A DNA stretch of 53,848 bases from Niabella drilacis. GTDB lineage: Bacteria; Bacteroidota; Bacteroidia; Chitinophagales; Chitinophagaceae. Position 1 is the stretch's first letter. Each line of letters begins with the position of its first letter. The position numbers were made by a program, and so were the translations under genes. Under the pieces are notes generated by a model that was given only the letters and a program-made list of their open reading frames with translations, was not told the DNA's origin and ran no database searches. Below, in pieces: positions 1 through 53,848 of this stretch. The stretch covers positions 1 to 53,848 of the forward strand of contig NZ_FMZO01000026.1 in the NCBI RefSeq assembly GCF_900101395.1, written 5' to 3'.

Positions 1-103
1 TCTATTCAGTGAGCGGGTTAAAGCCCTGATAGGTGCCGCACTTCTGTAGGAGGGCTGGAGCCGGAATGGATTCCGGGAAATAAGGGCGCTTCATTATCTC
101 TAT

Positions 104-197
104 TCAAAAGTTGTTTTTAAGAACGAGGGAATCAATGATTTTTTTTGTGTCTGTTGAGGATGGTTTTGGCGCAAACTGCCGGATCACTTTAAAATCT
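104..197 (-). pseudogene. Duplicated 3' end of a TlpA-like gene
   Basis: These 94 bases are identical to 2743-2836, the last 30 codons plus stop of the TlpA-like gene that ends at 2743. The encoded tail (FKVIRQFAPKPSS... to LVLKNNF) is in the same orientation. Identity stops abruptly at both edges, and no thioredoxin or DUF4369 coding sequence precedes it, so it cannot make a functional protein. It is a recent recombination product, because no mismatch has accumulated. Confidence 0.85.
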
Positions 198-272
198 AAT
201 GGCCTCGTGACTATTTGCAGTATGAGTGATAATGAACCGGAATCAATTTTATTAAAATGCGTAATTACTAGT

Positions 273-326
273 GGTTTGTGAGGACACAAACCATGGCCCA
301 CGCCACGGTCAGTGTCCTCACTGACC
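273..326. repeat. Two adjacent hairpins with complementary loops
   Basis: Hairpin 1 (273-292) has perfect arms GGTTTGTG/CACAAACC around the loop AGGA. Hairpin 2 (307-326) has perfect arms GGTCAGTG/CACTGACC around the loop TCCT. The two loops are complementary. The form (perfect 8-bp stem, 4-base loop, intergenic, next to a GC-rich linker) resembles REP-like palindromes of Bacteroidota. No T-run follows either stem, so neither is a standard terminator. Confidence 0.6.
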
Positions 327-387
327 GAGAAAAGAAATAATTTTGATGCCGGCTTATTATGAAATGGTTAAAAGCATTTTCTTATGT

Positions 388-430
388 CAAAACTAAAATC
401 TTTCGGGGGTATTTTTAGCCCGGAATAATT
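388..430 (-). promoter_or_regulatory. Degenerate cassette promoter with dyad
   Basis: Reading the minus strand, a CCGGGC...CCCCCG imperfect dyad is followed by TAGTTTTG (388-395), which fits the Bacteroidota TAnnTTTG box. The arrangement copies the promoter/dyad elements found before precursor peptides at 2062-2098, 12029-12064, 16539-16574 and 24542-24577. Here the loop is TAAAAATA-like rather than GAAATAG, so the element has decayed. No precursor gene follows. Confidence 0.45.
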
Positions 431-433
431 TTT

Positions 434-502
434 AAAGATGCTTGCGGCGGATAAAACCACTTCTTCGAAAAAACATGGTTTTTCTTCCGGTGTCCCGATT
501 TT
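434..502 (-). pseudogene. C-terminal remnant of winged-helix cassette protein
   Basis: The 23 codons read KIGTPEEKPCFFEEVVLSAA then SIF. They align with the C-terminus of the intact family members (for example EIGKPEEVCFSEKAIFVLCR), sharing IG-PEE and CF-E. The N-terminal four fifths, including the DNA-binding helices, is absent, because the TlpA-like gene at 529 ends about 30 bases upstream. The remnant sits in the right place relative to the degenerate promoter at 388-430, which supports a lost fourth complete cassette. Confidence 0.5.
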
Positions 503-528
503 AAAATCGGAAATTGGAGTTTACTATA

Positions 529-1671
529 TCATTCAATGTCTAGTTTCAAAAGGTTTTTAAGAAGCGGAAATAAGGCAAATATCGGCGCGGTGTGATAGCC
601 TTTTTCTTGCCTTTCGAAGCGATCTACTATTTTCCCCTGTTTGTCTATCAGGATGAGCACAGGAATACCATTTACCATGTATTTGTTGAAAAGACTGTTT
701 TTCTTATCCAGTACATTAATCCAATCCATCGTTTGGTCCTTTATAAGGGCATTTTTCCATTCTGTGAGGTTGCCATCACAAGAAATACTTATGATTTCAA
801 AATCCTTTCGAACGCTGGCTTTGTAGTATCTCTTTAATACCGGATAGATCCTTCGGCATGGAAAACACCAGGATGCCCAAAAATCCAGCAAAACATATTT
901 CCCTTTTAACGACTCCAACCTTATTTCTTTGCCATGTATATCGTTGGCGATAAATGAAGGGGCTGGTTTGCCTTTTGAAATTTTATCAGCGATTTGTAAT
1001 TTCTCAAAAATTTCTTTTCCAAAAGTACTTTTTTGTATTGATGATGGAAACTGTTTATAATAATTGTCCACAGCATCCAGGGTAAAGCGTTCGAAATTTA
1101 AGTTTTGGGCAATTATAAAAGCACTGATAAATGATTTTGGATTTTCTACGATAAAAGCCGAATCCAGGTTTGCAATTTCTTTTTTTGACATCGTCAATTG
1201 CAGTGAAATACTGTCCCGGGGCAGATAGGCCCCGGTATCCGTTTGTAGTTGGCTTTCCAAAAGCTCCGTTTCCAAAAGAAATGGTTTCTTTTTTGTTGTT
1301 AAATCAATAAGCTGTTTTTGTATTTCCGTTCCGTTTTGAAGTTGAAAGTACTTAAGGCTATCCTTTTGTAATTTGATGGATGTTTGTCCCGGAACAATAA
1401 TTAATGCTGCAGTATTGTGCGCTGATTCGGACGGGTAGAAGTATAACCTGGCTATTGAAGGGCCCGCAACTGTTCCCCGGTAGCGGAAACCATGGTTCTT
1501 TATCGTTATTGTGTCTATTTCATGGTGTTCGGTCAGTAGTTCAATGATAAGTTGGCCATCCTTCAGGTCATCAAATTTTCCTGATAGTTGAAATTGGTTC
1601 TGGGAGAATATTTTGTTGTGAGAGATACTTAAGCAGATTGAAAAAAAGAAAAATAGGACTAATGTTCGCAT
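529..1671 (-). CDS. TlpA-like thioredoxin protein with DUF4369 domain (CFPC)
   Basis: A 380-residue exported protein. It has an N-terminal signal peptide (about 1-23), a beta-rich DUF4369-type domain (about 26-120), a helical linker and a C-terminal thioredoxin fold. The redox motif WASWCFPC lies near residue 270. The usual FxxxDxxGKxIxLxxLKGKYVLLDFWASW signature is present in substance, so it should act as a periplasmic or envelope thiol-disulfide oxidoreductase. It follows the precursor peptide at 1799-1981 on the same strand with a gap of about 125 bases, and I infer that it serves that peptide. The middle dipeptide of CxPC differs from its six paralogues here, which usually shifts redox potential. 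Confidence 0.88.
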   Translation of the reverse strand: MRTLVLFFFFSICLSISHNKIFSQNQFQLSGKFDDLKDGQLIIELLTEHHEIDTITIKNHGFRYRGTVAGPSIARLYFYPSESAHNTAALIIVPGQTSIKLQKDSLKYFQLQNGTEIQKQLIDLTTKKKPFLLETELLESQLQTDTGAYLPRDSISLQLTMSKKEIANLDSAFIVENPKSFISAFIIAQNLNFERFTLDAVDNYYKQFPSSIQKSTFGKEIFEKLQIADKISKGKPAPSFIANDIHGKEIRLESLKGKYVLLDFWASWCFPCRRIYPVLKRYYKASVRKDFEIISISCDGNLTEWKNALIKDQTMDWINVLDKKNSLFNKYMVNGIPVLILIDKQGKIVDRFERQEKGYHTAPIFALFPLLKNLLKLDIE

Positions 1672-1798
1672 AATTTGAGGTATTGATCTGGAGTTGTTGA
1701 CGGTCGTTCTTGATGTTTCATAAATAGGATGATTACTGACTAGAGTATTTGAATTCTAATCAGTAATCACTTTTAATATTACACCTAACAGGGCTTGT

Positions 1799-1981
1799 TT
1801 ACTTACAATTTCCTGATTTTGCGTTTGCATCGTAATAAGTACAGGGAGATTGAGTACATTCATCTTTACATGGGGGTGGGGCGCTACCACTGTCACTGCC
1901 TTCAATCACCCTTTTCAGTTGCGCTCTTGTGAGAACCTGTGCGCCCTCAACGTTTTGAAGGGATAATTTTAATTTTTTCAT
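1799..1981 (-). CDS. GG-type leader cysteine-rich precursor peptide 1
   Basis: A small peptide of about 60 residues. The leader (KKLKLSLQNVEGAQVLTRAQ then LKRVIEG) matches the four other precursors in the window, and the core is short with 4 cysteines (PPC, DEC, SPC, GNC). The leader ends in IEG rather than GG, so cleavage by the C39 exporter may be weaker or shifted. The start is ATG at 1981, with a second ATG directly before it at 1984; a TTG further upstream is unlikely. It lies downstream of the winged-helix gene 2110-2442 and carries the CTGCAGTACGAA-type 5' leader (2021-2032) shared with precursors 3 and 5. Confidence 0.75.
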   Translation of the reverse strand: MKKLKLSLQNVEGAQVLTRAQLKRVIEGSDSGSAPPPCKDECTQSPCTYYDANAKSGNCK

Positions 1982-2061
1982 CATTCCCAATTTTTAACGT
2001 TTTATAATAGCCCTCCCTCGTTCGTACTGCAGGTTAAATGAAGGAAAGCCTTTTCAACCAT

Positions 2062-2098
2062 CAAGGCTAAAACCGTTCGGGCTGCTATTTCTGGCCCG
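2062..2098 (-). promoter_or_regulatory. Precursor promoter with dyad, copy 1
   Basis: Minus strand: CGGGC-CA-GAAATAG-CA-GCCCG (2078-2098), then 15 bases after GAAATAG, TAGCCTTG (2062-2069), one mismatch from TAnnTTTG. The heptamer GAAATAG and the 15-base spacing are the same in all four well-preserved copies. It could be an operator or activator site at the -33 position, or an RNA hairpin. Confidence 0.55.
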
Positions 2099-2109
2099 GA
2101 AAAATTTCT

Positions 2110-2442
2110 TCAGATTTCTCTACAGAGCACAAAAATGGCTTTTTCGGAAAAGCAAACCTCTTCGGGTTTCCCGATTTCGCAGGCGTCTTCTCTTGTCAAC
2201 AGATCTCCGTACTTCATAAACCTGGAAATACAAAACTCCCCGTCTTCTGTATAACAGTATGTTTTGCGCTGCCGGTCGTAGATAATGGTTGCCCCCAGTT
2301 CCCGCATTTGGGATAGGATCCCTTTTGTCGCGTTCCTGTATAAATTCATTTTGCGGGCAAAGGTTTCCAGGTCGCCGGAGGCTTTTCTTTTAATTAAATA
2401 GTTGGCATATTCCAGCCGCTTAATGGCTTTTATTAAGGACAT
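2110..2442 (-). CDS. Small winged-helix protein of the peptide cassette, copy 1
   Basis: A 110-residue cytoplasmic protein. Residues about 5-65 look like a winged helix: a helix (IKRLEYANYLIKRKA), a helix-turn-helix (LETFARKMNLYRNATKGIL), then a beta wing with YDRQRKTY. The C-terminal 45 residues (EFCISRFMKY...) are family-specific. The start is ATG at 2442 (MSLIKAI); the TTG two codons upstream is rejected. It is the first gene of its cassette and is followed by promoter/dyad 2062-2098 and precursor 1. Paralogues at 12074 and 24590 occupy the same place, so I infer that it controls the precursor downstream. The family has no function I can name with certainty. Confidence 0.8.
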   Translation of the reverse strand: MSLIKAIKRLEYANYLIKRKASGDLETFARKMNLYRNATKGILSQMRELGATIIYDRQRKTYCYTEDGEFCISRFMKYGDLLTREDACEIGKPEEVCFSEKAIFVLCREI

Positions 2443-2525
2443 AGGCAATCATTTCAGGTTATAATAATAATTCCGGTGCGCTGCAGTTATAAAGGTGGTC
2501 TCCCGGCTTCTTTATTTTAAAGATA
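2443..2525 (-). promoter_or_regulatory. Shared promoter/leader element, copy 1
   Basis: Minus strand: TATCTTTA (2518-2525), a variant of TAnnTTTG, then about 75 bases including ATAACTGC and the 3' block TAACCTGAAATGATTGCC directly before the start ATG. Five genes or gene remnants in the window carry this element. An upstream ATG (ATGATTGCC) opens a 10-codon reading frame that overlaps the gene start out of frame. Confidence 0.55.
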
Positions 2526-2636
2526 CTAAAAAGAAAATAGAAAAAAACGGTTTATCAGGGGCAAACGCGTCTGAATTTTATAAAGCAGTATATTCCTCCT
2601 GATGCGGGCTTTGGTAAATGAGCCGGAATCTATGTT

Positions 2637-2671
2637 GCCGTTGGTGTTGAGCGGGATGCAACATCAACGGC
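2637..2671. repeat. Long imperfect palindrome downstream of TlpA-like gene
   Basis: Arms GCCGTTGGTGTTG and CAACATCAACGGC (13 bp, one mismatch) enclose a 9-base loop. It lies between the TlpA-like gene that ends at 2743 and the promoter at 2518-2525. It could slow or end transcription of the upstream gene, but there is no T-run on the minus strand after it. Confidence 0.5.
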
Positions 2672-2742
2672 TTAGCGGGGTTTTAGGTGCGCTGTAGTTG
2701 TGCCAAACCGGGTGCAATAGCGGAAAAGGAAAGAGCAAAGGC

Positions 2743-4110
2743 TCAAAAGTTGTTTTTAAGAACGAGGGAATCAATGATTTTTTTTGTGTCTGTTGAGGAT
2801 GGTTTTGGCGCAAACTGCCGGATCACTTTAAAATCTTTATCAATAATTATGTACCTGGGCAATTCTTCAACAAAATAGTCTTTTAGATTCAGGCGATTGG
2901 TGTTCCATTGGTTTCCCTTCAGGCCCATTGATGTTATATACGATTGCCACTTTTTTATATCCTCGTCTATCGATAAAGAAATAAAGGCAACATCATTATT
3001 GTCAGCATATTCCTGCTTAAGGCGCTCAAAGTTGGGCAGTTCTGCTAAACAGGGGCCGCACCAGGTGGCCCATAAATCTATATAAATTACACGACCCTTA
3101 TAATTTTCAATAGACACCGTCATATTATCAGCATCAATGGCCCTGAATATTTTCGCTTTTTGTTCGCCTTCAAATTGAAGCAGTTTTTGCTCAAACACAT
3201 TTTGAAGAACATCTTTATATTTCGGATTTTTAATACGATCTATTGCAGGCGCGAGGGTTTTCACCGATTCTGTATTTGACGTATGTTTTAACTGGTCGCT
3301 AATATTTTTTGCGAACAGCCAGTCCTCAACCGGAATCGCAGCTGTTTTTGTATTGGGCGTGGAGTAGTTTCTTATTACTTTTAAAATGTTCCGGTATACC
3401 GGAAGAACCAGTAATGATGCGTCGTAAAATCCAGCCGCGTATTTTTTTAATAAAGGGGGTGCTAAGCGGTCGTATTCTGCCAGGTATGCTTTTAGAGAAT
3501 CTTTTGGTATTACATCTTCATAGTAAAGCTGCATATAATACAGGCTATTAATAATGTCGGATTTTATCCTGCCCAGCTCATAGTTTTTAAAAACGGGGCT
3601 GATATTTTTACAGGACCGCAGTGTTTTCTCTCGTTCATCAGCGCATAACAGAATATTTTTCCAGTTAGATATAAACCTGCCGCTGATACCCGCTCCGGCG
3701 TTGATAAAGGAACCTGCTTTTGGGAATGGGGTGTCTTTTAAATAAGAATTTGCCGCTGAGCCTTTCCCCGAAAACCTGGCTGATTTGGGATAATTTCTGT
3801 CTAAAAAAACACGCATACTGTCTCCAGGCTCAAGATACAGCATATTCCTGCCTATCCTGAAGTAGGAGGCTGTTTCAAGTGGCAGCACAATCTTAAAATG
3901 ATTATTTGAGTCAATCAAAAATTGAAAAGCAACATCGGAAAGCATCAATTCTCCGATATCTGAAATATTTTCGATGGATGTTGTTTTTGAAAAATTGATT
4001 CCGATACCCTCCAGTATTACGGAACCAGGGTTGTATTCCCGGTTTTGCAACCAGGCGCTTTTAGGGATTAAAGAAAAAAACAGGAAAATAAAAAGAACGC
4101 GAAAAAGCAT
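2743..4110 (-). CDS. TlpA-like thioredoxin protein (CGPC), 455 residues
   Basis: An exported protein with a signal peptide (about 1-20), a long N-terminal half of about 310 residues typical of Bacteroidota TlpA-like proteins, and a C-terminal thioredoxin domain with WATWCGPC near residue 350 and the cis-Pro region EELPRYIIID. It is a likely envelope thiol-disulfide oxidoreductase or disulfide reductase. It is the last of three consecutive TlpA-like genes (6668 down to 2743) read in one direction. Its final 94 bases are duplicated exactly at 104-197, which shows recent recombination at this site. Its paralogue at 4290-5361 is frameshifted, so this gene may be one of the working copies. Confidence 0.88.
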   Translation of the reverse strand: MLFRVLFIFLFFSLIPKSAWLQNREYNPGSVILEGIGINFSKTTSIENISDIGELMLSDVAFQFLIDSNNHFKIVLPLETASYFRIGRNMLYLEPGDSMRVFLDRNYPKSARFSGKGSAANSYLKDTPFPKAGSFINAGAGISGRFISNWKNILLCADEREKTLRSCKNISPVFKNYELGRIKSDIINSLYYMQLYYEDVIPKDSLKAYLAEYDRLAPPLLKKYAAGFYDASLLVLPVYRNILKVIRNYSTPNTKTAAIPVEDWLFAKNISDQLKHTSNTESVKTLAPAIDRIKNPKYKDVLQNVFEQKLLQFEGEQKAKIFRAIDADNMTVSIENYKGRVIYIDLWATWCGPCLAELPNFERLKQEYADNNDVAFISLSIDEDIKKWQSYITSMGLKGNQWNTNRLNLKDYFVEELPRYIIIDKDFKVIRQFAPKPSSTDTKKIIDSLVLKNNF

Positions 4111-4289
4111 CGGGCAATATTTAATGATGTTGTTTGTTAAAAGTATAAAGAATCATGTTGATTACCACCTGTATTTTAAAGAAAATTTGAGACTGTTTCA
4201 AACTAAGGCCAGGCTTCTGATGAATGAGTATAAACCGGGTGCCCCGGAATAATATGAAAATTTAGATGCGTTGGCCCCGGCTGGTCGCA

Positions 4290-5361
4290 CTATTTTTGCG
4301 GGTATAAAATTTTTTCTAAATATTTTTCCAGGTCTGTTTCGTATAAATCCTTTGCGATTATTATACCATCGGCGTCAACAAGAAAATTTTGCGGAAGTTT
4401 GGCAACCCTATAAAGAAGGGCAACAGGGCTTTCCATGCCCTTTAGGTCGGAAAGCTGTGTCCATGCCAATCCATCGCTTTTAATGGCTTTAATCCAGTCC
4501 TCTTTTTTTGAGTATTCGTCCAAAGAAATACTAACAATTGAGAATCCTTTATTCTTATACTTTTTATATACATTAACTAAGTTTTTGTTTTCCCGCCTGC
4601 ACGGTCTACACCAGGAAGCCCAAAAATCAATTAATAAATATTTCTGCTTGATATCTCTTAAAGAAACTGGATTACCTAAGACGTTATTTAGGGTAAAATT
4701 GGGTGCTTTGCCGCCCACCCCAAATCGTAATGAAGCTATTTTTTTTTTCCACTTTTTTACCTAGTATCGATTTTTTATCTGCGGGTAATAAAAGATGAAA
4801 TAGTGTATCAATCTTATCGATATCTTCCTCTTTAACGTTAACGGGCAACCTCCTGAGGTAGTCAGAAATTAAAAATAGCTTTAGATTGGAGTTGGGATTG
4901 CTGATGAGGTATTGGTAGTAAAAAGTTGCGAGTTTGTACGCTTCTTTATTGATTTCACCTTTCCAGTATGCTGCACTGTCTACATTTTTTAGCGCCTCTT
5001 GCTCAGACCGTTTTTTATAAAGTAATGATAACGCCTGGTGAAACGGCCGATCTAATTCGTCTACTATGGTAAGCATATCTTCTTCGCGCAAATTGTTTAT
5101 ATCATGAGGATTTGTTGCGTACAATGTAAGTAAGGTGGTTGTTGCTATCTTCTTCGAAAATTCAAACTTATGGTTTGTAACCAAAGAGCTGTCAATCCCG
5201 CCTTCTGTGTCGGCATATATTGCATATATATACCGGGGTGATGTTAATAGATTTGAAACTTCTCCACTGATTGTTAAGGATGATGCCGTTTGCTTTAACT
5301 GATTTGTTTGGCAAAGCGTTGAAACAGGGGTCAGGAAGAAAAGTATAAGAACGTATTTCAT
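4290..5361 (-). pseudogene. TlpA-like thioredoxin gene split by a frameshift in an A10 tract
   Basis: The first part (5361 to about 4740) encodes a signal peptide and a DUF4369-like N-terminal region. The second part (about 4740 to 4290) encodes a complete thioredoxin domain with WASWCRPC. The two frames meet at a run of ten A on the minus strand (4739-4748). With nine A the reading continues as KKVEKKIASLRFGVGGKAPN, which is the expected entry into a TlpA domain. The break may be a true mutation, phase variation, corrected transcriptional slippage, or a sequencing error. As read, the first frame stops about 25 codons later, without the CxxC domain. It lies between two intact TlpA-like genes. 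Confidence 0.75.
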
Positions 5362-5516
5362 TGTTGTTTGGGAAAAAACTTAAGAAGATGGCTATAACCC
5401 TTTACAGGGCTACATTTTTCGGGGTTTAGGCGTATGGGATACTTTCCCTGATCTCGAACAAAGGGAACTGAAAAAAACGCTTGTTTGTATTGAATTAAAA
5501 GCATTTTTATTGAATT

Positions 5517-6668
5517 TTAGTCGGACAGAAATGATTTTTTATGTTTAGAAATAAAAAGATTTCGGCTTTTTAGAAAATCAGTCAATGCTTCCAATGAGAG
5601 GTTGGAGTCGATTATTTCCCCTTCTGAAGTAACAAGGTAATTCTGCGGGATCGCATTTAAATTATATTGAGTTTTTACAAGCCTGGTTTTAAAATTTTTA
5701 TCGATGAAGTTTTTAATAAAAATGCGGTCCTCCTTTGACGCCATTTCCCAGTTTTTTATAGCATCGTCAATGCTCACCAATACTATATCAAATTTTGAAG
5801 TGTCCAGATCCGGATAGATCTGCTGTAGCTGTGCTATCGACTTTCTACATGGGCCACACCAGCTTGCCCAAAAATCAACCAGGGTATATGGCTTCTTTTT
5901 ATAAATCGATTGAAGGTCCGTTGTCCTGTTCCCGGTTGAAAGAAGCTCTGCAGTGGGAAGCGTTTGCCCGATCATTAATTTCTTGTAATTCGTAATTGTA
6001 GTTAAAAGCTCCTTTCCCAGCTGTGTCCGCATCAGCGTATCTGTAAAAATCAGGGAACATTCCTCCAGTAATTTTGTGGACATGTATAATTCCTGTTTTA
6101 ACAGCTTAAATAGCACGAAATAGGAATTGTTGTGATTTTTGACAATTTCCAGTATATTTTGCTCATATTCCCGGTAAGATGCATAAAAAGAGCCGCCTCC
6201 GTCAACAGGCGAAAAGTCGTATTTTTTTTTCATGCCGGACATCTGTGGATTGTCAGTAATGAGGGCTGGTGGTGCAAATAGCAGCTCCTTATGTTTTGCC
6301 ATAAAATCGTTTTCGCCGCCGGTAACCGGGCTTCGTGCGGTTGGGTAATTGACGGTAATCTGAACCAGGTCCAGCGTGGCCAAAAAAGCTCCGATTCTTG
6401 TAAGAACGCTGTCTTTACGATCTTTCAGCAACAGTATACACCAGCGGGGCTCGGTTGCTGTTATTTTTAATAAATAGGATTGGAAATTCCGGGCGCCCTT
6501 TTCGCTGGCAAGCGCTTTGTCGCTATAAAAGTCTATGATTTCCAGGTTATACATTTGTTCAATACCACCCGGCAACTGCAGTGTTACACTAACCGGGCAA
6601 ACATGCGTTTGCGCGGTTAGGTATGTAACAGAAAGCATGCAAAAAAACAAACAGAAAGTCTTACGCAT
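5517..6668 (-). CDS. TlpA-like thioredoxin protein (CGPC), 383 residues
   Basis: It has a signal peptide (about 1-20), an N-terminal DUF4369-like region and a C-terminal thioredoxin fold with WASWCGPC near residue 272, followed by IVLVSIDD and the cis-Pro stretch LNAIPQNYLV. It is a predicted envelope thiol-disulfide oxidoreductase. It starts 21 bases after the glycosyltransferase-like gene 6690-8213 and is probably co-transcribed with it, so it belongs to the precursor-2 cassette that starts at 12406. It ends 155 bases before the frameshifted paralogue. Confidence 0.88.
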   Translation of the reverse strand: MRKTFCLFFCMLSVTYLTAQTHVCPVSVTLQLPGGIEQMYNLEIIDFYSDKALASEKGARNFQSYLLKITATEPRWCILLLKDRKDSVLTRIGAFLATLDLVQITVNYPTARSPVTGGENDFMAKHKELLFAPPALITDNPQMSGMKKKYDFSPVDGGGSFYASYREYEQNILEIVKNHNNSYFVLFKLLKQELYMSTKLLEECSLIFTDTLMRTQLGKELLTTITNYKKLMIGQTLPTAELLSTGNRTTDLQSIYKKKPYTLVDFWASWCGPCRKSIAQLQQIYPDLDTSKFDIVLVSIDDAIKNWEMASKEDRIFIKNFIDKNFKTRLVKTQYNLNAIPQNYLVTSEGEIIDSNLSLEALTDFLKSRNLFISKHKKSFLSD

Positions 6669-6689
6669 AATGTAGTTTTAGTCTTTCAT

Positions 6690-8213
6690 CTATAAGGAAA
6701 GATAAATTATTTTATTTGTTACCAGGATCTCAAGCTTTAGCTCCAGCAATTTTTTAACAGAACCAGGATCGTTACCCGCATCGGGGAAGGCCTGGCTGAT
6801 CTTATCAACAAGCGTGGAAAAGCTGCATCCCTGCGAGGCAAGCAGGACCATATTTGCACAGAGCTCATCCAGAACAAATGTCCTGTGCCCTTTGAAGAAC
6901 AACCCGGGTACAATAGCGGTAATGATATCCTTTTCATAGGAGGACCGGAACTGAATCGTATTTCCCGTAATTTGAATACTGGTCCAATCGTAGCAGCCAT
7001 CAATGATTTCTAAAAAAGGATTGGTGTAAACCAATGCGGCTTGTTTCCGGCTTTCAGGAAGTGTAAAAAAAAGCATGCCGGATATGGATGCGGCTTCCTG
7101 CTTATGCAACAGCGCCGCATCAATTTTGTTGAATTGTAAGATGACCCGTTTGAGCGTACACTCATACCGGTAAAGGCTTTTTAAAAGTGAATTTTTGGAC
7201 CGGGCCACCGCTTTTTTTAAATCTTTGCTGGATAGGGTATTTATTTTCCCGGTTATAGCATTCAGGAGCTGAACCGTTTTTGTAAAGGCCACCGGCCCGT
7301 TTTTTTTTGACGGAGGCCTGTTTGCTATTTCCTGGATCTTGTTGGGAAAATAGTAATGTGTTTTTCTGAACAGGGCTGTTATTTTTAAAAAGGTCTCCGG
7401 GTAATGATGGTAAAGCAGGTCGCATACCTGGTTGCAGATATTTTGGTTGCGCTTGTGGGGCCCTATAAAATGAAGATAATTGATCCTGGGCAGCATTGCA
7501 AAGTTGGCAACATCGGCTATCCCGTACCCGTTGTCCGGGAACTGTTTCTCAAAATAACAGTTCACTTCAAGGTTCATTTTCTTTGACAGGGAATAGAAAA
7601 GAACCTGTTCAAAAATGATATTAAAGTTCGTATTTAAGGGGTTCGCGGTATTCCTTTTTATGATCGTTGCTGCTTCAGAAAAATAGGTTCTGAAAAAAGA
7701 CAGGTTTGTACCTCCTAAAATTCCTGCATTGTATGCGTTTACATGGGTTGTATACAGATCGGTTCTTAAATATTCCGGGTAAAAAAAAGCATCGGATCTG
7801 TAAGGAGAAAAAAGGTTGTTGTAGTAAGCGGTGCCGGTTTCGGGGTTCTGAGCAATTAAGGGGGATGTCAACAGCTTTTTCCGGAACGGTTTCCAGAGCA
7901 CCACATCCCCGTCAACATGGATAAACGGCTTTTCCTGGCGGGCATAGGTGAGCAGCTTGGGATAGGCCCATAGGTCCGGCGCGCAATCCAGGTTGTCGTA
8001 ATCCGTAATTATTTTTTTATAAGGCAGGTCCAAAGTATCTGAGAGGATTGCGGCCCCGTGTTTGTCGGTATACAGCTCCAGTTCTTTATAAAATTTATTT
8101 AACTGGAGGCTGCTTAATGCCCAGGCCATCAGGTGGTGTTGCGGCGAAACCCAGCCGAAAGGATCTTCCAGCAGGTTTTTTTTATGGGTCCATAGTGTCT
8201 GGCAGATAGTCAT
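6690..8213 (-). CDS. DUF6734-like glycosyltransferase fused to a PqqD-like C-terminal domain
   Basis: A 507-residue protein without a signal peptide. The N-terminal 300 residues resemble the DUF6734 family: a glycosyltransferase-like fold with a DxD motif in FIHVDGDVVLWKPF (about 95-108) and conserved HFIGPHK. The C-terminal 80 residues (TFVLDELCANMVLLASQGCS ... LLELKLEILVTNKIIYL) have the pattern of PqqD/RRE domains: a beta strand, then a three-helix bundle ending in a short strand. RRE domains bind leader peptides of ribosomally made peptides. I infer that this enzyme docks on a precursor leader and glycosylates the core. It is 3 bases from the surface-protein gene 8217-10355, so the two are translationally close. 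The RRE call rests on pattern only. Confidence 0.7.
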   Translation of the reverse strand: MTICQTLWTHKKNLLEDPFGWVSPQHHLMAWALSSLQLNKFYKELELYTDKHGAAILSDTLDLPYKKIITDYDNLDCAPDLWAYPKLLTYARQEKPFIHVDGDVVLWKPFRKKLLTSPLIAQNPETGTAYYNNLFSPYRSDAFFYPEYLRTDLYTTHVNAYNAGILGGTNLSFFRTYFSEAATIIKRNTANPLNTNFNIIFEQVLFYSLSKKMNLEVNCYFEKQFPDNGYGIADVANFAMLPRINYLHFIGPHKRNQNICNQVCDLLYHHYPETFLKITALFRKTHYYFPNKIQEIANRPPSKKNGPVAFTKTVQLLNAITGKINTLSSKDLKKAVARSKNSLLKSLYRYECTLKRVILQFNKIDAALLHKQEAASISGMLFFTLPESRKQAALVYTNPFLEIIDGCYDWTSIQITGNTIQFRSSYEKDIITAIVPGLFFKGHRTFVLDELCANMVLLASQGCSFSTLVDKISQAFPDAGNDPGSVKKLLELKLEILVTNKIIYLSL

Positions 8214-8216
8214 GGT

Positions 8217-10355
8217 TTATTTATTAGCTTCGATGATGATCTCTTTTTCCTGGTGCAGCAGATCTCCGTTTTCGGCAATACCCTCTACAATAATTTTGTA
8301 GTTGCCCGGGAGGTCACTGCTGTAAAAATCAAGCGTGGCGCTGCCGGGTACGGGTAAAAAGGGACGCCAGCAGAGGGTAGATAAGTAGTGGAGCGATTCC
8401 TGTTCTTTTATGTCCTTTTCCTCCATCCCGGTAAACAGGCGGGCAGTGTTTACACGCTCTATGTTGTTATCTGCACAGCCCTGGTATATAATATTTCCAC
8501 CAGCGGATCTATATATCTTGCCCTTTACAGGCAGGGTATTTCCCTCGTCACCAATATGAGCCGGGCAGTTCAGTATATTGTTTATACATACGAAATCTCC
8601 GCAGTTATTGCCAAAAAGGGCATCGGGGCGTGCAAGCGGCTTTGTGGCCCGGACAGTGACCATCCTCATCGTTTTTGCTTCAAAGGAGTCCTTGAACACC
8701 AGGTAATTGCCGGTTAGGGCCTCCTGGTATGGACGGGCTGCGGGCAACCCCGGTTGCTGCAGGTAGTTCATGGGTTCCTGCATCGGGTTGGTCATGATAA
8801 CAGCATAGCGAATGAGCCCGATCCCTTCCATTGCTCTTTTATTAATGTTCCCGGCTGCGGCGGTAAATACGCTGCCTTCCGGGGTTACCAGTTGTGTGGG
8901 AGCGGGAAAGAACCGGCCGCTGCTGTCTGTGGTTATAAAGTTTTTTAGGGTATCCCGGAGAAGGAGTACCATCAATTGTTTTTCGACCTCCACGCCACCC
9001 CGGGCCATTACGATGCTGCCGGACACGGTAGGTTTATGGAGGGGAGGCGCAACCGTATTTGCCGGTGTCCCGGCATCGGCTGCTTGTTCCAGGGTATTGC
9101 TCAGTAAGCTGCTGCTGCTATAAATGGTTGCCGATTGGTAGGGATCATTCAGGGGCTGCGTATAATAGTAGGCGGGTAATAGCAGGCGGTTATGGTTTTC
9201 GAGGCGCGTGGTGTTAACACACCAGGCAGTAAGAATGGCTTTTAAGGGCTGGCCCTGCTCGTTTCCCGCATTGATTTTTACGGTAATTTTTTCGCGGGTT
9301 TGGAACCGGTCTTTTGTTGTTTGAAGGGTTATTGTGCTGCGGTTGTTATAGTGGGCAAAAAAGGGTTTCTGGTCGAGTAAGGTCCCGGTTTCATTAAAAA
9401 GGGAAAGGATATAAGTACCTTTTTTAAACGACCCCAGTGGGAGGGATATTTTTTTGTGGCCTGTTATATAGATGGGATCCGATCGTTCCTGTTCTGTACT
9501 CAGCAGGTTCCTGTAAGCCAGCACCACTTTTTGGGGTTGGGTGGTGGTGATGGTGGCTTCCAGGGAATCATTGTTAATAGTATGGGCCAGCAGGAGGTTT
9601 GCCGGCTGGTGGGTGGGGATAGTCTTCTGCGGGCCTGTTGGAGCAGCACTGCCGTGTATTGTTTTTTTTAGGGGGAGCCATAGGGTAAAGGGTTTTGATT
9701 GCCCGTTGGCGGTGGTAACGGTATAGAGTACGGGCAGGGAGGTATCTGGTTGCCGGAGGGGTATGATGAGCGTAGCTCTTCCTGTAATATCCAGTTTTTG
9801 AGTGTTGGGTTTTTGGCCTGGGCGGTGGTAAGTAATGGCGGCTTTTTTATCATTGATGAGTACTCCTTCAGCAGCGGTGGCCTGCATGGATATGCGGATG
9901 GTATCGGATATATGGAGGCTGTCTTCTATATGAAAGGAGAGGTGGAAGGGGGGCTGTTCTGTGGTTTTTATTGTTAAGCGTTTACGGAAACTGAAGCGGG
10001 GTTTTCCGGAGGGATCCAGGAGGTTGAGCGCTGCCACAAGCTCGTAATTACCGGGCTGCAGCTCCTGCGGAAGGGTAAGCGTTCCGGGGCAGCAGCCCTG
10101 CTGCATCAGGTAGTTTTGGCTGAGGAGGAACCCGGTCGTGTCCTGCCGGATGAGTGCAACGGCCATGATGTCGGGTTGCAGTGTATCGGGTAATGGTTCC
10201 TGCGGCAGAAAATACCCGCTGAACCAGATGGCTTCTCCGGGGGTGTAAATGGTTTTATCCGTAGCTACATACAGGGCGCCCCCATTTGAGGAGGGGGCCT
10301 GGGCATTCAAAATTGCCCGGATAAAAAACAGCAGCAGTAACCCTTTTCTTTTCAA
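8217..10355 (-). CDS. MG2-domain surface protein of the peptide locus
   Basis: A 712-residue exported protein with a signal peptide (about 1-19). Residues 25-135 (LYVATDKTIYTPGEAIWFSG) are the classic opening of an MG2 macroglobulin-type domain, followed by further beta-sandwich repeats. A cysteine pair lies at about 88-89, with further cysteines near the C-terminus (GDFVCINNILNCP). In Bacteroidota such MG2-like proteins are predicted to sit at the outer membrane near TonB receptors; their exact role is unknown. It lies 41 bases after the carboxypeptidase-like gene 10397-11605 and appears to be a passenger of cassette 2. The codon use and higher GC differ somewhat from the AT-rich TlpA genes around it. 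Confidence 0.7.
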   Translation of the reverse strand: MKRKGLLLLFFIRAILNAQAPSSNGGALYVATDKTIYTPGEAIWFSGYFLPQEPLPDTLQPDIMAVALIRQDTTGFLLSQNYLMQQGCCPGTLTLPQELQPGNYELVAALNLLDPSGKPRFSFRKRLTIKTTEQPPFHLSFHIEDSLHISDTIRISMQATAAEGVLINDKKAAITYHRPGQKPNTQKLDITGRATLIIPLRQPDTSLPVLYTVTTANGQSKPFTLWLPLKKTIHGSAAPTGPQKTIPTHQPANLLLAHTINNDSLEATITTTQPQKVVLAYRNLLSTEQERSDPIYITGHKKISLPLGSFKKGTYILSLFNETGTLLDQKPFFAHYNNRSTITLQTTKDRFQTREKITVKINAGNEQGQPLKAILTAWCVNTTRLENHNRLLLPAYYYTQPLNDPYQSATIYSSSSLLSNTLEQAADAGTPANTVAPPLHKPTVSGSIVMARGGVEVEKQLMVLLLRDTLKNFITTDSSGRFFPAPTQLVTPEGSVFTAAAGNINKRAMEGIGLIRYAVIMTNPMQEPMNYLQQPGLPAARPYQEALTGNYLVFKDSFEAKTMRMVTVRATKPLARPDALFGNNCGDFVCINNILNCPAHIGDEGNTLPVKGKIYRSAGGNIIYQGCADNNIERVNTARLFTGMEEKDIKEQESLHYLSTLCWRPFLPVPGSATLDFYSSDLPGNYKIIVEGIAENGDLLHQEKEIIIEANK

Positions 10356-10396
10356 GAGTGGCAGGCTTTTGGGATGGTGAAATTACAAAAATAGGA

Positions 10397-11605
10397 TCAT
10401 GGATAATAATTTAAGGGCAACATCATTGCAACCTTCTCCGACCAGTTAAAAAATCCATTGGTAATAAGAGCGGAGTTTTTTCTGTAAGATCCGTTTGGCT
10501 TAATAAAAAGGGAAGGACTTTCATCAAGATAGAGCATACTGGAGATCCTGTTGGTTAATTCTTTAAAGGCGGGCATACGTGCAGCGTCCTGCAACCTGGA
10601 AAAGAAAAGAAACGAAGCGGATCTTAAATAGTCAAGTACAAGGGGTGCGCTATATAAACTGTCAGCCATCCTAACCAGGAGCGTACCCGGATAATTGAGC
10701 GCTACTGTTTGAGCATCCACCGGGGAAGTGATCTGGCCTGCCTGTATCTCCGTACTATCAACCGTTGTTTTGAAGGTATTGCCTATATGCCCCATTGCAC
10801 GGGTTACAGCAGCCGTCCGGTTCCCCAGTATAACGGTATCCGCAATTTTCAGGGACTTCAGCCGATAAAGGGAATATCCTTGCTGCTTCAGTGAATTATT
10901 GTATAATGCCCGCATAAAACGGAGCAAGGATGTTTTGTAGACCTCCGCGCGGTTGCGTCTCCAGGTATTTTGTTTGCTGCTGTCCCCTTTCATTTCTGTA
11001 AAGTGCAGGGTTCCGGTGGATACGGTTTCAGCGGTCTTTTCATTCCTTAAAAACCGGTCTGTTTCATAATAGATCGTGTACCCCAGCGCTGCATTTTGTA
11101 TAACCAGGGGGGCAGTCGTTCTTGCTTCTAATATCCCGTTTTTTTTGTGGTAGGAAAACACTACTACCTCTTTGTTTTCTATCCTGCAGGAGTTGGCATA
11201 TATAGAATTCCCCATCACAATATCGAAAAAAACGGCGCCCCATTTTTTCCAGCTTCCAGATCTTTCCTTCGTTTTGGAGCGAACCACTACGGGGTTTAAA
11301 AAACCGGCCTTCGGGCGCATATATAAAGAATCCGGTCTGAAGGAGGAGGATAGCTGAAACTTCAAGGGATGATAGGCCACATGGGTTACGGTCAGTTCGT
11401 AAAAACCAGCGGGAAGATGGTCTATGCGAAATCTTCCATTCGTATCCGTTATGGTACCTAAAGTGGTGTTTGGTAAATAAACACTTGCCCCGGAAACAGG
11501 AGCAAGTGTTGCGCTGTCATTTACTATGCCGGTAACTGAAAAAAGTTGCCCCGTACTTTTTATAAAGAAAAAAGAAAATAGTAATAATAGAATACCTGTT
11601 TTCAT
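10397..11605 (-). CDS. Carboxypeptidase-regulatory-like domain outer-surface protein
   Basis: A 402-residue exported protein. The signal peptide (about 1-19) is followed by a CarboxypepD_reg-like beta domain: VTGIVNDSATLAPVSGASVY, then TITDTNGRFRIDHLPAGFYE. This domain is common at the N-terminus of Bacteroidota TonB-linked proteins. The remaining 300 residues have no family I can name. It lies 68 bases after precursor peptide 2 on the same strand. The position normally held by a TlpA-like gene is taken here by this gene and its partner at 8217. Confidence 0.75.
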   Translation of the reverse strand: MKTGILLLLFSFFFIKSTGQLFSVTGIVNDSATLAPVSGASVYLPNTTLGTITDTNGRFRIDHLPAGFYELTVTHVAYHPLKFQLSSSFRPDSLYMRPKAGFLNPVVVRSKTKERSGSWKKWGAVFFDIVMGNSIYANSCRIENKEVVVFSYHKKNGILEARTTAPLVIQNAALGYTIYYETDRFLRNEKTAETVSTGTLHFTEMKGDSSKQNTWRRNRAEVYKTSLLRFMRALYNNSLKQQGYSLYRLKSLKIADTVILGNRTAAVTRAMGHIGNTFKTTVDSTEIQAGQITSPVDAQTVALNYPGTLLVRMADSLYSAPLVLDYLRSASFLFFSRLQDAARMPAFKELTNRISSMLYLDESPSLFIKPNGSYRKNSALITNGFFNWSEKVAMMLPLNYYP

Positions 11606-11672
11606 TTATTCCTGGTAAAGGTGAACCGATCAGCTTTATGCGGCATTTGGAAGAAGTTTGTCTCCTGTTGTT

Positions 11673-11993
11673 CTAAGCACAGGGAAATGGCCCGCCTGGG
11701 GCGCAGAAGGCTTTGTACCCGCCGGGGCAGGATGAATCAGGACAGGCCCAGACAGCTGACCCCGGAGGACAGGTTCCGGCAGCGCAGGAGTCGCTGCCGG
11801 AACCACTGCCGCTACCGCCATCATGCTCCCCGGGCCAGATACATTCATTATTGATGCATTCCAGGCCCATATCACATTGGGACGTATAATTGCAGCCACT
11901 ACCGCCCGATCCCCCATCAATTTTTTTCATTTGTTCTCTGGTGAGCAATGCTCCTGCATCTAATGGCAGGTTGCTCCATTTTAGTTTTTTCAT
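11673..11993 (-). CDS. GG-leader cysteine-rich precursor peptide 2
   Basis: 106 residues. The leader (KKLKWSNLPLDAGALLTREQ, then MKKIDGG) ends in GG at residue 28. The core is rich in Gly and Ser (SGGSG, GSGSGSGS) and carries 10 cysteines in two clusters of four and six, separated by the Gly/Ser linker, so the product may be a two-domain disulfide peptide. There are no cysteines in the leader. The start ATG is the first codon, and there is no alternative upstream. It lies downstream of the winged-helix gene 12074-12406 and its promoter/dyad. Confidence 0.82.
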   Translation of the reverse strand: MKKLKWSNLPLDAGALLTREQMKKIDGGSGGSGCNYTSQCDMGLECINNECIWPGEHDGGSGSGSGSDSCAAGTCPPGSAVWACPDSSCPGGYKAFCAPGGPFPCA

Positions 11994-12028
11994 TTTTAAA
12001 AAATTAAAGAGTGACTAATAATAACACT

Positions 12029-12064
12029 CAAAACTAAAACTGACCGGGGCACTATTTCTGCCCC
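12029..12064 (-). promoter_or_regulatory. Precursor promoter with dyad, copy 2
   Basis: Minus strand: perfect dyad GGGGCA-GAAATAG-TGCCCC (12046-12064), then 15 bases after GAAATAG, TAGTTTTG (12029-12036), a full match to TAnnTTTG. One stem position is G-C here and C-G in the other copies, a compensatory swap. It could be an operator, a -33 replacement element or an RNA hairpin. Confidence 0.6.
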
Positions 12065-12073
12065 CAATTTTTT

Positions 12074-12406
12074 TCAAATCTCCTCGCATAAAACAAAAAC
12101 GGCTTTTTCTGAAAAACAGAGTTCTTCAGGCTTACCGATCTTCGCCGCTTCATTGCGGGTCAGTACCTGTCCGTATTCCATAAACTTTGAGATGCAAAAC
12201 TCCCCCTCCCGGGCATAATAATAGGTTTTTCGTACCCGGTCATAGTGTATGGCTGCGCCCATTTCGCGCATCTGGGCAATCAGCGCTTTTACGGCCCGTT
12301 TTGACAGGTTCATTTTCCGGGCAAAGGTCGCCGGATCGCCGGTGGCTTTTTTCTTAATCAAAAAATTGGCATACTCCAGCCGCTTAATGGCTTTTATTAA
12401 GGACAT
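12074..12406 (-). CDS. Small winged-helix protein of the peptide cassette, copy 2
   Basis: 110 residues, closely related to the copies at 2110 and 24590 along the whole length. The helix-turn-helix (PATFARKMNLSKRAVKALI) and the wing (HYDRVRKTYYY) are intact, as is the C-terminal motif EEAKIGKPEELCFSEK-like (AAKIGKPEELCFSEKAVFVL). The start is ATG at 12406. It is probably the local regulator of precursor 2. The upstream region carries the shared promoter but lacks the ATAACTGC block seen in the other copies. Confidence 0.82.
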   Translation of the reverse strand: MSLIKAIKRLEYANFLIKKKATGDPATFARKMNLSKRAVKALIAQMREMGAAIHYDRVRKTYYYAREGEFCISKFMEYGQVLTRNEAAKIGKPEELCFSEKAVFVLCEEI

Positions 12407-12493
12407 AGGCAATCATTTCAGGTTACAGTAGTCTTCATCCCGGGATATAGCAACTCTAAAACAGAAACCCGGAACCATCCTGCTCTAAAGATA
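12407..12493 (-). promoter_or_regulatory. Shared promoter/leader element, copy 2
   Basis: Minus strand: TATCTTTA (12486-12493), preceded by the AAACCGTTTTTTTCT block also present in copy 1, and followed by a leader ending TAACCTGAAATGATTGCCT before the ATG. The middle of the leader differs from the other copies, so only the two ends are conserved. Confidence 0.5.
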
Positions 12494-12645
12494 ATAAAAA
12501 CAAAGCAGAAAAAAACGGTTTATCAGGGCCAGGCGTGTCTGAATTTTATAAAGCAGCATATTCACTCCGGTCCGGCAATTGAAAATTTCAAAAGCAACCT
12601 GAAATTCGTTTGCCAGCATACCGGTTTCGCGTTAAAAAGATATTT

Positions 12646-14127
12646 CTAAAAGTATTGCTCCAAAATTGTTTTTATTTCAGGTGAGCCGGGATGTTCCGCA
12701 TCATCATCAATCACCTCCCCATTTTTCCCCAATAAAATGTACCGTGGTATTGTTTGAATATTAAAAACTCTTTTTAAAAGAGCGCTATCGAAATCCGGGA
12801 TAAGATAGCTGGCGTCAACAGGGAGGTTTTCTTCGGCTGCAGCTTTCTTCCAGGCGTTTATTTCAGCATCGGTGGAAATATAAATAAATTTAACCGGCTT
12901 GTCTTTCATTTCAAGCACGAGGTTTTTACTTGATGGAAATGCCCTTCTGCAGGGCATGCACCAGCTTGCCCAAAAGTCGATATACAACAAACTATCCTTA
13001 TGTTTTTTTAATATCTCGTTCCATGTAATACGATTCCCTTTCAGGTCAATTAATACCTGCTGCCCGTTTGTCGATTTTAGAGCAAGAAGCGCGTCTATTT
13101 CATTGAGCAGGTAGTTACTGTATTTATCTTTATCATCGTTAATAAACTTATCATAATATTCCTTGTGCAGTGCATATTGTGTTTTTAGATTTCTTTTTAG
13201 CACAACAAATTCTAAGAACCGCTGCTGTTCTTTTATTTTTACCGGGTTGCTGCGTAAATATTCAAACAGGTCAGCAAATAAATTTTCACCGGCAAATTTT
13301 TTGGTATAATATGCAAAAACAGGCGATCGTAAAAACATCTGGTTCCCGATTGTCAGCTTTTCGGTGGAAGTAGCTTTCTTTATCAGGCTGTCCAGATATT
13401 GAATATATGATCCCGGGTAGTCGGTAATTTTCAGATTTTTCATATGTATGGCCGTTGTAGCCTGTAGCCGTTGAAAATTTTTATAAAGGCTTTCCACTTG
13501 TTCTACAAACGATGGGGATAATTGCTTTCCTGTCTGATAAGATTTAAGAAAATCAAGTCTCTTTTGATAAGTATCTAATGATGTTTGAATGTAAGCTGTA
13601 AAGTCTATATTGTTGCCTGTCGCAATTGCTTTTGTATTCGGCAAAGAAAAGAAGAGGCTTGATTCTATAATAGGATCCCCGGTTGCCTGGGCTGCAACAA
13701 AAAAAGACAGCTCATTATTCCTTATCGTATCGCTTTCGGTTTCGAGAACCGGGGATTTGTTATCACCCAAATATAAATGAAGCGTATCGCCCGGATAAAC
13801 TAAAAAAAGATTATGCATGACTGCATCTATTAGCAGCACAGGGGTATTACTTTCAATTACTTTTAAAGAATCGGTATTTGTAAAAGAAAATGGCGGTACC
13901 GTATTGTCGAATTCTCCAAAATAATAAAAGAAAGCAGCTTGCCCTTTTTTCAAATTGCTATGAATAATTATTTGTTTTTTTTGAATCGTTTCTTTTTCAG
14001 ACTCAGAAGGGGTAGTTGAACAGGAACATAAATTAAATAAGAGAGAGAGTCCCGTTAATAGGCCGCACCAATAATTTTTTTTATTGATAACAACATTAAA
14101 TGAGTTTGTGTAAAGCTGTTTTTCCAT
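12646..14127 (-). CDS. TlpA-like thioredoxin lipoprotein (CMPC)
   Basis: About 493 residues from the ATG at 14127; an earlier in-frame ATG at 14211 would add 28 charged residues that spoil the signal peptide. The hydrophobic stretch ends in FNLCSCS, a lipobox-like site, so it is probably anchored in an envelope membrane. The thioredoxin domain at the C-terminus has WASWCMPC near residue 390, then FIYISTDAE and cis-Pro NIQTIPRYI. It is the only member of the set with Met in CxPC. It stands before the winged-helix gene of cassette 2, with about 150 bases between its end and the promoter. Confidence 0.85.
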   Translation of the reverse strand: MEKQLYTNSFNVVINKKNYWCGLLTGLSLLFNLCSCSTTPSESEKETIQKKQIIIHSNLKKGQAAFFYYFGEFDNTVPPFSFTNTDSLKVIESNTPVLLIDAVMHNLFLVYPGDTLHLYLGDNKSPVLETESDTIRNNELSFFVAAQATGDPIIESSLFFSLPNTKAIATGNNIDFTAYIQTSLDTYQKRLDFLKSYQTGKQLSPSFVEQVESLYKNFQRLQATTAIHMKNLKITDYPGSYIQYLDSLIKKATSTEKLTIGNQMFLRSPVFAYYTKKFAGENLFADLFEYLRSNPVKIKEQQRFLEFVVLKRNLKTQYALHKEYYDKFINDDKDKYSNYLLNEIDALLALKSTNGQQVLIDLKGNRITWNEILKKHKDSLLYIDFWASWCMPCRRAFPSSKNLVLEMKDKPVKFIYISTDAEINAWKKAAAEENLPVDASYLIPDFDSALLKRVFNIQTIPRYILLGKNGEVIDDDAEHPGSPEIKTILEQYF

Positions 14128-14999
14128 TATAAAGTATAATTTTTTCCTCAATTTTGGCCCCTCAGCAGGTAAAGATTTGATGGTATTGTTTTTCTTATGA
14201 AGCTCCTTCACCCAAAGGGCGTGAAAAAAACTGGAATTGCTGCAGTTGTGGGCAATAGTCGTTTTAGTCAGTTTAATGAAACTCCTTTGTGAAGTTAGGG
14301 CATTTTGATAATGTGCAAAGAATAACTTTCTCAGAAGCTGTTTGAAAACGATTCTATATCATTGATACATTCATTAAAATGTGCGGGCGTACTATCGCAT
14401 TTCTCATAGCATGGGATAGCTGTCATTTGCTAAAAACGGGAGTTACATCGTTTACAAAAGAGGGATCGCTTCCCTGCATATAGCCTTGCGCTCTTGCGCA
14501 GGCCGGGAGGCCTGGGCAGCCGTGTTCCTTCATTTTGCGGTAAGTAGGGCGCTGTTTAACTCAGAAACCAACCAAATCACGCGGTAAAACAGTGTGCTTC
14601 AAAAATACGCCAGCCCGCATACTACATGCAAAGAGACAAGAATCTTTCAAAATCCGCGCAGCAACTTTTGCGCTCTAGTACCTTTTTGTTTGCTCCAAAA
14701 GGACCACGGAGTCGGTTACAGCATGATGCCGGGGAAAGATTTCTATCGGCTTTGGTGCAGCGTAGCAGGTCCCGCTACGTTTATTGAAACCCTGGGAGGA
14801 GGGGCGCCCCGCTTCAGAACTTCTATACTTTAATCAACATACATAGCCTATCTGCGGCGGCTTAAATTCCAATCCTTATCCGATTATTGCGGGCAGCATT
14901 CGCCCTGGGGCGGACTTGTTCCGATCGACTATCAGGATTGCTTCACCTTGTGTCCAGGACAAAAGTGAAAAATAAGGTTAAGGGGGTGATTATAGTTAT
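14128..14999. other. Gene-free stretch of about 870 bases
   Basis: No reading frame with a recognisable product was found. It contains short GC-rich palindromes, for example CGTAGC/GCTACG around 14770 and GGGGCGCCCC around 14800, in the style of Bacteroidota intergenic repeats. Its right edge meets the broken MazF-type toxin gene, so part of it may be decayed coding sequence. Confidence 0.5.
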
Positions 15000-15140
15000 T
15001 TAGCAGACCCTAAGTATTAAATTTGAATACCCCATAATACGAAGAACGGCTGGTTTTGTTTTTTTCATTTTGCTTCCAATTGTAAGATCAAGGTTAACCA
15101 ATACGATGTCATATTGATTTATTTGATCCCCCTCAAACAT
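15000..15140 (-). pseudogene. Truncated MazF/PemK-type toxin
   Basis: 46 codons. The N-terminus INQYDIVLVNLDLTIGSKMK followed by KTKPAV is a clear MazF-family opening (GDIvlvnLdPt.GsE.kKtRPavv). After AVLR the match ends and a stop follows, while normal MazF proteins have about 110 residues. The toxin is therefore broken. It follows an antitoxin-like small gene on the same strand, as expected for such a pair. Confidence 0.6.
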
Positions 15141-15174
15141 TTCACCTTCAAACACATCGTCTATCAAAAGTTGG

Positions 15175-15330
15175 TCATCGCCATTTTCGTGATTCCGCTT
15201 TATGTTTTAAAATGATATAGCCTATTGCAAGAATCAGTTCAATTTTGTCGCTAATATTATATTTTTCAAGAGTAGTCTTGGAAAGCAGGAGCTCCTTTAA
15301 CTTTCTTATGTTCATTACTGAAAGTTTCAT
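15175..15330 (-). CDS. Possible antitoxin remnant upstream of the MazF fragment
   Basis: About 51 residues (MKLSVMNIRKLKELLLSKTT...); an ATG at 15369 would add 13 more. Position and size fit a MazE-type antitoxin. The frame ends at AESRKWR. Removing one base would continue it as an acidic stretch (ENGDDQLLIDDVFEGEMFEG) that runs into the toxin frame, so it is probably damaged as well. No family assignment is certain. Confidence 0.35.
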   Translation of the reverse strand: MKLSVMNIRKLKELLLSKTTLEKYNISDKIELILAIGYIILKHKAESRKWR

Positions 15331-15429
15331 AAAATCCGATTTGTGAATACAACCTTTTCCAACTTCCAAATTGTTTTTATAATTGGTGATCCATGAGCAT
15401 TTTGGGTATCATAATGAAAAAGCCGGGTA

Positions 15430-16044
15430 CTACATTGAATCTAACAGGTCTTCAATTGTTGCAAGAAATGATCCCATAAAAAAATTGGTACTCTGTTGTT
15501 TTGTTGGAAATCCGCCCGAGCAAACTCTTTTAATCGTTCCCCTTTTTAAAATAAGATTGGTAGGATATCCGCTTTCAAAATTGAGCTTGTTACCAATGTC
15601 TCTTTCAACAGATACTGGCATATAAGGAAGATCATGCTGTTTGACGAACGCATTTACAGTTGAATCATCATCAGGCGTTATGGACAGAAAAAGAACATTT
15701 TTATTGTCTTTCAGTTTGTTATAGAGCAAACTTATTCCTTCCAGTTCCAAAATACAGGGTTTGCAATTAGCAAAACTGAAATTAAGGATCACAACTCTTT
15801 GTTCAAAGACGCTGCCGGGAATACCGGCTTCTTTGGATAGCAACTTTAAAAAAGGATATGAGGTTCCAACCAGGGATTTACTTCTTGTCTGAAATTTTTT
15901 GATCTCTGATTGAATAACATCCTCAGACACATTGTGCTGTGTTTTTAAAGGAGGCGCAGGCTTATCTGCTGGAGTTGTTGAGGAGTTACAGCCAATCACG
16001 AGAATTGAAAATACAATCAAGCGATACTTTAAAATGACAGCCAT
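15430..16044 (-). CDS. Short thioredoxin-like lipoprotein (CKPC)
   Basis: About 204 residues from the ATG at 16044 (MAVILKYRLIVFSILVIGC). The lipobox VIGC gives a lipid anchor at Cys19. Only a thioredoxin/AhpC-TSA-type domain follows, with FANCKPC near residue 95, SITPDDD and the cis-Pro SGYPTNLIL. It lacks the DUF4369 half found in the larger paralogues. It lies about 140 bases after precursor peptide 3 and is its likely disulfide partner. Confidence 0.8.
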   Translation of the reverse strand: MAVILKYRLIVFSILVIGCNSSTTPADKPAPPLKTQHNVSEDVIQSEIKKFQTRSKSLVGTSYPFLKLLSKEAGIPGSVFEQRVVILNFSFANCKPCILELEGISLLYNKLKDNKNVLFLSITPDDDSTVNAFVKQHDLPYMPVSVERDIGNKLNFESGYPTNLILKRGTIKRVCSGGFPTKQQSTNFFMGSFLATIEDLLDSM

Positions 16045-16186
16045 TGTGATATGCGATAGATGAATATTGATACACTTGAAAACTGTTGAAAATAGCACAT
16101 ACTTCTTTTAAGTGTATAAAAGAAACTTGGTAGCTATTTAATTCAAAAAACCAAGGCTGCTGATATTAAACAGCCTTGTTTAAAAA

Positions 16187-16456
16187 TTAGTGCCCACAAA
16201 TTGAAGCATCGCATGCTACTCCGCATACGATCGGTACACCTGCATCTGGCCCGTTTTTACAACAATAATCACATAAACATTTGTTGTCCGTTGTCCAACA
16301 GGTACCACATATGGATACGTTGGCTGCTCCTCCGCAGTGATCGATGGTTCCACTTCCTTCCCCGCTTCCCTGTCCCCCCATAATCCTTTTCAATTGGTCT
16401 CTTGTAAGCACCTGTGTGCCTTCTAAATTAACAAGATTCAATTTCAATTTTTTCAT
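16187..16456 (-). CDS. GG-leader cysteine-rich precursor peptide 3
   Basis: 89 residues. The leader KKLKLNLVNLEGTQVLTRDQ then LKRIMGG ends at residue 28. The core starts QGSGEGSG and has 10 cysteines, including CLCDYCC and a final SICGH; the leader has none. The ATG is the only sensible start. The 5' leader (CTGCAGTACGAA at 16498-16509) and the promoter/dyad at 16539-16574 are intact, although the winged-helix gene upstream is reduced to a 33-codon remnant. Expression may therefore depend on a winged-helix paralogue acting in trans. Confidence 0.82.
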   Translation of the reverse strand: MKKLKLNLVNLEGTQVLTRDQLKRIMGGQGSGEGSGTIDHCGGAANVSICGTCWTTDNKCLCDYCCKNGPDAGVPIVCGVACDASICGH

Positions 16457-16530
16457 TGCTTCAAATTTTTAATGCTTTAATAATCGCTTCCCCATCATTC
16501 GTACTGCAGATGGAATAAGGGAGAGCATTT

Positions 16531-16632
16531 TCAACCATCAAAGCTAAAATTCCTCGGGCCGCTATTTCTGGCCCCGAAAAAATTTCTTCGTGTCTTTTTG
16601 TAAATGACAAGAATGGCTTTTATTAAGAACAT
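16531..16632 (-). pseudogene. Winged-helix cassette gene with internal in-frame deletion
   Basis: The frame starts MFLIKAI like the N-terminus of the intact paralogues (MSLIKAI), then goes straight into the C-terminal region (LVIYKKTRRN..., compare FVLCKEI). In intact copies the 10-base sequence AATGGCTTTT occurs once in the codons for KAI near the start and once near the end, 288 bases apart and in the same frame. Recombination between them explains the product. The original stop is lost by small changes, so the frame runs on to 33 codons. The DNA-binding domain is gone. Confidence 0.75.
16539..16574 (-). promoter_or_regulatory. Precursor promoter with dyad, copy 3
   Basis: Minus strand: GGGCC-A-GAAATAG-C-GGCCC (16556-16574), then 15 bases after GAAATAG, TAGCTTTG (16539-16546), a full match to TAnnTTTG. 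It is kept intact although the winged-helix frame overlapping it has been deleted, which suggests it is needed in its own right. Confidence 0.6.
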
Positions 16633-16703
16633 AGGCAATCATTTCAGGTTATAATAATAATTCCAGTGCGCTGCAGTTATAAAGGCCGAACCTCTTAAAG
16701 GTA
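16633..16703 (-). promoter_or_regulatory. Shared promoter/leader element, copy 3
   Basis: Minus strand: TACCTTTA (16696-16703), ATAACTGCAGCGC, and a leader almost identical to copy 1, ending TAACCTGAAATGATTGCCT. The box overlaps the last codons of the muramidase gene, so the element was placed directly against an existing gene. Confidence 0.5.
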
Positions 16704-17279
16704 ATAAAAATAAAAGGAACTTTTTATGAATATTTTATAGGCGGCTGCCATTCTGCTATCATAGCGGTTCTTTTTATACGCGGGCCCATTATAAATATAA
16801 GCAAATGCAGGCCAATCCCTTCGCTGCAATGCAGCCAATAGTCCTGTATTTTTTACAAAGTTACAAAAGGCCATAAGATGGGCCGGTTCGCCGGTATACA
16901 TCGCATTTATAAATAATGGCAAAGTGGCAAAACCTGCTAATTTGAAGTTCAACCCCAATACCTGGAATTTTCCCCAGGATACGGCCATCAGTGCTGCCTG
17001 GCGATCCTGGGCCGCAGCCCTTTGCAAACGCCGGTGCTGGTCGCTTATTTTACCGTGCCCACCGGGTATGGAGTTGCTGATATCCGGGTATGCGGTATCA
17101 TATTTTCCTGCGGTCAGCTGGTGAAACTTATGCCTTTCAAAAAGGATCTTTGGCGTGTCATTGGCAAGGAACCCGGCGCCGGCCGATTCTACTTCTGCCA
17201 CCGCCGTTATTGCAGCAACCTCACAGCCCAATAACCGGGCCGCCTCCTTGTAATCCTGTTGTGTTAATATGGGTTTCAT
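16695..17279 (-). CDS. N-acetylmuramidase-domain protein
   Basis: 194 residues with the N-acetylmuramidase fold of PF11860 (DUF3380): AVAEVESAGAGFLANDTPKI, then LFERHKFH near the N-terminus, where the Glu of EVES is the expected acid. SWGKFQVLG and YNGPAYKKNRYD follow, both typical of the family. No signal peptide is seen. It should cleave peptidoglycan glycan strands. Such domains are common in phage endolysins and in secreted effectors, but no phage gene is nearby. It starts 2 bases after the frameshifted membrane-protein gene 17282-17889, so the two form a unit within the peptide locus. Confidence 0.8.
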   Translation of the reverse strand: MKPILTQQDYKEAARLLGCEVAAITAVAEVESAGAGFLANDTPKILFERHKFHQLTAGKYDTAYPDISNSIPGGHGKISDQHRRLQRAAAQDRQAALMAVSWGKFQVLGLNFKLAGFATLPLFINAMYTGEPAHLMAFCNFVKNTGLLAALQRRDWPAFAYIYNGPAYKKNRYDSRMAAAYKIFIKSSFYFYYL

Positions 17280-17281
17280 CG

Positions 17282-17889
17282 TTAAAATTTAAGAAGGTCC
17301 ATATTGATACCACCCTGAATATATGGAACCATTTTACCCGCGTTATACAGGGAATAAAGGTATCCGGCCCCAATGTACGGGCTGAGCCGGCCATCCGGGG
17401 TAATGTGGAACTGCAGCCCGGTGGAAAGCAGGTTGCTTTGCTGATCCCTTAACCCTGTTACCAGGGTACTGTTCCAGGTAAGCGCAAACCTGTCCTTTGG
17501 GAACGCTACGGGCTTCTTATAGCGCTCCAGCCCGTTGATATGAAAATCAGGATCCGGCGATGACACATCGATAAAATTCCGGTAACGGCCAAACAGGCTT
17601 TTCCGTTTCCGGTACCCGATGATATCCAGTACCGCATGGTACCGGTAACGGATGGCCTGGCTGCTGCTATTGGTTGCCGCCCAAAAGTGAGGACCTGTAT
17701 AAGTTGTTGTAATATTCACTGCCCCGCTTTTCAAGGTGTCTATTGGAACACTTAAGAGGTAATAAAACGTCGCTATCAAACAATTCCCCCCACAGATAGC
17801 GGCAACAGCCAAAGAGCCAGACTATACAAGAAATTAATTCGCTTTTCTCTTTTTTTCTTTTGAAACCTTTCTGGATGATTTCTTTGCAT
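17282..17889 (-). pseudogene. Membrane or envelope protein broken by a frameshift in a G6 run
   Basis: From the ATG at 17889 a frame reads MQRNHPERFQKKKREKRINF, then a hydrophobic segment (LYSLALWLLPLSVGG), and stops after IV. The other frame continues as NCLIATFYYLLSVPIDTLKS and runs 160 residues to 17282 with a beta-strand-rich end (SPYIGAGYLYSLY, VPYIQGGINMDLLKF). The frames meet at six G on the minus strand (17786-17791); seven G would give one protein of about 202 residues. The second frame has no ATG near its beginning, which supports the joined reading. The function is unknown; the N-terminal membrane segment and possible barrel strands suggest the envelope. Confidence 0.6.
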
Positions 17890-17906
17890 TTTATTTCAGC
17901 ATCCTA

Positions 17907-18674
17907 TTAGATATAGGAGCCGACTTCAAAATAGAAATTTATAAAGTCATTAAATTTAGCGTCGGACCATGTAGTTAAATTTTTCCCTATTCCAAAATTT
18001 GCCGGTTTTTCTTTTTGTTCATATAAGCGAATCATTTCTATTCCAGCTTCATAGTGATTTGCGAGTGAGCTTATGCGTATTGTGTTTTGGTGACTCAGAT
18101 CGCAGCAGTAACTTGGCGGGGCTTGGGTGTGGTCTATGAAGAGACACTTCTCGTTTACCGCGCTTTTGTACCAACAGGAATGGACCTCTAAGGATTGCTG
18201 TTCACTAAACCCCTTTTTCTTCAAGTAGTTGTATCTCACTACGCAACTTCCCTCTAAATCGTTGTCCGCTTCCCGAAGCTGAACGTCCTCTAGCCCAAGC
18301 TTCTTAAAATATCTGCCCGGCTTCCAAACATTATATTCTGATTGTTTATTTAGAATGCTGGTAGAGTCTGCAAAATGCCCTGGAAGATAAAAATCATCAT
18401 CGTCCATCAGGCTAACCAGATCTGTGTCTGGAGGGATATGAGAGAATGCGTCTCTGTAAATACTTCCCAGATGTTTGTATGGCTCCATCGTTATATAATC
18501 AATATGGTTATTTATAAGAGTTATGTCTTTGTGAGGTTTCATAGTGATGGGTATCGAAGCGTTGTTGAAAATAACAAAGTGCTTTTCTTTAGCGATTTGA
18601 TTTAGAAAGCAAGTGACCACTCTTTCTAAATGGGAGAATCTGCCATTCGTACAAGTTAATCCAACTATTTTCAT
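17907..18674 (-). CDS. Family 2-like glycosyltransferase
   Basis: 255 residues, cytoplasmic. The N-terminus MKIVGLTCTNGRFSHLERVV and the motif SLMDDDDFYLPGHF (about 88-101) fit GT-A, family 2-like enzymes that bind nucleotide sugar with Asp-rich DxD. A later CDLSHQNT stretch could hold the acceptor side. It is the last gene of a four-gene glycosyltransferase block read from 21751 downwards. The donor and acceptor cannot be told from sequence; a Ser/Thr-rich precursor core is a reasonable candidate. Confidence 0.75.
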   Translation of the reverse strand: MKIVGLTCTNGRFSHLERVVTCFLNQIAKEKHFVIFNNASIPITMKPHKDITLINNHIDYITMEPYKHLGSIYRDAFSHIPPDTDLVSLMDDDDFYLPGHFADSTSILNKQSEYNVWKPGRYFKKLGLEDVQLREADNDLEGSCVVRYNYLKKKGFSEQQSLEVHSCWYKSAVNEKCLFIDHTQAPPSYCCDLSHQNTIRISSLANHYEAGIEMIRLYEQKEKPANFGIGKNLTTWSDAKFNDFINFYFEVGSYI

Positions 18675-18684
18675 TGCTGTGTTT

Positions 18685-19506
18685 TTATTTAAAAGATCCC
18701 GATCTCATTTCATTGTATCTGTCAAGTAGTTCGGTACAATTGCTATTAAAAGCGAAGTTTTTTTCTGATTTGTAAAACGAATCCATCCATTCTAGTTGAG
18801 CGGCGTTTGTGTTGTAATGGTTGAATCTCAGATTCTTGCCGGTTGCGTCGCAATAAGTATTATAACCACAAATTACCGGAAGATGGTGGATATTCCATGT
18901 ATTCATGACTCTGGCAGTATCGAAGTTTTCATGTTTTATAATATGCTTGGGTGCCCACATGGAAGTGTCGAGACCGGCGATACATTTCGTGATTTTTGTT
19001 ACAGGACAGCGTAGATTGTTAAAACGGTCGTCAAATTTTCTTTGATGGAGGATTATGTCAGAGAAGTTGTTAAAGTCCAGAATGGTGATGAGATTCTTTA
19101 ACTCGAATCTCGAAAAAATAAATTCATCAATGTCAACAAACGCGGTCCATGAGTCGATGCTTGGTGTATTTTTCAGGTAATGTAGAATGGATTCTTTTTG
19201 ACCGTAGCAGATTTCGTTATTTTTATTTTTGGGTTGCCAGTCAACTACGGTAATGTGGCCTTTATATTTTGATATGATATTGTTGAACCGTTCATCCAGT
19301 TCTTCATCGGATATATCAGCGGTCAATTTTAGAAAGTTGATGTTATATTTATTGGTTGTCGGAGTACTTCCATTGCGTCCTATTGATTTTGAATTGTCGT
19401 ATAAGTAAAAGTGGTCAACTCCCAGCAGAAGATGATAGTCTATCCACTCTTCCAAAAAGTATATATTCTCCCTGAGAATAAATATTGTGTGAATAAAAAG
19501 CTTCAT
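18685..19506 (-). CDS. Family 92-type glycosyltransferase (DUF23-like)
   Basis: 273 residues. It has the GT92 pattern: an opening like LRENIYFLEEWIDYHLLLGV, then DHFYLYDNS, and later WTAFVDIDEFIF with the DxD motif, followed by CPVTKITKCIAG. GT92 enzymes transfer sugars (galactose in characterised eukaryotic members) from nucleotide donors. There is no signal peptide. It lies 10 bases before 18674 and is co-oriented, so the two are likely co-transcribed. Confidence 0.78.
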   Translation of the reverse strand: MKLFIHTIFILRENIYFLEEWIDYHLLLGVDHFYLYDNSKSIGRNGSTPTTNKYNINFLKLTADISDEELDERFNNIISKYKGHITVVDWQPKNKNNEICYGQKESILHYLKNTPSIDSWTAFVDIDEFIFSRFELKNLITILDFNNFSDIILHQRKFDDRFNNLRCPVTKITKCIAGLDTSMWAPKHIIKHENFDTARVMNTWNIHHLPVICGYNTYCDATGKNLRFNHYNTNAAQLEWMDSFYKSEKNFAFNSNCTELLDRYNEMRSGSFK

Positions 19507-19606
19507 TGGGTTTAAAGATTTTGACCGGAGAAATAAGCGGCTATAAGATGGTATTATTAGCTTTTTTCCTGATCAAAAGTTAGTGTATTTTAGTTTACAG
19601 ATTTCT

Positions 19607-20929
19607 TTATTTATCACGCATCCCGTATAACTTAAAATTTAGTACTACACGCTCGAACCGTTGAGTCGATTGCTCAAAAACATAGTTGATATGCCGATAT
19701 TCCAATGAACGATCATTTACATCAGAATAACCAAAGTCTTTTTGAACGGAAATGAAAGGGTAAAAGGATAACTTATTAGCGGCAATTTGCGAAAGAATGT
19801 TATCTGCAGTTACCGATTCATCGAATGGCTCGTTTAAAATTAAGGGGAATATTTTTCGGTAAAGAACCATAAATTGAGAACCATAAAAGGCGTTGATCCA
19901 ACACAACTCATCGGTGATAGGGAGAATATGGGAAAATCCGCCTGATGGGCCACCCATTAAGATGTCTGCAGCTAATTCATGTGCATATAATATGGAAGTA
20001 ACTAGCCATTGTTTTGAATATGAATTAGTAAACACATGATCATCCTCACATATAATGATCAGGTCTTCTTCATTTTCCATGGCAGTGGTAACAATGTTTC
20101 GGATTGTTTTCCATAAACCCAAAGCTCCCACAGGGTCTTTTATTGCTTCAACAATGGTAATGTCGAATTCTTGTCGTCCGTTAAATTCCTGCCTGATATG
20201 GGCTAAACGGTCACAGCGCTCCGGTAGATTGATAATAAAGGTAGGTATGGTAACCGTATCAAGATCAATAGATACATTGAAACCGGCCAGCATGCGTTTG
20301 TTGAAATACCGGGAAACCTCAAGTAATGTATTTAGCGCTCCTTCGCTTTGTCTGAACAATGTTTGCTGCCGCTCGGGCTTATTATTTTTCAGTGTAACAT
20401 CCGAATAACCATAGTCCTGCTGGGTTGAAATATAAGGCCATATCACCCATTTCCTGTCTGTAAATGCGGATATGCGATAATCTCCCGCATCAAAATCGTC
20501 GAGTTCCAGGTCCAGAAATGGCTTGAAGAACCTCTTGAAAAAAATAGCGAACTGAAGGCCGGAGAACTTCTCTGTCCAAAATAGATTTTCGGTAGAAAAA
20601 AATGCACTCTGGAACCAGCTTACACCACCCAATAAGATGTCAGCATCCAGGGCTTTGGCGTCCTCAATGCACTGTTGCAGTTTTTCAAAGGAATAATGTT
20701 CTGTAAACTGATGGTCGTCCTGGCAAATTAAGATAAGCTCATCTTCTGTCTGTACACAATCTTGTAAAATCTGTTTCATCGTTGACCATAGACCAAGCAG
20801 ACCTACCTCATTTTGTATGGCATCCACTACTGTTACCGTAAACTCGGGTTTGTTTTCAAATTCTTTTAATACGGCTTGCCTGCGCTCAGGACGTGAGGGA
20901 AGATTGATTATGTGAGTTGATATTTGCAT
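19607..20929 (-). CDS. Tandem-duplicated family 25-like glycosyltransferase
   Basis: 440 residues made of two similar halves (about 1-215 and 228-440). Each starts with a HIINLPSRPERR / FIINLPERCDRL motif, followed by VVDAIQNEVGLLGLW / IVEAIKDPVGALGLW and then ILICQDDHQF / IIICEDDHVF, the DxD-like catalytic site of GT25-type enzymes. Both halves retain the acidic motif, so it may work as a bifunctional or processive transferase. The duplication is internal and old, because the halves differ widely. Position in the block suggests it acts after the GT2 at 21017. Confidence 0.75.
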   Translation of the reverse strand: MQISTHIINLPSRPERRQAVLKEFENKPEFTVTVVDAIQNEVGLLGLWSTMKQILQDCVQTEDELILICQDDHQFTEHYSFEKLQQCIEDAKALDADILLGGVSWFQSAFFSTENLFWTEKFSGLQFAIFFKRFFKPFLDLELDDFDAGDYRISAFTDRKWVIWPYISTQQDYGYSDVTLKNNKPERQQTLFRQSEGALNTLLEVSRYFNKRMLAGFNVSIDLDTVTIPTFIINLPERCDRLAHIRQEFNGRQEFDITIVEAIKDPVGALGLWKTIRNIVTTAMENEEDLIIICEDDHVFTNSYSKQWLVTSILYAHELAADILMGGPSGGFSHILPITDELCWINAFYGSQFMVLYRKIFPLILNEPFDESVTADNILSQIAANKLSFYPFISVQKDFGYSDVNDRSLEYRHINYVFEQSTQRFERVVLNFKLYGMRDK

Positions 20930-21016
20930 GAATAGTCTGTTATTTCATTTTTGTATTGTTATGCGATTTATTCAGAATAAACTTACCTTGTTTCGAAATG
21001 ATAGGAAGGCTTTGAT

Positions 21017-21751
21017 TTAAAACATTCTTTTTAATGGTGTGCGATTTCTTATGGCGTTTTCAACATCCAGCTGTAGCTGTCTGCCTACAGTTGAAGCACC
21101 ATCGTTATTGGGGTGGCGACGATAACAGTAGACAATGTTCTGGATCATTGCAGTGTTTTCAAAGCCAGCTATTTCCATAAGTGGAAACATAAGCGCTATG
21201 TCCGAGGCGTATTCATAAAATTGCCCAGTTTCTGTCTTGAGATTTTCACAATGCGGATCCTGCCGTAGAAAAGCTTTAAATAATTTATATTTAAAGGTTT
21301 TTATGTGCGAGGCCTTCCAACGAACGCTTCTTATACTGGCAAACTCTTCTTTTGAGTAAGGCGAACAAAATCCCATGCGTCCATAATTGTCTATAAATTG
21401 CCCATAAGAAAGCAAGGTATTACTATCGTATGTCGCGTTAATAATTTGTAATACATATTCCCCTAAAAGATAATCGTCCCCGTCTAATTGTATCACAATG
21501 TCCTCATCTTTAATGGGAAGCTCCATTAGTGCTTTATAAATATTTTCCATCAGACCAAGGCGTTTTTTATTTCTAACCCGGTGAAACTTCTCCACTTCTC
21601 CGTCAATAAGATCGAGTGTTCCATCGTCTGACGCATCGTCCAGTAAAAAAACTTCATAGTTGTTATAGTGTTGCCCAATAATAGAGTTTATACAATCAAT
21701 AATATATGGACGTACATTTCTGAAAGGAACTAATATTATTATTTTATGCAT
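21017..21751 (-). CDS. Family 2 glycosyltransferase
   Basis: About 244 residues from the ATG at 21751 (MHKIIILVPFRN); a start seven codons upstream is possible. The sequence has the GT2 opening with FLLDDASDDGT and the DxD motif in VIQLDGDDYLLGEY. The acceptor half includes YRRHPNNDG. It is a cytoplasmic enzyme using a nucleotide-sugar donor. It begins the glycosyltransferase block and follows the orphan DUF4369 protein (21877-22242) of the precursor-4 unit. Confidence 0.8.
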   Translation of the reverse strand: MHKIIILVPFRNVRPYIIDCINSIIGQHYNNYEVFLLDDASDDGTLDLIDGEVEKFHRVRNKKRLGLMENIYKALMELPIKDEDIVIQLDGDDYLLGEYVLQIINATYDSNTLLSYGQFIDNYGRMGFCSPYSKEEFASIRSVRWKASHIKTFKYKLFKAFLRQDPHCENLKTETGQFYEYASDIALMFPLMEIAGFENTAMIQNIVYCYRRHPNNDGASTVGRQLQLDVENAIRNRTPLKRMF

Positions 21752-21876
21752 AGTCAATGGTACTTCAAGCATTTTTACAGAGTTTTCGTAAAGTGTCCTG
21801 TTTTTATGAGTCCGGGTTCTAAAATCTTTTTAATTAACTGCTCATTTTTTGAGTAACAAACTATTAATTGAATCTG

Positions 21877-22242
21877 TCAGTTGGGACAATTGTGAACCTG
21901 GTACATTGTAGTTGTTTCCTTAGCTTTCACCTCGATTGAGCCCCGGGAAAGAAAAAAGTAAAGATCTCCGCGAAGAGACCGGTTGAGGTCATATATGGAA
22001 AGTATGGCTTTGCTCGTGCCATTAATTTTTCCTGAAAAATGGGAATGCTCTTTTTTTGATAGAAATGTATCTGTAACGGAGTTTTCTATACTATTGGTAT
22101 ATTGTAAAACAACAGTGGATTTTTCAGCAACAGATCCTGCTAGATAAAAATCATCGTTAACAATTGTTAGAAGGGCTGATTTTGAAACCAAACCAATAAT
22201 GGCGAAGAAAAATATAAGGGAACCAATTTTAATTTTTCTCAT
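21877..22242 (-). CDS. Orphan DUF4369-like protein
   Basis: 121 residues with a hydrophobic N-terminus (IGSLIFFFAIIGLVSKSAL) and one DUF4369-like beta domain (DFYLAGSVAEKSTVVLQYTN ... HFSGKINGTSKAILSIYD). It ends there, without the thioredoxin half of its paralogues. It may be a truncated TlpA-like gene that still makes the domain. About 200 bases are roughly 85% identical to the chimeric gene at 30415, which supports exchange between the two sites. It lies 74 bases after precursor 4. Confidence 0.55.
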   Translation of the reverse strand: MRKIKIGSLIFFFAIIGLVSKSALLTIVNDDFYLAGSVAEKSTVVLQYTNSIENSVTDTFLSKKEHSHFSGKINGTSKAILSIYDLNRSLRGDLYFFLSRGSIEVKAKETTTMYQVHNCPN

Positions 22243-22316
22243 GTCAATAGTTGTCTATTAAAGCGTTGGTAAAGAAAAAGCTACCTACAAAAAGTAAATA
22301 GCTTTTGAGTGACGTG

Positions 22317-22556
22317 TCAAGTAGTTTGACATATTTTATCTCCTTTTTTTCCAACGTTCGGCACATCGAACAATAATGCGGTACATTTTGTACATGTGTT
22401 GTCTCCACCAGAACAATCGGAGCCTGATGTACATGGACTGGCGCAATGAGGTTTCCCACTTTCACTATCGTTCCCACTTCCCCCCATCACCGTTTTCAAC
22501 TGCTCTCTTGTAAGAATCAATGCTCCATCAATGTTTTGAAAGTTCAATTTCTTCAT
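22317..22556 (-). CDS. GG-leader cysteine-rich precursor peptide 4
   Basis: 79 residues. The leader KKLNFQNIDGALILTREQLK then TVMGG ends at residue 26. The core has 6 cysteines (PHC, SPC, SDC, NTC, TKC, KIC) and many Ser/Thr/Gly/Asp residues. It starts 3 bases after the TlpA-like gene 22560-24056, so unlike the other precursors it has no promoter/dyad and is probably translated from the same mRNA. Confidence 0.8.
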   Translation of the reverse strand: MKKLNFQNIDGALILTREQLKTVMGGSGNDSESGKPHCASPCTSGSDCSGGDNTCTKCTALLFDVPNVGKKGDKICQTT

Positions 22557-22559
22557 TGG

Positions 22560-24056
22560 CTACAATTTTGTTTCAAAAGCCTTATTTAGCTCAGTATAAA
22601 ACAGATTTCCAGTTGAGGGATGTGGAAGGTTGTTGTTTGAAATCTCCCCTTTATTATTAACTACAATAAACCTGGGTATTGTAATTTCCCTGAAGTTCCC
22701 ATATATGCGGCTTTGAATATCCTCTTTGAGTTTAAAACTGATCATTACATGAGAGCCCTCCAATGGATAATGCTTTATAAAATTGAGCATTTTTTCCCTT
22801 GTTTCGGTATTGTCAAAGGAAATATAAAGCCGCTCAACATTATTTATCTTACAAAAACGATCAATTTCGGCATTGAACTGCATTTCTTCAACACAAGGGC
22901 CACACCAAGTAGCCCATAGGTCTATTAAAACAGCCTTTCCTTTGAAGAACTTTTTAACGAGACTATCCAAATTGTCTATTGAAGAAAGTTGTAATAGTTT
23001 GACTTGTAAAGTATCGGTAGTATTCCTTGGTTTCTTTTCATAGAAAAAAGGAAAGAGATATTTTTTGTATGCCGATTGAGGGAATATCGCTAAAAATGTG
23101 TTTAGATCCTTTTGGGTATAACTCATTGGAAACAATTTTTTATATCGCAGTAAAGTCATAGCCCAAAAACCTTCTTTTACATCGTTAGGGGCTTTCATAC
23201 ACATGGAAAGGTTTCCATTTAAAAAATATGATTCCCCTCCTATCACTAAATGTTTTTGGGGAGGGTCGTTAACGTCAATATTATAATTATCCTCTTTAAG
23301 TAGTAAAAATGAGTATTTTGTAGATGCTGCAAGGCGCCCATATATGTAACCTTTAACGAGTTGCGGATCATTGTCAAAAAGTGGCGATAGCTGATTAAAA
23401 AGTGCTTTTTTTTCTGATGAAGAATATTGCCTGGATGTTTTCGCCTGATATAAAAAATGCATAAGCAAATCTTGCTTGATGGCACGTTCAATAAAATTAA
23501 AAAAAGGTGCCGTGATTTTTCCTTTTTTATACAGTTTTTCAAAATCATTTACCTGACTGTTTAGCACCGACTCAAAAAGTTTTAGATCTTTGCTTTGATA
23601 TATATCAGTTTTTTCTAAAGAAGTATAAAAATCTTCATGTTTACGGGAGGGATAATAATTGTATTTATTAAAAAGGGTATTCCCGTCACCATTCCTACCT
23701 GTAAAAGTAATGACGCCGTCGTCTCTTAGCCCGCTACTGTCTCGAACAATAGATTTTTTTATATCAAACGAAATGGTGTCTCCTGAAAAAGCCAAAAAAT
23801 AGAACGGAAAATAACCAACACGAATGCAAAAAAACATGGGCCCCTTTGGTAAAGTGAGCTTTTTTTGAAACGAATTATTTGAATCTAATAAAATAATATT
23901 CGTTGAATCAAAAATATCGGAATTATAAAAATTGTTTATTGGAGTATATAAGACTATCTTATTCTTTAAACTATCTTCTATTGTGCCATTAACGAATACC
24001 TGGCCCGAGCTCTGATTGTAAAAGAGCAACAATAAAAAAAGAATCCAAGTCCTCAT
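22560..24056 (-). CDS. TlpA-like thioredoxin protein (CGPC), 498 residues
   Basis: It has a signal peptide (about 1-18), a long N-terminal region with a DUF4369-like start (VFVNGTIEDSLKNKIVLYTP), and a C-terminal thioredoxin domain with WATWCGPC near residue 385, then LYISFDNTE and cis-Pro EITIPRFIVV. It is a predicted envelope thiol-disulfide oxidoreductase. It stands between precursor 5 (24179-24460) and precursor 4 (22317-22556) on one strand and could serve both. Base composition is AT-rich compared with the exporter genes. Confidence 0.88.
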   Translation of the reverse strand: MRTWILFLLLLFYNQSSGQVFVNGTIEDSLKNKIVLYTPINNFYNSDIFDSTNIILLDSNNSFQKKLTLPKGPMFFCIRVGYFPFYFLAFSGDTISFDIKKSIVRDSSGLRDDGVITFTGRNGDGNTLFNKYNYYPSRKHEDFYTSLEKTDIYQSKDLKLFESVLNSQVNDFEKLYKKGKITAPFFNFIERAIKQDLLMHFLYQAKTSRQYSSSEKKALFNQLSPLFDNDPQLVKGYIYGRLAASTKYSFLLLKEDNYNIDVNDPPQKHLVIGGESYFLNGNLSMCMKAPNDVKEGFWAMTLLRYKKLFPMSYTQKDLNTFLAIFPQSAYKKYLFPFFYEKKPRNTTDTLQVKLLQLSSIDNLDSLVKKFFKGKAVLIDLWATWCGPCVEEMQFNAEIDRFCKINNVERLYISFDNTETREKMLNFIKHYPLEGSHVMISFKLKEDIQSRIYGNFREITIPRFIVVNNKGEISNNNLPHPSTGNLFYTELNKAFETKL

Positions 24057-24178
24057 GAGTTATCAATATTAAAGTACTGAAATATCTAAACAGTAAGTGC
24101 AAAGTTTCTCTTCATATTTGCGTAACGAAAAGCTAACTAAGCACTTAAAGTTAGATAAACTTATACGGGAATGGCTGT

Positions 24179-24460
24179 TTAAGCCGGACATTCTGCGCCG
24201 GGGTTGCTACAGTTTACCCATCCGCAACTCGAACTACCCGAACTGCAATTGGATGTAAAATTGTCAATAGAACTTTGAGATGGCATGTTATTCCAGTGCA
24301 TCATGCCCGCACCGCCGACACAACTACACCGATACTTCATGTTACCACTTCCCCCGCTTGCGCCACTTCCCCCATCTCCCCCCAGTATTTTTTTTAACTG
24401 ATCTCTCGTAAGGACCTGTGTTCCTTCAATGTTTTGAAAGTTCAATTTCAGTTTTTTCAT
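24179..24460 (-). CDS. GG-leader cysteine-rich precursor peptide 5
   Basis: 93 residues. The leader KKLKLNFQNIEGTQVLTRDQ then LKKILGG ends at residue 28. The core begins with a Gly/Ser repeat (DGGSGASGGSGN) and has 6 cysteines (YRCSC, NC, SSC, NC, EC), also Met- and Ser-rich. The leader is nearly identical to that of precursor 3. The 5' leader carries the CTGCAGTACGAA block at 24502-24513 and the promoter/dyad at 24542-24577. It lies downstream of the winged-helix gene 24590-24922. Confidence 0.82.
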   Translation of the reverse strand: MKKLKLNFQNIEGTQVLTRDQLKKILGGDGGSGASGGSGNMKYRCSCVGGAGMMHWNNMPSQSSIDNFTSNCSSGSSSCGWVNCSNPGAECPA

Positions 24461-24541
24461 TGTTTAAAATTTTTAATACTTTAATAATCGCTTCCTCCTC
24501 ATTCGTACTGCAGATAGAATAAAGGAAAGCATTTGAACCAT

Positions 24542-24577
24542 CAAAGCTAAAATTCCCCGGGCCGCTATTTCTGGCCC
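24542..24577 (-). promoter_or_regulatory. Precursor promoter with dyad, copy 4
   Basis: Minus strand: GGGCC-A-GAAATAG-C-GGCCC (24559-24577), then 15 bases after GAAATAG, TAGCTTTG (24542-24549), a full match to TAnnTTTG. It lies between the winged-helix gene stop and precursor 5. Confidence 0.6.
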
Positions 24578-24589
24578 CGAAAAATTTCT

Positions 24590-24922
24590 TCATATTTCTT
24601 TACAAAGTACAAAAATGGCTTTTTCGGAAAAGCAAAGCTCTTCGGGTTTACCGATTTTGCAGGTGTCCTCTCTTGCCAGTACCTCTCCGTATTTCATAAA
24701 CCGGGAAATACAAAACTCGCCATCTTCCGTATAATAATATGTTTTGCGCTGCCGGTCGTAAATAATGGTTGCCCCCAGCTCCCGCATTTGGCATAAGATC
24801 TCTTTTATGGCGCTCTTTGACAATTTCATTTTCCGTGCAAAGGTTTCCAGGTCGCCGGTGGCTTTTCTTTTAATTAAATAGTTGGCATATTCCAGCCGCT
24901 TGATGGCTTTTACTAATGACAT
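24590..24922 (-). CDS. Small winged-helix protein of the peptide cassette, copy 3
   Basis: 110 residues starting with ATG at 24922 (MSLVKAI). The helix-turn-helix LETFARKMKLSKSAIKEIL and the wing YDRQRKTYYY are intact, and the C-terminus reads KIGKPEELCFSEKAIFVLCK. Unlike the other copies it has no promoter of its own: it starts 10 bases after the VKOR-thioredoxin gene ends, so it is read from that operon. This ties the regulator to the shared maturation and export genes. Confidence 0.82.
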   Translation of the reverse strand: MSLVKAIKRLEYANYLIKRKATGDLETFARKMKLSKSAIKEILCQMRELGATIIYDRQRKTYYYTEDGEFCISRFMKYGEVLAREDTCKIGKPEELCFSEKAIFVLCKEI

Positions 24923-24932
24923 AGGGTTTCTA

Positions 24933-26612
24933 TTATACCGCTAAAAAATAATTCAGATCAGCTACTGTGTATAACTCCGGGAGTTGGTAAAATTTCGCAT
25001 TTTCTTCTGCAGTATTCACACACAGGAAAAATGTGGGTGTAAAAGCTACCTGGACTGCATCACACCATTCCCGCATCGCTTTTATTTTACGGTCCTGCAT
25101 TTTTAGCTCCCCGTTTAAAGGATAATTGGCGGCAAAAGCCGCATAATCTTTTACCGGCGCATTATACCAATCGTCTAATGCTTTTTTGGTAAGTAGTTGA
25201 TCATTTTTTGAATCAACGGCCAGTAAATGGCTTACCGGGGCTTTTTTAATGTCTTTTTCATCCTCCGTAGCGGTAAAGACCACCTGCAGGCAGAGGTCCT
25301 CATTATTCTCTGCAAGCGCTTCCATTACAGGATGTGCTTTTGCACAAGGTCCGCAATAAGGGTTGCATACTTTTACGAGCTTAAACCGGGCTTTAGCGTT
25401 ACCCAGGGTAATGCCCAGGTCTGTAGCCGGCATCTCAATAGACTTTTGTTTGGCCAGTAAGGCCTCAAAGATCTGTGGGTTGTGTTTCAGGCGCTGGAGT
25501 TCCGTGGTTTTTTTCCGCAGTGCTTTTGCTTTTTTAAGAGCCGGTATTAGCAATTGAATAGCGATAAATACGGTTCCGAAGATGGCCGCTGTCGAAAACG
25601 CTGCAGCGCCGGAAATTTCAGACAGTGGCAACAAACCGTGAAAACTCCCCGAAAGGGCGGTTACAAACTGTAACAGGAGCAGGCCCTGGATCAGCAGGCA
25701 GAGCAGGCACCACTGCCGGGCGATCTTCCATTGATAATAAATACTAAAACCGATATAGGGGAGTGCGAGCATATTGATCCAGCTGAGCAGCTCCAGGCTT
25801 ACCGGGTTGCGGATACCGGTAACCAGTAACAGGATCAGCATACCTGCGAAATAGGTAAAGCCAATGCTGCTCCAGCTTAACCCGAACAGGGTTGAAGCCC
25901 TGGAATTTAAAACGGCGGAACAGTTTACCTTTTTGCCGGCCTGGCAGATCTGCTTTAAGGCCGGGTTGTACTGGTCTACCTCAAACCATAAGAGCAGGGT
26001 GCTGACAACCGTGCCGGAAAGAGCGATGAGGGTGAAAACCACCGGTGCAATAACCGCATAGGAGCGGGTGGTAATAACCGCCAGCAGGCAGATAGCCAGG
26101 GTGAGCACCGGCAAACTCAGCAGCAGCAGGTGGGAAAGCCTATTTTTTTGTTTTTCTTCCTGCTGATGTTTTGCGTACTCCTTTTCTATGGAACTTTTTT
26201 CTGCTTCCACGGCCAGGATGGTTCCCAGGTACAGGGCATCAAAGGCTTCGGGAGAAAGCGTTTCTGTTTTTTGGGAGCCGGGATCATAAAGCCCGATGGC
26301 GTTTGCAGAAAAACGGGTAACAACGGAAAATACGGTTCCGCCCCGGGGGCTTTTGATATGTGCCATAAAAGGCGTTCGGATCTCCGTTTGGGCAAGGATC
26401 TGCTCCCGCTGCATGTTAAGCGCTCCACTGGCCACATTATAGGAAATACCTAATACATCAGCAATAGCAGCCAGGCTGGGATAATCCGGATGCTCCTCTA
26501 ATTCTTTCTGTAAATGGGTACGGGTAAACGGTACGTTTAAGCAGGTTAATAGATAAGCTGCTGCGGTTTCGCAGGGTTGCATAGGTTGCAGCAACCGGGT
26601 TAAAAAGGACAT
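24933..26612 (-). CDS. VKOR-thioredoxin fusion with degenerate C39 domain
   Basis: About 559 residues from the ATG at 26612. Residues about 1-130 look like a C39 peptidase domain (EEHPDYPSLAAIADVLGISY, later YDPGSQ) but lack the catalytic His: GGTVFSVV stands where HFVV is expected. Residues about 160-350 are a polytopic VKOR domain with redox Cys223, Cys231 and the pair Cys302/Cys305 (WCLLCL). The C-terminus is a thioredoxin-like domain with CGPC at 420-423. VKOR fusions make disulfides in envelope proteins by passing electrons to quinone. The degenerate C39 part may bind GG leaders. It is divergent from the exporter gene at 26813. Confidence 0.85.
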   Translation of the reverse strand: MSFLTRLLQPMQPCETAAAYLLTCLNVPFTRTHLQKELEEHPDYPSLAAIADVLGISYNVASGALNMQREQILAQTEIRTPFMAHIKSPRGGTVFSVVTRFSANAIGLYDPGSQKTETLSPEAFDALYLGTILAVEAEKSSIEKEYAKHQQEEKQKNRLSHLLLLSLPVLTLAICLLAVITTRSYAVIAPVVFTLIALSGTVVSTLLLWFEVDQYNPALKQICQAGKKVNCSAVLNSRASTLFGLSWSSIGFTYFAGMLILLLVTGIRNPVSLELLSWINMLALPYIGFSIYYQWKIARQWCLLCLLIQGLLLLQFVTALSGSFHGLLPLSEISGAAAFSTAAIFGTVFIAIQLLIPALKKAKALRKKTTELQRLKHNPQIFEALLAKQKSIEMPATDLGITLGNAKARFKLVKVCNPYCGPCAKAHPVMEALAENNEDLCLQVVFTATEDEKDIKKAPVSHLLAVDSKNDQLLTKKALDDWYNAPVKDYAAFAANYPLNGELKMQDRKIKAMREWCDAVQVAFTPTFFLCVNTAEENAKFYQLPELYTVADLNYFLAV

Positions 26613-26694
26613 TGGCAATCATTTTAGGTTAAAATAAATGTTCTGAGATTGAGCAGTTATAAAAAAATCCCGACTATTATCTATCCTAAAAATA
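26613..26694 (-). promoter_or_regulatory. Shared promoter/leader element, copy 4 (VKOR gene)
   Basis: Minus strand: TATTTTTA (26687-26694), ATAACTGC, and the end TAACCTAAAATGATTGCCA directly before the ATG. The leader is the same kind as before the winged-helix genes, although the downstream gene is different. It lies in the 200-base gap to the divergent exporter gene. Confidence 0.5.
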
Positions 26695-26812
26695 ATGAAT
26701 ATAAATCACAAAAAAAACATATTTTTTGATTGTGTAATGTAATATATCATGTGTCTTTTTTTCCCAAATGAAGAAAAATAAGTAGGTTTGAAATAGCCAA
26801 AAACAAACGCTG

Positions 26813-29056
26813 GTGAAACTATTTGACAAACGCTTTGCCTTCTATAAGCAGCTCAATGCCATGGACTGTGGCCCTACCTGTTTGCGCATGGTTGCCCGTT
26901 CTTACGGCAAACATTATAATGCGGATACATTACGCCAGATGGCGGGTTTTAGCAAGGCCGGGGTATCCATGCTCGGTATCAGTGATACAGCCGAAAAGAT
27001 CGGCTTCAGGACCCGGGGGGTAAAGCTTACCTTGAAACAGCTACAGGGAGTGCCGGTGCCGGCGATCCTGCACTGGAACCATAATCATTTTGTGGTACTA
27101 ACAGCTATAAGGCGACGCAGCGTTATGGTGGCTGACCCGGGGAAGGGATTTATAACCTATACGGCTGCCGAATTCTTAAAACACTGGGCCGCTGCAAAAG
27201 ATGAGGAAGGCAATGATACAGGCGTTGCTTTATTATTAGAACCCACCCCGGTGTTCTATGAATCTGAGGGGGAAAAAGAGCACAAGCTTAGCTGGTCGCT
27301 GGTTTCAAAGTATTTACTCACGGCCAGGTGGCAACTGGCCCAGGTGTTTATGGCCTTTATCATTACCTCTTTGCTAACCCTTATTTTCCCTTTTCTTACA
27401 CAAAGCGTGGTGGATGTGGGCATCAATGCGCAGAACCTGCAATATGTGGTAGTGGTATTAATTGCCCAGACCATGCTTTCTTTTAGCCAGACCTTTGTAG
27501 GCTTTATCCGGAGCCGTATTATGCTGCGTATTTCCAATATCCTCAACATACAGATCTTATCCGATTTCTGGATCAAGCTCACAAGGTTGCCGGTTTCGTA
27601 TTTTGATATGCATCACACCGGTGACACCCTGCAACGCATCGGTGATCATGGCAAGATCCAGGGTTTTCTTTTAGGCACGGCATTGTCTACTATTTTTTCT
27701 TTTTTCAATTTTATTATCTACGCTATAGTACTGATGATCTACAGTGTGGAGCTCTTCTTTGTATTTGGCATCGGCAGTATTATTTATTTTATATGGGTAC
27801 AGTTATTTTTAAGGATCCGGAGAAAACTGAACTATGAAAGCTTTCATCTTTCTGCAAAGGAAAATAATACCACATTGCAGATGATCCAGGGCATGCAGGA
27901 GATCCGCCTGAACAATGCCGAAAAGCAGAAACGCTGGGAGTGGGAAAATATACAGGCCAATGTATTTAAGCTGGGTTTTAAGAACCTGAACTACAGCCAG
28001 GTGCAATCTGCCGGGGCTACTTTTATCAGCAGCCTGCAGGGGATTGTCATCAGCTTTTTGGTGGCCCGGCTGGTCATTGATGGCAAGCTTACTTTTGGGG
28101 CCATGCTGGCCGTGCAATACGTGATCGGCCAGCTCAGCGGTCCCATACAGCAATGGGTGGGCTTTGTACAAAGCTTCCAGGATGCTAAAATAAGCATGGA
28201 ACGGCTGAACGAAATTCACCAGCTGGATGATGAAGAGGACCGGCAAAAAAGTTATATCAGTCAGCTGCCGGAAAATAAATCCATCGCCATCAACAATCTT
28301 TCTTTTACTTACCCGGGAGCCGGCAATGACCCGGTTTTGGAACATATAAACCTGGTCATCCCGGAGAACAAGGTTACCGCTATTGTGGGGGTGAGCGGCA
28401 GCGGCAAAACGACCCTGGTTAAATTGTTATTAAAGATATACGAGCAATATGAGGGCGATATAAGGGTGGGAGGCGGCCCCACAGCCTCCTCGGGGGAGGG
28501 GGAAAATAACGCAGGACTTAAATTTGGGTTCATCAGCCATCCTTACTGGCGCAGCGAATGTGGTGCCGTATTGCAGGATGGCTATATCTTTAATGATTCC
28601 ATTGCCCGGAATATTGCAGTGAGAGACGAGGAGATCGATTATAACCGGTTGCTCCAAAGTTGCCGTATCGCCAATATCCATTCTTTTATTGAGGGCCTGC
28701 CCAATGGTTATTATACCAAACTGGGGGCCGAAGGTACCGGCATAAGCCAGGGGCAGCGGCAACGGATCCTGATTGCCCGGGCCGTATATAAGAACCCTTC
28801 TTATTTGTTTTTTGATGAAGCGACCAACTCCCTGGATGCCAATAATGAAAAAGAGATCATCGAAAACCTGGGGCGGTTTTTTAAAGGCAGAACGGTGGTG
28901 GTAGTGGCGCATCGCCTGAGCACAGTGAAAAATGCGGATAAGATCGTAGTCCTGGACCGGGGTAAGATCGTTGAGGAAGGGACGCACCAGGAGCTTTCTG
29001 ATTTAAAAGGGAAATATTATGAACTGGTAAAGAACCAGCTGGAGCTGGGCAATTGA
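26813..29056 (+). CDS. C39-peptidase ABC exporter for GG-leader peptides
   Basis: 747 residues from a GTG start. The N-terminal C39 domain has Gln13, Cys19 (MDCGPTC), His92 (HNHFVVL) and Asp108 (ADPGKG), so the protease looks active. An ABC transmembrane part follows (about 165-450), then the ATPase with Walker A GVSGSGKTT, signature ISQGQRQR, Walker B YLFFDEAT and the switch His in VAHRLS. Such exporters cleave after the leader Gly-Gly while exporting. About 17-20 extra residues (GGGPTASSGEGENNAGLKFG) lie between Walker A and the Q-loop region QDGYIF, where relatives usually have a few residues. It is followed 27 bases later by the HlyD gene. Confidence 0.93.
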   Translation: MKLFDKRFAFYKQLNAMDCGPTCLRMVARSYGKHYNADTLRQMAGFSKAGVSMLGISDTAEKIGFRTRGVKLTLKQLQGVPVPAILHWNHNHFVVLTAIRRRSVMVADPGKGFITYTAAEFLKHWAAAKDEEGNDTGVALLLEPTPVFYESEGEKEHKLSWSLVSKYLLTARWQLAQVFMAFIITSLLTLIFPFLTQSVVDVGINAQNLQYVVVVLIAQTMLSFSQTFVGFIRSRIMLRISNILNIQILSDFWIKLTRLPVSYFDMHHTGDTLQRIGDHGKIQGFLLGTALSTIFSFFNFIIYAIVLMIYSVELFFVFGIGSIIYFIWVQLFLRIRRKLNYESFHLSAKENNTTLQMIQGMQEIRLNNAEKQKRWEWENIQANVFKLGFKNLNYSQVQSAGATFISSLQGIVISFLVARLVIDGKLTFGAMLAVQYVIGQLSGPIQQWVGFVQSFQDAKISMERLNEIHQLDDEEDRQKSYISQLPENKSIAINNLSFTYPGAGNDPVLEHINLVIPENKVTAIVGVSGSGKTTLVKLLLKIYEQYEGDIRVGGGPTASSGEGENNAGLKFGFISHPYWRSECGAVLQDGYIFNDSIARNIAVRDEEIDYNRLLQSCRIANIHSFIEGLPNGYYTKLGAEGTGISQGQRQRILIARAVYKNPSYLFFDEATNSLDANNEKEIIENLGRFFKGRTVVVVAHRLSTVKNADKIVVLDRGKIVEEGTHQELSDLKGKYYELVKNQLELGN

Positions 29057-29083
29057 TTACAGGTTTGTGATTTGATAGTTGAA

Positions 29084-30451
29084 ATGAGAAGCAACATGAA
29101 AAATATGCACAGGGACATTGTAGAACTCAGCCGGGCAGACCTGGAGACCCTTCCCCTTGGAGAGGACCAGGGTGAGGCTTTCCGGGAGCGCTCAGATATC
29201 GCCCAGGAGATCATCAGCCGCAGGCCGGATTTTTGGGAAAAATGGGCATTGATCGTTTTCCTGGTCCTGTTATTATTGCTTACCGCGGGTACCTGGTTTA
29301 TTAAGTACCCGGATATTATCGAAGCGGGTGCCGTGCTTACCGGCCAGAACGCACCCAAGGAAATTGTACCCAAACAAACCGGGAAGCTGACAGCGCTATT
29401 TGTTCAGAACAATGAACACGTAAAGCAGGGCCAGATACTGGGCTGGCTGGAGTCCAATGCCGACACCAAAGAAGTGATTGCGCTTTCCGCCAGGTTGGAC
29501 AGCAGCCTGAAAATGCTGGGTGGCGGACTGCCAGGTTCCATTGTCGGTTTATTTAATACACGTTTTAACAACCTGGGAGAACTGCAGGCCGGTTATCAAA
29601 CCTTTGTTACTGCATTGCAACAGTACAATGATTACCTGGTGAACGGGTTTTATTCCCGGAGAAAAGAACTGTTGAGCAGTGATATTGCATCGCTTCAGAA
29701 TATGAAAGAGAAGGTAACGCAGCAAAAAGAATTTACGACAAAAGACAATGAGCTGGCCCGGACAACCTTTGAAATGAACGAAAAGCTTTTTAGAGAAAAA
29801 GTGATCTCCGCAGAAGAATACCGCCAGGCGCAAAGCGCGCTTTTGAACAAACAGAAGTCCGACCCGCAAATGGAGATAAGCCTCATTACCCAGCAAAGCC
29901 AGATACGGGACAAGCAAAAAGAAATAGACCAGCTGAACCACGATATCCTGCAGCAACAGCAAACTTTTGAGCAGGTATTGCAAACCTTAAAAAGCAATGT
30001 GGATGAATGGCTGCGGCAATATACCCTGCAGGCTCCTGCCGGGGGAACGGTGGTGTTTGCACTGCCACTACAACAAAACCAGTATTTACAAGCCGGGAAA
30101 ATACTGGGTTATGTAAACCCGCCGGACAGCAAATATTATGCAGAGGTAAAATTGTCTCAAAGTAACTTCGGAAAAGTGGATACCGGTATGAAAGTGCAAT
30201 TGCGGTTCGACGCCTATCCCTACCAGGAAATGGGTTTTGTGCCCGGCATCTTAAATTATGTGTCCGCTATATCCATAGACAGTACCTTTTTGGGAACGGT
30301 GCAGCTGAACCAGGGATTGCTGACCAACCAGGAGAGAACGATCCAATACAAAAACGGTTTGAAGGCCCGGGCACTTATTATTACAAAAGACATGCGCCTG
30401 CTGGAGCGGCTCTATTATTCGATAGTTAAGTCTACCACTGTTAATAAGTAA
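29084..30451 (+). CDS. HlyD-type membrane fusion protein of the exporter
   Basis: About 455 residues from the ATG at 29084 (MRSNMKNMHRD). Residues about 50-70 form one transmembrane helix (ALIVFLVLLLLLTAG), followed by a barrel/lipoyl part (VPKQTGKLTALFVQNNEHVKQGQ), a long alpha-helical hairpin (about 150-330, coiled coil) and the second lipoyl half (LQAPAGGTVVFALPL). It links the inner-membrane exporter to the outer membrane. No TolC-type gene is in the window, so an outer membrane channel must be encoded elsewhere. It is in one operon with the exporter. Confidence 0.9.
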   Translation: MRSNMKNMHRDIVELSRADLETLPLGEDQGEAFRERSDIAQEIISRRPDFWEKWALIVFLVLLLLLTAGTWFIKYPDIIEAGAVLTGQNAPKEIVPKQTGKLTALFVQNNEHVKQGQILGWLESNADTKEVIALSARLDSSLKMLGGGLPGSIVGLFNTRFNNLGELQAGYQTFVTALQQYNDYLVNGFYSRRKELLSSDIASLQNMKEKVTQQKEFTTKDNELARTTFEMNEKLFREKVISAEEYRQAQSALLNKQKSDPQMEISLITQQSQIRDKQKEIDQLNHDILQQQQTFEQVLQTLKSNVDEWLRQYTLQAPAGGTVVFALPLQQNQYLQAGKILGYVNPPDSKYYAEVKLSQSNFGKVDTGMKVQLRFDAYPYQEMGFVPGILNYVSAISIDSTFLGTVQLNQGLLTNQERTIQYKNGLKARALIITKDMRLLERLYYSIVKSTTVNK

Positions 30452-30756
30452 CAAGAGAATAAATGAATGGCTTTGCTGGTGCCATTAATTTTTCCTGAAA
30501 AATGGAAACGCCCCTTTTTTGACAGACAGGTGTCCGTAACGGAGTTTTCTATACCATTGGTAGATTGTAAAACAACCATGGATGCCTCAGCAACAGATCC
30601 TGTTACATAAAAACGATCGTTGACAATAGTTAGACTGGCCGAATTTGAAATAAAATGAATAGCGACAAAACAAAACAGGAGAAAGCTGTTTTTCAGGCCG
30701 GTAACGGCCTTTGCATAGTGCCGGAAGGGCTGCAGCAACCGGGTTAAAAACGACAT
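30415..30756 (-). pseudogene. Chimeric gene: VKOR-gene start joined to an orphan DUF4369 fragment
   Basis: The first ten codons (MSFLTRLLQP) and the leader are those of the VKOR gene at 26612. After a hydrophobic segment (SFLLFCFVAIHFISNSA) the sequence becomes a DUF4369-like domain (FYVTGSVAEASMVVLQSTNG ... HFSGKINGTSKAIHL). It is about 85% identical over roughly 200 bases with the orphan at 21877. Identity ends at the codons for SKAI, and the reading then overlaps the 3' end of the HlyD gene by 37 bases on the other strand, so the end is accidental. It may still make a short exported protein, but it looks like recombination debris. Confidence 0.6.
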
Positions 30757-30840
30757 AGGCAATCCTTTCAGGTTACAATAATTATTCTTGGGGATAGCAG
30801 TTATGAAGTAGGTCCCTAGAAACTTTACATCTTAAAGATA
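30757..30840 (-). promoter_or_regulatory. Shared promoter/leader element, copy 5 (chimeric gene)
   Basis: Minus strand: TATCTTTA (30833-30840), ATAACTGC and the end TAACCTGAAAGGATTGCCT before the ATG. The upstream ATG found in the other copies is changed to AGG here. Confidence 0.5.
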
Positions 30841-30897
30841 AAGGAAACAAATGATAAAAAATTTATTTTTAACGCATCAATAAAAATGGCTTCCTGC

Positions 30898-32391
30898 ATG
30901 AAATGGTGGATCGGTTTGTTTATCGGTATTATCCTGTACTCCTGTAAAGCAGGACGGGAGGCCTTTAACCCTGATAAAAAATTCGGCCCGCAGCAGCTGC
31001 AGTCCGATTACCGGCTCTTCCGCAAGATACTGGAAGAACGGCATCCTTCTTTATACTGGTATACGGCCAAACCGGCCATGGACAGTGCGTTTGAAGCAGG
31101 AGCCCTCCAATTAAAGGACAGCCTTACAGAACAGGGATTCCGCAGGGTGCTGACAAAGGTGATTGCTACGGTCCGCTGCGGGCACACTTCTGTAAGGGCT
31201 TCCAGGAACTATACGAAGTATATGGATACGTTGAAAACCAAGCCCCTGTTCCCTTTATATATAAAAACCTGGAATGATACGGTGGTAGTGGCCTATAATA
31301 TTTTTAAGAACGACAGCAGCCTGGTACGGGGGGCATTGATCGACTCTATTGGGTGCAAACCTGTAAAAGCAGTGCTGGACAGTTTGCGGGGCTACATTCC
31401 TGCAGACGGGGGTAACCGCATCGCGCAGGACCAGCGCCTGAGCACCGGTACTTACCTGGGGGCATTGTATACCTGGGTCAATGGCTGGCCCGGGGACCTG
31501 GACATCCGGTTCCGCGACAGTACGGGCAGGCCCGGCAAAAGGCTGATCCGCCCCTACAAGCCCCCGGTGGATACCAGCCGTAAACAAACGGCTTTATCAA
31601 AACGTAAACAAAAGGAGCCACGACGGAAGCGGCTGCAGGAAGAGCGCTCCCTGCAAATAGACAGCAGCGGCCGCTTTGCCGTGATGGAGCTGAACAGCTT
31701 TTCCGAAAAACTGGAGTTGCGGTCATTCTTCCGGCATTCGTTCCGGAAACTGCGCCGGCAAAAAATTGAAAACCTGGTGGTGGGCCTGCGAAGCAATGGC
31801 GGCGGCAGGGTCAGCAACTCCAACCTGTTTATGAAATACCTCAGTAACCGGCCGTTTAAGCTGGCCGATTCGTTGTTTGCGGTAACCCGGAGCTCAGCCT
31901 ATAGTCGATTCATCCGCAACGATTGGGCGCTGAAGTGGTTTATGCGTTTTACCACGCATAAAAAAGCTGACGGACGCTTTCATTTTACCTGGTATGAGAA
32001 ACACTATTTCCGGCCAAAGAAAAAGAACCACTACGAGGGAACTGTTTACCTGCTGAGCGGTGGCAACTCTTTTTCTGCTACGTCGCTGGTGGTGGGTGGC
32101 CTGCGGAGCCAGGAGCATATAATCGTGCTGGGAGAACCTACCGGTGGCGGCGCCTATGGCAACAGCGCCCTGCTGATACCGGACGTAACCCTGCCTGCGA
32201 CCCAAATACGGTTCCGGCTGCCGCTTTTCCGGCTGGTTACGGATAAAAGTATTCCGAAGGATGGGCGGGGCGTTCAGCCGGAGATCCGGGTGCTGCCTAC
32301 GGTTGAGGCGATCCGCCAGGGGCGTGATTATAAAATGGAAAAAGTAAAGGACCTGATCCGGATAAATAGCCGTCCCGGCTTATGGAAGTAA
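30898..32391 (+). CDS. S41-family peptidase lipoprotein
   Basis: About 497 residues. The ATG at 30898 gives a compact lipoprotein signal (MKWWIGLFIGIILYSC, Cys16); an ATG four codons upstream (30886) is possible. The tail-specific-protease catalytic serine lies in LLSGGNSFSATS, followed by GEPTGGGAYGNS as in S41 peptidases of the CtpA/C-terminal processing type. A conserved HPSLYWY and RCGHTSVR region precedes it. It likely acts in the periplasm or at the outer membrane surface. It is divergent from the chimeric gene and may be unrelated to peptide export, but a role in processing secreted peptides cannot be excluded. Confidence 0.82.
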   Translation: MKWWIGLFIGIILYSCKAGREAFNPDKKFGPQQLQSDYRLFRKILEERHPSLYWYTAKPAMDSAFEAGALQLKDSLTEQGFRRVLTKVIATVRCGHTSVRASRNYTKYMDTLKTKPLFPLYIKTWNDTVVVAYNIFKNDSSLVRGALIDSIGCKPVKAVLDSLRGYIPADGGNRIAQDQRLSTGTYLGALYTWVNGWPGDLDIRFRDSTGRPGKRLIRPYKPPVDTSRKQTALSKRKQKEPRRKRLQEERSLQIDSSGRFAVMELNSFSEKLELRSFFRHSFRKLRRQKIENLVVGLRSNGGGRVSNSNLFMKYLSNRPFKLADSLFAVTRSSAYSRFIRNDWALKWFMRFTTHKKADGRFHFTWYEKHYFRPKKKNHYEGTVYLLSGGNSFSATSLVVGGLRSQEHIIVLGEPTGGGAYGNSALLIPDVTLPATQIRFRLPLFRLVTDKSIPKDGRGVQPEIRVLPTVEAIRQGRDYKMEKVKDLIRINSRPGLWK

Positions 32392-32473
32392 CATACTCCC
32401 TGCACAGATAAAAGGCAAAAGAAATAATTCGTTAAAGCCGGGTTGTTTTGTTACATTTAATGCAAAAATAATT

Positions 32474-34966
32474 GTGCCTGTAAAAAAATCGTCAGCCGCT
32501 AAAAGGGAAAAGATAAATGTAAAAATAGTCGTTTCACACACACGCAAGCCCGGGAACATGACAGAAGCCGAATGGCAATCGGAATTGAGAAAGCAAATGG
32601 CTGGCCAGGTATCTTTTACTATTAAAAATATTGGAACGGAGCTGCTCTTTAGCGATTACCTTGTATATAATCCTGAATCTGCAAACACCTATAAGGTGGC
32701 GCTACGTAGCAAAGACAATAGCCGTAATTTTTGCAATTGCCCTGATTTTAAGACCAACGGCCTGGGTACCTGTAAGCACATTGAGGCGGTACGACTGATG
32801 CTGGGTAAAAAACGGGGGATTAAAAAATTGTGGGACAGCCCGCCGAAGCCGTTGTACTCCTCCCTGTATGTAGCCTATAGTGATGGACGGAAAATAAAAC
32901 TGCGCATAGGCAGCGAAAACCAAAAGAAAATGAAGGCATGGGCAAAACAATATTTTGATGAGACCGAGGTATTGTTTGAAGCGGCTTATTTTGATTTTGA
33001 TAAATTGCTTGCAGAGGCAAAAAAAATAAATAAAAGTTTCCGGTGCTATCCCGATGCGTTGGATGCTGTTATAGCGGAGCGCAGCCGGCAGCAGCGGCAA
33101 TTACTGGTGCGCAAAAAAGGCACTGCACTTTTAAACGGAATGGTAAAAGCATCGTTGTTCCCTTATCAGCAGGAGGGTGTTTTGTTTGCCACTAAGGCCG
33201 GGCGTTCTATACTGGCCGATGATATGGGCCTGGGAAAAACCCTTCAGGCGATTACCTGGGCGGTCTTAATGCAAAAACAACAGGGCCTGGAAAAAGCATT
33301 GATCGTTTGTCCTACCTCACTTAAATACCAGTGGAAAACCGAGATTGAAAAATTTACAGGAGTCACTGTTACGGTGGTGGAAGGAAATGCACTGGCCCGT
33401 CGCGCCATTTACGAGCAGGATAAGCATTATTTCAAAATTGTGAGTTACCATGTGGCGGGCAACGACTGGCAGTATCTGAATGCAATGGAGCCGGATATTA
33501 TTATCCTGGATGAAGCACAGCGTATTAAAAACTGGCGCGCTAAAATTTCAACAAATATTAAACGGCTGCGCTCGCCTTATTCGTTAACGCTTACCGGTAC
33601 ACCGCTCGAGAACAATATTGAAGAGCTGTACTCTCTTGTTCAATTTACAGACCCCCTGTTGCTGGGTTCATTGCGGGGCTTTTTGAGCCGGCATCAGCAA
33701 ACAGACGAAACGGGGAAAGTAACCGGATATACCAACCTGAACGAAATTGGTCAAACTCTATCCGGGGTGCTCCTGCGGCGGAACAAAAAGGAAGTGCTGA
33801 AGCAACTGCCCGGCAGGATGGATAAAAATTTGGTGGTCTCCATCACCGAAGAGCAGAAGGCTATTCATGATGAAAAGAAGGATATTGTTTCAAGACTGGT
33901 AAGCAAATGGCGGCGTATGGGGTTCCTTAACGAAAAAGACCGCCAAAGCCTGCTAAACAACCTCAACATGATGCGCATGGTTTGCAACAGTACCTATATT
34001 CTTGACCAAAAAACCAACTATCAAACCAAGCTGGATGAACTTTTCAGCATCCTGGAAGAGCTGCTGGCAATGGAAGGAGAGAAAGTGGTTGTTTTTAGCC
34101 AGTGGGAACGCATGACCCGGCTGATTGCTGCGGAGTTGAAGCAGCGGAATATAAAATTTGAAAACCTGCATGGTGGTGTTCCCAGCAGGGAAAGGGAAGC
34201 GCTTTTCACTAACTTTAATACGGATCCGGAGTGCCGGATCTTTCTTTCGACGGATGCCGGTGGTGTGGGACTGAACCTGCAATCGGCGGCGTACATGATC
34301 AACATGGATATACCCTGGAACCCCGCAGTGCTGGAGCAGCGTATTGCACGTATTTACCGCATGGGTCAAAAGAAAAATGTATCCATTATTAATCTCGTGG
34401 CTCGGGGTACCATTGAGGAGCGAATGCTGGCGGTGCTGAAATTTAAAAGTTCTGTAGCCGCAGGCGTATTGGATAATGGTGAAGACAGCATCTTTATGGG
34501 CGACAGCAAGTTCAAAAAACTGATGGAGTCGGTGGAAGCCATTACAATGGAAGCACCAGGCGGCGAAGTGGCGTATTTTGTTGATAAGGAGGAACAGGCT
34601 GAAATAACCGGAACGCCGGAGCCGGAAGATCGTCAAAAAACAATGGCCGATTTTTCGGCTGCAATGGAAGAAGATCCGGTGGCAGATGAAGCAATAACGG
34701 GTATGGATCAGCAGGAAGCTCCTGTGGCAGCATCGTCGTCCGCAGAGGATGTTGCTGCATTAGTGCAGCAGGGCGCTCAGTTCTTTTCAAAATTCATCAG
34801 TGCATTAAGTACCCCCGATGGCGCTAAAAACCTCGCTGCCACGATCACGGAAAAGGATACGGTAACAGGTGCCACCTATTTAAAAATTCCGGTAGCAAAA
34901 GAGCAAACCATTACCGATGCATTGAGTTTAATAGCCGGGCTATTAAAGACGGTAGGAAAGAATTAG
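32474..34966 (+). CDS. SWIM-domain SNF2-family helicase
   Basis: 830 residues from a GTG start. A SWIM zinc finger (CNCPDFKTNGLGTCKH) lies near 88-105. The SNF2 core follows: ADDMGLGKTLQAI (about 250), DEAQ box in IIILDEAQRIKN (about 346), VVFSQWE (about 538), STDAGGVGLNLQSA and QRIARIYRMGQ (about 622). The last 150 residues are acidic and alanine-rich. Such proteins move along DNA or remodel protein-DNA complexes. It is convergent with the fucosidase, only 17 bases apart. Confidence 0.9.
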   Translation: MPVKKSSAAKREKINVKIVVSHTRKPGNMTEAEWQSELRKQMAGQVSFTIKNIGTELLFSDYLVYNPESANTYKVALRSKDNSRNFCNCPDFKTNGLGTCKHIEAVRLMLGKKRGIKKLWDSPPKPLYSSLYVAYSDGRKIKLRIGSENQKKMKAWAKQYFDETEVLFEAAYFDFDKLLAEAKKINKSFRCYPDALDAVIAERSRQQRQLLVRKKGTALLNGMVKASLFPYQQEGVLFATKAGRSILADDMGLGKTLQAITWAVLMQKQQGLEKALIVCPTSLKYQWKTEIEKFTGVTVTVVEGNALARRAIYEQDKHYFKIVSYHVAGNDWQYLNAMEPDIIILDEAQRIKNWRAKISTNIKRLRSPYSLTLTGTPLENNIEELYSLVQFTDPLLLGSLRGFLSRHQQTDETGKVTGYTNLNEIGQTLSGVLLRRNKKEVLKQLPGRMDKNLVVSITEEQKAIHDEKKDIVSRLVSKWRRMGFLNEKDRQSLLNNLNMMRMVCNSTYILDQKTNYQTKLDELFSILEELLAMEGEKVVVFSQWERMTRLIAAELKQRNIKFENLHGGVPSREREALFTNFNTDPECRIFLSTDAGGVGLNLQSAAYMINMDIPWNPAVLEQRIARIYRMGQKKNVSIINLVARGTIEERMLAVLKFKSSVAAGVLDNGEDSIFMGDSKFKKLMESVEAITMEAPGGEVAYFVDKEEQAEITGTPEPEDRQKTMADFSAAMEEDPVADEAITGMDQQEAPVAASSSAEDVAALVQQGAQFFSKFISALSTPDGAKNLAATITEKDTVTGATYLKIPVAKEQTITDALSLIAGLLKTVGKN

Positions 34967-34983
34967 TTGAATAGCGCTCCCGT

Positions 34984-36351
34984 TTATAACGCGCCGTCTA
35001 TCTGGTACACCCATGCATAAGGACTGGGGTTGTTGCCCGGTGTAATTTGGGGCGCGCGAATGGTGATGCCTCCAGCTGCGGGTTGAAAGCTGAGTTTGCC
35101 CGGCACTCCAAGCATTTTGATACCCGAAGCTTTTTTAATGCCTTTGATGGTCAGTACCTCCTTCCAGGTGGTGGCAATGGCATAAAGGGTATTGCCTTTG
35201 CGGGTAAAGCGGATGGTGGAATCGCTCTGCAGGGGTTTGTCCTTCCATGCGGTGGTGCCGTAAATGGCGTCACCGTTCACTTTAAGCCAGTCGCCCATAT
35301 CCTTCAACCGTTGCTGCATAATAACCGGGATGGAGCCATCTGCTGCGGGCCCGATATTCAGCAGCAGGTTTCCCCCGCGTGAAACAATATCAATAAGCAT
35401 ATGCACCAGGCTTTTGCTGCTTTGATATTGCTCCAGGTTTTCATTACGATTAAAGCCAAAGGATTCACCAATGCCCCGGCACTCTTCCCAGGGTTTGTGC
35501 AAACCGGCATTCCCTTTCCCGTATTCGGTGGAGTTAAAAGTTCCATAATGCTTATTGCCGGTACCCCAGCGGTCGTTGGTAACCACCGTATTTTTTACCG
35601 GCGATTCATTATACAGCCAATCGATAAAGGAACGGCTTTTCCATACTGTGTCGGAGTGGTCCCAATCCCCGTCGGCCCAGATCACATCGGGCTGGTACCG
35701 GGTTACAATATCCTTTAATTGCGGCAGCATATGCTGGTCCACGTATTTCGAAACATCCGTTTTATACAGCGGGTTGTACCATTCATACAGCGAATAATAA
35801 AACCCCATATGCAGGCCCGCATCTTTTACGGCTTTGGAAAGGTCGCCGGCCAGATCGCGGTGGGGGCCCATGTCCACAGCGTTCCAGTTCCAGGCTTCCC
35901 GGCTGGGCCAGAGCGCAAACCCATCGTGATGCTTGCTGGTGAGCACTACATATTTTGCCCCGGCCTCCTTAAAGATCTGCGCCCATTTTGAAGGCTCAAA
36001 TAATTCCGCTTTGAAAAGCGTGGCAAAGTCCGGATATTTAAAATTGGGACCATAGACCCGGTTCTGGAAGTCGACAAATTCTTTATGGATCTTGAGTTTG
36101 GTATTGTTCAGCCGCTCCCAGTACCACTCGGCATAGTTGCTGCCAAAGCCATCGGCATTGGAATTGGTGGCCCATGCCGGAACACTGTACAGGCCCCAGT
36201 GGATAAAGATCCCGAATTTGGCATTGGTGTACCATTCCGGTACGGGCCTTGATTCAAGCGACTCCCAGGTAGATGGGGTCTGCTGGCTGTTAGCCGTAAA
36301 AGCGACGAGTATTGCCGGAAGCAAAAATAATTGAGCGACCTTTTTTTTCAT
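34984..36351 (-). CDS. GH29 alpha-L-fucosidase
   Basis: 455 residues with a signal peptide (about 1-22). It opens with WYTNAKFGIFIHWGLYSVPA, the GH29 signature. The likely nucleophile Asp is in DVIWADGDWDH (about residue 225). LTSKHHDGFALWPS and GGNLLLNIGPAADG, both typical of the family, are present. It should remove alpha-linked fucose from glycans in the periplasm. No polysaccharide-utilisation partners are next to it here. Confidence 0.93.
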   Translation of the reverse strand: MKKKVAQLFLLPAILVAFTANSQQTPSTWESLESRPVPEWYTNAKFGIFIHWGLYSVPAWATNSNADGFGSNYAEWYWERLNNTKLKIHKEFVDFQNRVYGPNFKYPDFATLFKAELFEPSKWAQIFKEAGAKYVVLTSKHHDGFALWPSREAWNWNAVDMGPHRDLAGDLSKAVKDAGLHMGFYYSLYEWYNPLYKTDVSKYVDQHMLPQLKDIVTRYQPDVIWADGDWDHSDTVWKSRSFIDWLYNESPVKNTVVTNDRWGTGNKHYGTFNSTEYGKGNAGLHKPWEECRGIGESFGFNRNENLEQYQSSKSLVHMLIDIVSRGGNLLLNIGPAADGSIPVIMQQRLKDMGDWLKVNGDAIYGTTAWKDKPLQSDSTIRFTRKGNTLYAIATTWKEVLTIKGIKKASGIKMLGVPGKLSFQPAAGGITIRAPQITPGNNPSPYAWVYQIDGAL

Positions 36352-36676
36352 AGCGGCAAGTTAGGAAAGCATGCGGAGAATTTGAAGATTTGAGCACATG
36401 GAAATTTGAAAGTGGAGATCTGCGGCAGTCCGGTATGCGTCGCTCCCCTGCCCGCAATACCCCTCTGTGCATATCCGCGGAATTTTTGCGCAAAAGGCAG
36501 ATGCTATCGGCCGGGGTTCCGGTTGATTCTTCAATGCGGCATCTTAAGCTTACTGTTGCCCGGGGCTATATCTCTGTGAAATTCTGTGCGCAAAAGATGC
36601 ACGCTATAGGCGAAGACACTGGTTTCCGGCAAGCGCAGGCCAGTGAACGTTGTGCATTAAACCTGGAACAAAAGAT
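36352..36676. other. Gene-free stretch of 325 bases
   Basis: It lies upstream of the fucosidase gene and downstream of the membrane-protein gene 36677-37558. Short frames here have no family or composition support. A promoter for the fucosidase gene should lie near 36360-36420, but I could not pick a convincing box. Confidence 0.4.
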
Positions 36677-37558
36677 CTAAAAAACCAACGGGTATTGCCG
36701 GCGGGCATCTGCATAAATGGCTTTATAGGCATGGTACCGGGCAAGGGTAAACAGGATCGCAAGCGTGCAGAACGCGGCCATTGCCAGGTTGAACCAGGGT
36801 GTGTGGTTGATATCGAGCTCAAAACCATTCACCGCCAGGTTAAAATAAAGATTGGGAACCTGGAAAAGACCCACGAAAACAGTAAAGCCGCCGGTGTGTT
36901 TTAACGACAACAGTTTTTGGGCCGGGCGTTTGAACCGGATGCCCACAAAAATGATGGCAAAAATGGCAAAGGCAAATAAAAATATGCAATAGGTTTTATA
37001 GATGGCTGCGGCATTTTGTACGTTAAAAACTGAGACAGGCGCGCTTAGCAGCAGGAAGAGCAGCAGGGACAGGGCTATTTTGGGGAATGTAAACCAGGCT
37101 TTGAAATATTGGTGCTCTCTTTTCCGGGAGCGCTTCCGGGTCGCTTCTTCCCGCTGCCGGATCACATTTGAAAAGCCGGAGATGCCAAAGGCACTGTATA
37201 CACGCTGAAGCGCCGTATCAAAGCCTGTTTGGGGATCCAAAGTCATCTGCCCTTCTATACCTTCCGCCAGGTGGTCCACCATCTCCTGCCGGAGGTCATA
37301 ATAATGGATCCCTTTCTTCTGGCAGAAAAGGTCAAGCGTCTTTATTTGTTCGTTTGTAAGCATGTTCAGGAAGTTTTTTTCAAAGCGTTCAAAAACGGTA
37401 TCTACCAGTGCCGGAAAATCAATACGGGCATTGTTTTCCATTATGGCTTCCACCTCTGTGGCCAGGTGATCTGCTATTTCTATACGGAGATCATAATAAC
37501 GAATGCCTTCCATTTGGCAGCGCTGATCGAGGTATTGGATTTGATCATCAGTAAGCAT
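36677..37558 (-). CDS. PadR-linked membrane protein with two N-terminal repeats
   Basis: 293 residues. Two related 60-residue repeats start the protein (LTDDQIQYLDQRCQMEGIRY and LTNEQIKTLDLFCQKKGIHY, each followed by YDLR-E--DHLA). About four transmembrane helices follow from residue 165 on (SLLLFLLLSAPVSVF, FLFAFAIFAIIFVG, FTVFVGLFQVPNLY, ALFTLARY-type). It has one base between its start and the padR stop, so it is probably in the same operon and controlled by it. The two-repeat head looks like a small interaction domain. Its function is unknown. Confidence 0.7.
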   Translation of the reverse strand: MLTDDQIQYLDQRCQMEGIRYYDLRIEIADHLATEVEAIMENNARIDFPALVDTVFERFEKNFLNMLTNEQIKTLDLFCQKKGIHYYDLRQEMVDHLAEGIEGQMTLDPQTGFDTALQRVYSAFGISGFSNVIRQREEATRKRSRKREHQYFKAWFTFPKIALSLLLFLLLSAPVSVFNVQNAAAIYKTYCIFLFAFAIFAIIFVGIRFKRPAQKLLSLKHTGGFTVFVGLFQVPNLYFNLAVNGFELDINHTPWFNLAMAAFCTLAILFTLARYHAYKAIYADARRQYPLVF

Positions 37559-37559
37559 C

Positions 37560-37922
37560 TTATGCCAGTTTAGGATTAAAGATCAGCTGCAGGGTGTTTT
37601 TAAATGCTTCCAGCTCGATCATGGCCTTTGCCTGCTCTTTTTTGCCGGTTGGTGTTAAGGAATAGTATTTACGTACCCGGTTCCCCAGGTTTTCCATTTC
37701 CACTTCCAGGATGCCCTCTGCTTCCAGCCGGTGCAGCAGTGGATATAAAGCGCCTTCCGTGATCTTTAATTCACCGGCTGTAAGTTCCTTTACCCTTTGA
37801 GTGATCTCGTAGCCATACATCCGCCCGTTTTCCTTTAATAGCTTCAGCAGGATGGGCTCCAGGCAACCTTTATATAAACTGGCTTTATTCACGGAGATAT
37901 TAATTTCTGTATAAAGATACAT
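37560..37922 (-). CDS. PadR-family transcriptional regulator
   Basis: 120 residues. The winged-helix pattern LLKENGRMYGYEITQRVKEL followed by ELKITEGALYPLLHRLEAEG is characteristic of PadR. It is a short (PadR-s2-like) member with little beyond the dimerisation helix. It likely represses its own operon, which includes the membrane protein at 36677-37558. Confidence 0.9.
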   Translation of the reverse strand: MYLYTEINISVNKASLYKGCLEPILLKLLKENGRMYGYEITQRVKELTAGELKITEGALYPLLHRLEAEGILEVEMENLGNRVRKYYSLTPTGKKEQAKAMIELEAFKNTLQLIFNPKLA

Positions 37923-37999
37923 AAGAAATCAATACATAAGTAATTTAGGTATTTATTTTTCCGGATTGTTTCCGCGCAGTGAACGGTTGACTTTGCCGG

Positions 38000-38794
38000 T
38001 CAATAAATCGTAAACCCATCCGCATCTTTCCAGAAGGGAAATTTTGTGCGTACTTCTTCCAGCTTTGTTTTATGCAGGGTAATGGTAAAAATGTCCTCTT
38101 CATCTGCTTTATGATAAAGGGTTTCGCCCAGCGGATCAATGACCATGCTATCCCCGCTATGGTAAATGCCATTGCCATCATCACCTACCCGGTTTACGCC
38201 CACTACATAACATTGATTTTCGATGGCCCTGGCCTGTAGCAGGGTTTTCCAGGCCAGGCTGCGTCGCTGTGGCCAGTTGGCTACATTAATAAGCAGGTCA
38301 TATTCCGGCATTGTTTCGGGCGCTGCCGGGTTCGTGCTTTGCCGGCCCCAAACCGGGAACCGGAGATCATAACATACCTGCAGGTTCACCTTCCAGCCGT
38401 TTACAGAGGCAATAAGCCGCTTGTTACCGGCGGCATAATGCTCGTCTTCCCCCGCAAAAGCAAACCGGTGGCGTTTATCATACACACCATATTGCCCGTT
38501 GGGCAGCATCCAGATAAGCCGGTTAAAATAAAGACCTCCTTCCTGAATGATCAGGCTGCCGGCAAGGATGATTTTTTTCCGGGCGGCTATTTCTTTCATC
38601 CACTGAACCGCAGGGCCTTCCATTGTTTCAGCCAGCGGCGCCGGGCTCATGGAAAACCCCGTGGAAAACATCTCGGGTAATACCACAACCTGTGTTTGCG
38701 GAATGCTTTCAATTTTCTCCCGGAGCATAGCAAGATTGGCTGCTTTATCTTCCCAATGGAGCCGGGTTTGTATCAGGGTAATACGAAGGGACAT
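38000..38794 (-). CDS. Nitrilase-family omega-amidase
   Basis: 264 residues. The carbon-nitrogen hydrolase triad is visible: Glu in VVLPEMF, Lys in VYDKRHRF, and Cys in VCYDLRFPVW. Relatives of this kind (YafV/Nit2-like) hydrolyse alpha-ketoglutaramate and related amides. Cytoplasmic. It is read in the same direction as, and 18 bases after, the sterol-desaturase-like gene. Confidence 0.88.
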   Translation of the reverse strand: MSLRITLIQTRLHWEDKAANLAMLREKIESIPQTQVVVLPEMFSTGFSMSPAPLAETMEGPAVQWMKEIAARKKIILAGSLIIQEGGLYFNRLIWMLPNGQYGVYDKRHRFAFAGEDEHYAAGNKRLIASVNGWKVNLQVCYDLRFPVWGRQSTNPAAPETMPEYDLLINVANWPQRRSLAWKTLLQARAIENQCYVVGVNRVGDDGNGIYHSGDSMVIDPLGETLYHKADEEDIFTITLHKTKLEEVRTKFPFWKDADGFTIY

Positions 38795-38812
38795 AAGAAA
38801 CCTAAAGTTCGG

Positions 38813-39733
38813 TTATTTTGAAGAAAGCCGGGCCTGCTCTTCTTCTTTTTCCATCTGCCGGCTGGTTTTCCGGCTGCCGTCGTGGCTGTAACCGGGAGGT
38901 CCAAAAAGGTAGCCCAAACGTTGTTTGGTACTGATGCCTTTTTGGGTTACGTCCTTGTAAACCTGTATCCATTCGTGAAAAATAAGGGTAAAAGGATTGG
39001 GGTTTTCCAGGTTTTTTGTAAGACCATATTGAATAGGGGCGTATTCGTTTTCCGGCAACTCCCTCTGAAAAGTGCCAAAAAGTTTGTCCCAGATGATCAG
39101 GAACATGCCCATGTTTTTATCGAGGTATTTGGGGTTGGAGCTATGGTGCACCCGGTGGTGCGAGGGGGTAACAAATATTTCCTCCAGCCAGCCCAGCTTT
39201 CCCACCAGTTCTGTATGTACCAGGGTTCCCCATATTTGGGTGGCTGAATACATAAACAGGATATCCACCGGCTGGAACCCGATCCAGGCAAGCGGAATGA
39301 AAAAAATAAACCGGTAAAGCGGCTCAAAAACGGAGGAGCGGAAGCCCACACTGAAGTTGAATTTTTGAGAGCTGTGGTGGGTAACATGCACCGCCCATAA
39401 AAAGCGGGTGGTATGGTCCAGGCGATGCAGCCAGTAATACACAAAATCCTCCAGAACCAGCAACAGGAGCCAGTAAACCACGGGATTACTGATGGGTTGA
39501 ACCACACTATGATTGGCCACCTGGATAAGCACCCAGAGGTAAGAAAGTTTAAACGCCACGTCAACCGACCCGTTGGCAAGGGTTAAATAAATATTGGTAA
39601 ACGTGTCTTTTACGGTGTAGGTTTTCTTATGAAAATGAAAATTAGACAACAGGAGCTCCGCTCCGATGATCATAACATAAAAGGGAGTGGAAAATAGCAG
39701 CAGTAATTGTTCGTGGTAACTGAAACCGTGCAT
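38813..39733 (-). CDS. Sterol desaturase/fatty acid hydroxylase-like membrane protein
   Basis: 306 residues with several hydrophobic helices and the three histidine motifs of the family: HRLDHTT, HVTHHSSQKF and HHRVHHSSN. These bind a diiron centre for C-H oxidation of lipids. The exact substrate is unknown. In an operon with the omega-amidase by position. Confidence 0.85.
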   Translation of the reverse strand: MHGFSYHEQLLLLFSTPFYVMIIGAELLLSNFHFHKKTYTVKDTFTNIYLTLANGSVDVAFKLSYLWVLIQVANHSVVQPISNPVVYWLLLLVLEDFVYYWLHRLDHTTRFLWAVHVTHHSSQKFNFSVGFRSSVFEPLYRFIFFIPLAWIGFQPVDILFMYSATQIWGTLVHTELVGKLGWLEEIFVTPSHHRVHHSSNPKYLDKNMGMFLIIWDKLFGTFQRELPENEYAPIQYGLTKNLENPNPFTLIFHEWIQVYKDVTQKGISTKQRLGYLFGPPGYSHDGSRKTSRQMEKEEEQARLSSK

Positions 39734-39741
39734 GGCAATGG

Positions 39742-40215
39742 TTATTTGATGGTATGAAGCAGCGATTGGAACAGCTCCGGCTCATATCCTCTCTGGATAA
39801 GAAAGCCGGCCGTTTTTTTCATTTTTACAAAACGGTTGCGCTCTCCTTTGAGACTGTCCCATTTTTGCTGCAGTAATCCGGTCATGATTTGTTCATAAGC
39901 TTCCTCGTCGATCTCTTTCATCCCTGCTTTGATGCAGTAGGGACTGACCTGCTTTTGCTGAAGGGCCGTTTTGATCTTATTGCGGCCCCATTTTTTCTGG
40001 CGGAAATGGCCTCCGGCAAAGGCTCTGGCAAAACGTTCCTCATTCAAATAGTTTTCCTCGATCAGTGCGGCTACAATTGCATCGTGTTCTTTCCTCCATA
40101 CACCCAGCTCAAAAAGTTTATTGACCACATCGCTGTGGCAACGCTCGCTGTAGGCGCAATAATGCTGCAGTTTTTTTAGTGCCTGTGCTTCAGTTAATGA
40201 TCCGGGATATGTCAT
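39742..40215 (-). CDS. recX: RecX-family regulator
   Basis: 157 residues, helix-rich with the RecX repeats (CHSDVVNKLFELGVW, EERFARAFAGGHFRQKKWGR). RecX binds RecA filaments and limits recombination and SOS activity. The length is normal. It is 9 bases upstream of the sterol-desaturase-like gene on the same strand. Confidence 0.85.
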   Translation of the reverse strand: MTYPGSLTEAQALKKLQHYCAYSERCHSDVVNKLFELGVWRKEHDAIVAALIEENYLNEERFARAFAGGHFRQKKWGRNKIKTALQQKQVSPYCIKAGMKEIDEEAYEQIMTGLLQQKWDSLKGERNRFVKMKKTAGFLIQRGYEPELFQSLLHTIK

Positions 40216-40239
40216 ATACGAATGCTGTGTGTGGCAAAT

Positions 40240-40623
40240 TTACAGGTCCCAGGGGTTTTGCAGTTTTAACCCTGCAATGTGCTTAAAATCAGAAACATTC
40301 CGGGTAAGTAATATGGAGTTAACGTGAAGCGCTGTAGCGGCTATTACAGCATCAGGTAATTTAATCCTTGCTCTTTTTTTAATTTCAATTGTTTTTAAGG
40401 CAACCGGCAGATTCAGAGGAAGAATGGTCGCAATGGAAATAAAATCATTCAATAGCTTTTCTTCTTTCCTTTCAGCTATTTCAAATCCTAATACCTCAAT
40501 CTGGGTAATTACAGAGATAACAGGCTGCTCAATGGCAAAGAACAGTTCTCTTGCAGGGGCGGGTAATTTGCCATTGCAGAAATCAATGATACAATTAGAA
40601 TCAATTAAATATTTCTTTCCCAT
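40240..40623 (-). CDS. PIN-domain toxin (VapC-like)
   Basis: 127 residues. Acidic residues for Mg2+ binding lie in LIDSNCIIDF (Asp8), in the KLPDAVIAATA stretch, and in LLTRNVSDF near the end. PIN-domain RNases of this kind act as toxins. It overlaps the upstream antitoxin-like gene by 19 bases, the standard organisation of VapBC pairs. Confidence 0.85.
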   Translation of the reverse strand: MGKKYLIDSNCIIDFCNGKLPAPARELFFAIEQPVISVITQIEVLGFEIAERKEEKLLNDFISIATILPLNLPVALKTIEIKKRARIKLPDAVIAATALHVNSILLTRNVSDFKHIAGLKLQNPWDL

Positions 40624-40841
40624 TCATCTCTGGTCTTTGTAATATGGGTATGCAACTTTGTGGCGGTATCATCAGAAAGGATACCCCAAAAATCTTTCAT
40701 TGTTTTGGAGGAAAGTGGTTGTCTTTCCTGGTTCACCTCTTCAAGAGGGATGTAGGTGATCTCAATCTCCTTTCCTATGTACTCTTTTGGAATATCCAGT
40801 TTGATCTGCTGTTTCTCAGCCCTGACGATGGTGCGTATCAT
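40605..40841 (-). CDS. Antitoxin-like partner of the PIN toxin
   Basis: 78 residues. The N-terminal half (IRTIVRAEKQQIKLDIPKEY) has a short beta-rich DNA-binding type of start, while the C-terminal half is charged and helical and would wrap the toxin. It overlaps the PIN gene by 19 bases. The family of the antitoxin is not certain. Confidence 0.7.
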   Translation of the reverse strand: MIRTIVRAEKQQIKLDIPKEYIGKEIEITYIPLEEVNQERQPLSSKTMKDFWGILSDDTATKLHTHITKTRDEWERNI

Positions 40842-40968
40842 TTTTATTTCATTTTTATGAATAAACTTCCCTGAATTCGGTGATCACAGAGTACCAAAGG
40901 TACTAAATTTATTAGATCGTATTTTTGTTCTGGCTTATCCAGGACAAGCCGCTGTGCAGGATTCTTAT

Positions 40969-42069
40969 TCACTCCTCCAAACGTGCCGTACAGCCAAATT
41001 CGGTCTTTAAATAATCATCATAATGATCAGCCTGCTCAAACAGGTTCTTGAATTCTTCAATACCGGATTCCCGGGTCATATCCAGGTCGTACAGCAGGCG
41101 GCTGAGCACGATGTTATTTTTATTACAGCTCAATACCAGGCCGGTTGATCTGTTGTTCTCCTGCAGCAGGTACTGGTACAGGGGCTTTATCCGGGTGGCT
41201 TCCAGCGGCATCTGGCACAGGTAGGCGTCTCCTACTATAAAATAGTTATCCGGGTTATAGCTGATATTGATCTTTGCCGACCCCTGTTTTACGCTCCACT
41301 GGTTGGCTCCATCGCGTGCCAGCCGCACGTCCTTGCCCAGATCCTTTAAAACATCTTCTATAAGTTTGGCAACGCCCATTAATTCCGCTTCCTGTTCAGG
41401 AACCTGGAGCAGTTTTACCTCAGAACCACAGTTGGGACAGTATTTGTTATTGTCGATATTGGCTGCAGTGACCAGGGAATCGCAGCTGGAACAGCGGGTG
41501 GCTTCCCGGCCTTTAAACGGCATATAAAGATCGATGGCCTCTTTCAGGTAGCTGACCGGGAGTGCAAATCCCAGGTTGTCGCCGCCTTTTATAATAAAGG
41601 AGTTGACACCGATCACATCCCCGGCATAGTCCACCAGCGGACCACCGCTGTTACCGGGGTTAATGGCTGCGTCGATCTGGATATATTTCAGTCCTTCCCT
41701 GATACGGTCCACCTTGGAAATGACCCCCTGGGTTGCAGAGTAGCTCAGGTTATAGGGATGGCCGATGGCAATCACGTTGTCTCCGTCCTTCATGACCTCG
41801 TAGTTCCCGATATTGACCAGCGGAAGATCGGTGTCAACAGGTGATTGCAGGAATGCAAGGTCGTGCTTCTGATCTGTATAAAGAACCCGGGAAAGCTGCT
41901 TTTCAAACAATTTTCCCTGTATGGTCACCTCCGGGGTATCGTTAATGACATGGTTATTGGTAATGACCAGGTCGTAGGCTTTCAGGTAAAACCCGGTACC
42001 CGTACCCGTTTGGGTGGCGATCTGGATAATAGCCTGTTGATATTTATTAATGATTTCCTGCGTGTTCAT
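40969..42069 (-). CDS. Trypsin-like protease with zinc ribbon
   Basis: 366 residues. An S1C-type protease domain with the catalytic His in VITNNHVIND, Asp in KHDLAFL and Ser in AINPGNSGGPL. A zinc ribbon follows (CSSCDSLV ... YCPNCGSE), and then a C-terminal 130-residue domain (VLKDLGKDVRLARDGANQWS...) resembling YbjN/sensory-chaperone-like folds. No signal peptide is seen, so it may be cytoplasmic. It stands 21 bases downstream of 42091-43422. Confidence 0.8.
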   Translation of the reverse strand: MNTQEIINKYQQAIIQIATQTGTGTGFYLKAYDLVITNNHVINDTPEVTIQGKLFEKQLSRVLYTDQKHDLAFLQSPVDTDLPLVNIGNYEVMKDGDNVIAIGHPYNLSYSATQGVISKVDRIREGLKYIQIDAAINPGNSGGPLVDYAGDVIGVNSFIIKGGDNLGFALPVSYLKEAIDLYMPFKGREATRCSSCDSLVTAANIDNNKYCPNCGSEVKLLQVPEQEAELMGVAKLIEDVLKDLGKDVRLARDGANQWSVKQGSAKINISYNPDNYFIVGDAYLCQMPLEATRIKPLYQYLLQENNRSTGLVLSCNKNNIVLSRLLYDLDMTRESGIEEFKNLFEQADHYDDYLKTEFGCTARLEE

Positions 42070-42090
42070 AAATGCTCAATTAACGGGACC

Positions 42091-43422
42091 CTATGCCGGG
42101 ATGTCCATATTCAGTTGTTCTATCTGCGTGGTAAAGCTGTAGTTAAAAGCGGTGAGGCCGGAAAAATTCAGTCCTTCTGTTCGGAAGTTCATATAGGGAT
42201 AACGCGCCTTCCACTGTCCTTCCACGGTGCGGATATATTTAATAATAGCGTCTTCTTTAAAACGTTTGGAAACCGTGTCGAAATAGCTTTCATTATAACC
42301 GAGGGCCTTAAAAAAGGAGGGATAGTTTACCTGCATAAATAACCGTACCAGCAGGGTAATGGGTCTTGGAAGGCTATAGGAATACTGGCAATAGGATAAG
42401 CCGTACTCTATTAGCCTGTTGGCAAAATATTCATGCCCGTTATCCCGGTACCAGAGCATGTTTTCGTTGGCTTCATGAATGGCGTCTGCGGTCACTTTAT
42501 GCACCTGGGGCATAACAATGGAAAAAGTATATTTAGACCGGAACAGGTTTTTGAAGATCTCTTCCCTGGGTTTGGTCTGCAGCTGCCGGAAGGCATCGAT
42601 CATTTCCCGGTTTTTATCAACAATGGAGCGTTCATCTTTTTTGAAATAAATACCCCCGATCTTTTCCAGCTGGTTCAGCAGCTGTCCTTCGGGAGTGACC
42701 AGGAAATCGATCCGGTAAACCAGGCTCAGCAGCAGGTAGGAGATACCCCCGGAAAACTTGTCTGCGTCTATTTCCGCTATCTTCTCCAGTGTTTCTGCGA
42801 TCCAGCTTTGCAGGAATTCATATTTTACCTGCTTTTCCGCGTCTGACAGGGAAGTAACATGCTCCTGGTCAATGGCTTCAAGATGGGTAAAGTCTTCTAT
42901 CAGCAAATCATCCTGTTTATCCGATTTTGTGGCCAGTTCTTTTAAGCCATAGTATAGTTTATTGGGGTTGGCGGTGTTCAGATCTGTATCAAAACGCATA
43001 CAGAGCTCGTTGTTATTGAGTGCAAAACGGCTGTAATAAAGCCCGAAGTTCATTTCCAGCAAACGGCGCATCACTGGTATGGAGGGCTCCGGCATCAATG
43101 CCAGCTTTACATCGGCCGAAAGGCGGTTTTCCCGGATCTCGCCCCGGATGACCTTGGACCCCTGGTATAATTCAAAAGTAGCGGTATCGCCGTTGCGGAT
43201 ATAGCGCACATTCTGGGTGGCATCATCTTTCAGGTAGTCAAAAAAGGCATCTACGGATGCGACATAGCTTTTTTCCTTAAAAAGGTTATCGGCTTCCTTC
43301 CAGCGGCGGACCTTGCCGGGCACCTTATTATTATCAGAATACCGGCCGAAATCTATGGAACTATTGTTCTGCGCAGCCGGTTCCTCTTTGCCTCTGACCC
43401 AATTTAAAAATTTATTCAACAT
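42091..43422 (-). CDS. Uncharacterised protein linked to the trypsin-like protease
   Basis: 443 residues from the ATG at 43422 (MLNKFLNWVRGKEEPAAQN); longer starts are unlikely. I recognise no domain. The composition is helical and charged, with a C-terminal region rich in aromatic residues. It begins before and on the same strand as the protease, with a gap of 21 bases, so the two are likely co-transcribed. Confidence 0.75.
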   Translation of the reverse strand: MLNKFLNWVRGKEEPAAQNNSSIDFGRYSDNNKVPGKVRRWKEADNLFKEKSYVASVDAFFDYLKDDATQNVRYIRNGDTATFELYQGSKVIRGEIRENRLSADVKLALMPEPSIPVMRRLLEMNFGLYYSRFALNNNELCMRFDTDLNTANPNKLYYGLKELATKSDKQDDLLIEDFTHLEAIDQEHVTSLSDAEKQVKYEFLQSWIAETLEKIAEIDADKFSGGISYLLLSLVYRIDFLVTPEGQLLNQLEKIGGIYFKKDERSIVDKNREMIDAFRQLQTKPREEIFKNLFRSKYTFSIVMPQVHKVTADAIHEANENMLWYRDNGHEYFANRLIEYGLSYCQYSYSLPRPITLLVRLFMQVNYPSFFKALGYNESYFDTVSKRFKEDAIIKYIRTVEGQWKARYPYMNFRTEGLNFSGLTAFNYSFTTQIEQLNMDIPA

Positions 43423-43625
43423 AGGCCCCTTTTTTAAGTCGGGGAAGTTACTAAACCTTATCAAACTACCTAAAAAAATTTGCATCGGGGAAAATCATCG
43501 TTTTCCCCCTATATTTACCGAAAAATGGGCATAGATTTTTCGAAACATTATTGAATAAAATAGTAGTTTCGCTACCATCATTTTGCTTAACAGGGAACAG
43601 AAACGTAAAAATTAATATATAACAG

Positions 43626-44741
43626 ATGAAATTTATTGCATCATCATCGGCTTTACTGAAACAGCTACAAAATATTTCAGGTGTCATTAATGCGAATAAT
43701 GTATTGCCCATTTTAGAGGATTTCTTGTTTGATATTGATAAAAACCGTCTGACTATTGTGGCTACTGACCTTGAAACGGTAATGAAAACGGAGATGCAGA
43801 TAGAAGCAAAGGACAGCGGCCGCGTTTGTATTCCCGCAAAGATCCTGATCGATTCTTTAAAAAATATTCCTGAACAGCCCCTTACTTTTAATATCGATAA
43901 AAATTACAGTGTTGAAATCACCAGCGATAATGGTAAGTACAAAGTAATGGGCGAAAACCCGGATAATTTTCCGAAAGATCCTACTGCCGATGATGCTTCC
44001 AGTTTTACAATGACCTCTTCTGCCCTGGTAACAGCGATCAATAAAACCCTGTTTGCCACCAGCACTGATGACCTGCGCCCGGCTATGACCGGCGTTTATT
44101 TTGAGCTGGATAAAAAAGGGATACAGTTTGTTGCTACCGATGCGCACCGGCTGGTCCGCTATAAAAGGACCGATGTTAGCTCTCCCAATACGGATACCTT
44201 TATTGTGCCGCGTAAACCGCTCAACCTGCTGAAGTCAGCATTGCCGGATAATAACGACGAGATCACTATTAACTACAATACCAACCACTTTTTTGTTATA
44301 CACGGAACTACCCAGATGAGCTGCCGGCTGATCGATGCCCGTTTTCCGGATTATAAGGTGGTGATTCCGGCAGAGAACCCTTACCGGCTTACGGTGAACA
44401 GGACCGAATTTTTGGGAGCCCTGCGCCGTGTAAGTGTATTCAGTAATAAAAGTACCTACCAGGTGGCCCTGAACATCAGCGGAAGTGAACTGCAGCTGGC
44501 GGCACAGGATGTGGATTTCAGCTTTGAGGGGAACGAGCGTATGAAATGCCAGTATAATGGCGAGGACCTGGTCATTGCTTTTAATGCGAAGTTCCTGATC
44601 GAAATGCTGAATGCTACCGATAGCGATGAAGTATATATGGAGCTGAGCACGCCTACCAAAGCAGGTTTGATCAAACCGGTTGACCAGGACGAGAATGAAG
44701 AACAGCTGATGCTGGTGATGCCGCTGATGCTGAACCAATAA
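43626..44741 (+). CDS. dnaN: DNA polymerase III beta clamp
   Basis: 371 residues with the three-domain beta clamp pattern (MKFIASSSALLKQLQNISGV opening, the middle TDAHRLVRYKR, C-terminal QLMLVMPLMLNQ). It forms the ring that holds polymerase on DNA. Length and start are standard. The gene is divergent from 42091-43422. Confidence 0.95.
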   Translation: MKFIASSSALLKQLQNISGVINANNVLPILEDFLFDIDKNRLTIVATDLETVMKTEMQIEAKDSGRVCIPAKILIDSLKNIPEQPLTFNIDKNYSVEITSDNGKYKVMGENPDNFPKDPTADDASSFTMTSSALVTAINKTLFATSTDDLRPAMTGVYFELDKKGIQFVATDAHRLVRYKRTDVSSPNTDTFIVPRKPLNLLKSALPDNNDEITINYNTNHFFVIHGTTQMSCRLIDARFPDYKVVIPAENPYRLTVNRTEFLGALRRVSVFSNKSTYQVALNISGSELQLAAQDVDFSFEGNERMKCQYNGEDLVIAFNAKFLIEMLNATDSDEVYMELSTPTKAGLIKPVDQDENEEQLMLVMPLMLNQ

Positions 44742-44780
44742 GAAAAGATGATATTTTTTAATCTGCCTTCCGGGGCGGTT

Positions 44781-44821
44781 GAGCCTGACTAATTTCCGCC
44801 TTCGGCGAAGTGGTCAGGCTC
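44781..44821 (+). terminator. Candidate rho-independent terminator after dnaN
   Basis: Perfect 9-bp arms GAGCCTGAC/GTCAGGCTC enclose a smaller CCGCC/GGCG hairpin. A weak T-rich stretch (ATTTTATC) follows the right arm. It lies 40 bases after dnaN stops and 22 bases before the likely start of the next gene. Confidence 0.6.
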
Positions 44822-44842
44822 ATTTTATCAGAGCCTTCTGTA

Positions 44843-46090
44843 ATGATTTCTACCAAAGTATGTATTATTGGCGCCGGTCCGGGAGGGGCTACTGCGGCCC
44901 TCCAGCTGAATAAGGACGGGATCGATTGCATAGTAATTGACAAAGCGGTTTTTCCCCGGGATAAGGTTTGCGGCGATGGTTTGAGCGGTAAAGTGCTGAC
45001 CTGTCTGAAAAGGATCGATCCTTCGGTAGCCGAAAGGCTGAAGCAGGCAGGCTTTAAGCTCAACAGCTGGGGCGTTAGTTTTATTGCGCCCAACCGCCGG
45101 GTGCTGGAAGTGGGCTACCGGCCCGATTTTAATGCGGAGGACAGCCATCATAAGGAAGTGCCCATCGGCTATGTTTGCAAGCGCATGGATTTTGATCATT
45201 TCCTGGTAGAAGAGCTGAAGCGTTGCGCACATGTGACGCTTTATGAAGGTATTGCCGTTACGGAATATACACTCGAAGCCGATGGATACCGGGTAAGCGA
45301 TGGCAAGGGGTTTGTGGTGAAAGCCGACTTGCTGATCATTGCAAACGGCGCACATTCTGCCTTTACAAAAAAGATAGCCGGTATCCAGATGGAGCCGGCG
45401 CATTATATAGCCGGTCTGCGCGCATATTATAAGAATGTGGAAGGGATGCATCCCGAAAATTTTATTGAGCTGCATTTTTTAAAAAGCCTGCTGCCGGGTT
45501 ATTTCTGGATCTTTCCGCTGCCCAACGGGCAGGCCAATGTGGGAGTGGGCATGCTCAGCGAAACCGTGAGCCGGAAAAAGGTCAATCTCAAAAAAGAGTT
45601 ACTCCGCATTGTGAAAGAGGACCCGGTACTTAAAGGGCGGTTTAAGGATGCGCAGCTGGAAGGCGGTATTGAAGGCTACGGACTGCCGCTGGGAAGCAAG
45701 AAAAGAGTGCTTACCGGGGAGCGGTACCTCCTGGTAGGGGACGCGGCCTTTCTGATTGATCCGTTTACCGGTGAAGGCATCGGCAATGCCATGGGCTCCG
45801 GCCGGCTGGCGGCATTACAGGCGGTAAAAGCCATTCAGGCCGGTGATTTTTCTGCAGCGGGTCTTGCCGGCTATGATAAGGACATCGAACGTGTGCTCGG
45901 ATCCGAGTTGCGGCTGAGCACCCGCATTCAAAAACTGGTTAACTATCCGCGGCTATTTAACCTGCTTATCAATATCAGTGCCCGTAATAAAAAGGTACAG
46001 GAGCTGCTGTCCTGTATGTTCTATGAAGTGGATCTGCGGAAAAAACTGACAAAGCCTTCGTTTTATATAGGGTTGTTGCTCAATAAATAA
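44843..46090 (+). CDS. Geranylgeranyl-reductase-family flavoprotein
   Basis: About 415 residues from the ATG at 44843. The FAD-binding GxGxxG motif lies in VCIIGAGPGGATAALQL near the start. Later GDAAFLIDPFTGEGIGNAM is the second flavin motif of the family. It should reduce an isoprenoid chain or hydroxylate/saturate a polyprenyl compound. The substrate is unknown. Confidence 0.85.
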   Translation: MISTKVCIIGAGPGGATAALQLNKDGIDCIVIDKAVFPRDKVCGDGLSGKVLTCLKRIDPSVAERLKQAGFKLNSWGVSFIAPNRRVLEVGYRPDFNAEDSHHKEVPIGYVCKRMDFDHFLVEELKRCAHVTLYEGIAVTEYTLEADGYRVSDGKGFVVKADLLIIANGAHSAFTKKIAGIQMEPAHYIAGLRAYYKNVEGMHPENFIELHFLKSLLPGYFWIFPLPNGQANVGVGMLSETVSRKKVNLKKELLRIVKEDPVLKGRFKDAQLEGGIEGYGLPLGSKKRVLTGERYLLVGDAAFLIDPFTGEGIGNAMGSGRLAALQAVKAIQAGDFSAAGLAGYDKDIERVLGSELRLSTRIQKLVNYPRLFNLLINISARNKKVQELLSCMFYEVDLRKKLTKPSFYIGLLLNK

Positions 46091-46136
46091 AAACGGCGCT
46101 AATTTTGCAGTACCATTATATATTTAAAATGATCCT

Positions 46137-46709
46137 ATGCAACAAAAAGTGTTTCAGGGTATTTTGTTTTTCACAACAGGTTTGATGCTGTCCTGTAGTT
46201 CCGGCAGGAACCTGGATACACAGGTGCATAAAAGAGATGGAGACGGAAGGGATGTAAATATCAAATACCCGCAGCAGCAAACGATAACCCCGCAAAATAT
46301 CAACATGTCGTACGATTTTGAACAGCTGTTTACTGCTGCGCAAAATAAAAAGATCGACAGCCTGGCAAGGGTGTTTGAAAAAAGCAACCTTATTTCCATC
46401 AGGGTAACAACATTGCCGGCTGATAAGGTTACAGCCGGCTCGTTTGAGAACCATAATAAAAGCCTCCTGAAAGAATGGGCCGGGGTACATGGTAATACGG
46501 ACAAGGCCCTGGTGATCTCCATCAGCAAGGCCCTGAATAAAGCAGCGATCGATTATGGCCCGTTTGTAGGTAAATTATTATCCCGCCAGGAGGCCGGCCA
46601 AATTATAAACAACGATCTTCTTCCCGCCTTTCAAAGCGGATCGGTTTACGATGCTACCCTAAAGGCGCTCAGCGACCTGATGGATACCATCCGGAGGAAT
46701 ATTAAATAA
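46137..46709 (+). CDS. TPM-domain lipoprotein
   Basis: 190 residues. A lipobox (GLMLSC, Cys20) and a TPM-type domain (ISIRVTTLPADKV, DKALVISISKALNKAAIDYG) are visible. TPM-domain proteins act in membrane protein quality control or photosystem repair in other groups; the role here is unknown. Followed by a clear terminator. Confidence 0.8.
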   Translation: MQQKVFQGILFFTTGLMLSCSSGRNLDTQVHKRDGDGRDVNIKYPQQQTITPQNINMSYDFEQLFTAAQNKKIDSLARVFEKSNLISIRVTTLPADKVTAGSFENHNKSLLKEWAGVHGNTDKALVISISKALNKAAIDYGPFVGKLLSRQEAGQIINNDLLPAFQSGSVYDATLKALSDLMDTIRRNIK

Positions 46710-46719
46710 CCCTGCACCA

Positions 46720-46760
46720 AGCCCTGTTAAGTTTTTAAAACCTAACAGGGCTGTTTTTTT
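46720..46760 (+). terminator. Rho-independent terminator
   Basis: Arms AGCCCTGTTA/TAACAGGGCT (46720-46752) are followed by eight bases mostly T (GTTTTTTT). It ends the TPM-lipoprotein transcript just before the cobalamin riboswitch. Confidence 0.85.
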
Positions 46761-46784
46761 CTTACATTTGCAGCGCATTGGTTA

Positions 46785-46962
46785 AATGTTCACTCTTATG
46801 CAGGAACATTTATTAAAAGGGAATCAGGTGTAAATCCTGAACAGACCCGCTACTGTAAGTCCTATGCAACGTTTTTAACAACCTGGAGGCCACTGTGAAG
46901 CCAAGGCATCATGGGAAGGCCGTTAAAAACGGGGATAAGTCAGGAGACCTGCCAGCGCAGTT
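46785..46962 (+). promoter_or_regulatory. Cobalamin riboswitch
   Basis: The B12-box AGTCAGGAGACCTGCC (46938-46953) and the conserved GAAGCCAAGGCATC block (46897-46910) are present, with a helper stem between GTTTTTAAC (46871) and GTTAAAAAC (46922). The element precedes the BtuB-type receptor gene. High cobalamin should lower its expression. Confidence 0.92.
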
Positions 46963-47073
46963 TTTGTTTTAAGCTTTCGTGGAATAAGGCTTGGAATGCA
47001 AATGTGCTGGTAGCTGTTACCCATTTGTTTTCTGTTTATTTCAGGTGAAGCTGTTTGATGAACTCAAATAGTA

Positions 47074-49095
47074 ATGAACCGATTTTATTGTTGGATCCGT
47101 TGTTCGGGAGTAATGGTGTTTTTGTACGGCATTGGCTGTATCAATGCAAGGGCGCAAACCCATGATGCTGTGCGTGCAAAGGAACTGGATAGCGTACTGA
47201 TCCGTTCCGGAAAGACGGTTTTTGCCCTCAATGCCACCACCCCGGTTCAAACACTTTCCGGTAGCCGGCTGCAGCAACTGAACAGCTTTTCAGTAGCAGA
47301 TGCACTGCGTTATTTTTCCGGAGTACAACTCAAAGATTACGGAGGCATTGGCGGACTAAAAACCCTGAATGTAAGAAGCCTTGGGGCCCAGCACCTGGGT
47401 GTTTTTTATGACGGGCTGCAGGTGGGGAATGCGCAGAACGGGATCGTAGACCTGGGAAAATTTTCGCTGGACAATATCGATGCATTGAGTCTGTATAACA
47501 GTCAGAATACATCCCCCCTTCAGGCTGCAAGAAATTTTGGGAGTGCTGCTGCCTTGTATATAAAATCGAAACAACCGGTATTTGAGCCGCACAAAAATTT
47601 CCATATAAATGGCGCTTTTAAAACGGGTTCTTTCGGTTTCATAAATCCTTCCCTGCACTGGCAGCAGCAAATGGCCGCAAATATAGCCTCAACGGTAAGT
47701 ATCGAAACCGTAAATGCGCATGGGAAATATAAAACCCGTTATCAAAAGCGGGCATACGATACAACTATTGTACGGCAAAATGCAGACGTGGCATCGCAAC
47801 GTATAGAGCTTGCAATGCAGGACCTGGAAAAGGATGCTGCAATCAACTGGAAAATACAAACCTACTTTTATAATGCAGAACGGGGACTGCCCGGTGCCAT
47901 TGTTGCGGAGCGGTTCTATAACTCGCAGCGGTTGTGGGACCGCAATTTCTTTACGCAGGGCATGCTGCGTAAACAGTTCAATACCCGCTACCAGCTCTTA
48001 TTGCAGGGAAAGTATGCCAACGATGGTACCCGGTACCTGGATACTACCATCAAAAAAATTGGAGGAGTACCGCTTGATAACAGGTATCGCCAGCAGGAAT
48101 ATAATGCATCACTGGTAAACGAATACCGGGTTGCGTACGGTTGGAATGTATCACTGGCCACCGACTGGATCGTAAATAAGATGCAGGCAAACCTCGACAA
48201 CTTCGTGTACCCGGTGCGGAATACCGGCTTAGTGGCGGTTGTAACGGAGTTGAAGCGGGAACGCTTCACGGCTGCCGGTAATTTGCTGGGAACGTTTATC
48301 CGGGAAAAAGTAAGGTCCGGAACAGCTGCGGGAGACAGGAATGTACTAACGCCGGCCATAAGCGCCTCCTGGCGGCCCTGGGATCATATGCCCATCAGCA
48401 TCCGCTCTTTTTACAAACGCATTTTCCGAATGCCCACCTTTAATGATCTGTATTATACGATCATTGGCAGTGTTACCCTTAAACCGGAATACACAACCCA
48501 GTATGATATCGGGCTTCAGTATAAAAAAAGCTTTGCCGGCTCCGGATCCGGAATCGGCGCTCAGGCAGATGTGTACTACAATGACATCAGTAACAAAATT
48601 ATTGCGATACCGGCCAATAACCTGTTCCGGTGGAGCATGATCAATATGGGGAAGGTGGCGGTTAAGGGAATGGATCTGCAGCTCACCTATGCGGCCTCCA
48701 TTCGGCAACAGGTGTTTCTCAATGGCACTGTTACCTACTCGTATCAGGAGGCCGTAAACAAAACCCCCGGAGAACGGTCCTATGATCAGCAAATTCCCTA
48801 TGCGCCCAAGCACAGTGGATCCGCAACGGTACAAACAGCCTATCGGAACTGGGGCCTTAACTATAGCTTTATTTATACCGGTGAGCGGTATATGCTTCCG
48901 GAAAATGATCCGCAAAATTACCTGGAGCCCTGGTACACACATGATTTGTCGCTTACGAAAAAATTCCGGTTCAAGCAGGCATATGCAGTGCTGGCCCTGG
49001 AGGTCAACAACCTGCTGAATCAATATTACGATGTGGTGGTGAATTACCCCATGCCGGGCCGGAATTATCTGGTAAAACTTGCCTTTAAGTTATAA
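47074..49095 (+). CDS. btuB: BtuB-type TonB-dependent cobalamin receptor
   Basis: 673 residues. After the signal peptide (to about ARAQ, residue 28), a plug domain opens with TPVQTLSGSRLQQLNSFSVA, then GGIGGLKTLNVRSLGAQHLG, and a 22-strand barrel follows, ending NYLVKLAFKL. It is directly downstream of the riboswitch, so the substrate is cobalamin. It starts the uptake operon with 49105-52548. Confidence 0.9.
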   Translation: MNRFYCWIRCSGVMVFLYGIGCINARAQTHDAVRAKELDSVLIRSGKTVFALNATTPVQTLSGSRLQQLNSFSVADALRYFSGVQLKDYGGIGGLKTLNVRSLGAQHLGVFYDGLQVGNAQNGIVDLGKFSLDNIDALSLYNSQNTSPLQAARNFGSAAALYIKSKQPVFEPHKNFHINGAFKTGSFGFINPSLHWQQQMAANIASTVSIETVNAHGKYKTRYQKRAYDTTIVRQNADVASQRIELAMQDLEKDAAINWKIQTYFYNAERGLPGAIVAERFYNSQRLWDRNFFTQGMLRKQFNTRYQLLLQGKYANDGTRYLDTTIKKIGGVPLDNRYRQQEYNASLVNEYRVAYGWNVSLATDWIVNKMQANLDNFVYPVRNTGLVAVVTELKRERFTAAGNLLGTFIREKVRSGTAAGDRNVLTPAISASWRPWDHMPISIRSFYKRIFRMPTFNDLYYTIIGSVTLKPEYTTQYDIGLQYKKSFAGSGSGIGAQADVYYNDISNKIIAIPANNLFRWSMINMGKVAVKGMDLQLTYAASIRQQVFLNGTVTYSYQEAVNKTPGERSYDQQIPYAPKHSGSATVQTAYRNWGLNYSFIYTGERYMLPENDPQNYLEPWYTHDLSLTKKFRFKQAYAVLALEVNNLLNQYYDVVVNYPMPGRNYLVKLAFKL

Positions 49096-49104
49096 ATATA
49101 AAAT

Positions 49105-50226
49105 ATGAAACAAAATCTTTGGCTACCCGTTTGCTTATACCTGGCAGGCATCCTGCTTATAGCTGCTTGCAGAAAAGAGCGCGATTGGACACTTCCTCCC
49201 CAGAACGCTGAGAAAGACACTACCAGCACCGGCTTTTATTTTTTAAATGAAGGGGGATGGGGATATAACAATGCCACACTGGACTATTTTGATACGCACA
49301 GCGGGGTATACGAGCGCGATGTGTTTACAAAGGCCAACCCCGATGCCGTATTGGGCCTGGGCGATACGGGAAATGATATGGGCGTATACGGCAGCAAATT
49401 ATATGTGGTGATGAACTGGTCGAAAAAGATAGAGATACTGGATGCCCGTACTGCGCGGAGAATAAAAGTACTGACCGATCAGACCCATAAGGCCATAGAA
49501 AATGCGCGTTCTATAACGTTTGCCAATGGATTTGCCTACCTGAGCTCTTATACCACCTCCGAAAAAGGGATGGTGCTGGAAATAGACACGGCTACGCTCA
49601 ACGTTACAAGAACAGTAGAAGTAGGCCGGCAACCGGATGAGCTGACGGTAGCAGGCAATAAATTATATGTTGCCAATAGCGGAGGCTACAGTCCGGCCAA
49701 TTTAGAGCGTACGGTTTCCGTAATTGACCTGTCTGCTTTTAAAGTGATCAAGGCCATATCGGTTGCACCCAATTTAAGACGGTTAAAAAAAGATGGCAAT
49801 GGATTTCTATATATCTGCCCCTGGGGTACCACCGGTAAGTTGTATGTGGTAGATACCAAAACTGACCGGCTAGCTGACTCTATCAATGTAATGGTGGAAG
49901 ACTTTACCATTGTACGCGATACCGCATATATATACGGAACCGACTATGGCGGAGGGCAGCATGCCTACACAAGGGTGGATCTCAAAAACAAAAAAGTGAT
50001 TCCGGGATCTTTTATTTCTGACGGAACAAAAATTACCATGCCCTATGGTATTGCCGTGGACCCGAACAACGGCAGCATCTACATAGCGGATGCCCGGAAT
50101 TATAGTGAAGCGGGTGACCTGTATTGTTTTAACGCTTATGGAAAACTAAAAAGCACGATCTGGAAAACGGGGATCATTCCCGGCCATATAGCCTTTTATA
50201 ACCGCAACGGATCACCTGGCCGTTGA
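49105..50226 (+). CDS. BtuG-like cobalamin-binding lipoprotein
   Basis: 373 residues. Lipobox LIAAC (Cys22). The rest reads as a beta-propeller of YncE/DUF5074 type (KLYVVMNWSKKIEILDARTA, VSVIDLSAFKVIKAISV, GIAVDPNNGSIYIADARN). Bacteroidota BtuG proteins are surface lipoproteins that catch cobalamin and pass it to BtuB. It begins 9 bases after the receptor gene. Confidence 0.82.
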   Translation: MKQNLWLPVCLYLAGILLIAACRKERDWTLPPQNAEKDTTSTGFYFLNEGGWGYNNATLDYFDTHSGVYERDVFTKANPDAVLGLGDTGNDMGVYGSKLYVVMNWSKKIEILDARTARRIKVLTDQTHKAIENARSITFANGFAYLSSYTTSEKGMVLEIDTATLNVTRTVEVGRQPDELTVAGNKLYVANSGGYSPANLERTVSVIDLSAFKVIKAISVAPNLRRLKKDGNGFLYICPWGTTGKLYVVDTKTDRLADSINVMVEDFTIVRDTAYIYGTDYGGGQHAYTRVDLKNKKVIPGSFISDGTKITMPYGIAVDPNNGSIYIADARNYSEAGDLYCFNAYGKLKSTIWKTGIIPGHIAFYNRNGSPGR

Positions 50227-50285
50227 CCCCCTTATTTTCAACCGGGTATTATACATCGTATAGCAATCAAACAAAAAATACACAC

Positions 50286-51413
50286 ATGAAACAATTTTTC
50301 TTTTTTGCATTCCTTCTTTTAATAGTGATGAACAGTTGTAAGAAGGATGAGGCTGTAACTACAGCCCCTGTATACAGCTTTTCTGTAAACACAGACACCG
50401 TCAATGCCGTTATCCAAAAGTCCGTGACCATTGAGTCTAATAAAATAAGCGGTACAGAAGCATCTGTTACCTGGGTGGTTGATGGTAAAACGTCATCGTC
50501 GGCAAATGCATTTACGCAGGTATTTACGGTGGCTGGTTTTTATAAAGTGCTTTTCAAGGCCCGGAACGATGCGGGCGTATTTGAAAAAGAATTTATTATT
50601 AATGTAGCACCGGTGGTGCGTGAAGGAGGCGAAAGCAAATATATTTCGCGGATACTGGAATATTTACCGGCTCCGGGTCAATTCATTAATGTGGCGCCGG
50701 GTAATGCAGCAAGCGCCGAAGGCATTGTGGGAAAGAACAGCGGACTGGTAACATTGGGCGCTTACGGGGGATACATCACTTTTACATTTGATCATTCGAT
50801 CCAAAATAAGGAAGGTGCCGATCTTGCGATTTACGGAAATCCTTTAAAGCCTCCAACAGACTGGAGCGAACCGGGTATTGTAATGGTAAGCCGCGATGAC
50901 AACGGAAACGGGATCGCGGATGATACCTGGTATGAGCTGGCCGGAAGTGAATACGGCAGTGCCGGAACTATTAAAAATTACAGGATCACCTATTACAACC
51001 CCAGGGCATATGCAAATGTGCCGTGGAAGGATAACCAGGGCAATTCAGGAGCCGTAGAAATCAATGCCTTTCATAAACAACAATATTATCCCTTGTTTGC
51101 CCCCGACCAGGATTCCCTGGTGTTTACCGGCACCCTCCTGAAAAGTACGTTTGGCCAGGTGAACGGCATCTGGATCAATGCCGGTTTCAGCTGGGGATAT
51201 GCGGACGCTTATTCATCCGGCGATGATTATGATACGAAAAAATACAACTCCTTTGATATTGACCGGGCAGTAGATGCCGGTGGAAAACCGGTTCAGCTGA
51301 AGGCGATCGATTTTGTGAAAGTATATACGGCTCAAAACAATAAGGGGAATGCTTTAATGGGCGAGATCTCTACAGAGATCAAAGGGGCCGAAGATTTACA
51401 TTTTGGGAAATAA
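50286..51413 (+). CDS. PKD-domain surface lipoprotein of the cobalamin operon
   Basis: About 375 residues from the ATG at 50286; an upstream reading overlaps the previous stop. Lipobox MNSC (Cys18). Residues about 25-100 form a PKD-like beta sandwich (SVTWVVDGKTSSS ... VAGFYKVLFKARNDAG). The large C-terminal part contains DDNGNGIADDTWYELAGS, a typical calcium-type loop, and repeats of surface-protein type. It probably assists cobalamin capture, but the family's role is not known to me with certainty. Confidence 0.75.
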   Translation: MKQFFFFAFLLLIVMNSCKKDEAVTTAPVYSFSVNTDTVNAVIQKSVTIESNKISGTEASVTWVVDGKTSSSANAFTQVFTVAGFYKVLFKARNDAGVFEKEFIINVAPVVREGGESKYISRILEYLPAPGQFINVAPGNAASAEGIVGKNSGLVTLGAYGGYITFTFDHSIQNKEGADLAIYGNPLKPPTDWSEPGIVMVSRDDNGNGIADDTWYELAGSEYGSAGTIKNYRITYYNPRAYANVPWKDNQGNSGAVEINAFHKQQYYPLFAPDQDSLVFTGTLLKSTFGQVNGIWINAGFSWGYADAYSSGDDYDTKKYNSFDIDRAVDAGGKPVQLKAIDFVKVYTAQNNKGNALMGEISTEIKGAEDLHFGK

Positions 51414-51423
51414 AAATTAAACA

Positions 51424-52548
51424 ATGAATAGGTATATGAAACGACCGTTACAAAAATTACTACTGTTGCTAACCCTTGGTATTCTGCTGCAAGCCTGCTC
51501 CAAAGACGATGGCTATTTCCGGGAACGACCGGGAACTGATCCCGGGGAAAAAGCAGCGCCTTATTCCAACGGCTTTTTTGTGATCACCGAGGGGTCTTAC
51601 GGGCAAACTGCCGGAACCATTAACTTTTATGCTTATGGGGCAGATACCATCGTTACCCGGGCATATGAAAAAGCAAACCCGGGTAAGGTTACAGCTAATC
51701 CATCCTTAGCCAATACGCTGCAGTTTGCCTCTCTATACAACCAGAAGCTGTACCTGGTCAGCAAGATGAATGGCCCCATGCTCCGGCTGGATGCGCGTAC
51801 ACTGAAAGAAGAGGCCCGCTATAACCAGGAATCCAGTAACTGGAGAAGCCTCATCGGTATAAAGGAAAACCAGGGGCTGGTTAGCGCTGCAGACGGCGTT
51901 TATGCTATCGACCTCAAGACCCTGGGGGTGGAGTATAAGCTTACATCCGTTTCCGCTGTTAATACGGGCGATATGCTAAAAGAAGGAAATTATGTATACC
52001 TGCTGCAAAGCAACGGGGCAAAAATAATTGATGCTTCGAACTACTCCTTTGTAAAGGGTTTTGCAAACATCAACAGGGGTTTTGCCCGTACACCCAACGG
52101 AAAGGTATGGGCTGCAACCGGCAGCCGCCTGATTGCCATTGACAAAAACCTGGATACTGCGGGTATTGCATTACCGGTCAGCATCGGCTCCTTCGGATTG
52201 GATGCGCCCACAAGGATCACCGCCTCCACAAAAGAGAACGCTGTTTTTTATCATTCCGGATCCGCTATTTACAAATATGCAGAGGGCCATGCTGCTTCGC
52301 TCAACCAGCCATTTATTACCATCAGCGAATCACCGTTTATGGTATACGGGGCTGTTCGTTATGACCGGAATAAAGATTACCTCGTTGTAAATGGCATCAA
52401 AGGGTATGGCGGACTGGCAGGGATCAATTTCCTTTTGATCTATAATGCCTCCACAGGGGCGCTGGTAAAGAAAGTTACCTACGGTAATGATGGTTCCGTG
52501 GTGGATTTTAATCATATTTACTTTCCGGAACTGGCGGTTTTTTATTAA
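51424..52548 (+). CDS. DUF5074-like surface lipoprotein of the cobalamin operon
   Basis: 374 residues. Lipobox LLQAC (Cys25). Beta-propeller-like repeats (LYLVSKMNGPMLRLDARTL, VYAIDLKTLGVEYKLTSV) similar in kind to the BtuG-like protein at 49105 but shorter in similarity. It lies 10 bases after 51413. A second propeller in the same operon suggests two binding modules. Confidence 0.78.
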   Translation: MNRYMKRPLQKLLLLLTLGILLQACSKDDGYFRERPGTDPGEKAAPYSNGFFVITEGSYGQTAGTINFYAYGADTIVTRAYEKANPGKVTANPSLANTLQFASLYNQKLYLVSKMNGPMLRLDARTLKEEARYNQESSNWRSLIGIKENQGLVSAADGVYAIDLKTLGVEYKLTSVSAVNTGDMLKEGNYVYLLQSNGAKIIDASNYSFVKGFANINRGFARTPNGKVWAATGSRLIAIDKNLDTAGIALPVSIGSFGLDAPTRITASTKENAVFYHSGSAIYKYAEGHAASLNQPFITISESPFMVYGAVRYDRNKDYLVVNGIKGYGGLAGINFLLIYNASTGALVKKVTYGNDGSVVDFNHIYFPELAVFY

Positions 52549-52635
52549 CCGGAACTGTATTAAGGACACGGTCCGGAATCATCGAAACAGCGCCTTTTTA
52601 ATAAGCAGGTTTCTACAATTGACAAGAGGCCGGTG

Positions 52636-53019
52636 TCAGGTAATGATCACCGGCTTCTTATTTTCATCCACCGCCACAAAGGAAAATACACCGCTCACGG
52701 CTTTTTCGCGGTGTGTGCTGTACATCTGTTCTACATAAATATCCACCTGCACCTTCATACTGGTATTGCCGATATGAATAATATTCCCAGCCAGTTCAAT
52801 GATCGTACCGGAAGGAATGGGATGTTTAAAGTCGATACGGTCACTGCTTACAGTTACCATTCGCAGCCGGCTGTAACGGGTGGCGGTAATAAAAGCCACT
52901 TCATCCATCAGCTGCATGGCCATACCGCCAAAGAGTGTATCATAATGGTTGGTGGTATTGGGGAAAACGGCCTTGAATATACGGGTTGCAGCTGCGGCAA
53001 TCCGGTCTTCTGTGTGCAT
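52636..53019 (-). CDS. Acyl-CoA thioesterase, hotdog fold
   Basis: 127 residues with the YciA/Acot-type pattern FPNTTNHYDTLFGGMAMQLM, then DEVAFITATRYSR. The Asp in MDEVAF is the expected catalytic residue. It hydrolyses acyl-CoA in the cytoplasm. It is convergent with the cobalamin operon, about 90 bases from its end. Confidence 0.88.
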   Translation of the reverse strand: MHTEDRIAAAATRIFKAVFPNTTNHYDTLFGGMAMQLMDEVAFITATRYSRLRMVTVSSDRIDFKHPIPSGTIIELAGNIIHIGNTSMKVQVDIYVEQMYSTHREKAVSGVFSFVAVDENKKPVIIT

Positions 53020-53051
53020 ATGCTATTGGGTTTTAACGCTGAAAAAAATAC

Positions 53052-53306
53052 TTAGGTATCGGACGGGTCCTTATAAAATACGCCCAGGATGCCTTTTAGT
53101 TTGTGCTGGAATTGTTGTTGATGGTACTGTGCTCTTAATGTTTTTAAACACGCGGCACAGAGACAGTCTTCATACTGTTTATTAATAAAATCCCGTTCTT
53201 CATCATTCAGGGGCACGGTGCCGCATTGGCAAAGAAGAATACTGCCCACTTTGCATTCAAAGGGTTGCTTACAGCGTGGGCAGTATTTGTCTTCATGTTT
53301 GCACAT
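53052..53306 (-). CDS. Cysteine-rich CWC-family zinc protein
   Basis: 84 residues with the pattern CPRCKQPFECKVGSILLCQC and later EDCLCAACLK, which fits the Cys_rich_CWC family; the cysteines probably bind zinc. Function unknown. It lies 32 bases upstream of the thioesterase on the same strand. Confidence 0.8.
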   Translation of the reverse strand: MCKHEDKYCPRCKQPFECKVGSILLCQCGTVPLNDEERDFINKQYEDCLCAACLKTLRAQYHQQQFQHKLKGILGVFYKDPSDT

Positions 53307-53474
53307 TGCAATAATGAGTTCGTTTTTGTGAATGTACTTTTACGCAGCGGCCAGCATCTGAGCCAACGGTATCTTACCGAAATGTAATTTACTGCTTTTC
53401 GGTAGCAATATAGCCCCCCTCCCAGGGCAAACGCATCTAAATTGAGTAAAAAGAGCACACCAGGAGTATTTTCA

Positions 53475-53489
53475 GGCACTGTAAGTGCC
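53475..53489. repeat. Short perfect palindrome
   Basis: Arms GGCACT/AGTGCC with loop GTA, followed by GCGTG. It is the same general design as 53522-53586: a perfect stem followed by GCGT. Confidence 0.5.
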
Positions 53490-53521
53490 GCGTGTTTATA
53501 GTAAGGTATTAAAGAGAAAAG

Positions 53522-53586
53522 CCGGCTCCTGTAGGAGCCGCGTAAAATTTCGGGCCCAACAAACACGCGGCTCCTACAGGAGCCGG
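53522..53586. repeat. Large inverted repeat of REP-like units
   Basis: Two 22-bp arms (53522-53543 and 53565-53586) are exact reverse complements. Each arm is itself a palindrome, GGCTCCTGTAGGAGCC, plus GCGT. The pair can form one long hairpin or two small ones, as in REP doublets. Confidence 0.75.
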
Positions 53587-53848
53587 GTTGATAAAACAGC
53601 AGATTACTATAAATACGCTGCTCCTCCGGAGCTGAACAATGCTGAAATTAGATGCATTTGCCCTGGCCCCCTCCCGGACGGAGCAGGGGCATGAGGGAAA
53701 TAGCAGCGGTTCAATACCATTCCGTTCTTTTTACCTGGTTTAGATGCGGCTGCCCTGAAACAGATTTGAGTTACATGAAGGGAAATCTTAATTTTGAATA
53801 GCGGGTATCTGTTTGGTCTGCAACAAAACCTTAATAAAATGAACAACA

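Follow-up and report, generated by a model that had tools for sequence, protein, structure and literature searches.

Winged-helix proteins with an export-leader-like tail in a cassette array for predicted disulfide-rich peptides of Niabella drilacis

Analysis of a 53,848-nucleotide stretch of Niabella drilacis DNA (here termed the window) revealed an array of peptide cassettes with small winged-helix (WH) proteins as candidate regulators, and statistical comparison across loci showed that WH proteins near C39 exporters or GG-leader peptides often carry, near the C terminus, a segment resembling the cargo's predicted export leader. We consider it about an even bet (probability roughly 0.5) that WH regulates the peptide genes, that its tail mimics the export leader and docks on a C39-type domain, and that expression is thereby coupled to export; at the same odds, this joint explanation also takes the locus to produce several leader peptides that are exported and disulfide-bonded. 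The likeness of the tail to an export tag suggests a link between peptide production and exporter state.

The gene inventory agrees with a preliminary description of this DNA, which had listed three intact WH genes, five precursors, and seven TlpA-like genes with the shared machinery at one end; a further WH gene is deleted, and one TlpA-like gene is split. Unless marked (+), all features lie on the reverse strand. The WH genes (WH1, 2110..2448; WH2, 12074..12412; WH3, 24590..24922, the last downstream of and on the same strand as the VKOR-thioredoxin gene) show 71% and 85% identity to the sequence in the first alignment row. TlpA-like thioredoxins are encoded at 529..1671 (with DUF4369), 2743..4110, 4290..5361 (broken into two frames), 5517..6668, 12646..14211, 15430..16098 (small), and 22560..24056, and a DUF6734 protein at 6690..8213. 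At one array end, genes for a VKOR-thioredoxin with an N-terminal C39-like domain (24933..26618), a C39 peptidase-ABC exporter (26813..29056, +), and a HlyD-type adaptor (29072..30451, +) are grouped.

The repeating unit described earlier (WH, dyad, precursor, TlpA-like gene) applied in part. A dyad precedes four of the five precursors; precursor P4 starts 3 nt beyond a TlpA-like gene and has neither WH nor dyad, and the unit of P3 formerly had a WH gene, apparently lost by deletion between copies of AAAAGCCATT at the gene start and end, with a remnant (16585..16632, limits approximate) collapsed between two copies. The pairing of WH and peptide genes was looked for in other Chitinophagaceae and was found again in all seven loci examined; since the unit recurs in other genomes, the array is more than chance.

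The five precursors, P1 (1799..1990, ATG start likely near 1981), P2 (11673..11993), P3 (16187..16456), P4 (22317..22556), and P5 (24179..24460), align in a common leader around LTR.Q.K, in which position −12 is L and position −4 is I or V. The assignment of GG leaders held for four of them, while the leader of P1 ends in EG. The cores comprise 32 to 78 residues with 4 (P1), 10 (P2 and P3), or 6 (P4 and P5) Cys after the leader, and an even Cys number was found in 22/22 cores having at least two. Together with the recurrence of the WH-peptide pair, this supports the earlier prediction that the repeated cassettes yield exported peptides rich in disulfides. In other families, where precursors were chosen by a loose pattern, the peptides next to WH mostly have few Cys. 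No NCBIfam model scored above its cut-off against the five window precursors.

A Pfam scan of 20 window ORFs (E ≤ 0.05) detected no LanB/LanM/LanC, YcaO, radical SAM, or ATP-grasp family, which distinguishes the window from enzyme-modified RiPPs such as lanthipeptides. The lack of standard RiPP enzymes noted in the preliminary description thus stood for these ORFs and failed as a general rule: the relative L029 has a LanC-like gene at the locus, and in L098, from another family, a tail-less WH of the same HMM family adjoins an ATP-grasp gene. On account of these two neighbors, WH cannot be considered a marker specific for disulfide peptides. Four genes at 17907..21772 have glycosyltransferase matches (GT2-like below the cut-off, GT92/GT2_4, GT25, and GT2), and since matches of this type occur both in the window and in relatives, glycosylation of the peptides is plausible. 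Taken as a whole, the earlier interpretation was partly borne out; operator geometry, the leader-like tail, and a C39-like part of VKOR-thioredoxin without catalytic His go beyond it.

The window peptides are best read as a variant form of GG-leader peptides already known to be disulfide-bonded, e.g., bacteroidetocins. As described (PMC6671954), these are Bacteroidetes GG-leader peptides with four Cys, proposed as class IIf, whose locus encodes a thiol oxidoreductase and an ABC exporter that bears a double-glycine peptidase domain. GG leader, C39-type ABC exporter, and thiol oxidoreductase are likewise present in the window locus. Compared by description, the window cores depart from the bacteroidetocin-like core of ~42 residues and four Cys and, judged from the genes, the window differs in its several cassettes, TlpA copies, HlyD, glycosyltransferase-type genes, and WH regulators, and in a VKOR-thioredoxin carrying a C39-like domain. 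In this domain, the aligned catalytic His and the aligned catalytic Cys are each missing in 9/9 sequences, with a Cys one column later in 6/9. Among titles and abstract openings searched, a scope that left out most subscription journals, neither a C39-VKOR-thioredoxin fusion nor a leader-bearing winged-helix regulator was described.

DNA-binding HTH profiles matched the WH family. Of 22 members aligned, 16 were matched by HTH_11 (E ≤ 1; best, 5e-7), WH3 of the window gave only weak matches to WH_AprA and HTH_36 below the cut-off, and a search of PDB sequences using the WH profile returned eight matches up to E = 10 (best, 0.2). The same profile also found long ORFs, presumably WYL-type regulators, whose HTH part is a related winged helix; WH differs from them in standing alone, lacking a sensor domain, and having a leader-like tail in peptide loci.

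Systems with C39-type ABC exporters (PCAT/AMS) combine, as the window does, a C39 peptidase-ABC protein with double-glycine leaders; in the work on LahT (PMC6363468), C39 domains are described as reading leader positions −12, −8, −7, and −4, of which −4, −7, and −12 are held in a groove. Here, in contrast to those systems, a leader-like segment also sits on a predicted transcription regulator. The three window tails contain such segments, LAREDTCKIGKP in WH3 (24644..24679; L at −12, I at −4, no GG; shuffle p = 0.013), LTRNEAAKIGKP in WH2 (12128..12163; p = 0.003), and, weakest, LTREDACEIGKP in WH1 (2164..2199; p = 0.066). All keep L(−12) and I(−4), and because GG is replaced, cleavage of the window tails is unlikely. 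A profile built from 104 precursor leaders, with the GG columns removed, found the segment in 14 of 17 tails of the Chitinophagaceae group (shuffle p < 0.05).

In several families, some of the WHs have the full C39-substrate pattern (−12/−8/−7/−4, then GG). [ILVM]xGG occurred in 31/73 WHs near C39 or a GG-peptide versus 2/56 others (p = 1.3e-7), and in 18/34 versus 1/27 (p = 2e-5) among loci fetched after the pattern had been noticed; many loci are related, so that p values overstate independence, and the strict GG motif is missing from 42/73. Hydrophobic −12, acidic −8, and ILV at −4 were combined in 18/39 GG-bearing tails, compared with 20 of 2,617 GGs in the long ORFs of the same loci. Median tail length was 37 residues in C39 or GG-peptide loci versus 12.5 elsewhere. 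On the opposing side, 6/51 WHs within 5 kb of C39 had a tail of <15 residues.

It is unlikely, though to be taken seriously, that WH is an ordinary local regulator whose tail is a dimerization helix or part of the fold, its leader likeness arising from convergence of amphipathic helices. Hydrophobic spacing like −12/−7/−4 is common in helices, and WHs located off C39 loci in L101, L150, L151, and L163 have the same palindrome and no leader-like tail, which implies that DNA binding would not need one. However, tails are longer and GG is chiefly found in C39 or GG-peptide loci, and a dimer helix explains neither GG nor the acidic −8. A further idea, that each tail copies the leader of its own locus, was dropped: a permutation of 57 pairs looked strong, but tests within groups were not significant (Chitinophagaceae, p = 0.11, 13 loci; rest, p = 0.20, 42 loci).

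Upstream of the precursors, a palindrome is centered 19 nt upstream of the Bacteroidota −7 box (TAnnTTTG) and is probably the WH operator, as judged from its geometry. It lies at 2078..2098 for P1 (imperfect −7 box TAGCCTTG, 2062-2069), 12046..12064 for P2 (box, 12029-12036), 16555..16576 for P3 (box, 16539-16546), and 24558..24579 for P5 (box, 24542-24549, 19 nt from the center). Dyads were counted for perfect boxes only, found in 21 of 62 precursor upstream segments; the other 41 were excluded, as imperfect boxes picked by the best 19-nt dyad are biased. The best dyad of 70 offsets fell at exactly 19.0 nt in 16/21 segments (100 shuffles: mean, 0.43; maximum, 2), and a strong dyad was present there in 17/21 (mean, 0.14; maximum, 2). 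In the remaining five, including window P3, where the palindrome is not the strongest dyad by score, the best dyad was elsewhere. Convincing palindrome matches in the 6.1-Mb genome of the window itself are confined to its four sites. For 4 of 55 WHs away from peptide loci, the palindrome precedes another neighboring gene, indicating that regulation can do without the tail.

We regard it as distinctly unlikely that the palindrome is an RNA hairpin located between WH and precursor, acting as a weak terminator or as an attenuator, and no operator. Its stems of ~5 to 9 pairs, several followed by TTTTAG, would suit a hairpin, as would pairing that is kept although half-sites vary. Between genomes, though, symmetry and the spacing of 19 nt to the promoter box stay fixed, and in L126 a near-identical palindrome precedes a second precursor ~4.5 kb from the WH gene. 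A terminator scan of 24100-30800 did not list the palindrome, although with loops limited to 8 the scan may have passed over it.

Still less credence is given to WH being itself a precursor, with a folded leader domain and an exported C-terminal peptide, possibly a signal. A median of 22 residues follows GG (33 tails), and Chitinophagaceae tails have a Cys pair after the leader-like part, both Cys being invariant in eight aligned tails. Against this, GG is absent from the window tails, the L177 WH stops directly at GG, i.e., it has a tag without a core, and one other tail has a single residue beyond. In L143, to which L177 is related, the residues after GG (FRPSLLDG), common to its relatives, are the palindrome read in frame; their conservation need not reflect a peptide because the palindrome itself encodes them. 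Reading the tail as a peptide pheromone was weakened by the same observations on L143 and L177, and reading the Cys pair as a redox sensor, prompted by its invariance, was set aside; the pair is missing in L072 and L073. That WH is a stand-alone, RRE-like leader-binding domain handing precursors to enzymes or the exporter is highly improbable: RRE domains are winged helices and WH is nearly always near precursors in Chitinophagaceae loci, but its profile matches are DNA-binding HTH families, PqqD is absent among the matches listed (25 of 62 families), and family members with a palindrome occur beside non-peptide genes.

In the export-coupled model, most cassettes would be switched by the small WH regulator, a dimer of which would bind the palindrome where it overlies the peptide promoter's −33 region. 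The WH tail would be bound by the exporter's C39 domain; in this clade, the C39-like domain of VKOR-thioredoxin might take that role instead. Free or occupied exporters would withdraw or release WH, with cleavage of WH as a further possibility in GG-keeping families, and transcription would thereby track export capacity. As their families suggest, precursors would be cut after the leader and exported via C39-ABC/HlyD, and VKOR-thioredoxin and TlpA proteins would handle disulfides. FlgM and LcrQ are regulatory proteins with a secretion signal whose expression effects thereby follow export; WH differs from them in secretion type and signal, and its coupling to export is the presumed parallel.

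More tentatively, and at somewhat less than even odds, we propose that a Bacteroidota-wide WH family took the leader of its cargo as a C-terminal tag and that the exporter peptidase domain is the sensor: C39 would capture the regulator, cutting it in GG-keeping clades, and thus couple precursor transcription to exporter state, while the Chitinophagaceae tag would be uncuttable and possibly dock on the dead C39-like domain that the disulfide-forming enzyme carries. If true, export machinery would feed back on gene expression, through a regulator wearing the tag of the cargo, in an export route that is common for bacteriocins. A family of unnamed HTH proteins would gain a role, and silent Bacteroidota peptide clusters a handle, with operator, regulator, and precursor predictable; the palindrome-plus-19 rule may allow one to predict which gene such a regulator targets. 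What the window contributes is a disulfide-rich version built of multiple cassettes, in which VKOR-thioredoxin is fused to a C39-like domain.

An Rfam scan of positions 1-31500 gave no RNA family match at gathering scores. Ahead of the VKOR-thioredoxin gene lies a promoter-like stretch with 5' leader (26592..26694), common to WH1 and the WH remnant and partly to WH2 and a remnant at 30415. Elements of this type were searched in the loci of 13 relatives; one locus had none, and the best matches shown had 4 to 5 mismatches in 18.

The cassette array put forward in the preliminary description was confirmed in the window, a contig of 53,848 bases that is part of a 6.1-Mb genome. It comprises three intact genes for small winged-helix (WH) proteins, five precursors, seven TlpA-like genes (one broken into two frames) and genes for a VKOR-thioredoxin fusion (VKOR-Trx), a C39-ABC exporter and HlyD, the latter two on the strand opposite to VKOR-Trx and the cassettes. 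The WH genes align with 71 and 85% identity to the sequence in the first row, and all five precursors share a leader around LTR.Q.K. A fourth WH gene, upstream of the precursor at 16187-16456 (P3), apparently collapsed between two copies of AAAAGCCATT, one located at its start and one at its end. A precursor comes after every intact WH gene (3/3 in the window). The precursor at 22317-22556 has neither WH gene nor dyad. Four genes with glycosyltransferase matches (17907-21772) and a gene for a DUF6734 protein are interspersed with the cassettes; upstream of the P3 cassette lie one gene for a muramidase and another, small one that weakly matches OmpW (16695-17812). Positions 104-197 and 2743-2836 form an identical direct repeat of 94 nt, and since its first copy places a TlpA 3′ end near the contig start, the assembly probably breaks within the repeat array. 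Two remnants (30415-30762 and 21877-22242) are signs of recombination within the array; the former fuses a VKOR-like start with a piece that recurs at 21999-22212 (82% over 214 nt), and the shared promoter stretch is repeated in front of it.

A first scan of genome contigs with the WH alignment and two short peptide patterns yielded seven loci (Niabella, two Chitinophaga, one Parafilimonas MAG, and three other MAGs); distant members were beyond its reach because only these two patterns were used. Co-occurrence of WH and peptide had been set as a test beforehand, and a Cys-rich GG-leader precursor directly followed the WH gene in 7/7 loci. HMM searches revealed WH matches in 17/147 genomes at the family, 80/396 at the order and 50/395 at the class level; at the phylum level, 49/296 genomes had matches, many of them ORFs of >300 aa. 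Outside the window contig, 14 Chitinophagaceae-group loci were counted (L029 to L035, L066, L067, and L069 to L073; L068 repeats L033 and was not counted). A precursor is present in 13 of them, and VKOR-Trx, a C39 exporter, and a TlpA-like gene in eight each, with several contigs ending early. Locus L070, on contig C28 of the window's own genome, harbors a fourth WH, whose tail is leader-like, together with a 6-Cys precursor; no exporter was detected within its 20-kb stretch. This genome has a second C39-ABC/HlyD locus (L074, contig C18), where C39 is matched once more in part; that stretch contains no WH.

WHs were classed as associated if a C39 exporter was located <5 kb away or a same-strand GG-peptide <2.5 kb away. 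The median number of residues after the winged helix was 37 in associated WHs versus 12.5 in the others. Among 129 distinct WHs, the tail contains [ILVM]xGG in 31/73 associated versus 2/56 unassociated proteins (P = 1.3e-7), while shuffled associated tails gave 2.6 on average and 9 at most. The pattern was first noticed in the order-level loci (13/39 versus 1/29), and the excess was repeated in class- and phylum-level loci collected afterwards (18/34 versus 1/27). All three positions of the C39 leader rule (-12, -8, and -4) agree in 18/39 GG-bearing tails, compared to 20 of the 2,617 GGs that occur in long ORFs from these loci. Examples are LDEQQLRQVSGG (locus L118) and ISKDEQKEISGG (L073), the latter WH adjoining a precursor with LSREEQKKIQGG. 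Chitinophagaceae tails mostly carry a segment like VLTRExxxKI, resembling VLTREQLKKI in precursors, with GG replaced; L031 and L032 have KVGG, off the leader register by one residue. A profile built from 104 precursor leaders, with GG columns removed, was passed (shuffle P < 0.05) by 14/17 Chitinophagaceae-group tails, which include near-copies and the three window WHs, by 25/49 other associated, and by 3/31 unassociated tails; another 32 WHs were excluded because their tails were too short. The window tails gave P values of 0.003, 0.013, and 0.066.

The dyad described earlier does lie between WH gene and precursor. In all four window cases a -7-type box begins, with its first T, 19 nt downstream of the dyad center (center 2088, box start 2069, box imperfect; 12055, 12036; 16565, 16546; 24568, 24549). 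Upstream segments of precursors from all WH loci (n = 62) contain a perfect TAnnTTTG, which we take to be the Bacteroidota -7 consensus, in 21 cases. Using the box nearest the start codon, 70 offsets, and 100 shuffles, the strongest dyad was at 19.0 nt in 16/21 segments (shuffles: mean 0.43, maximum 2) and a dyad scoring 13 or more was at 19 nt in 17/21 (mean 0.14, maximum 2), although the segments include relatives and these matches are not independent events. In the other five (L030, L033, L100, L165, and window P3) the strongest dyad lies elsewhere, with a weaker one at 19 nt in P3 and L030 and a strong one in L100. A second count, over regions reaching from 150 nt upstream to 420 nt downstream of the WH stop codon, found the 19-nt dyad in 6/16 Chitinophagaceae, 11/58 other associated, and 4/55 unassociated regions (means over 69 other offsets, 0.0, 0.09, and 0.19), a perfect -7 box being present at all in only 8, 20, and 20 of these.

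Half-sites vary among relatives (GGGGCA, CGATGCA, CGTGGCA, CGTTCC, CGTTTC), and the spacing to the box is unchanged wherever a dyad was found. Half-sites that change while symmetry and promoter spacing hold speak for the palindrome, which roughly takes the expected position of a -33 box, as a putative DNA operator of a dimer. In the window's genome, the sole convincing matches were the window's three near-identical sites and a fourth variant; the best match elsewhere has two mismatches, and a reversed control pattern gave 20 matches versus 10. At the four unassociated WH loci the gene behind the palindrome does not resemble a leader peptide gene; the WH family therefore appears to consist of local regulators. 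Loci L101, L150, L151, and L163 have the palindrome 19 nt before the -7 box of a neighboring gene, and no peptide or C39 neighbors of their WH genes were detected; palindrome plus spacing might serve as a rule for predicting regulator-target pairs.

The idea that a tail copies the leader of its own locus was dropped. Because a stricter test, for greater likeness to own than to other leaders, was not significant within groups, we claim the tail only as a putative generic leader mimic. In locus L143 the 3′ end of the WH gene contains the precursor's putative operator (10167-10191), so that DNA and protein constraints overlap. Read in frame, the palindrome gives FRPSLLDG, the residues that follow GG and that L143 has in common with its relatives. 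The related L177 has a stop codon directly after GG and keeps the palindrome. Together, these loci favor the leader part, rather than the peptide after GG, as the tail's likely working unit. In the simplest mechanism, the tail would dock on a C39-type domain, which could provide feedback between export and transcription. Such coupling, if true, would be new for the C39-type export route. For the window WH, neither Pfam nor NCBIfam gave a family above cut-off; HTH_11 was the commonest profile match among 22 WH members. Our literature search, with most subscription journals outside its scope, found no report of a leader-bearing winged-helix regulator or a C39-VKOR-Trx fusion.

In the C39-like N terminus of VKOR-Trx, the catalytic His and the aligned Cys are missing in 9/9 proteins, and 6/9 have a Cys one column after the catalytic position. 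C39-like domains recruit substrate, according to PMC6363468, and by analogy this domain may at most bind leaders. The peptide side of the window locus is close to bacteroidetocins. The window and its Chitinophagaceae-group relatives encode 23 distinct precursors, of which one (L067) is cut short and lacks Cys. The other 22 all have an even number of Cys (4 to 10) after the leader, which fits disulfides; these precursors are not all independent, with three near-copies each in L034 and L066. Since Cys are few or absent in most of the 88 peptides that a loose pattern picked next to WH genes of other families (none, 47; one, 14; two, 17; three or more, 10), Cys richness belongs to the Chitinophagaceae-group clade. 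Two relatives encode a LanC-like protein, L029 at 13717-14730 (Pfam) and L066 at 14492-15607 (by eye only).
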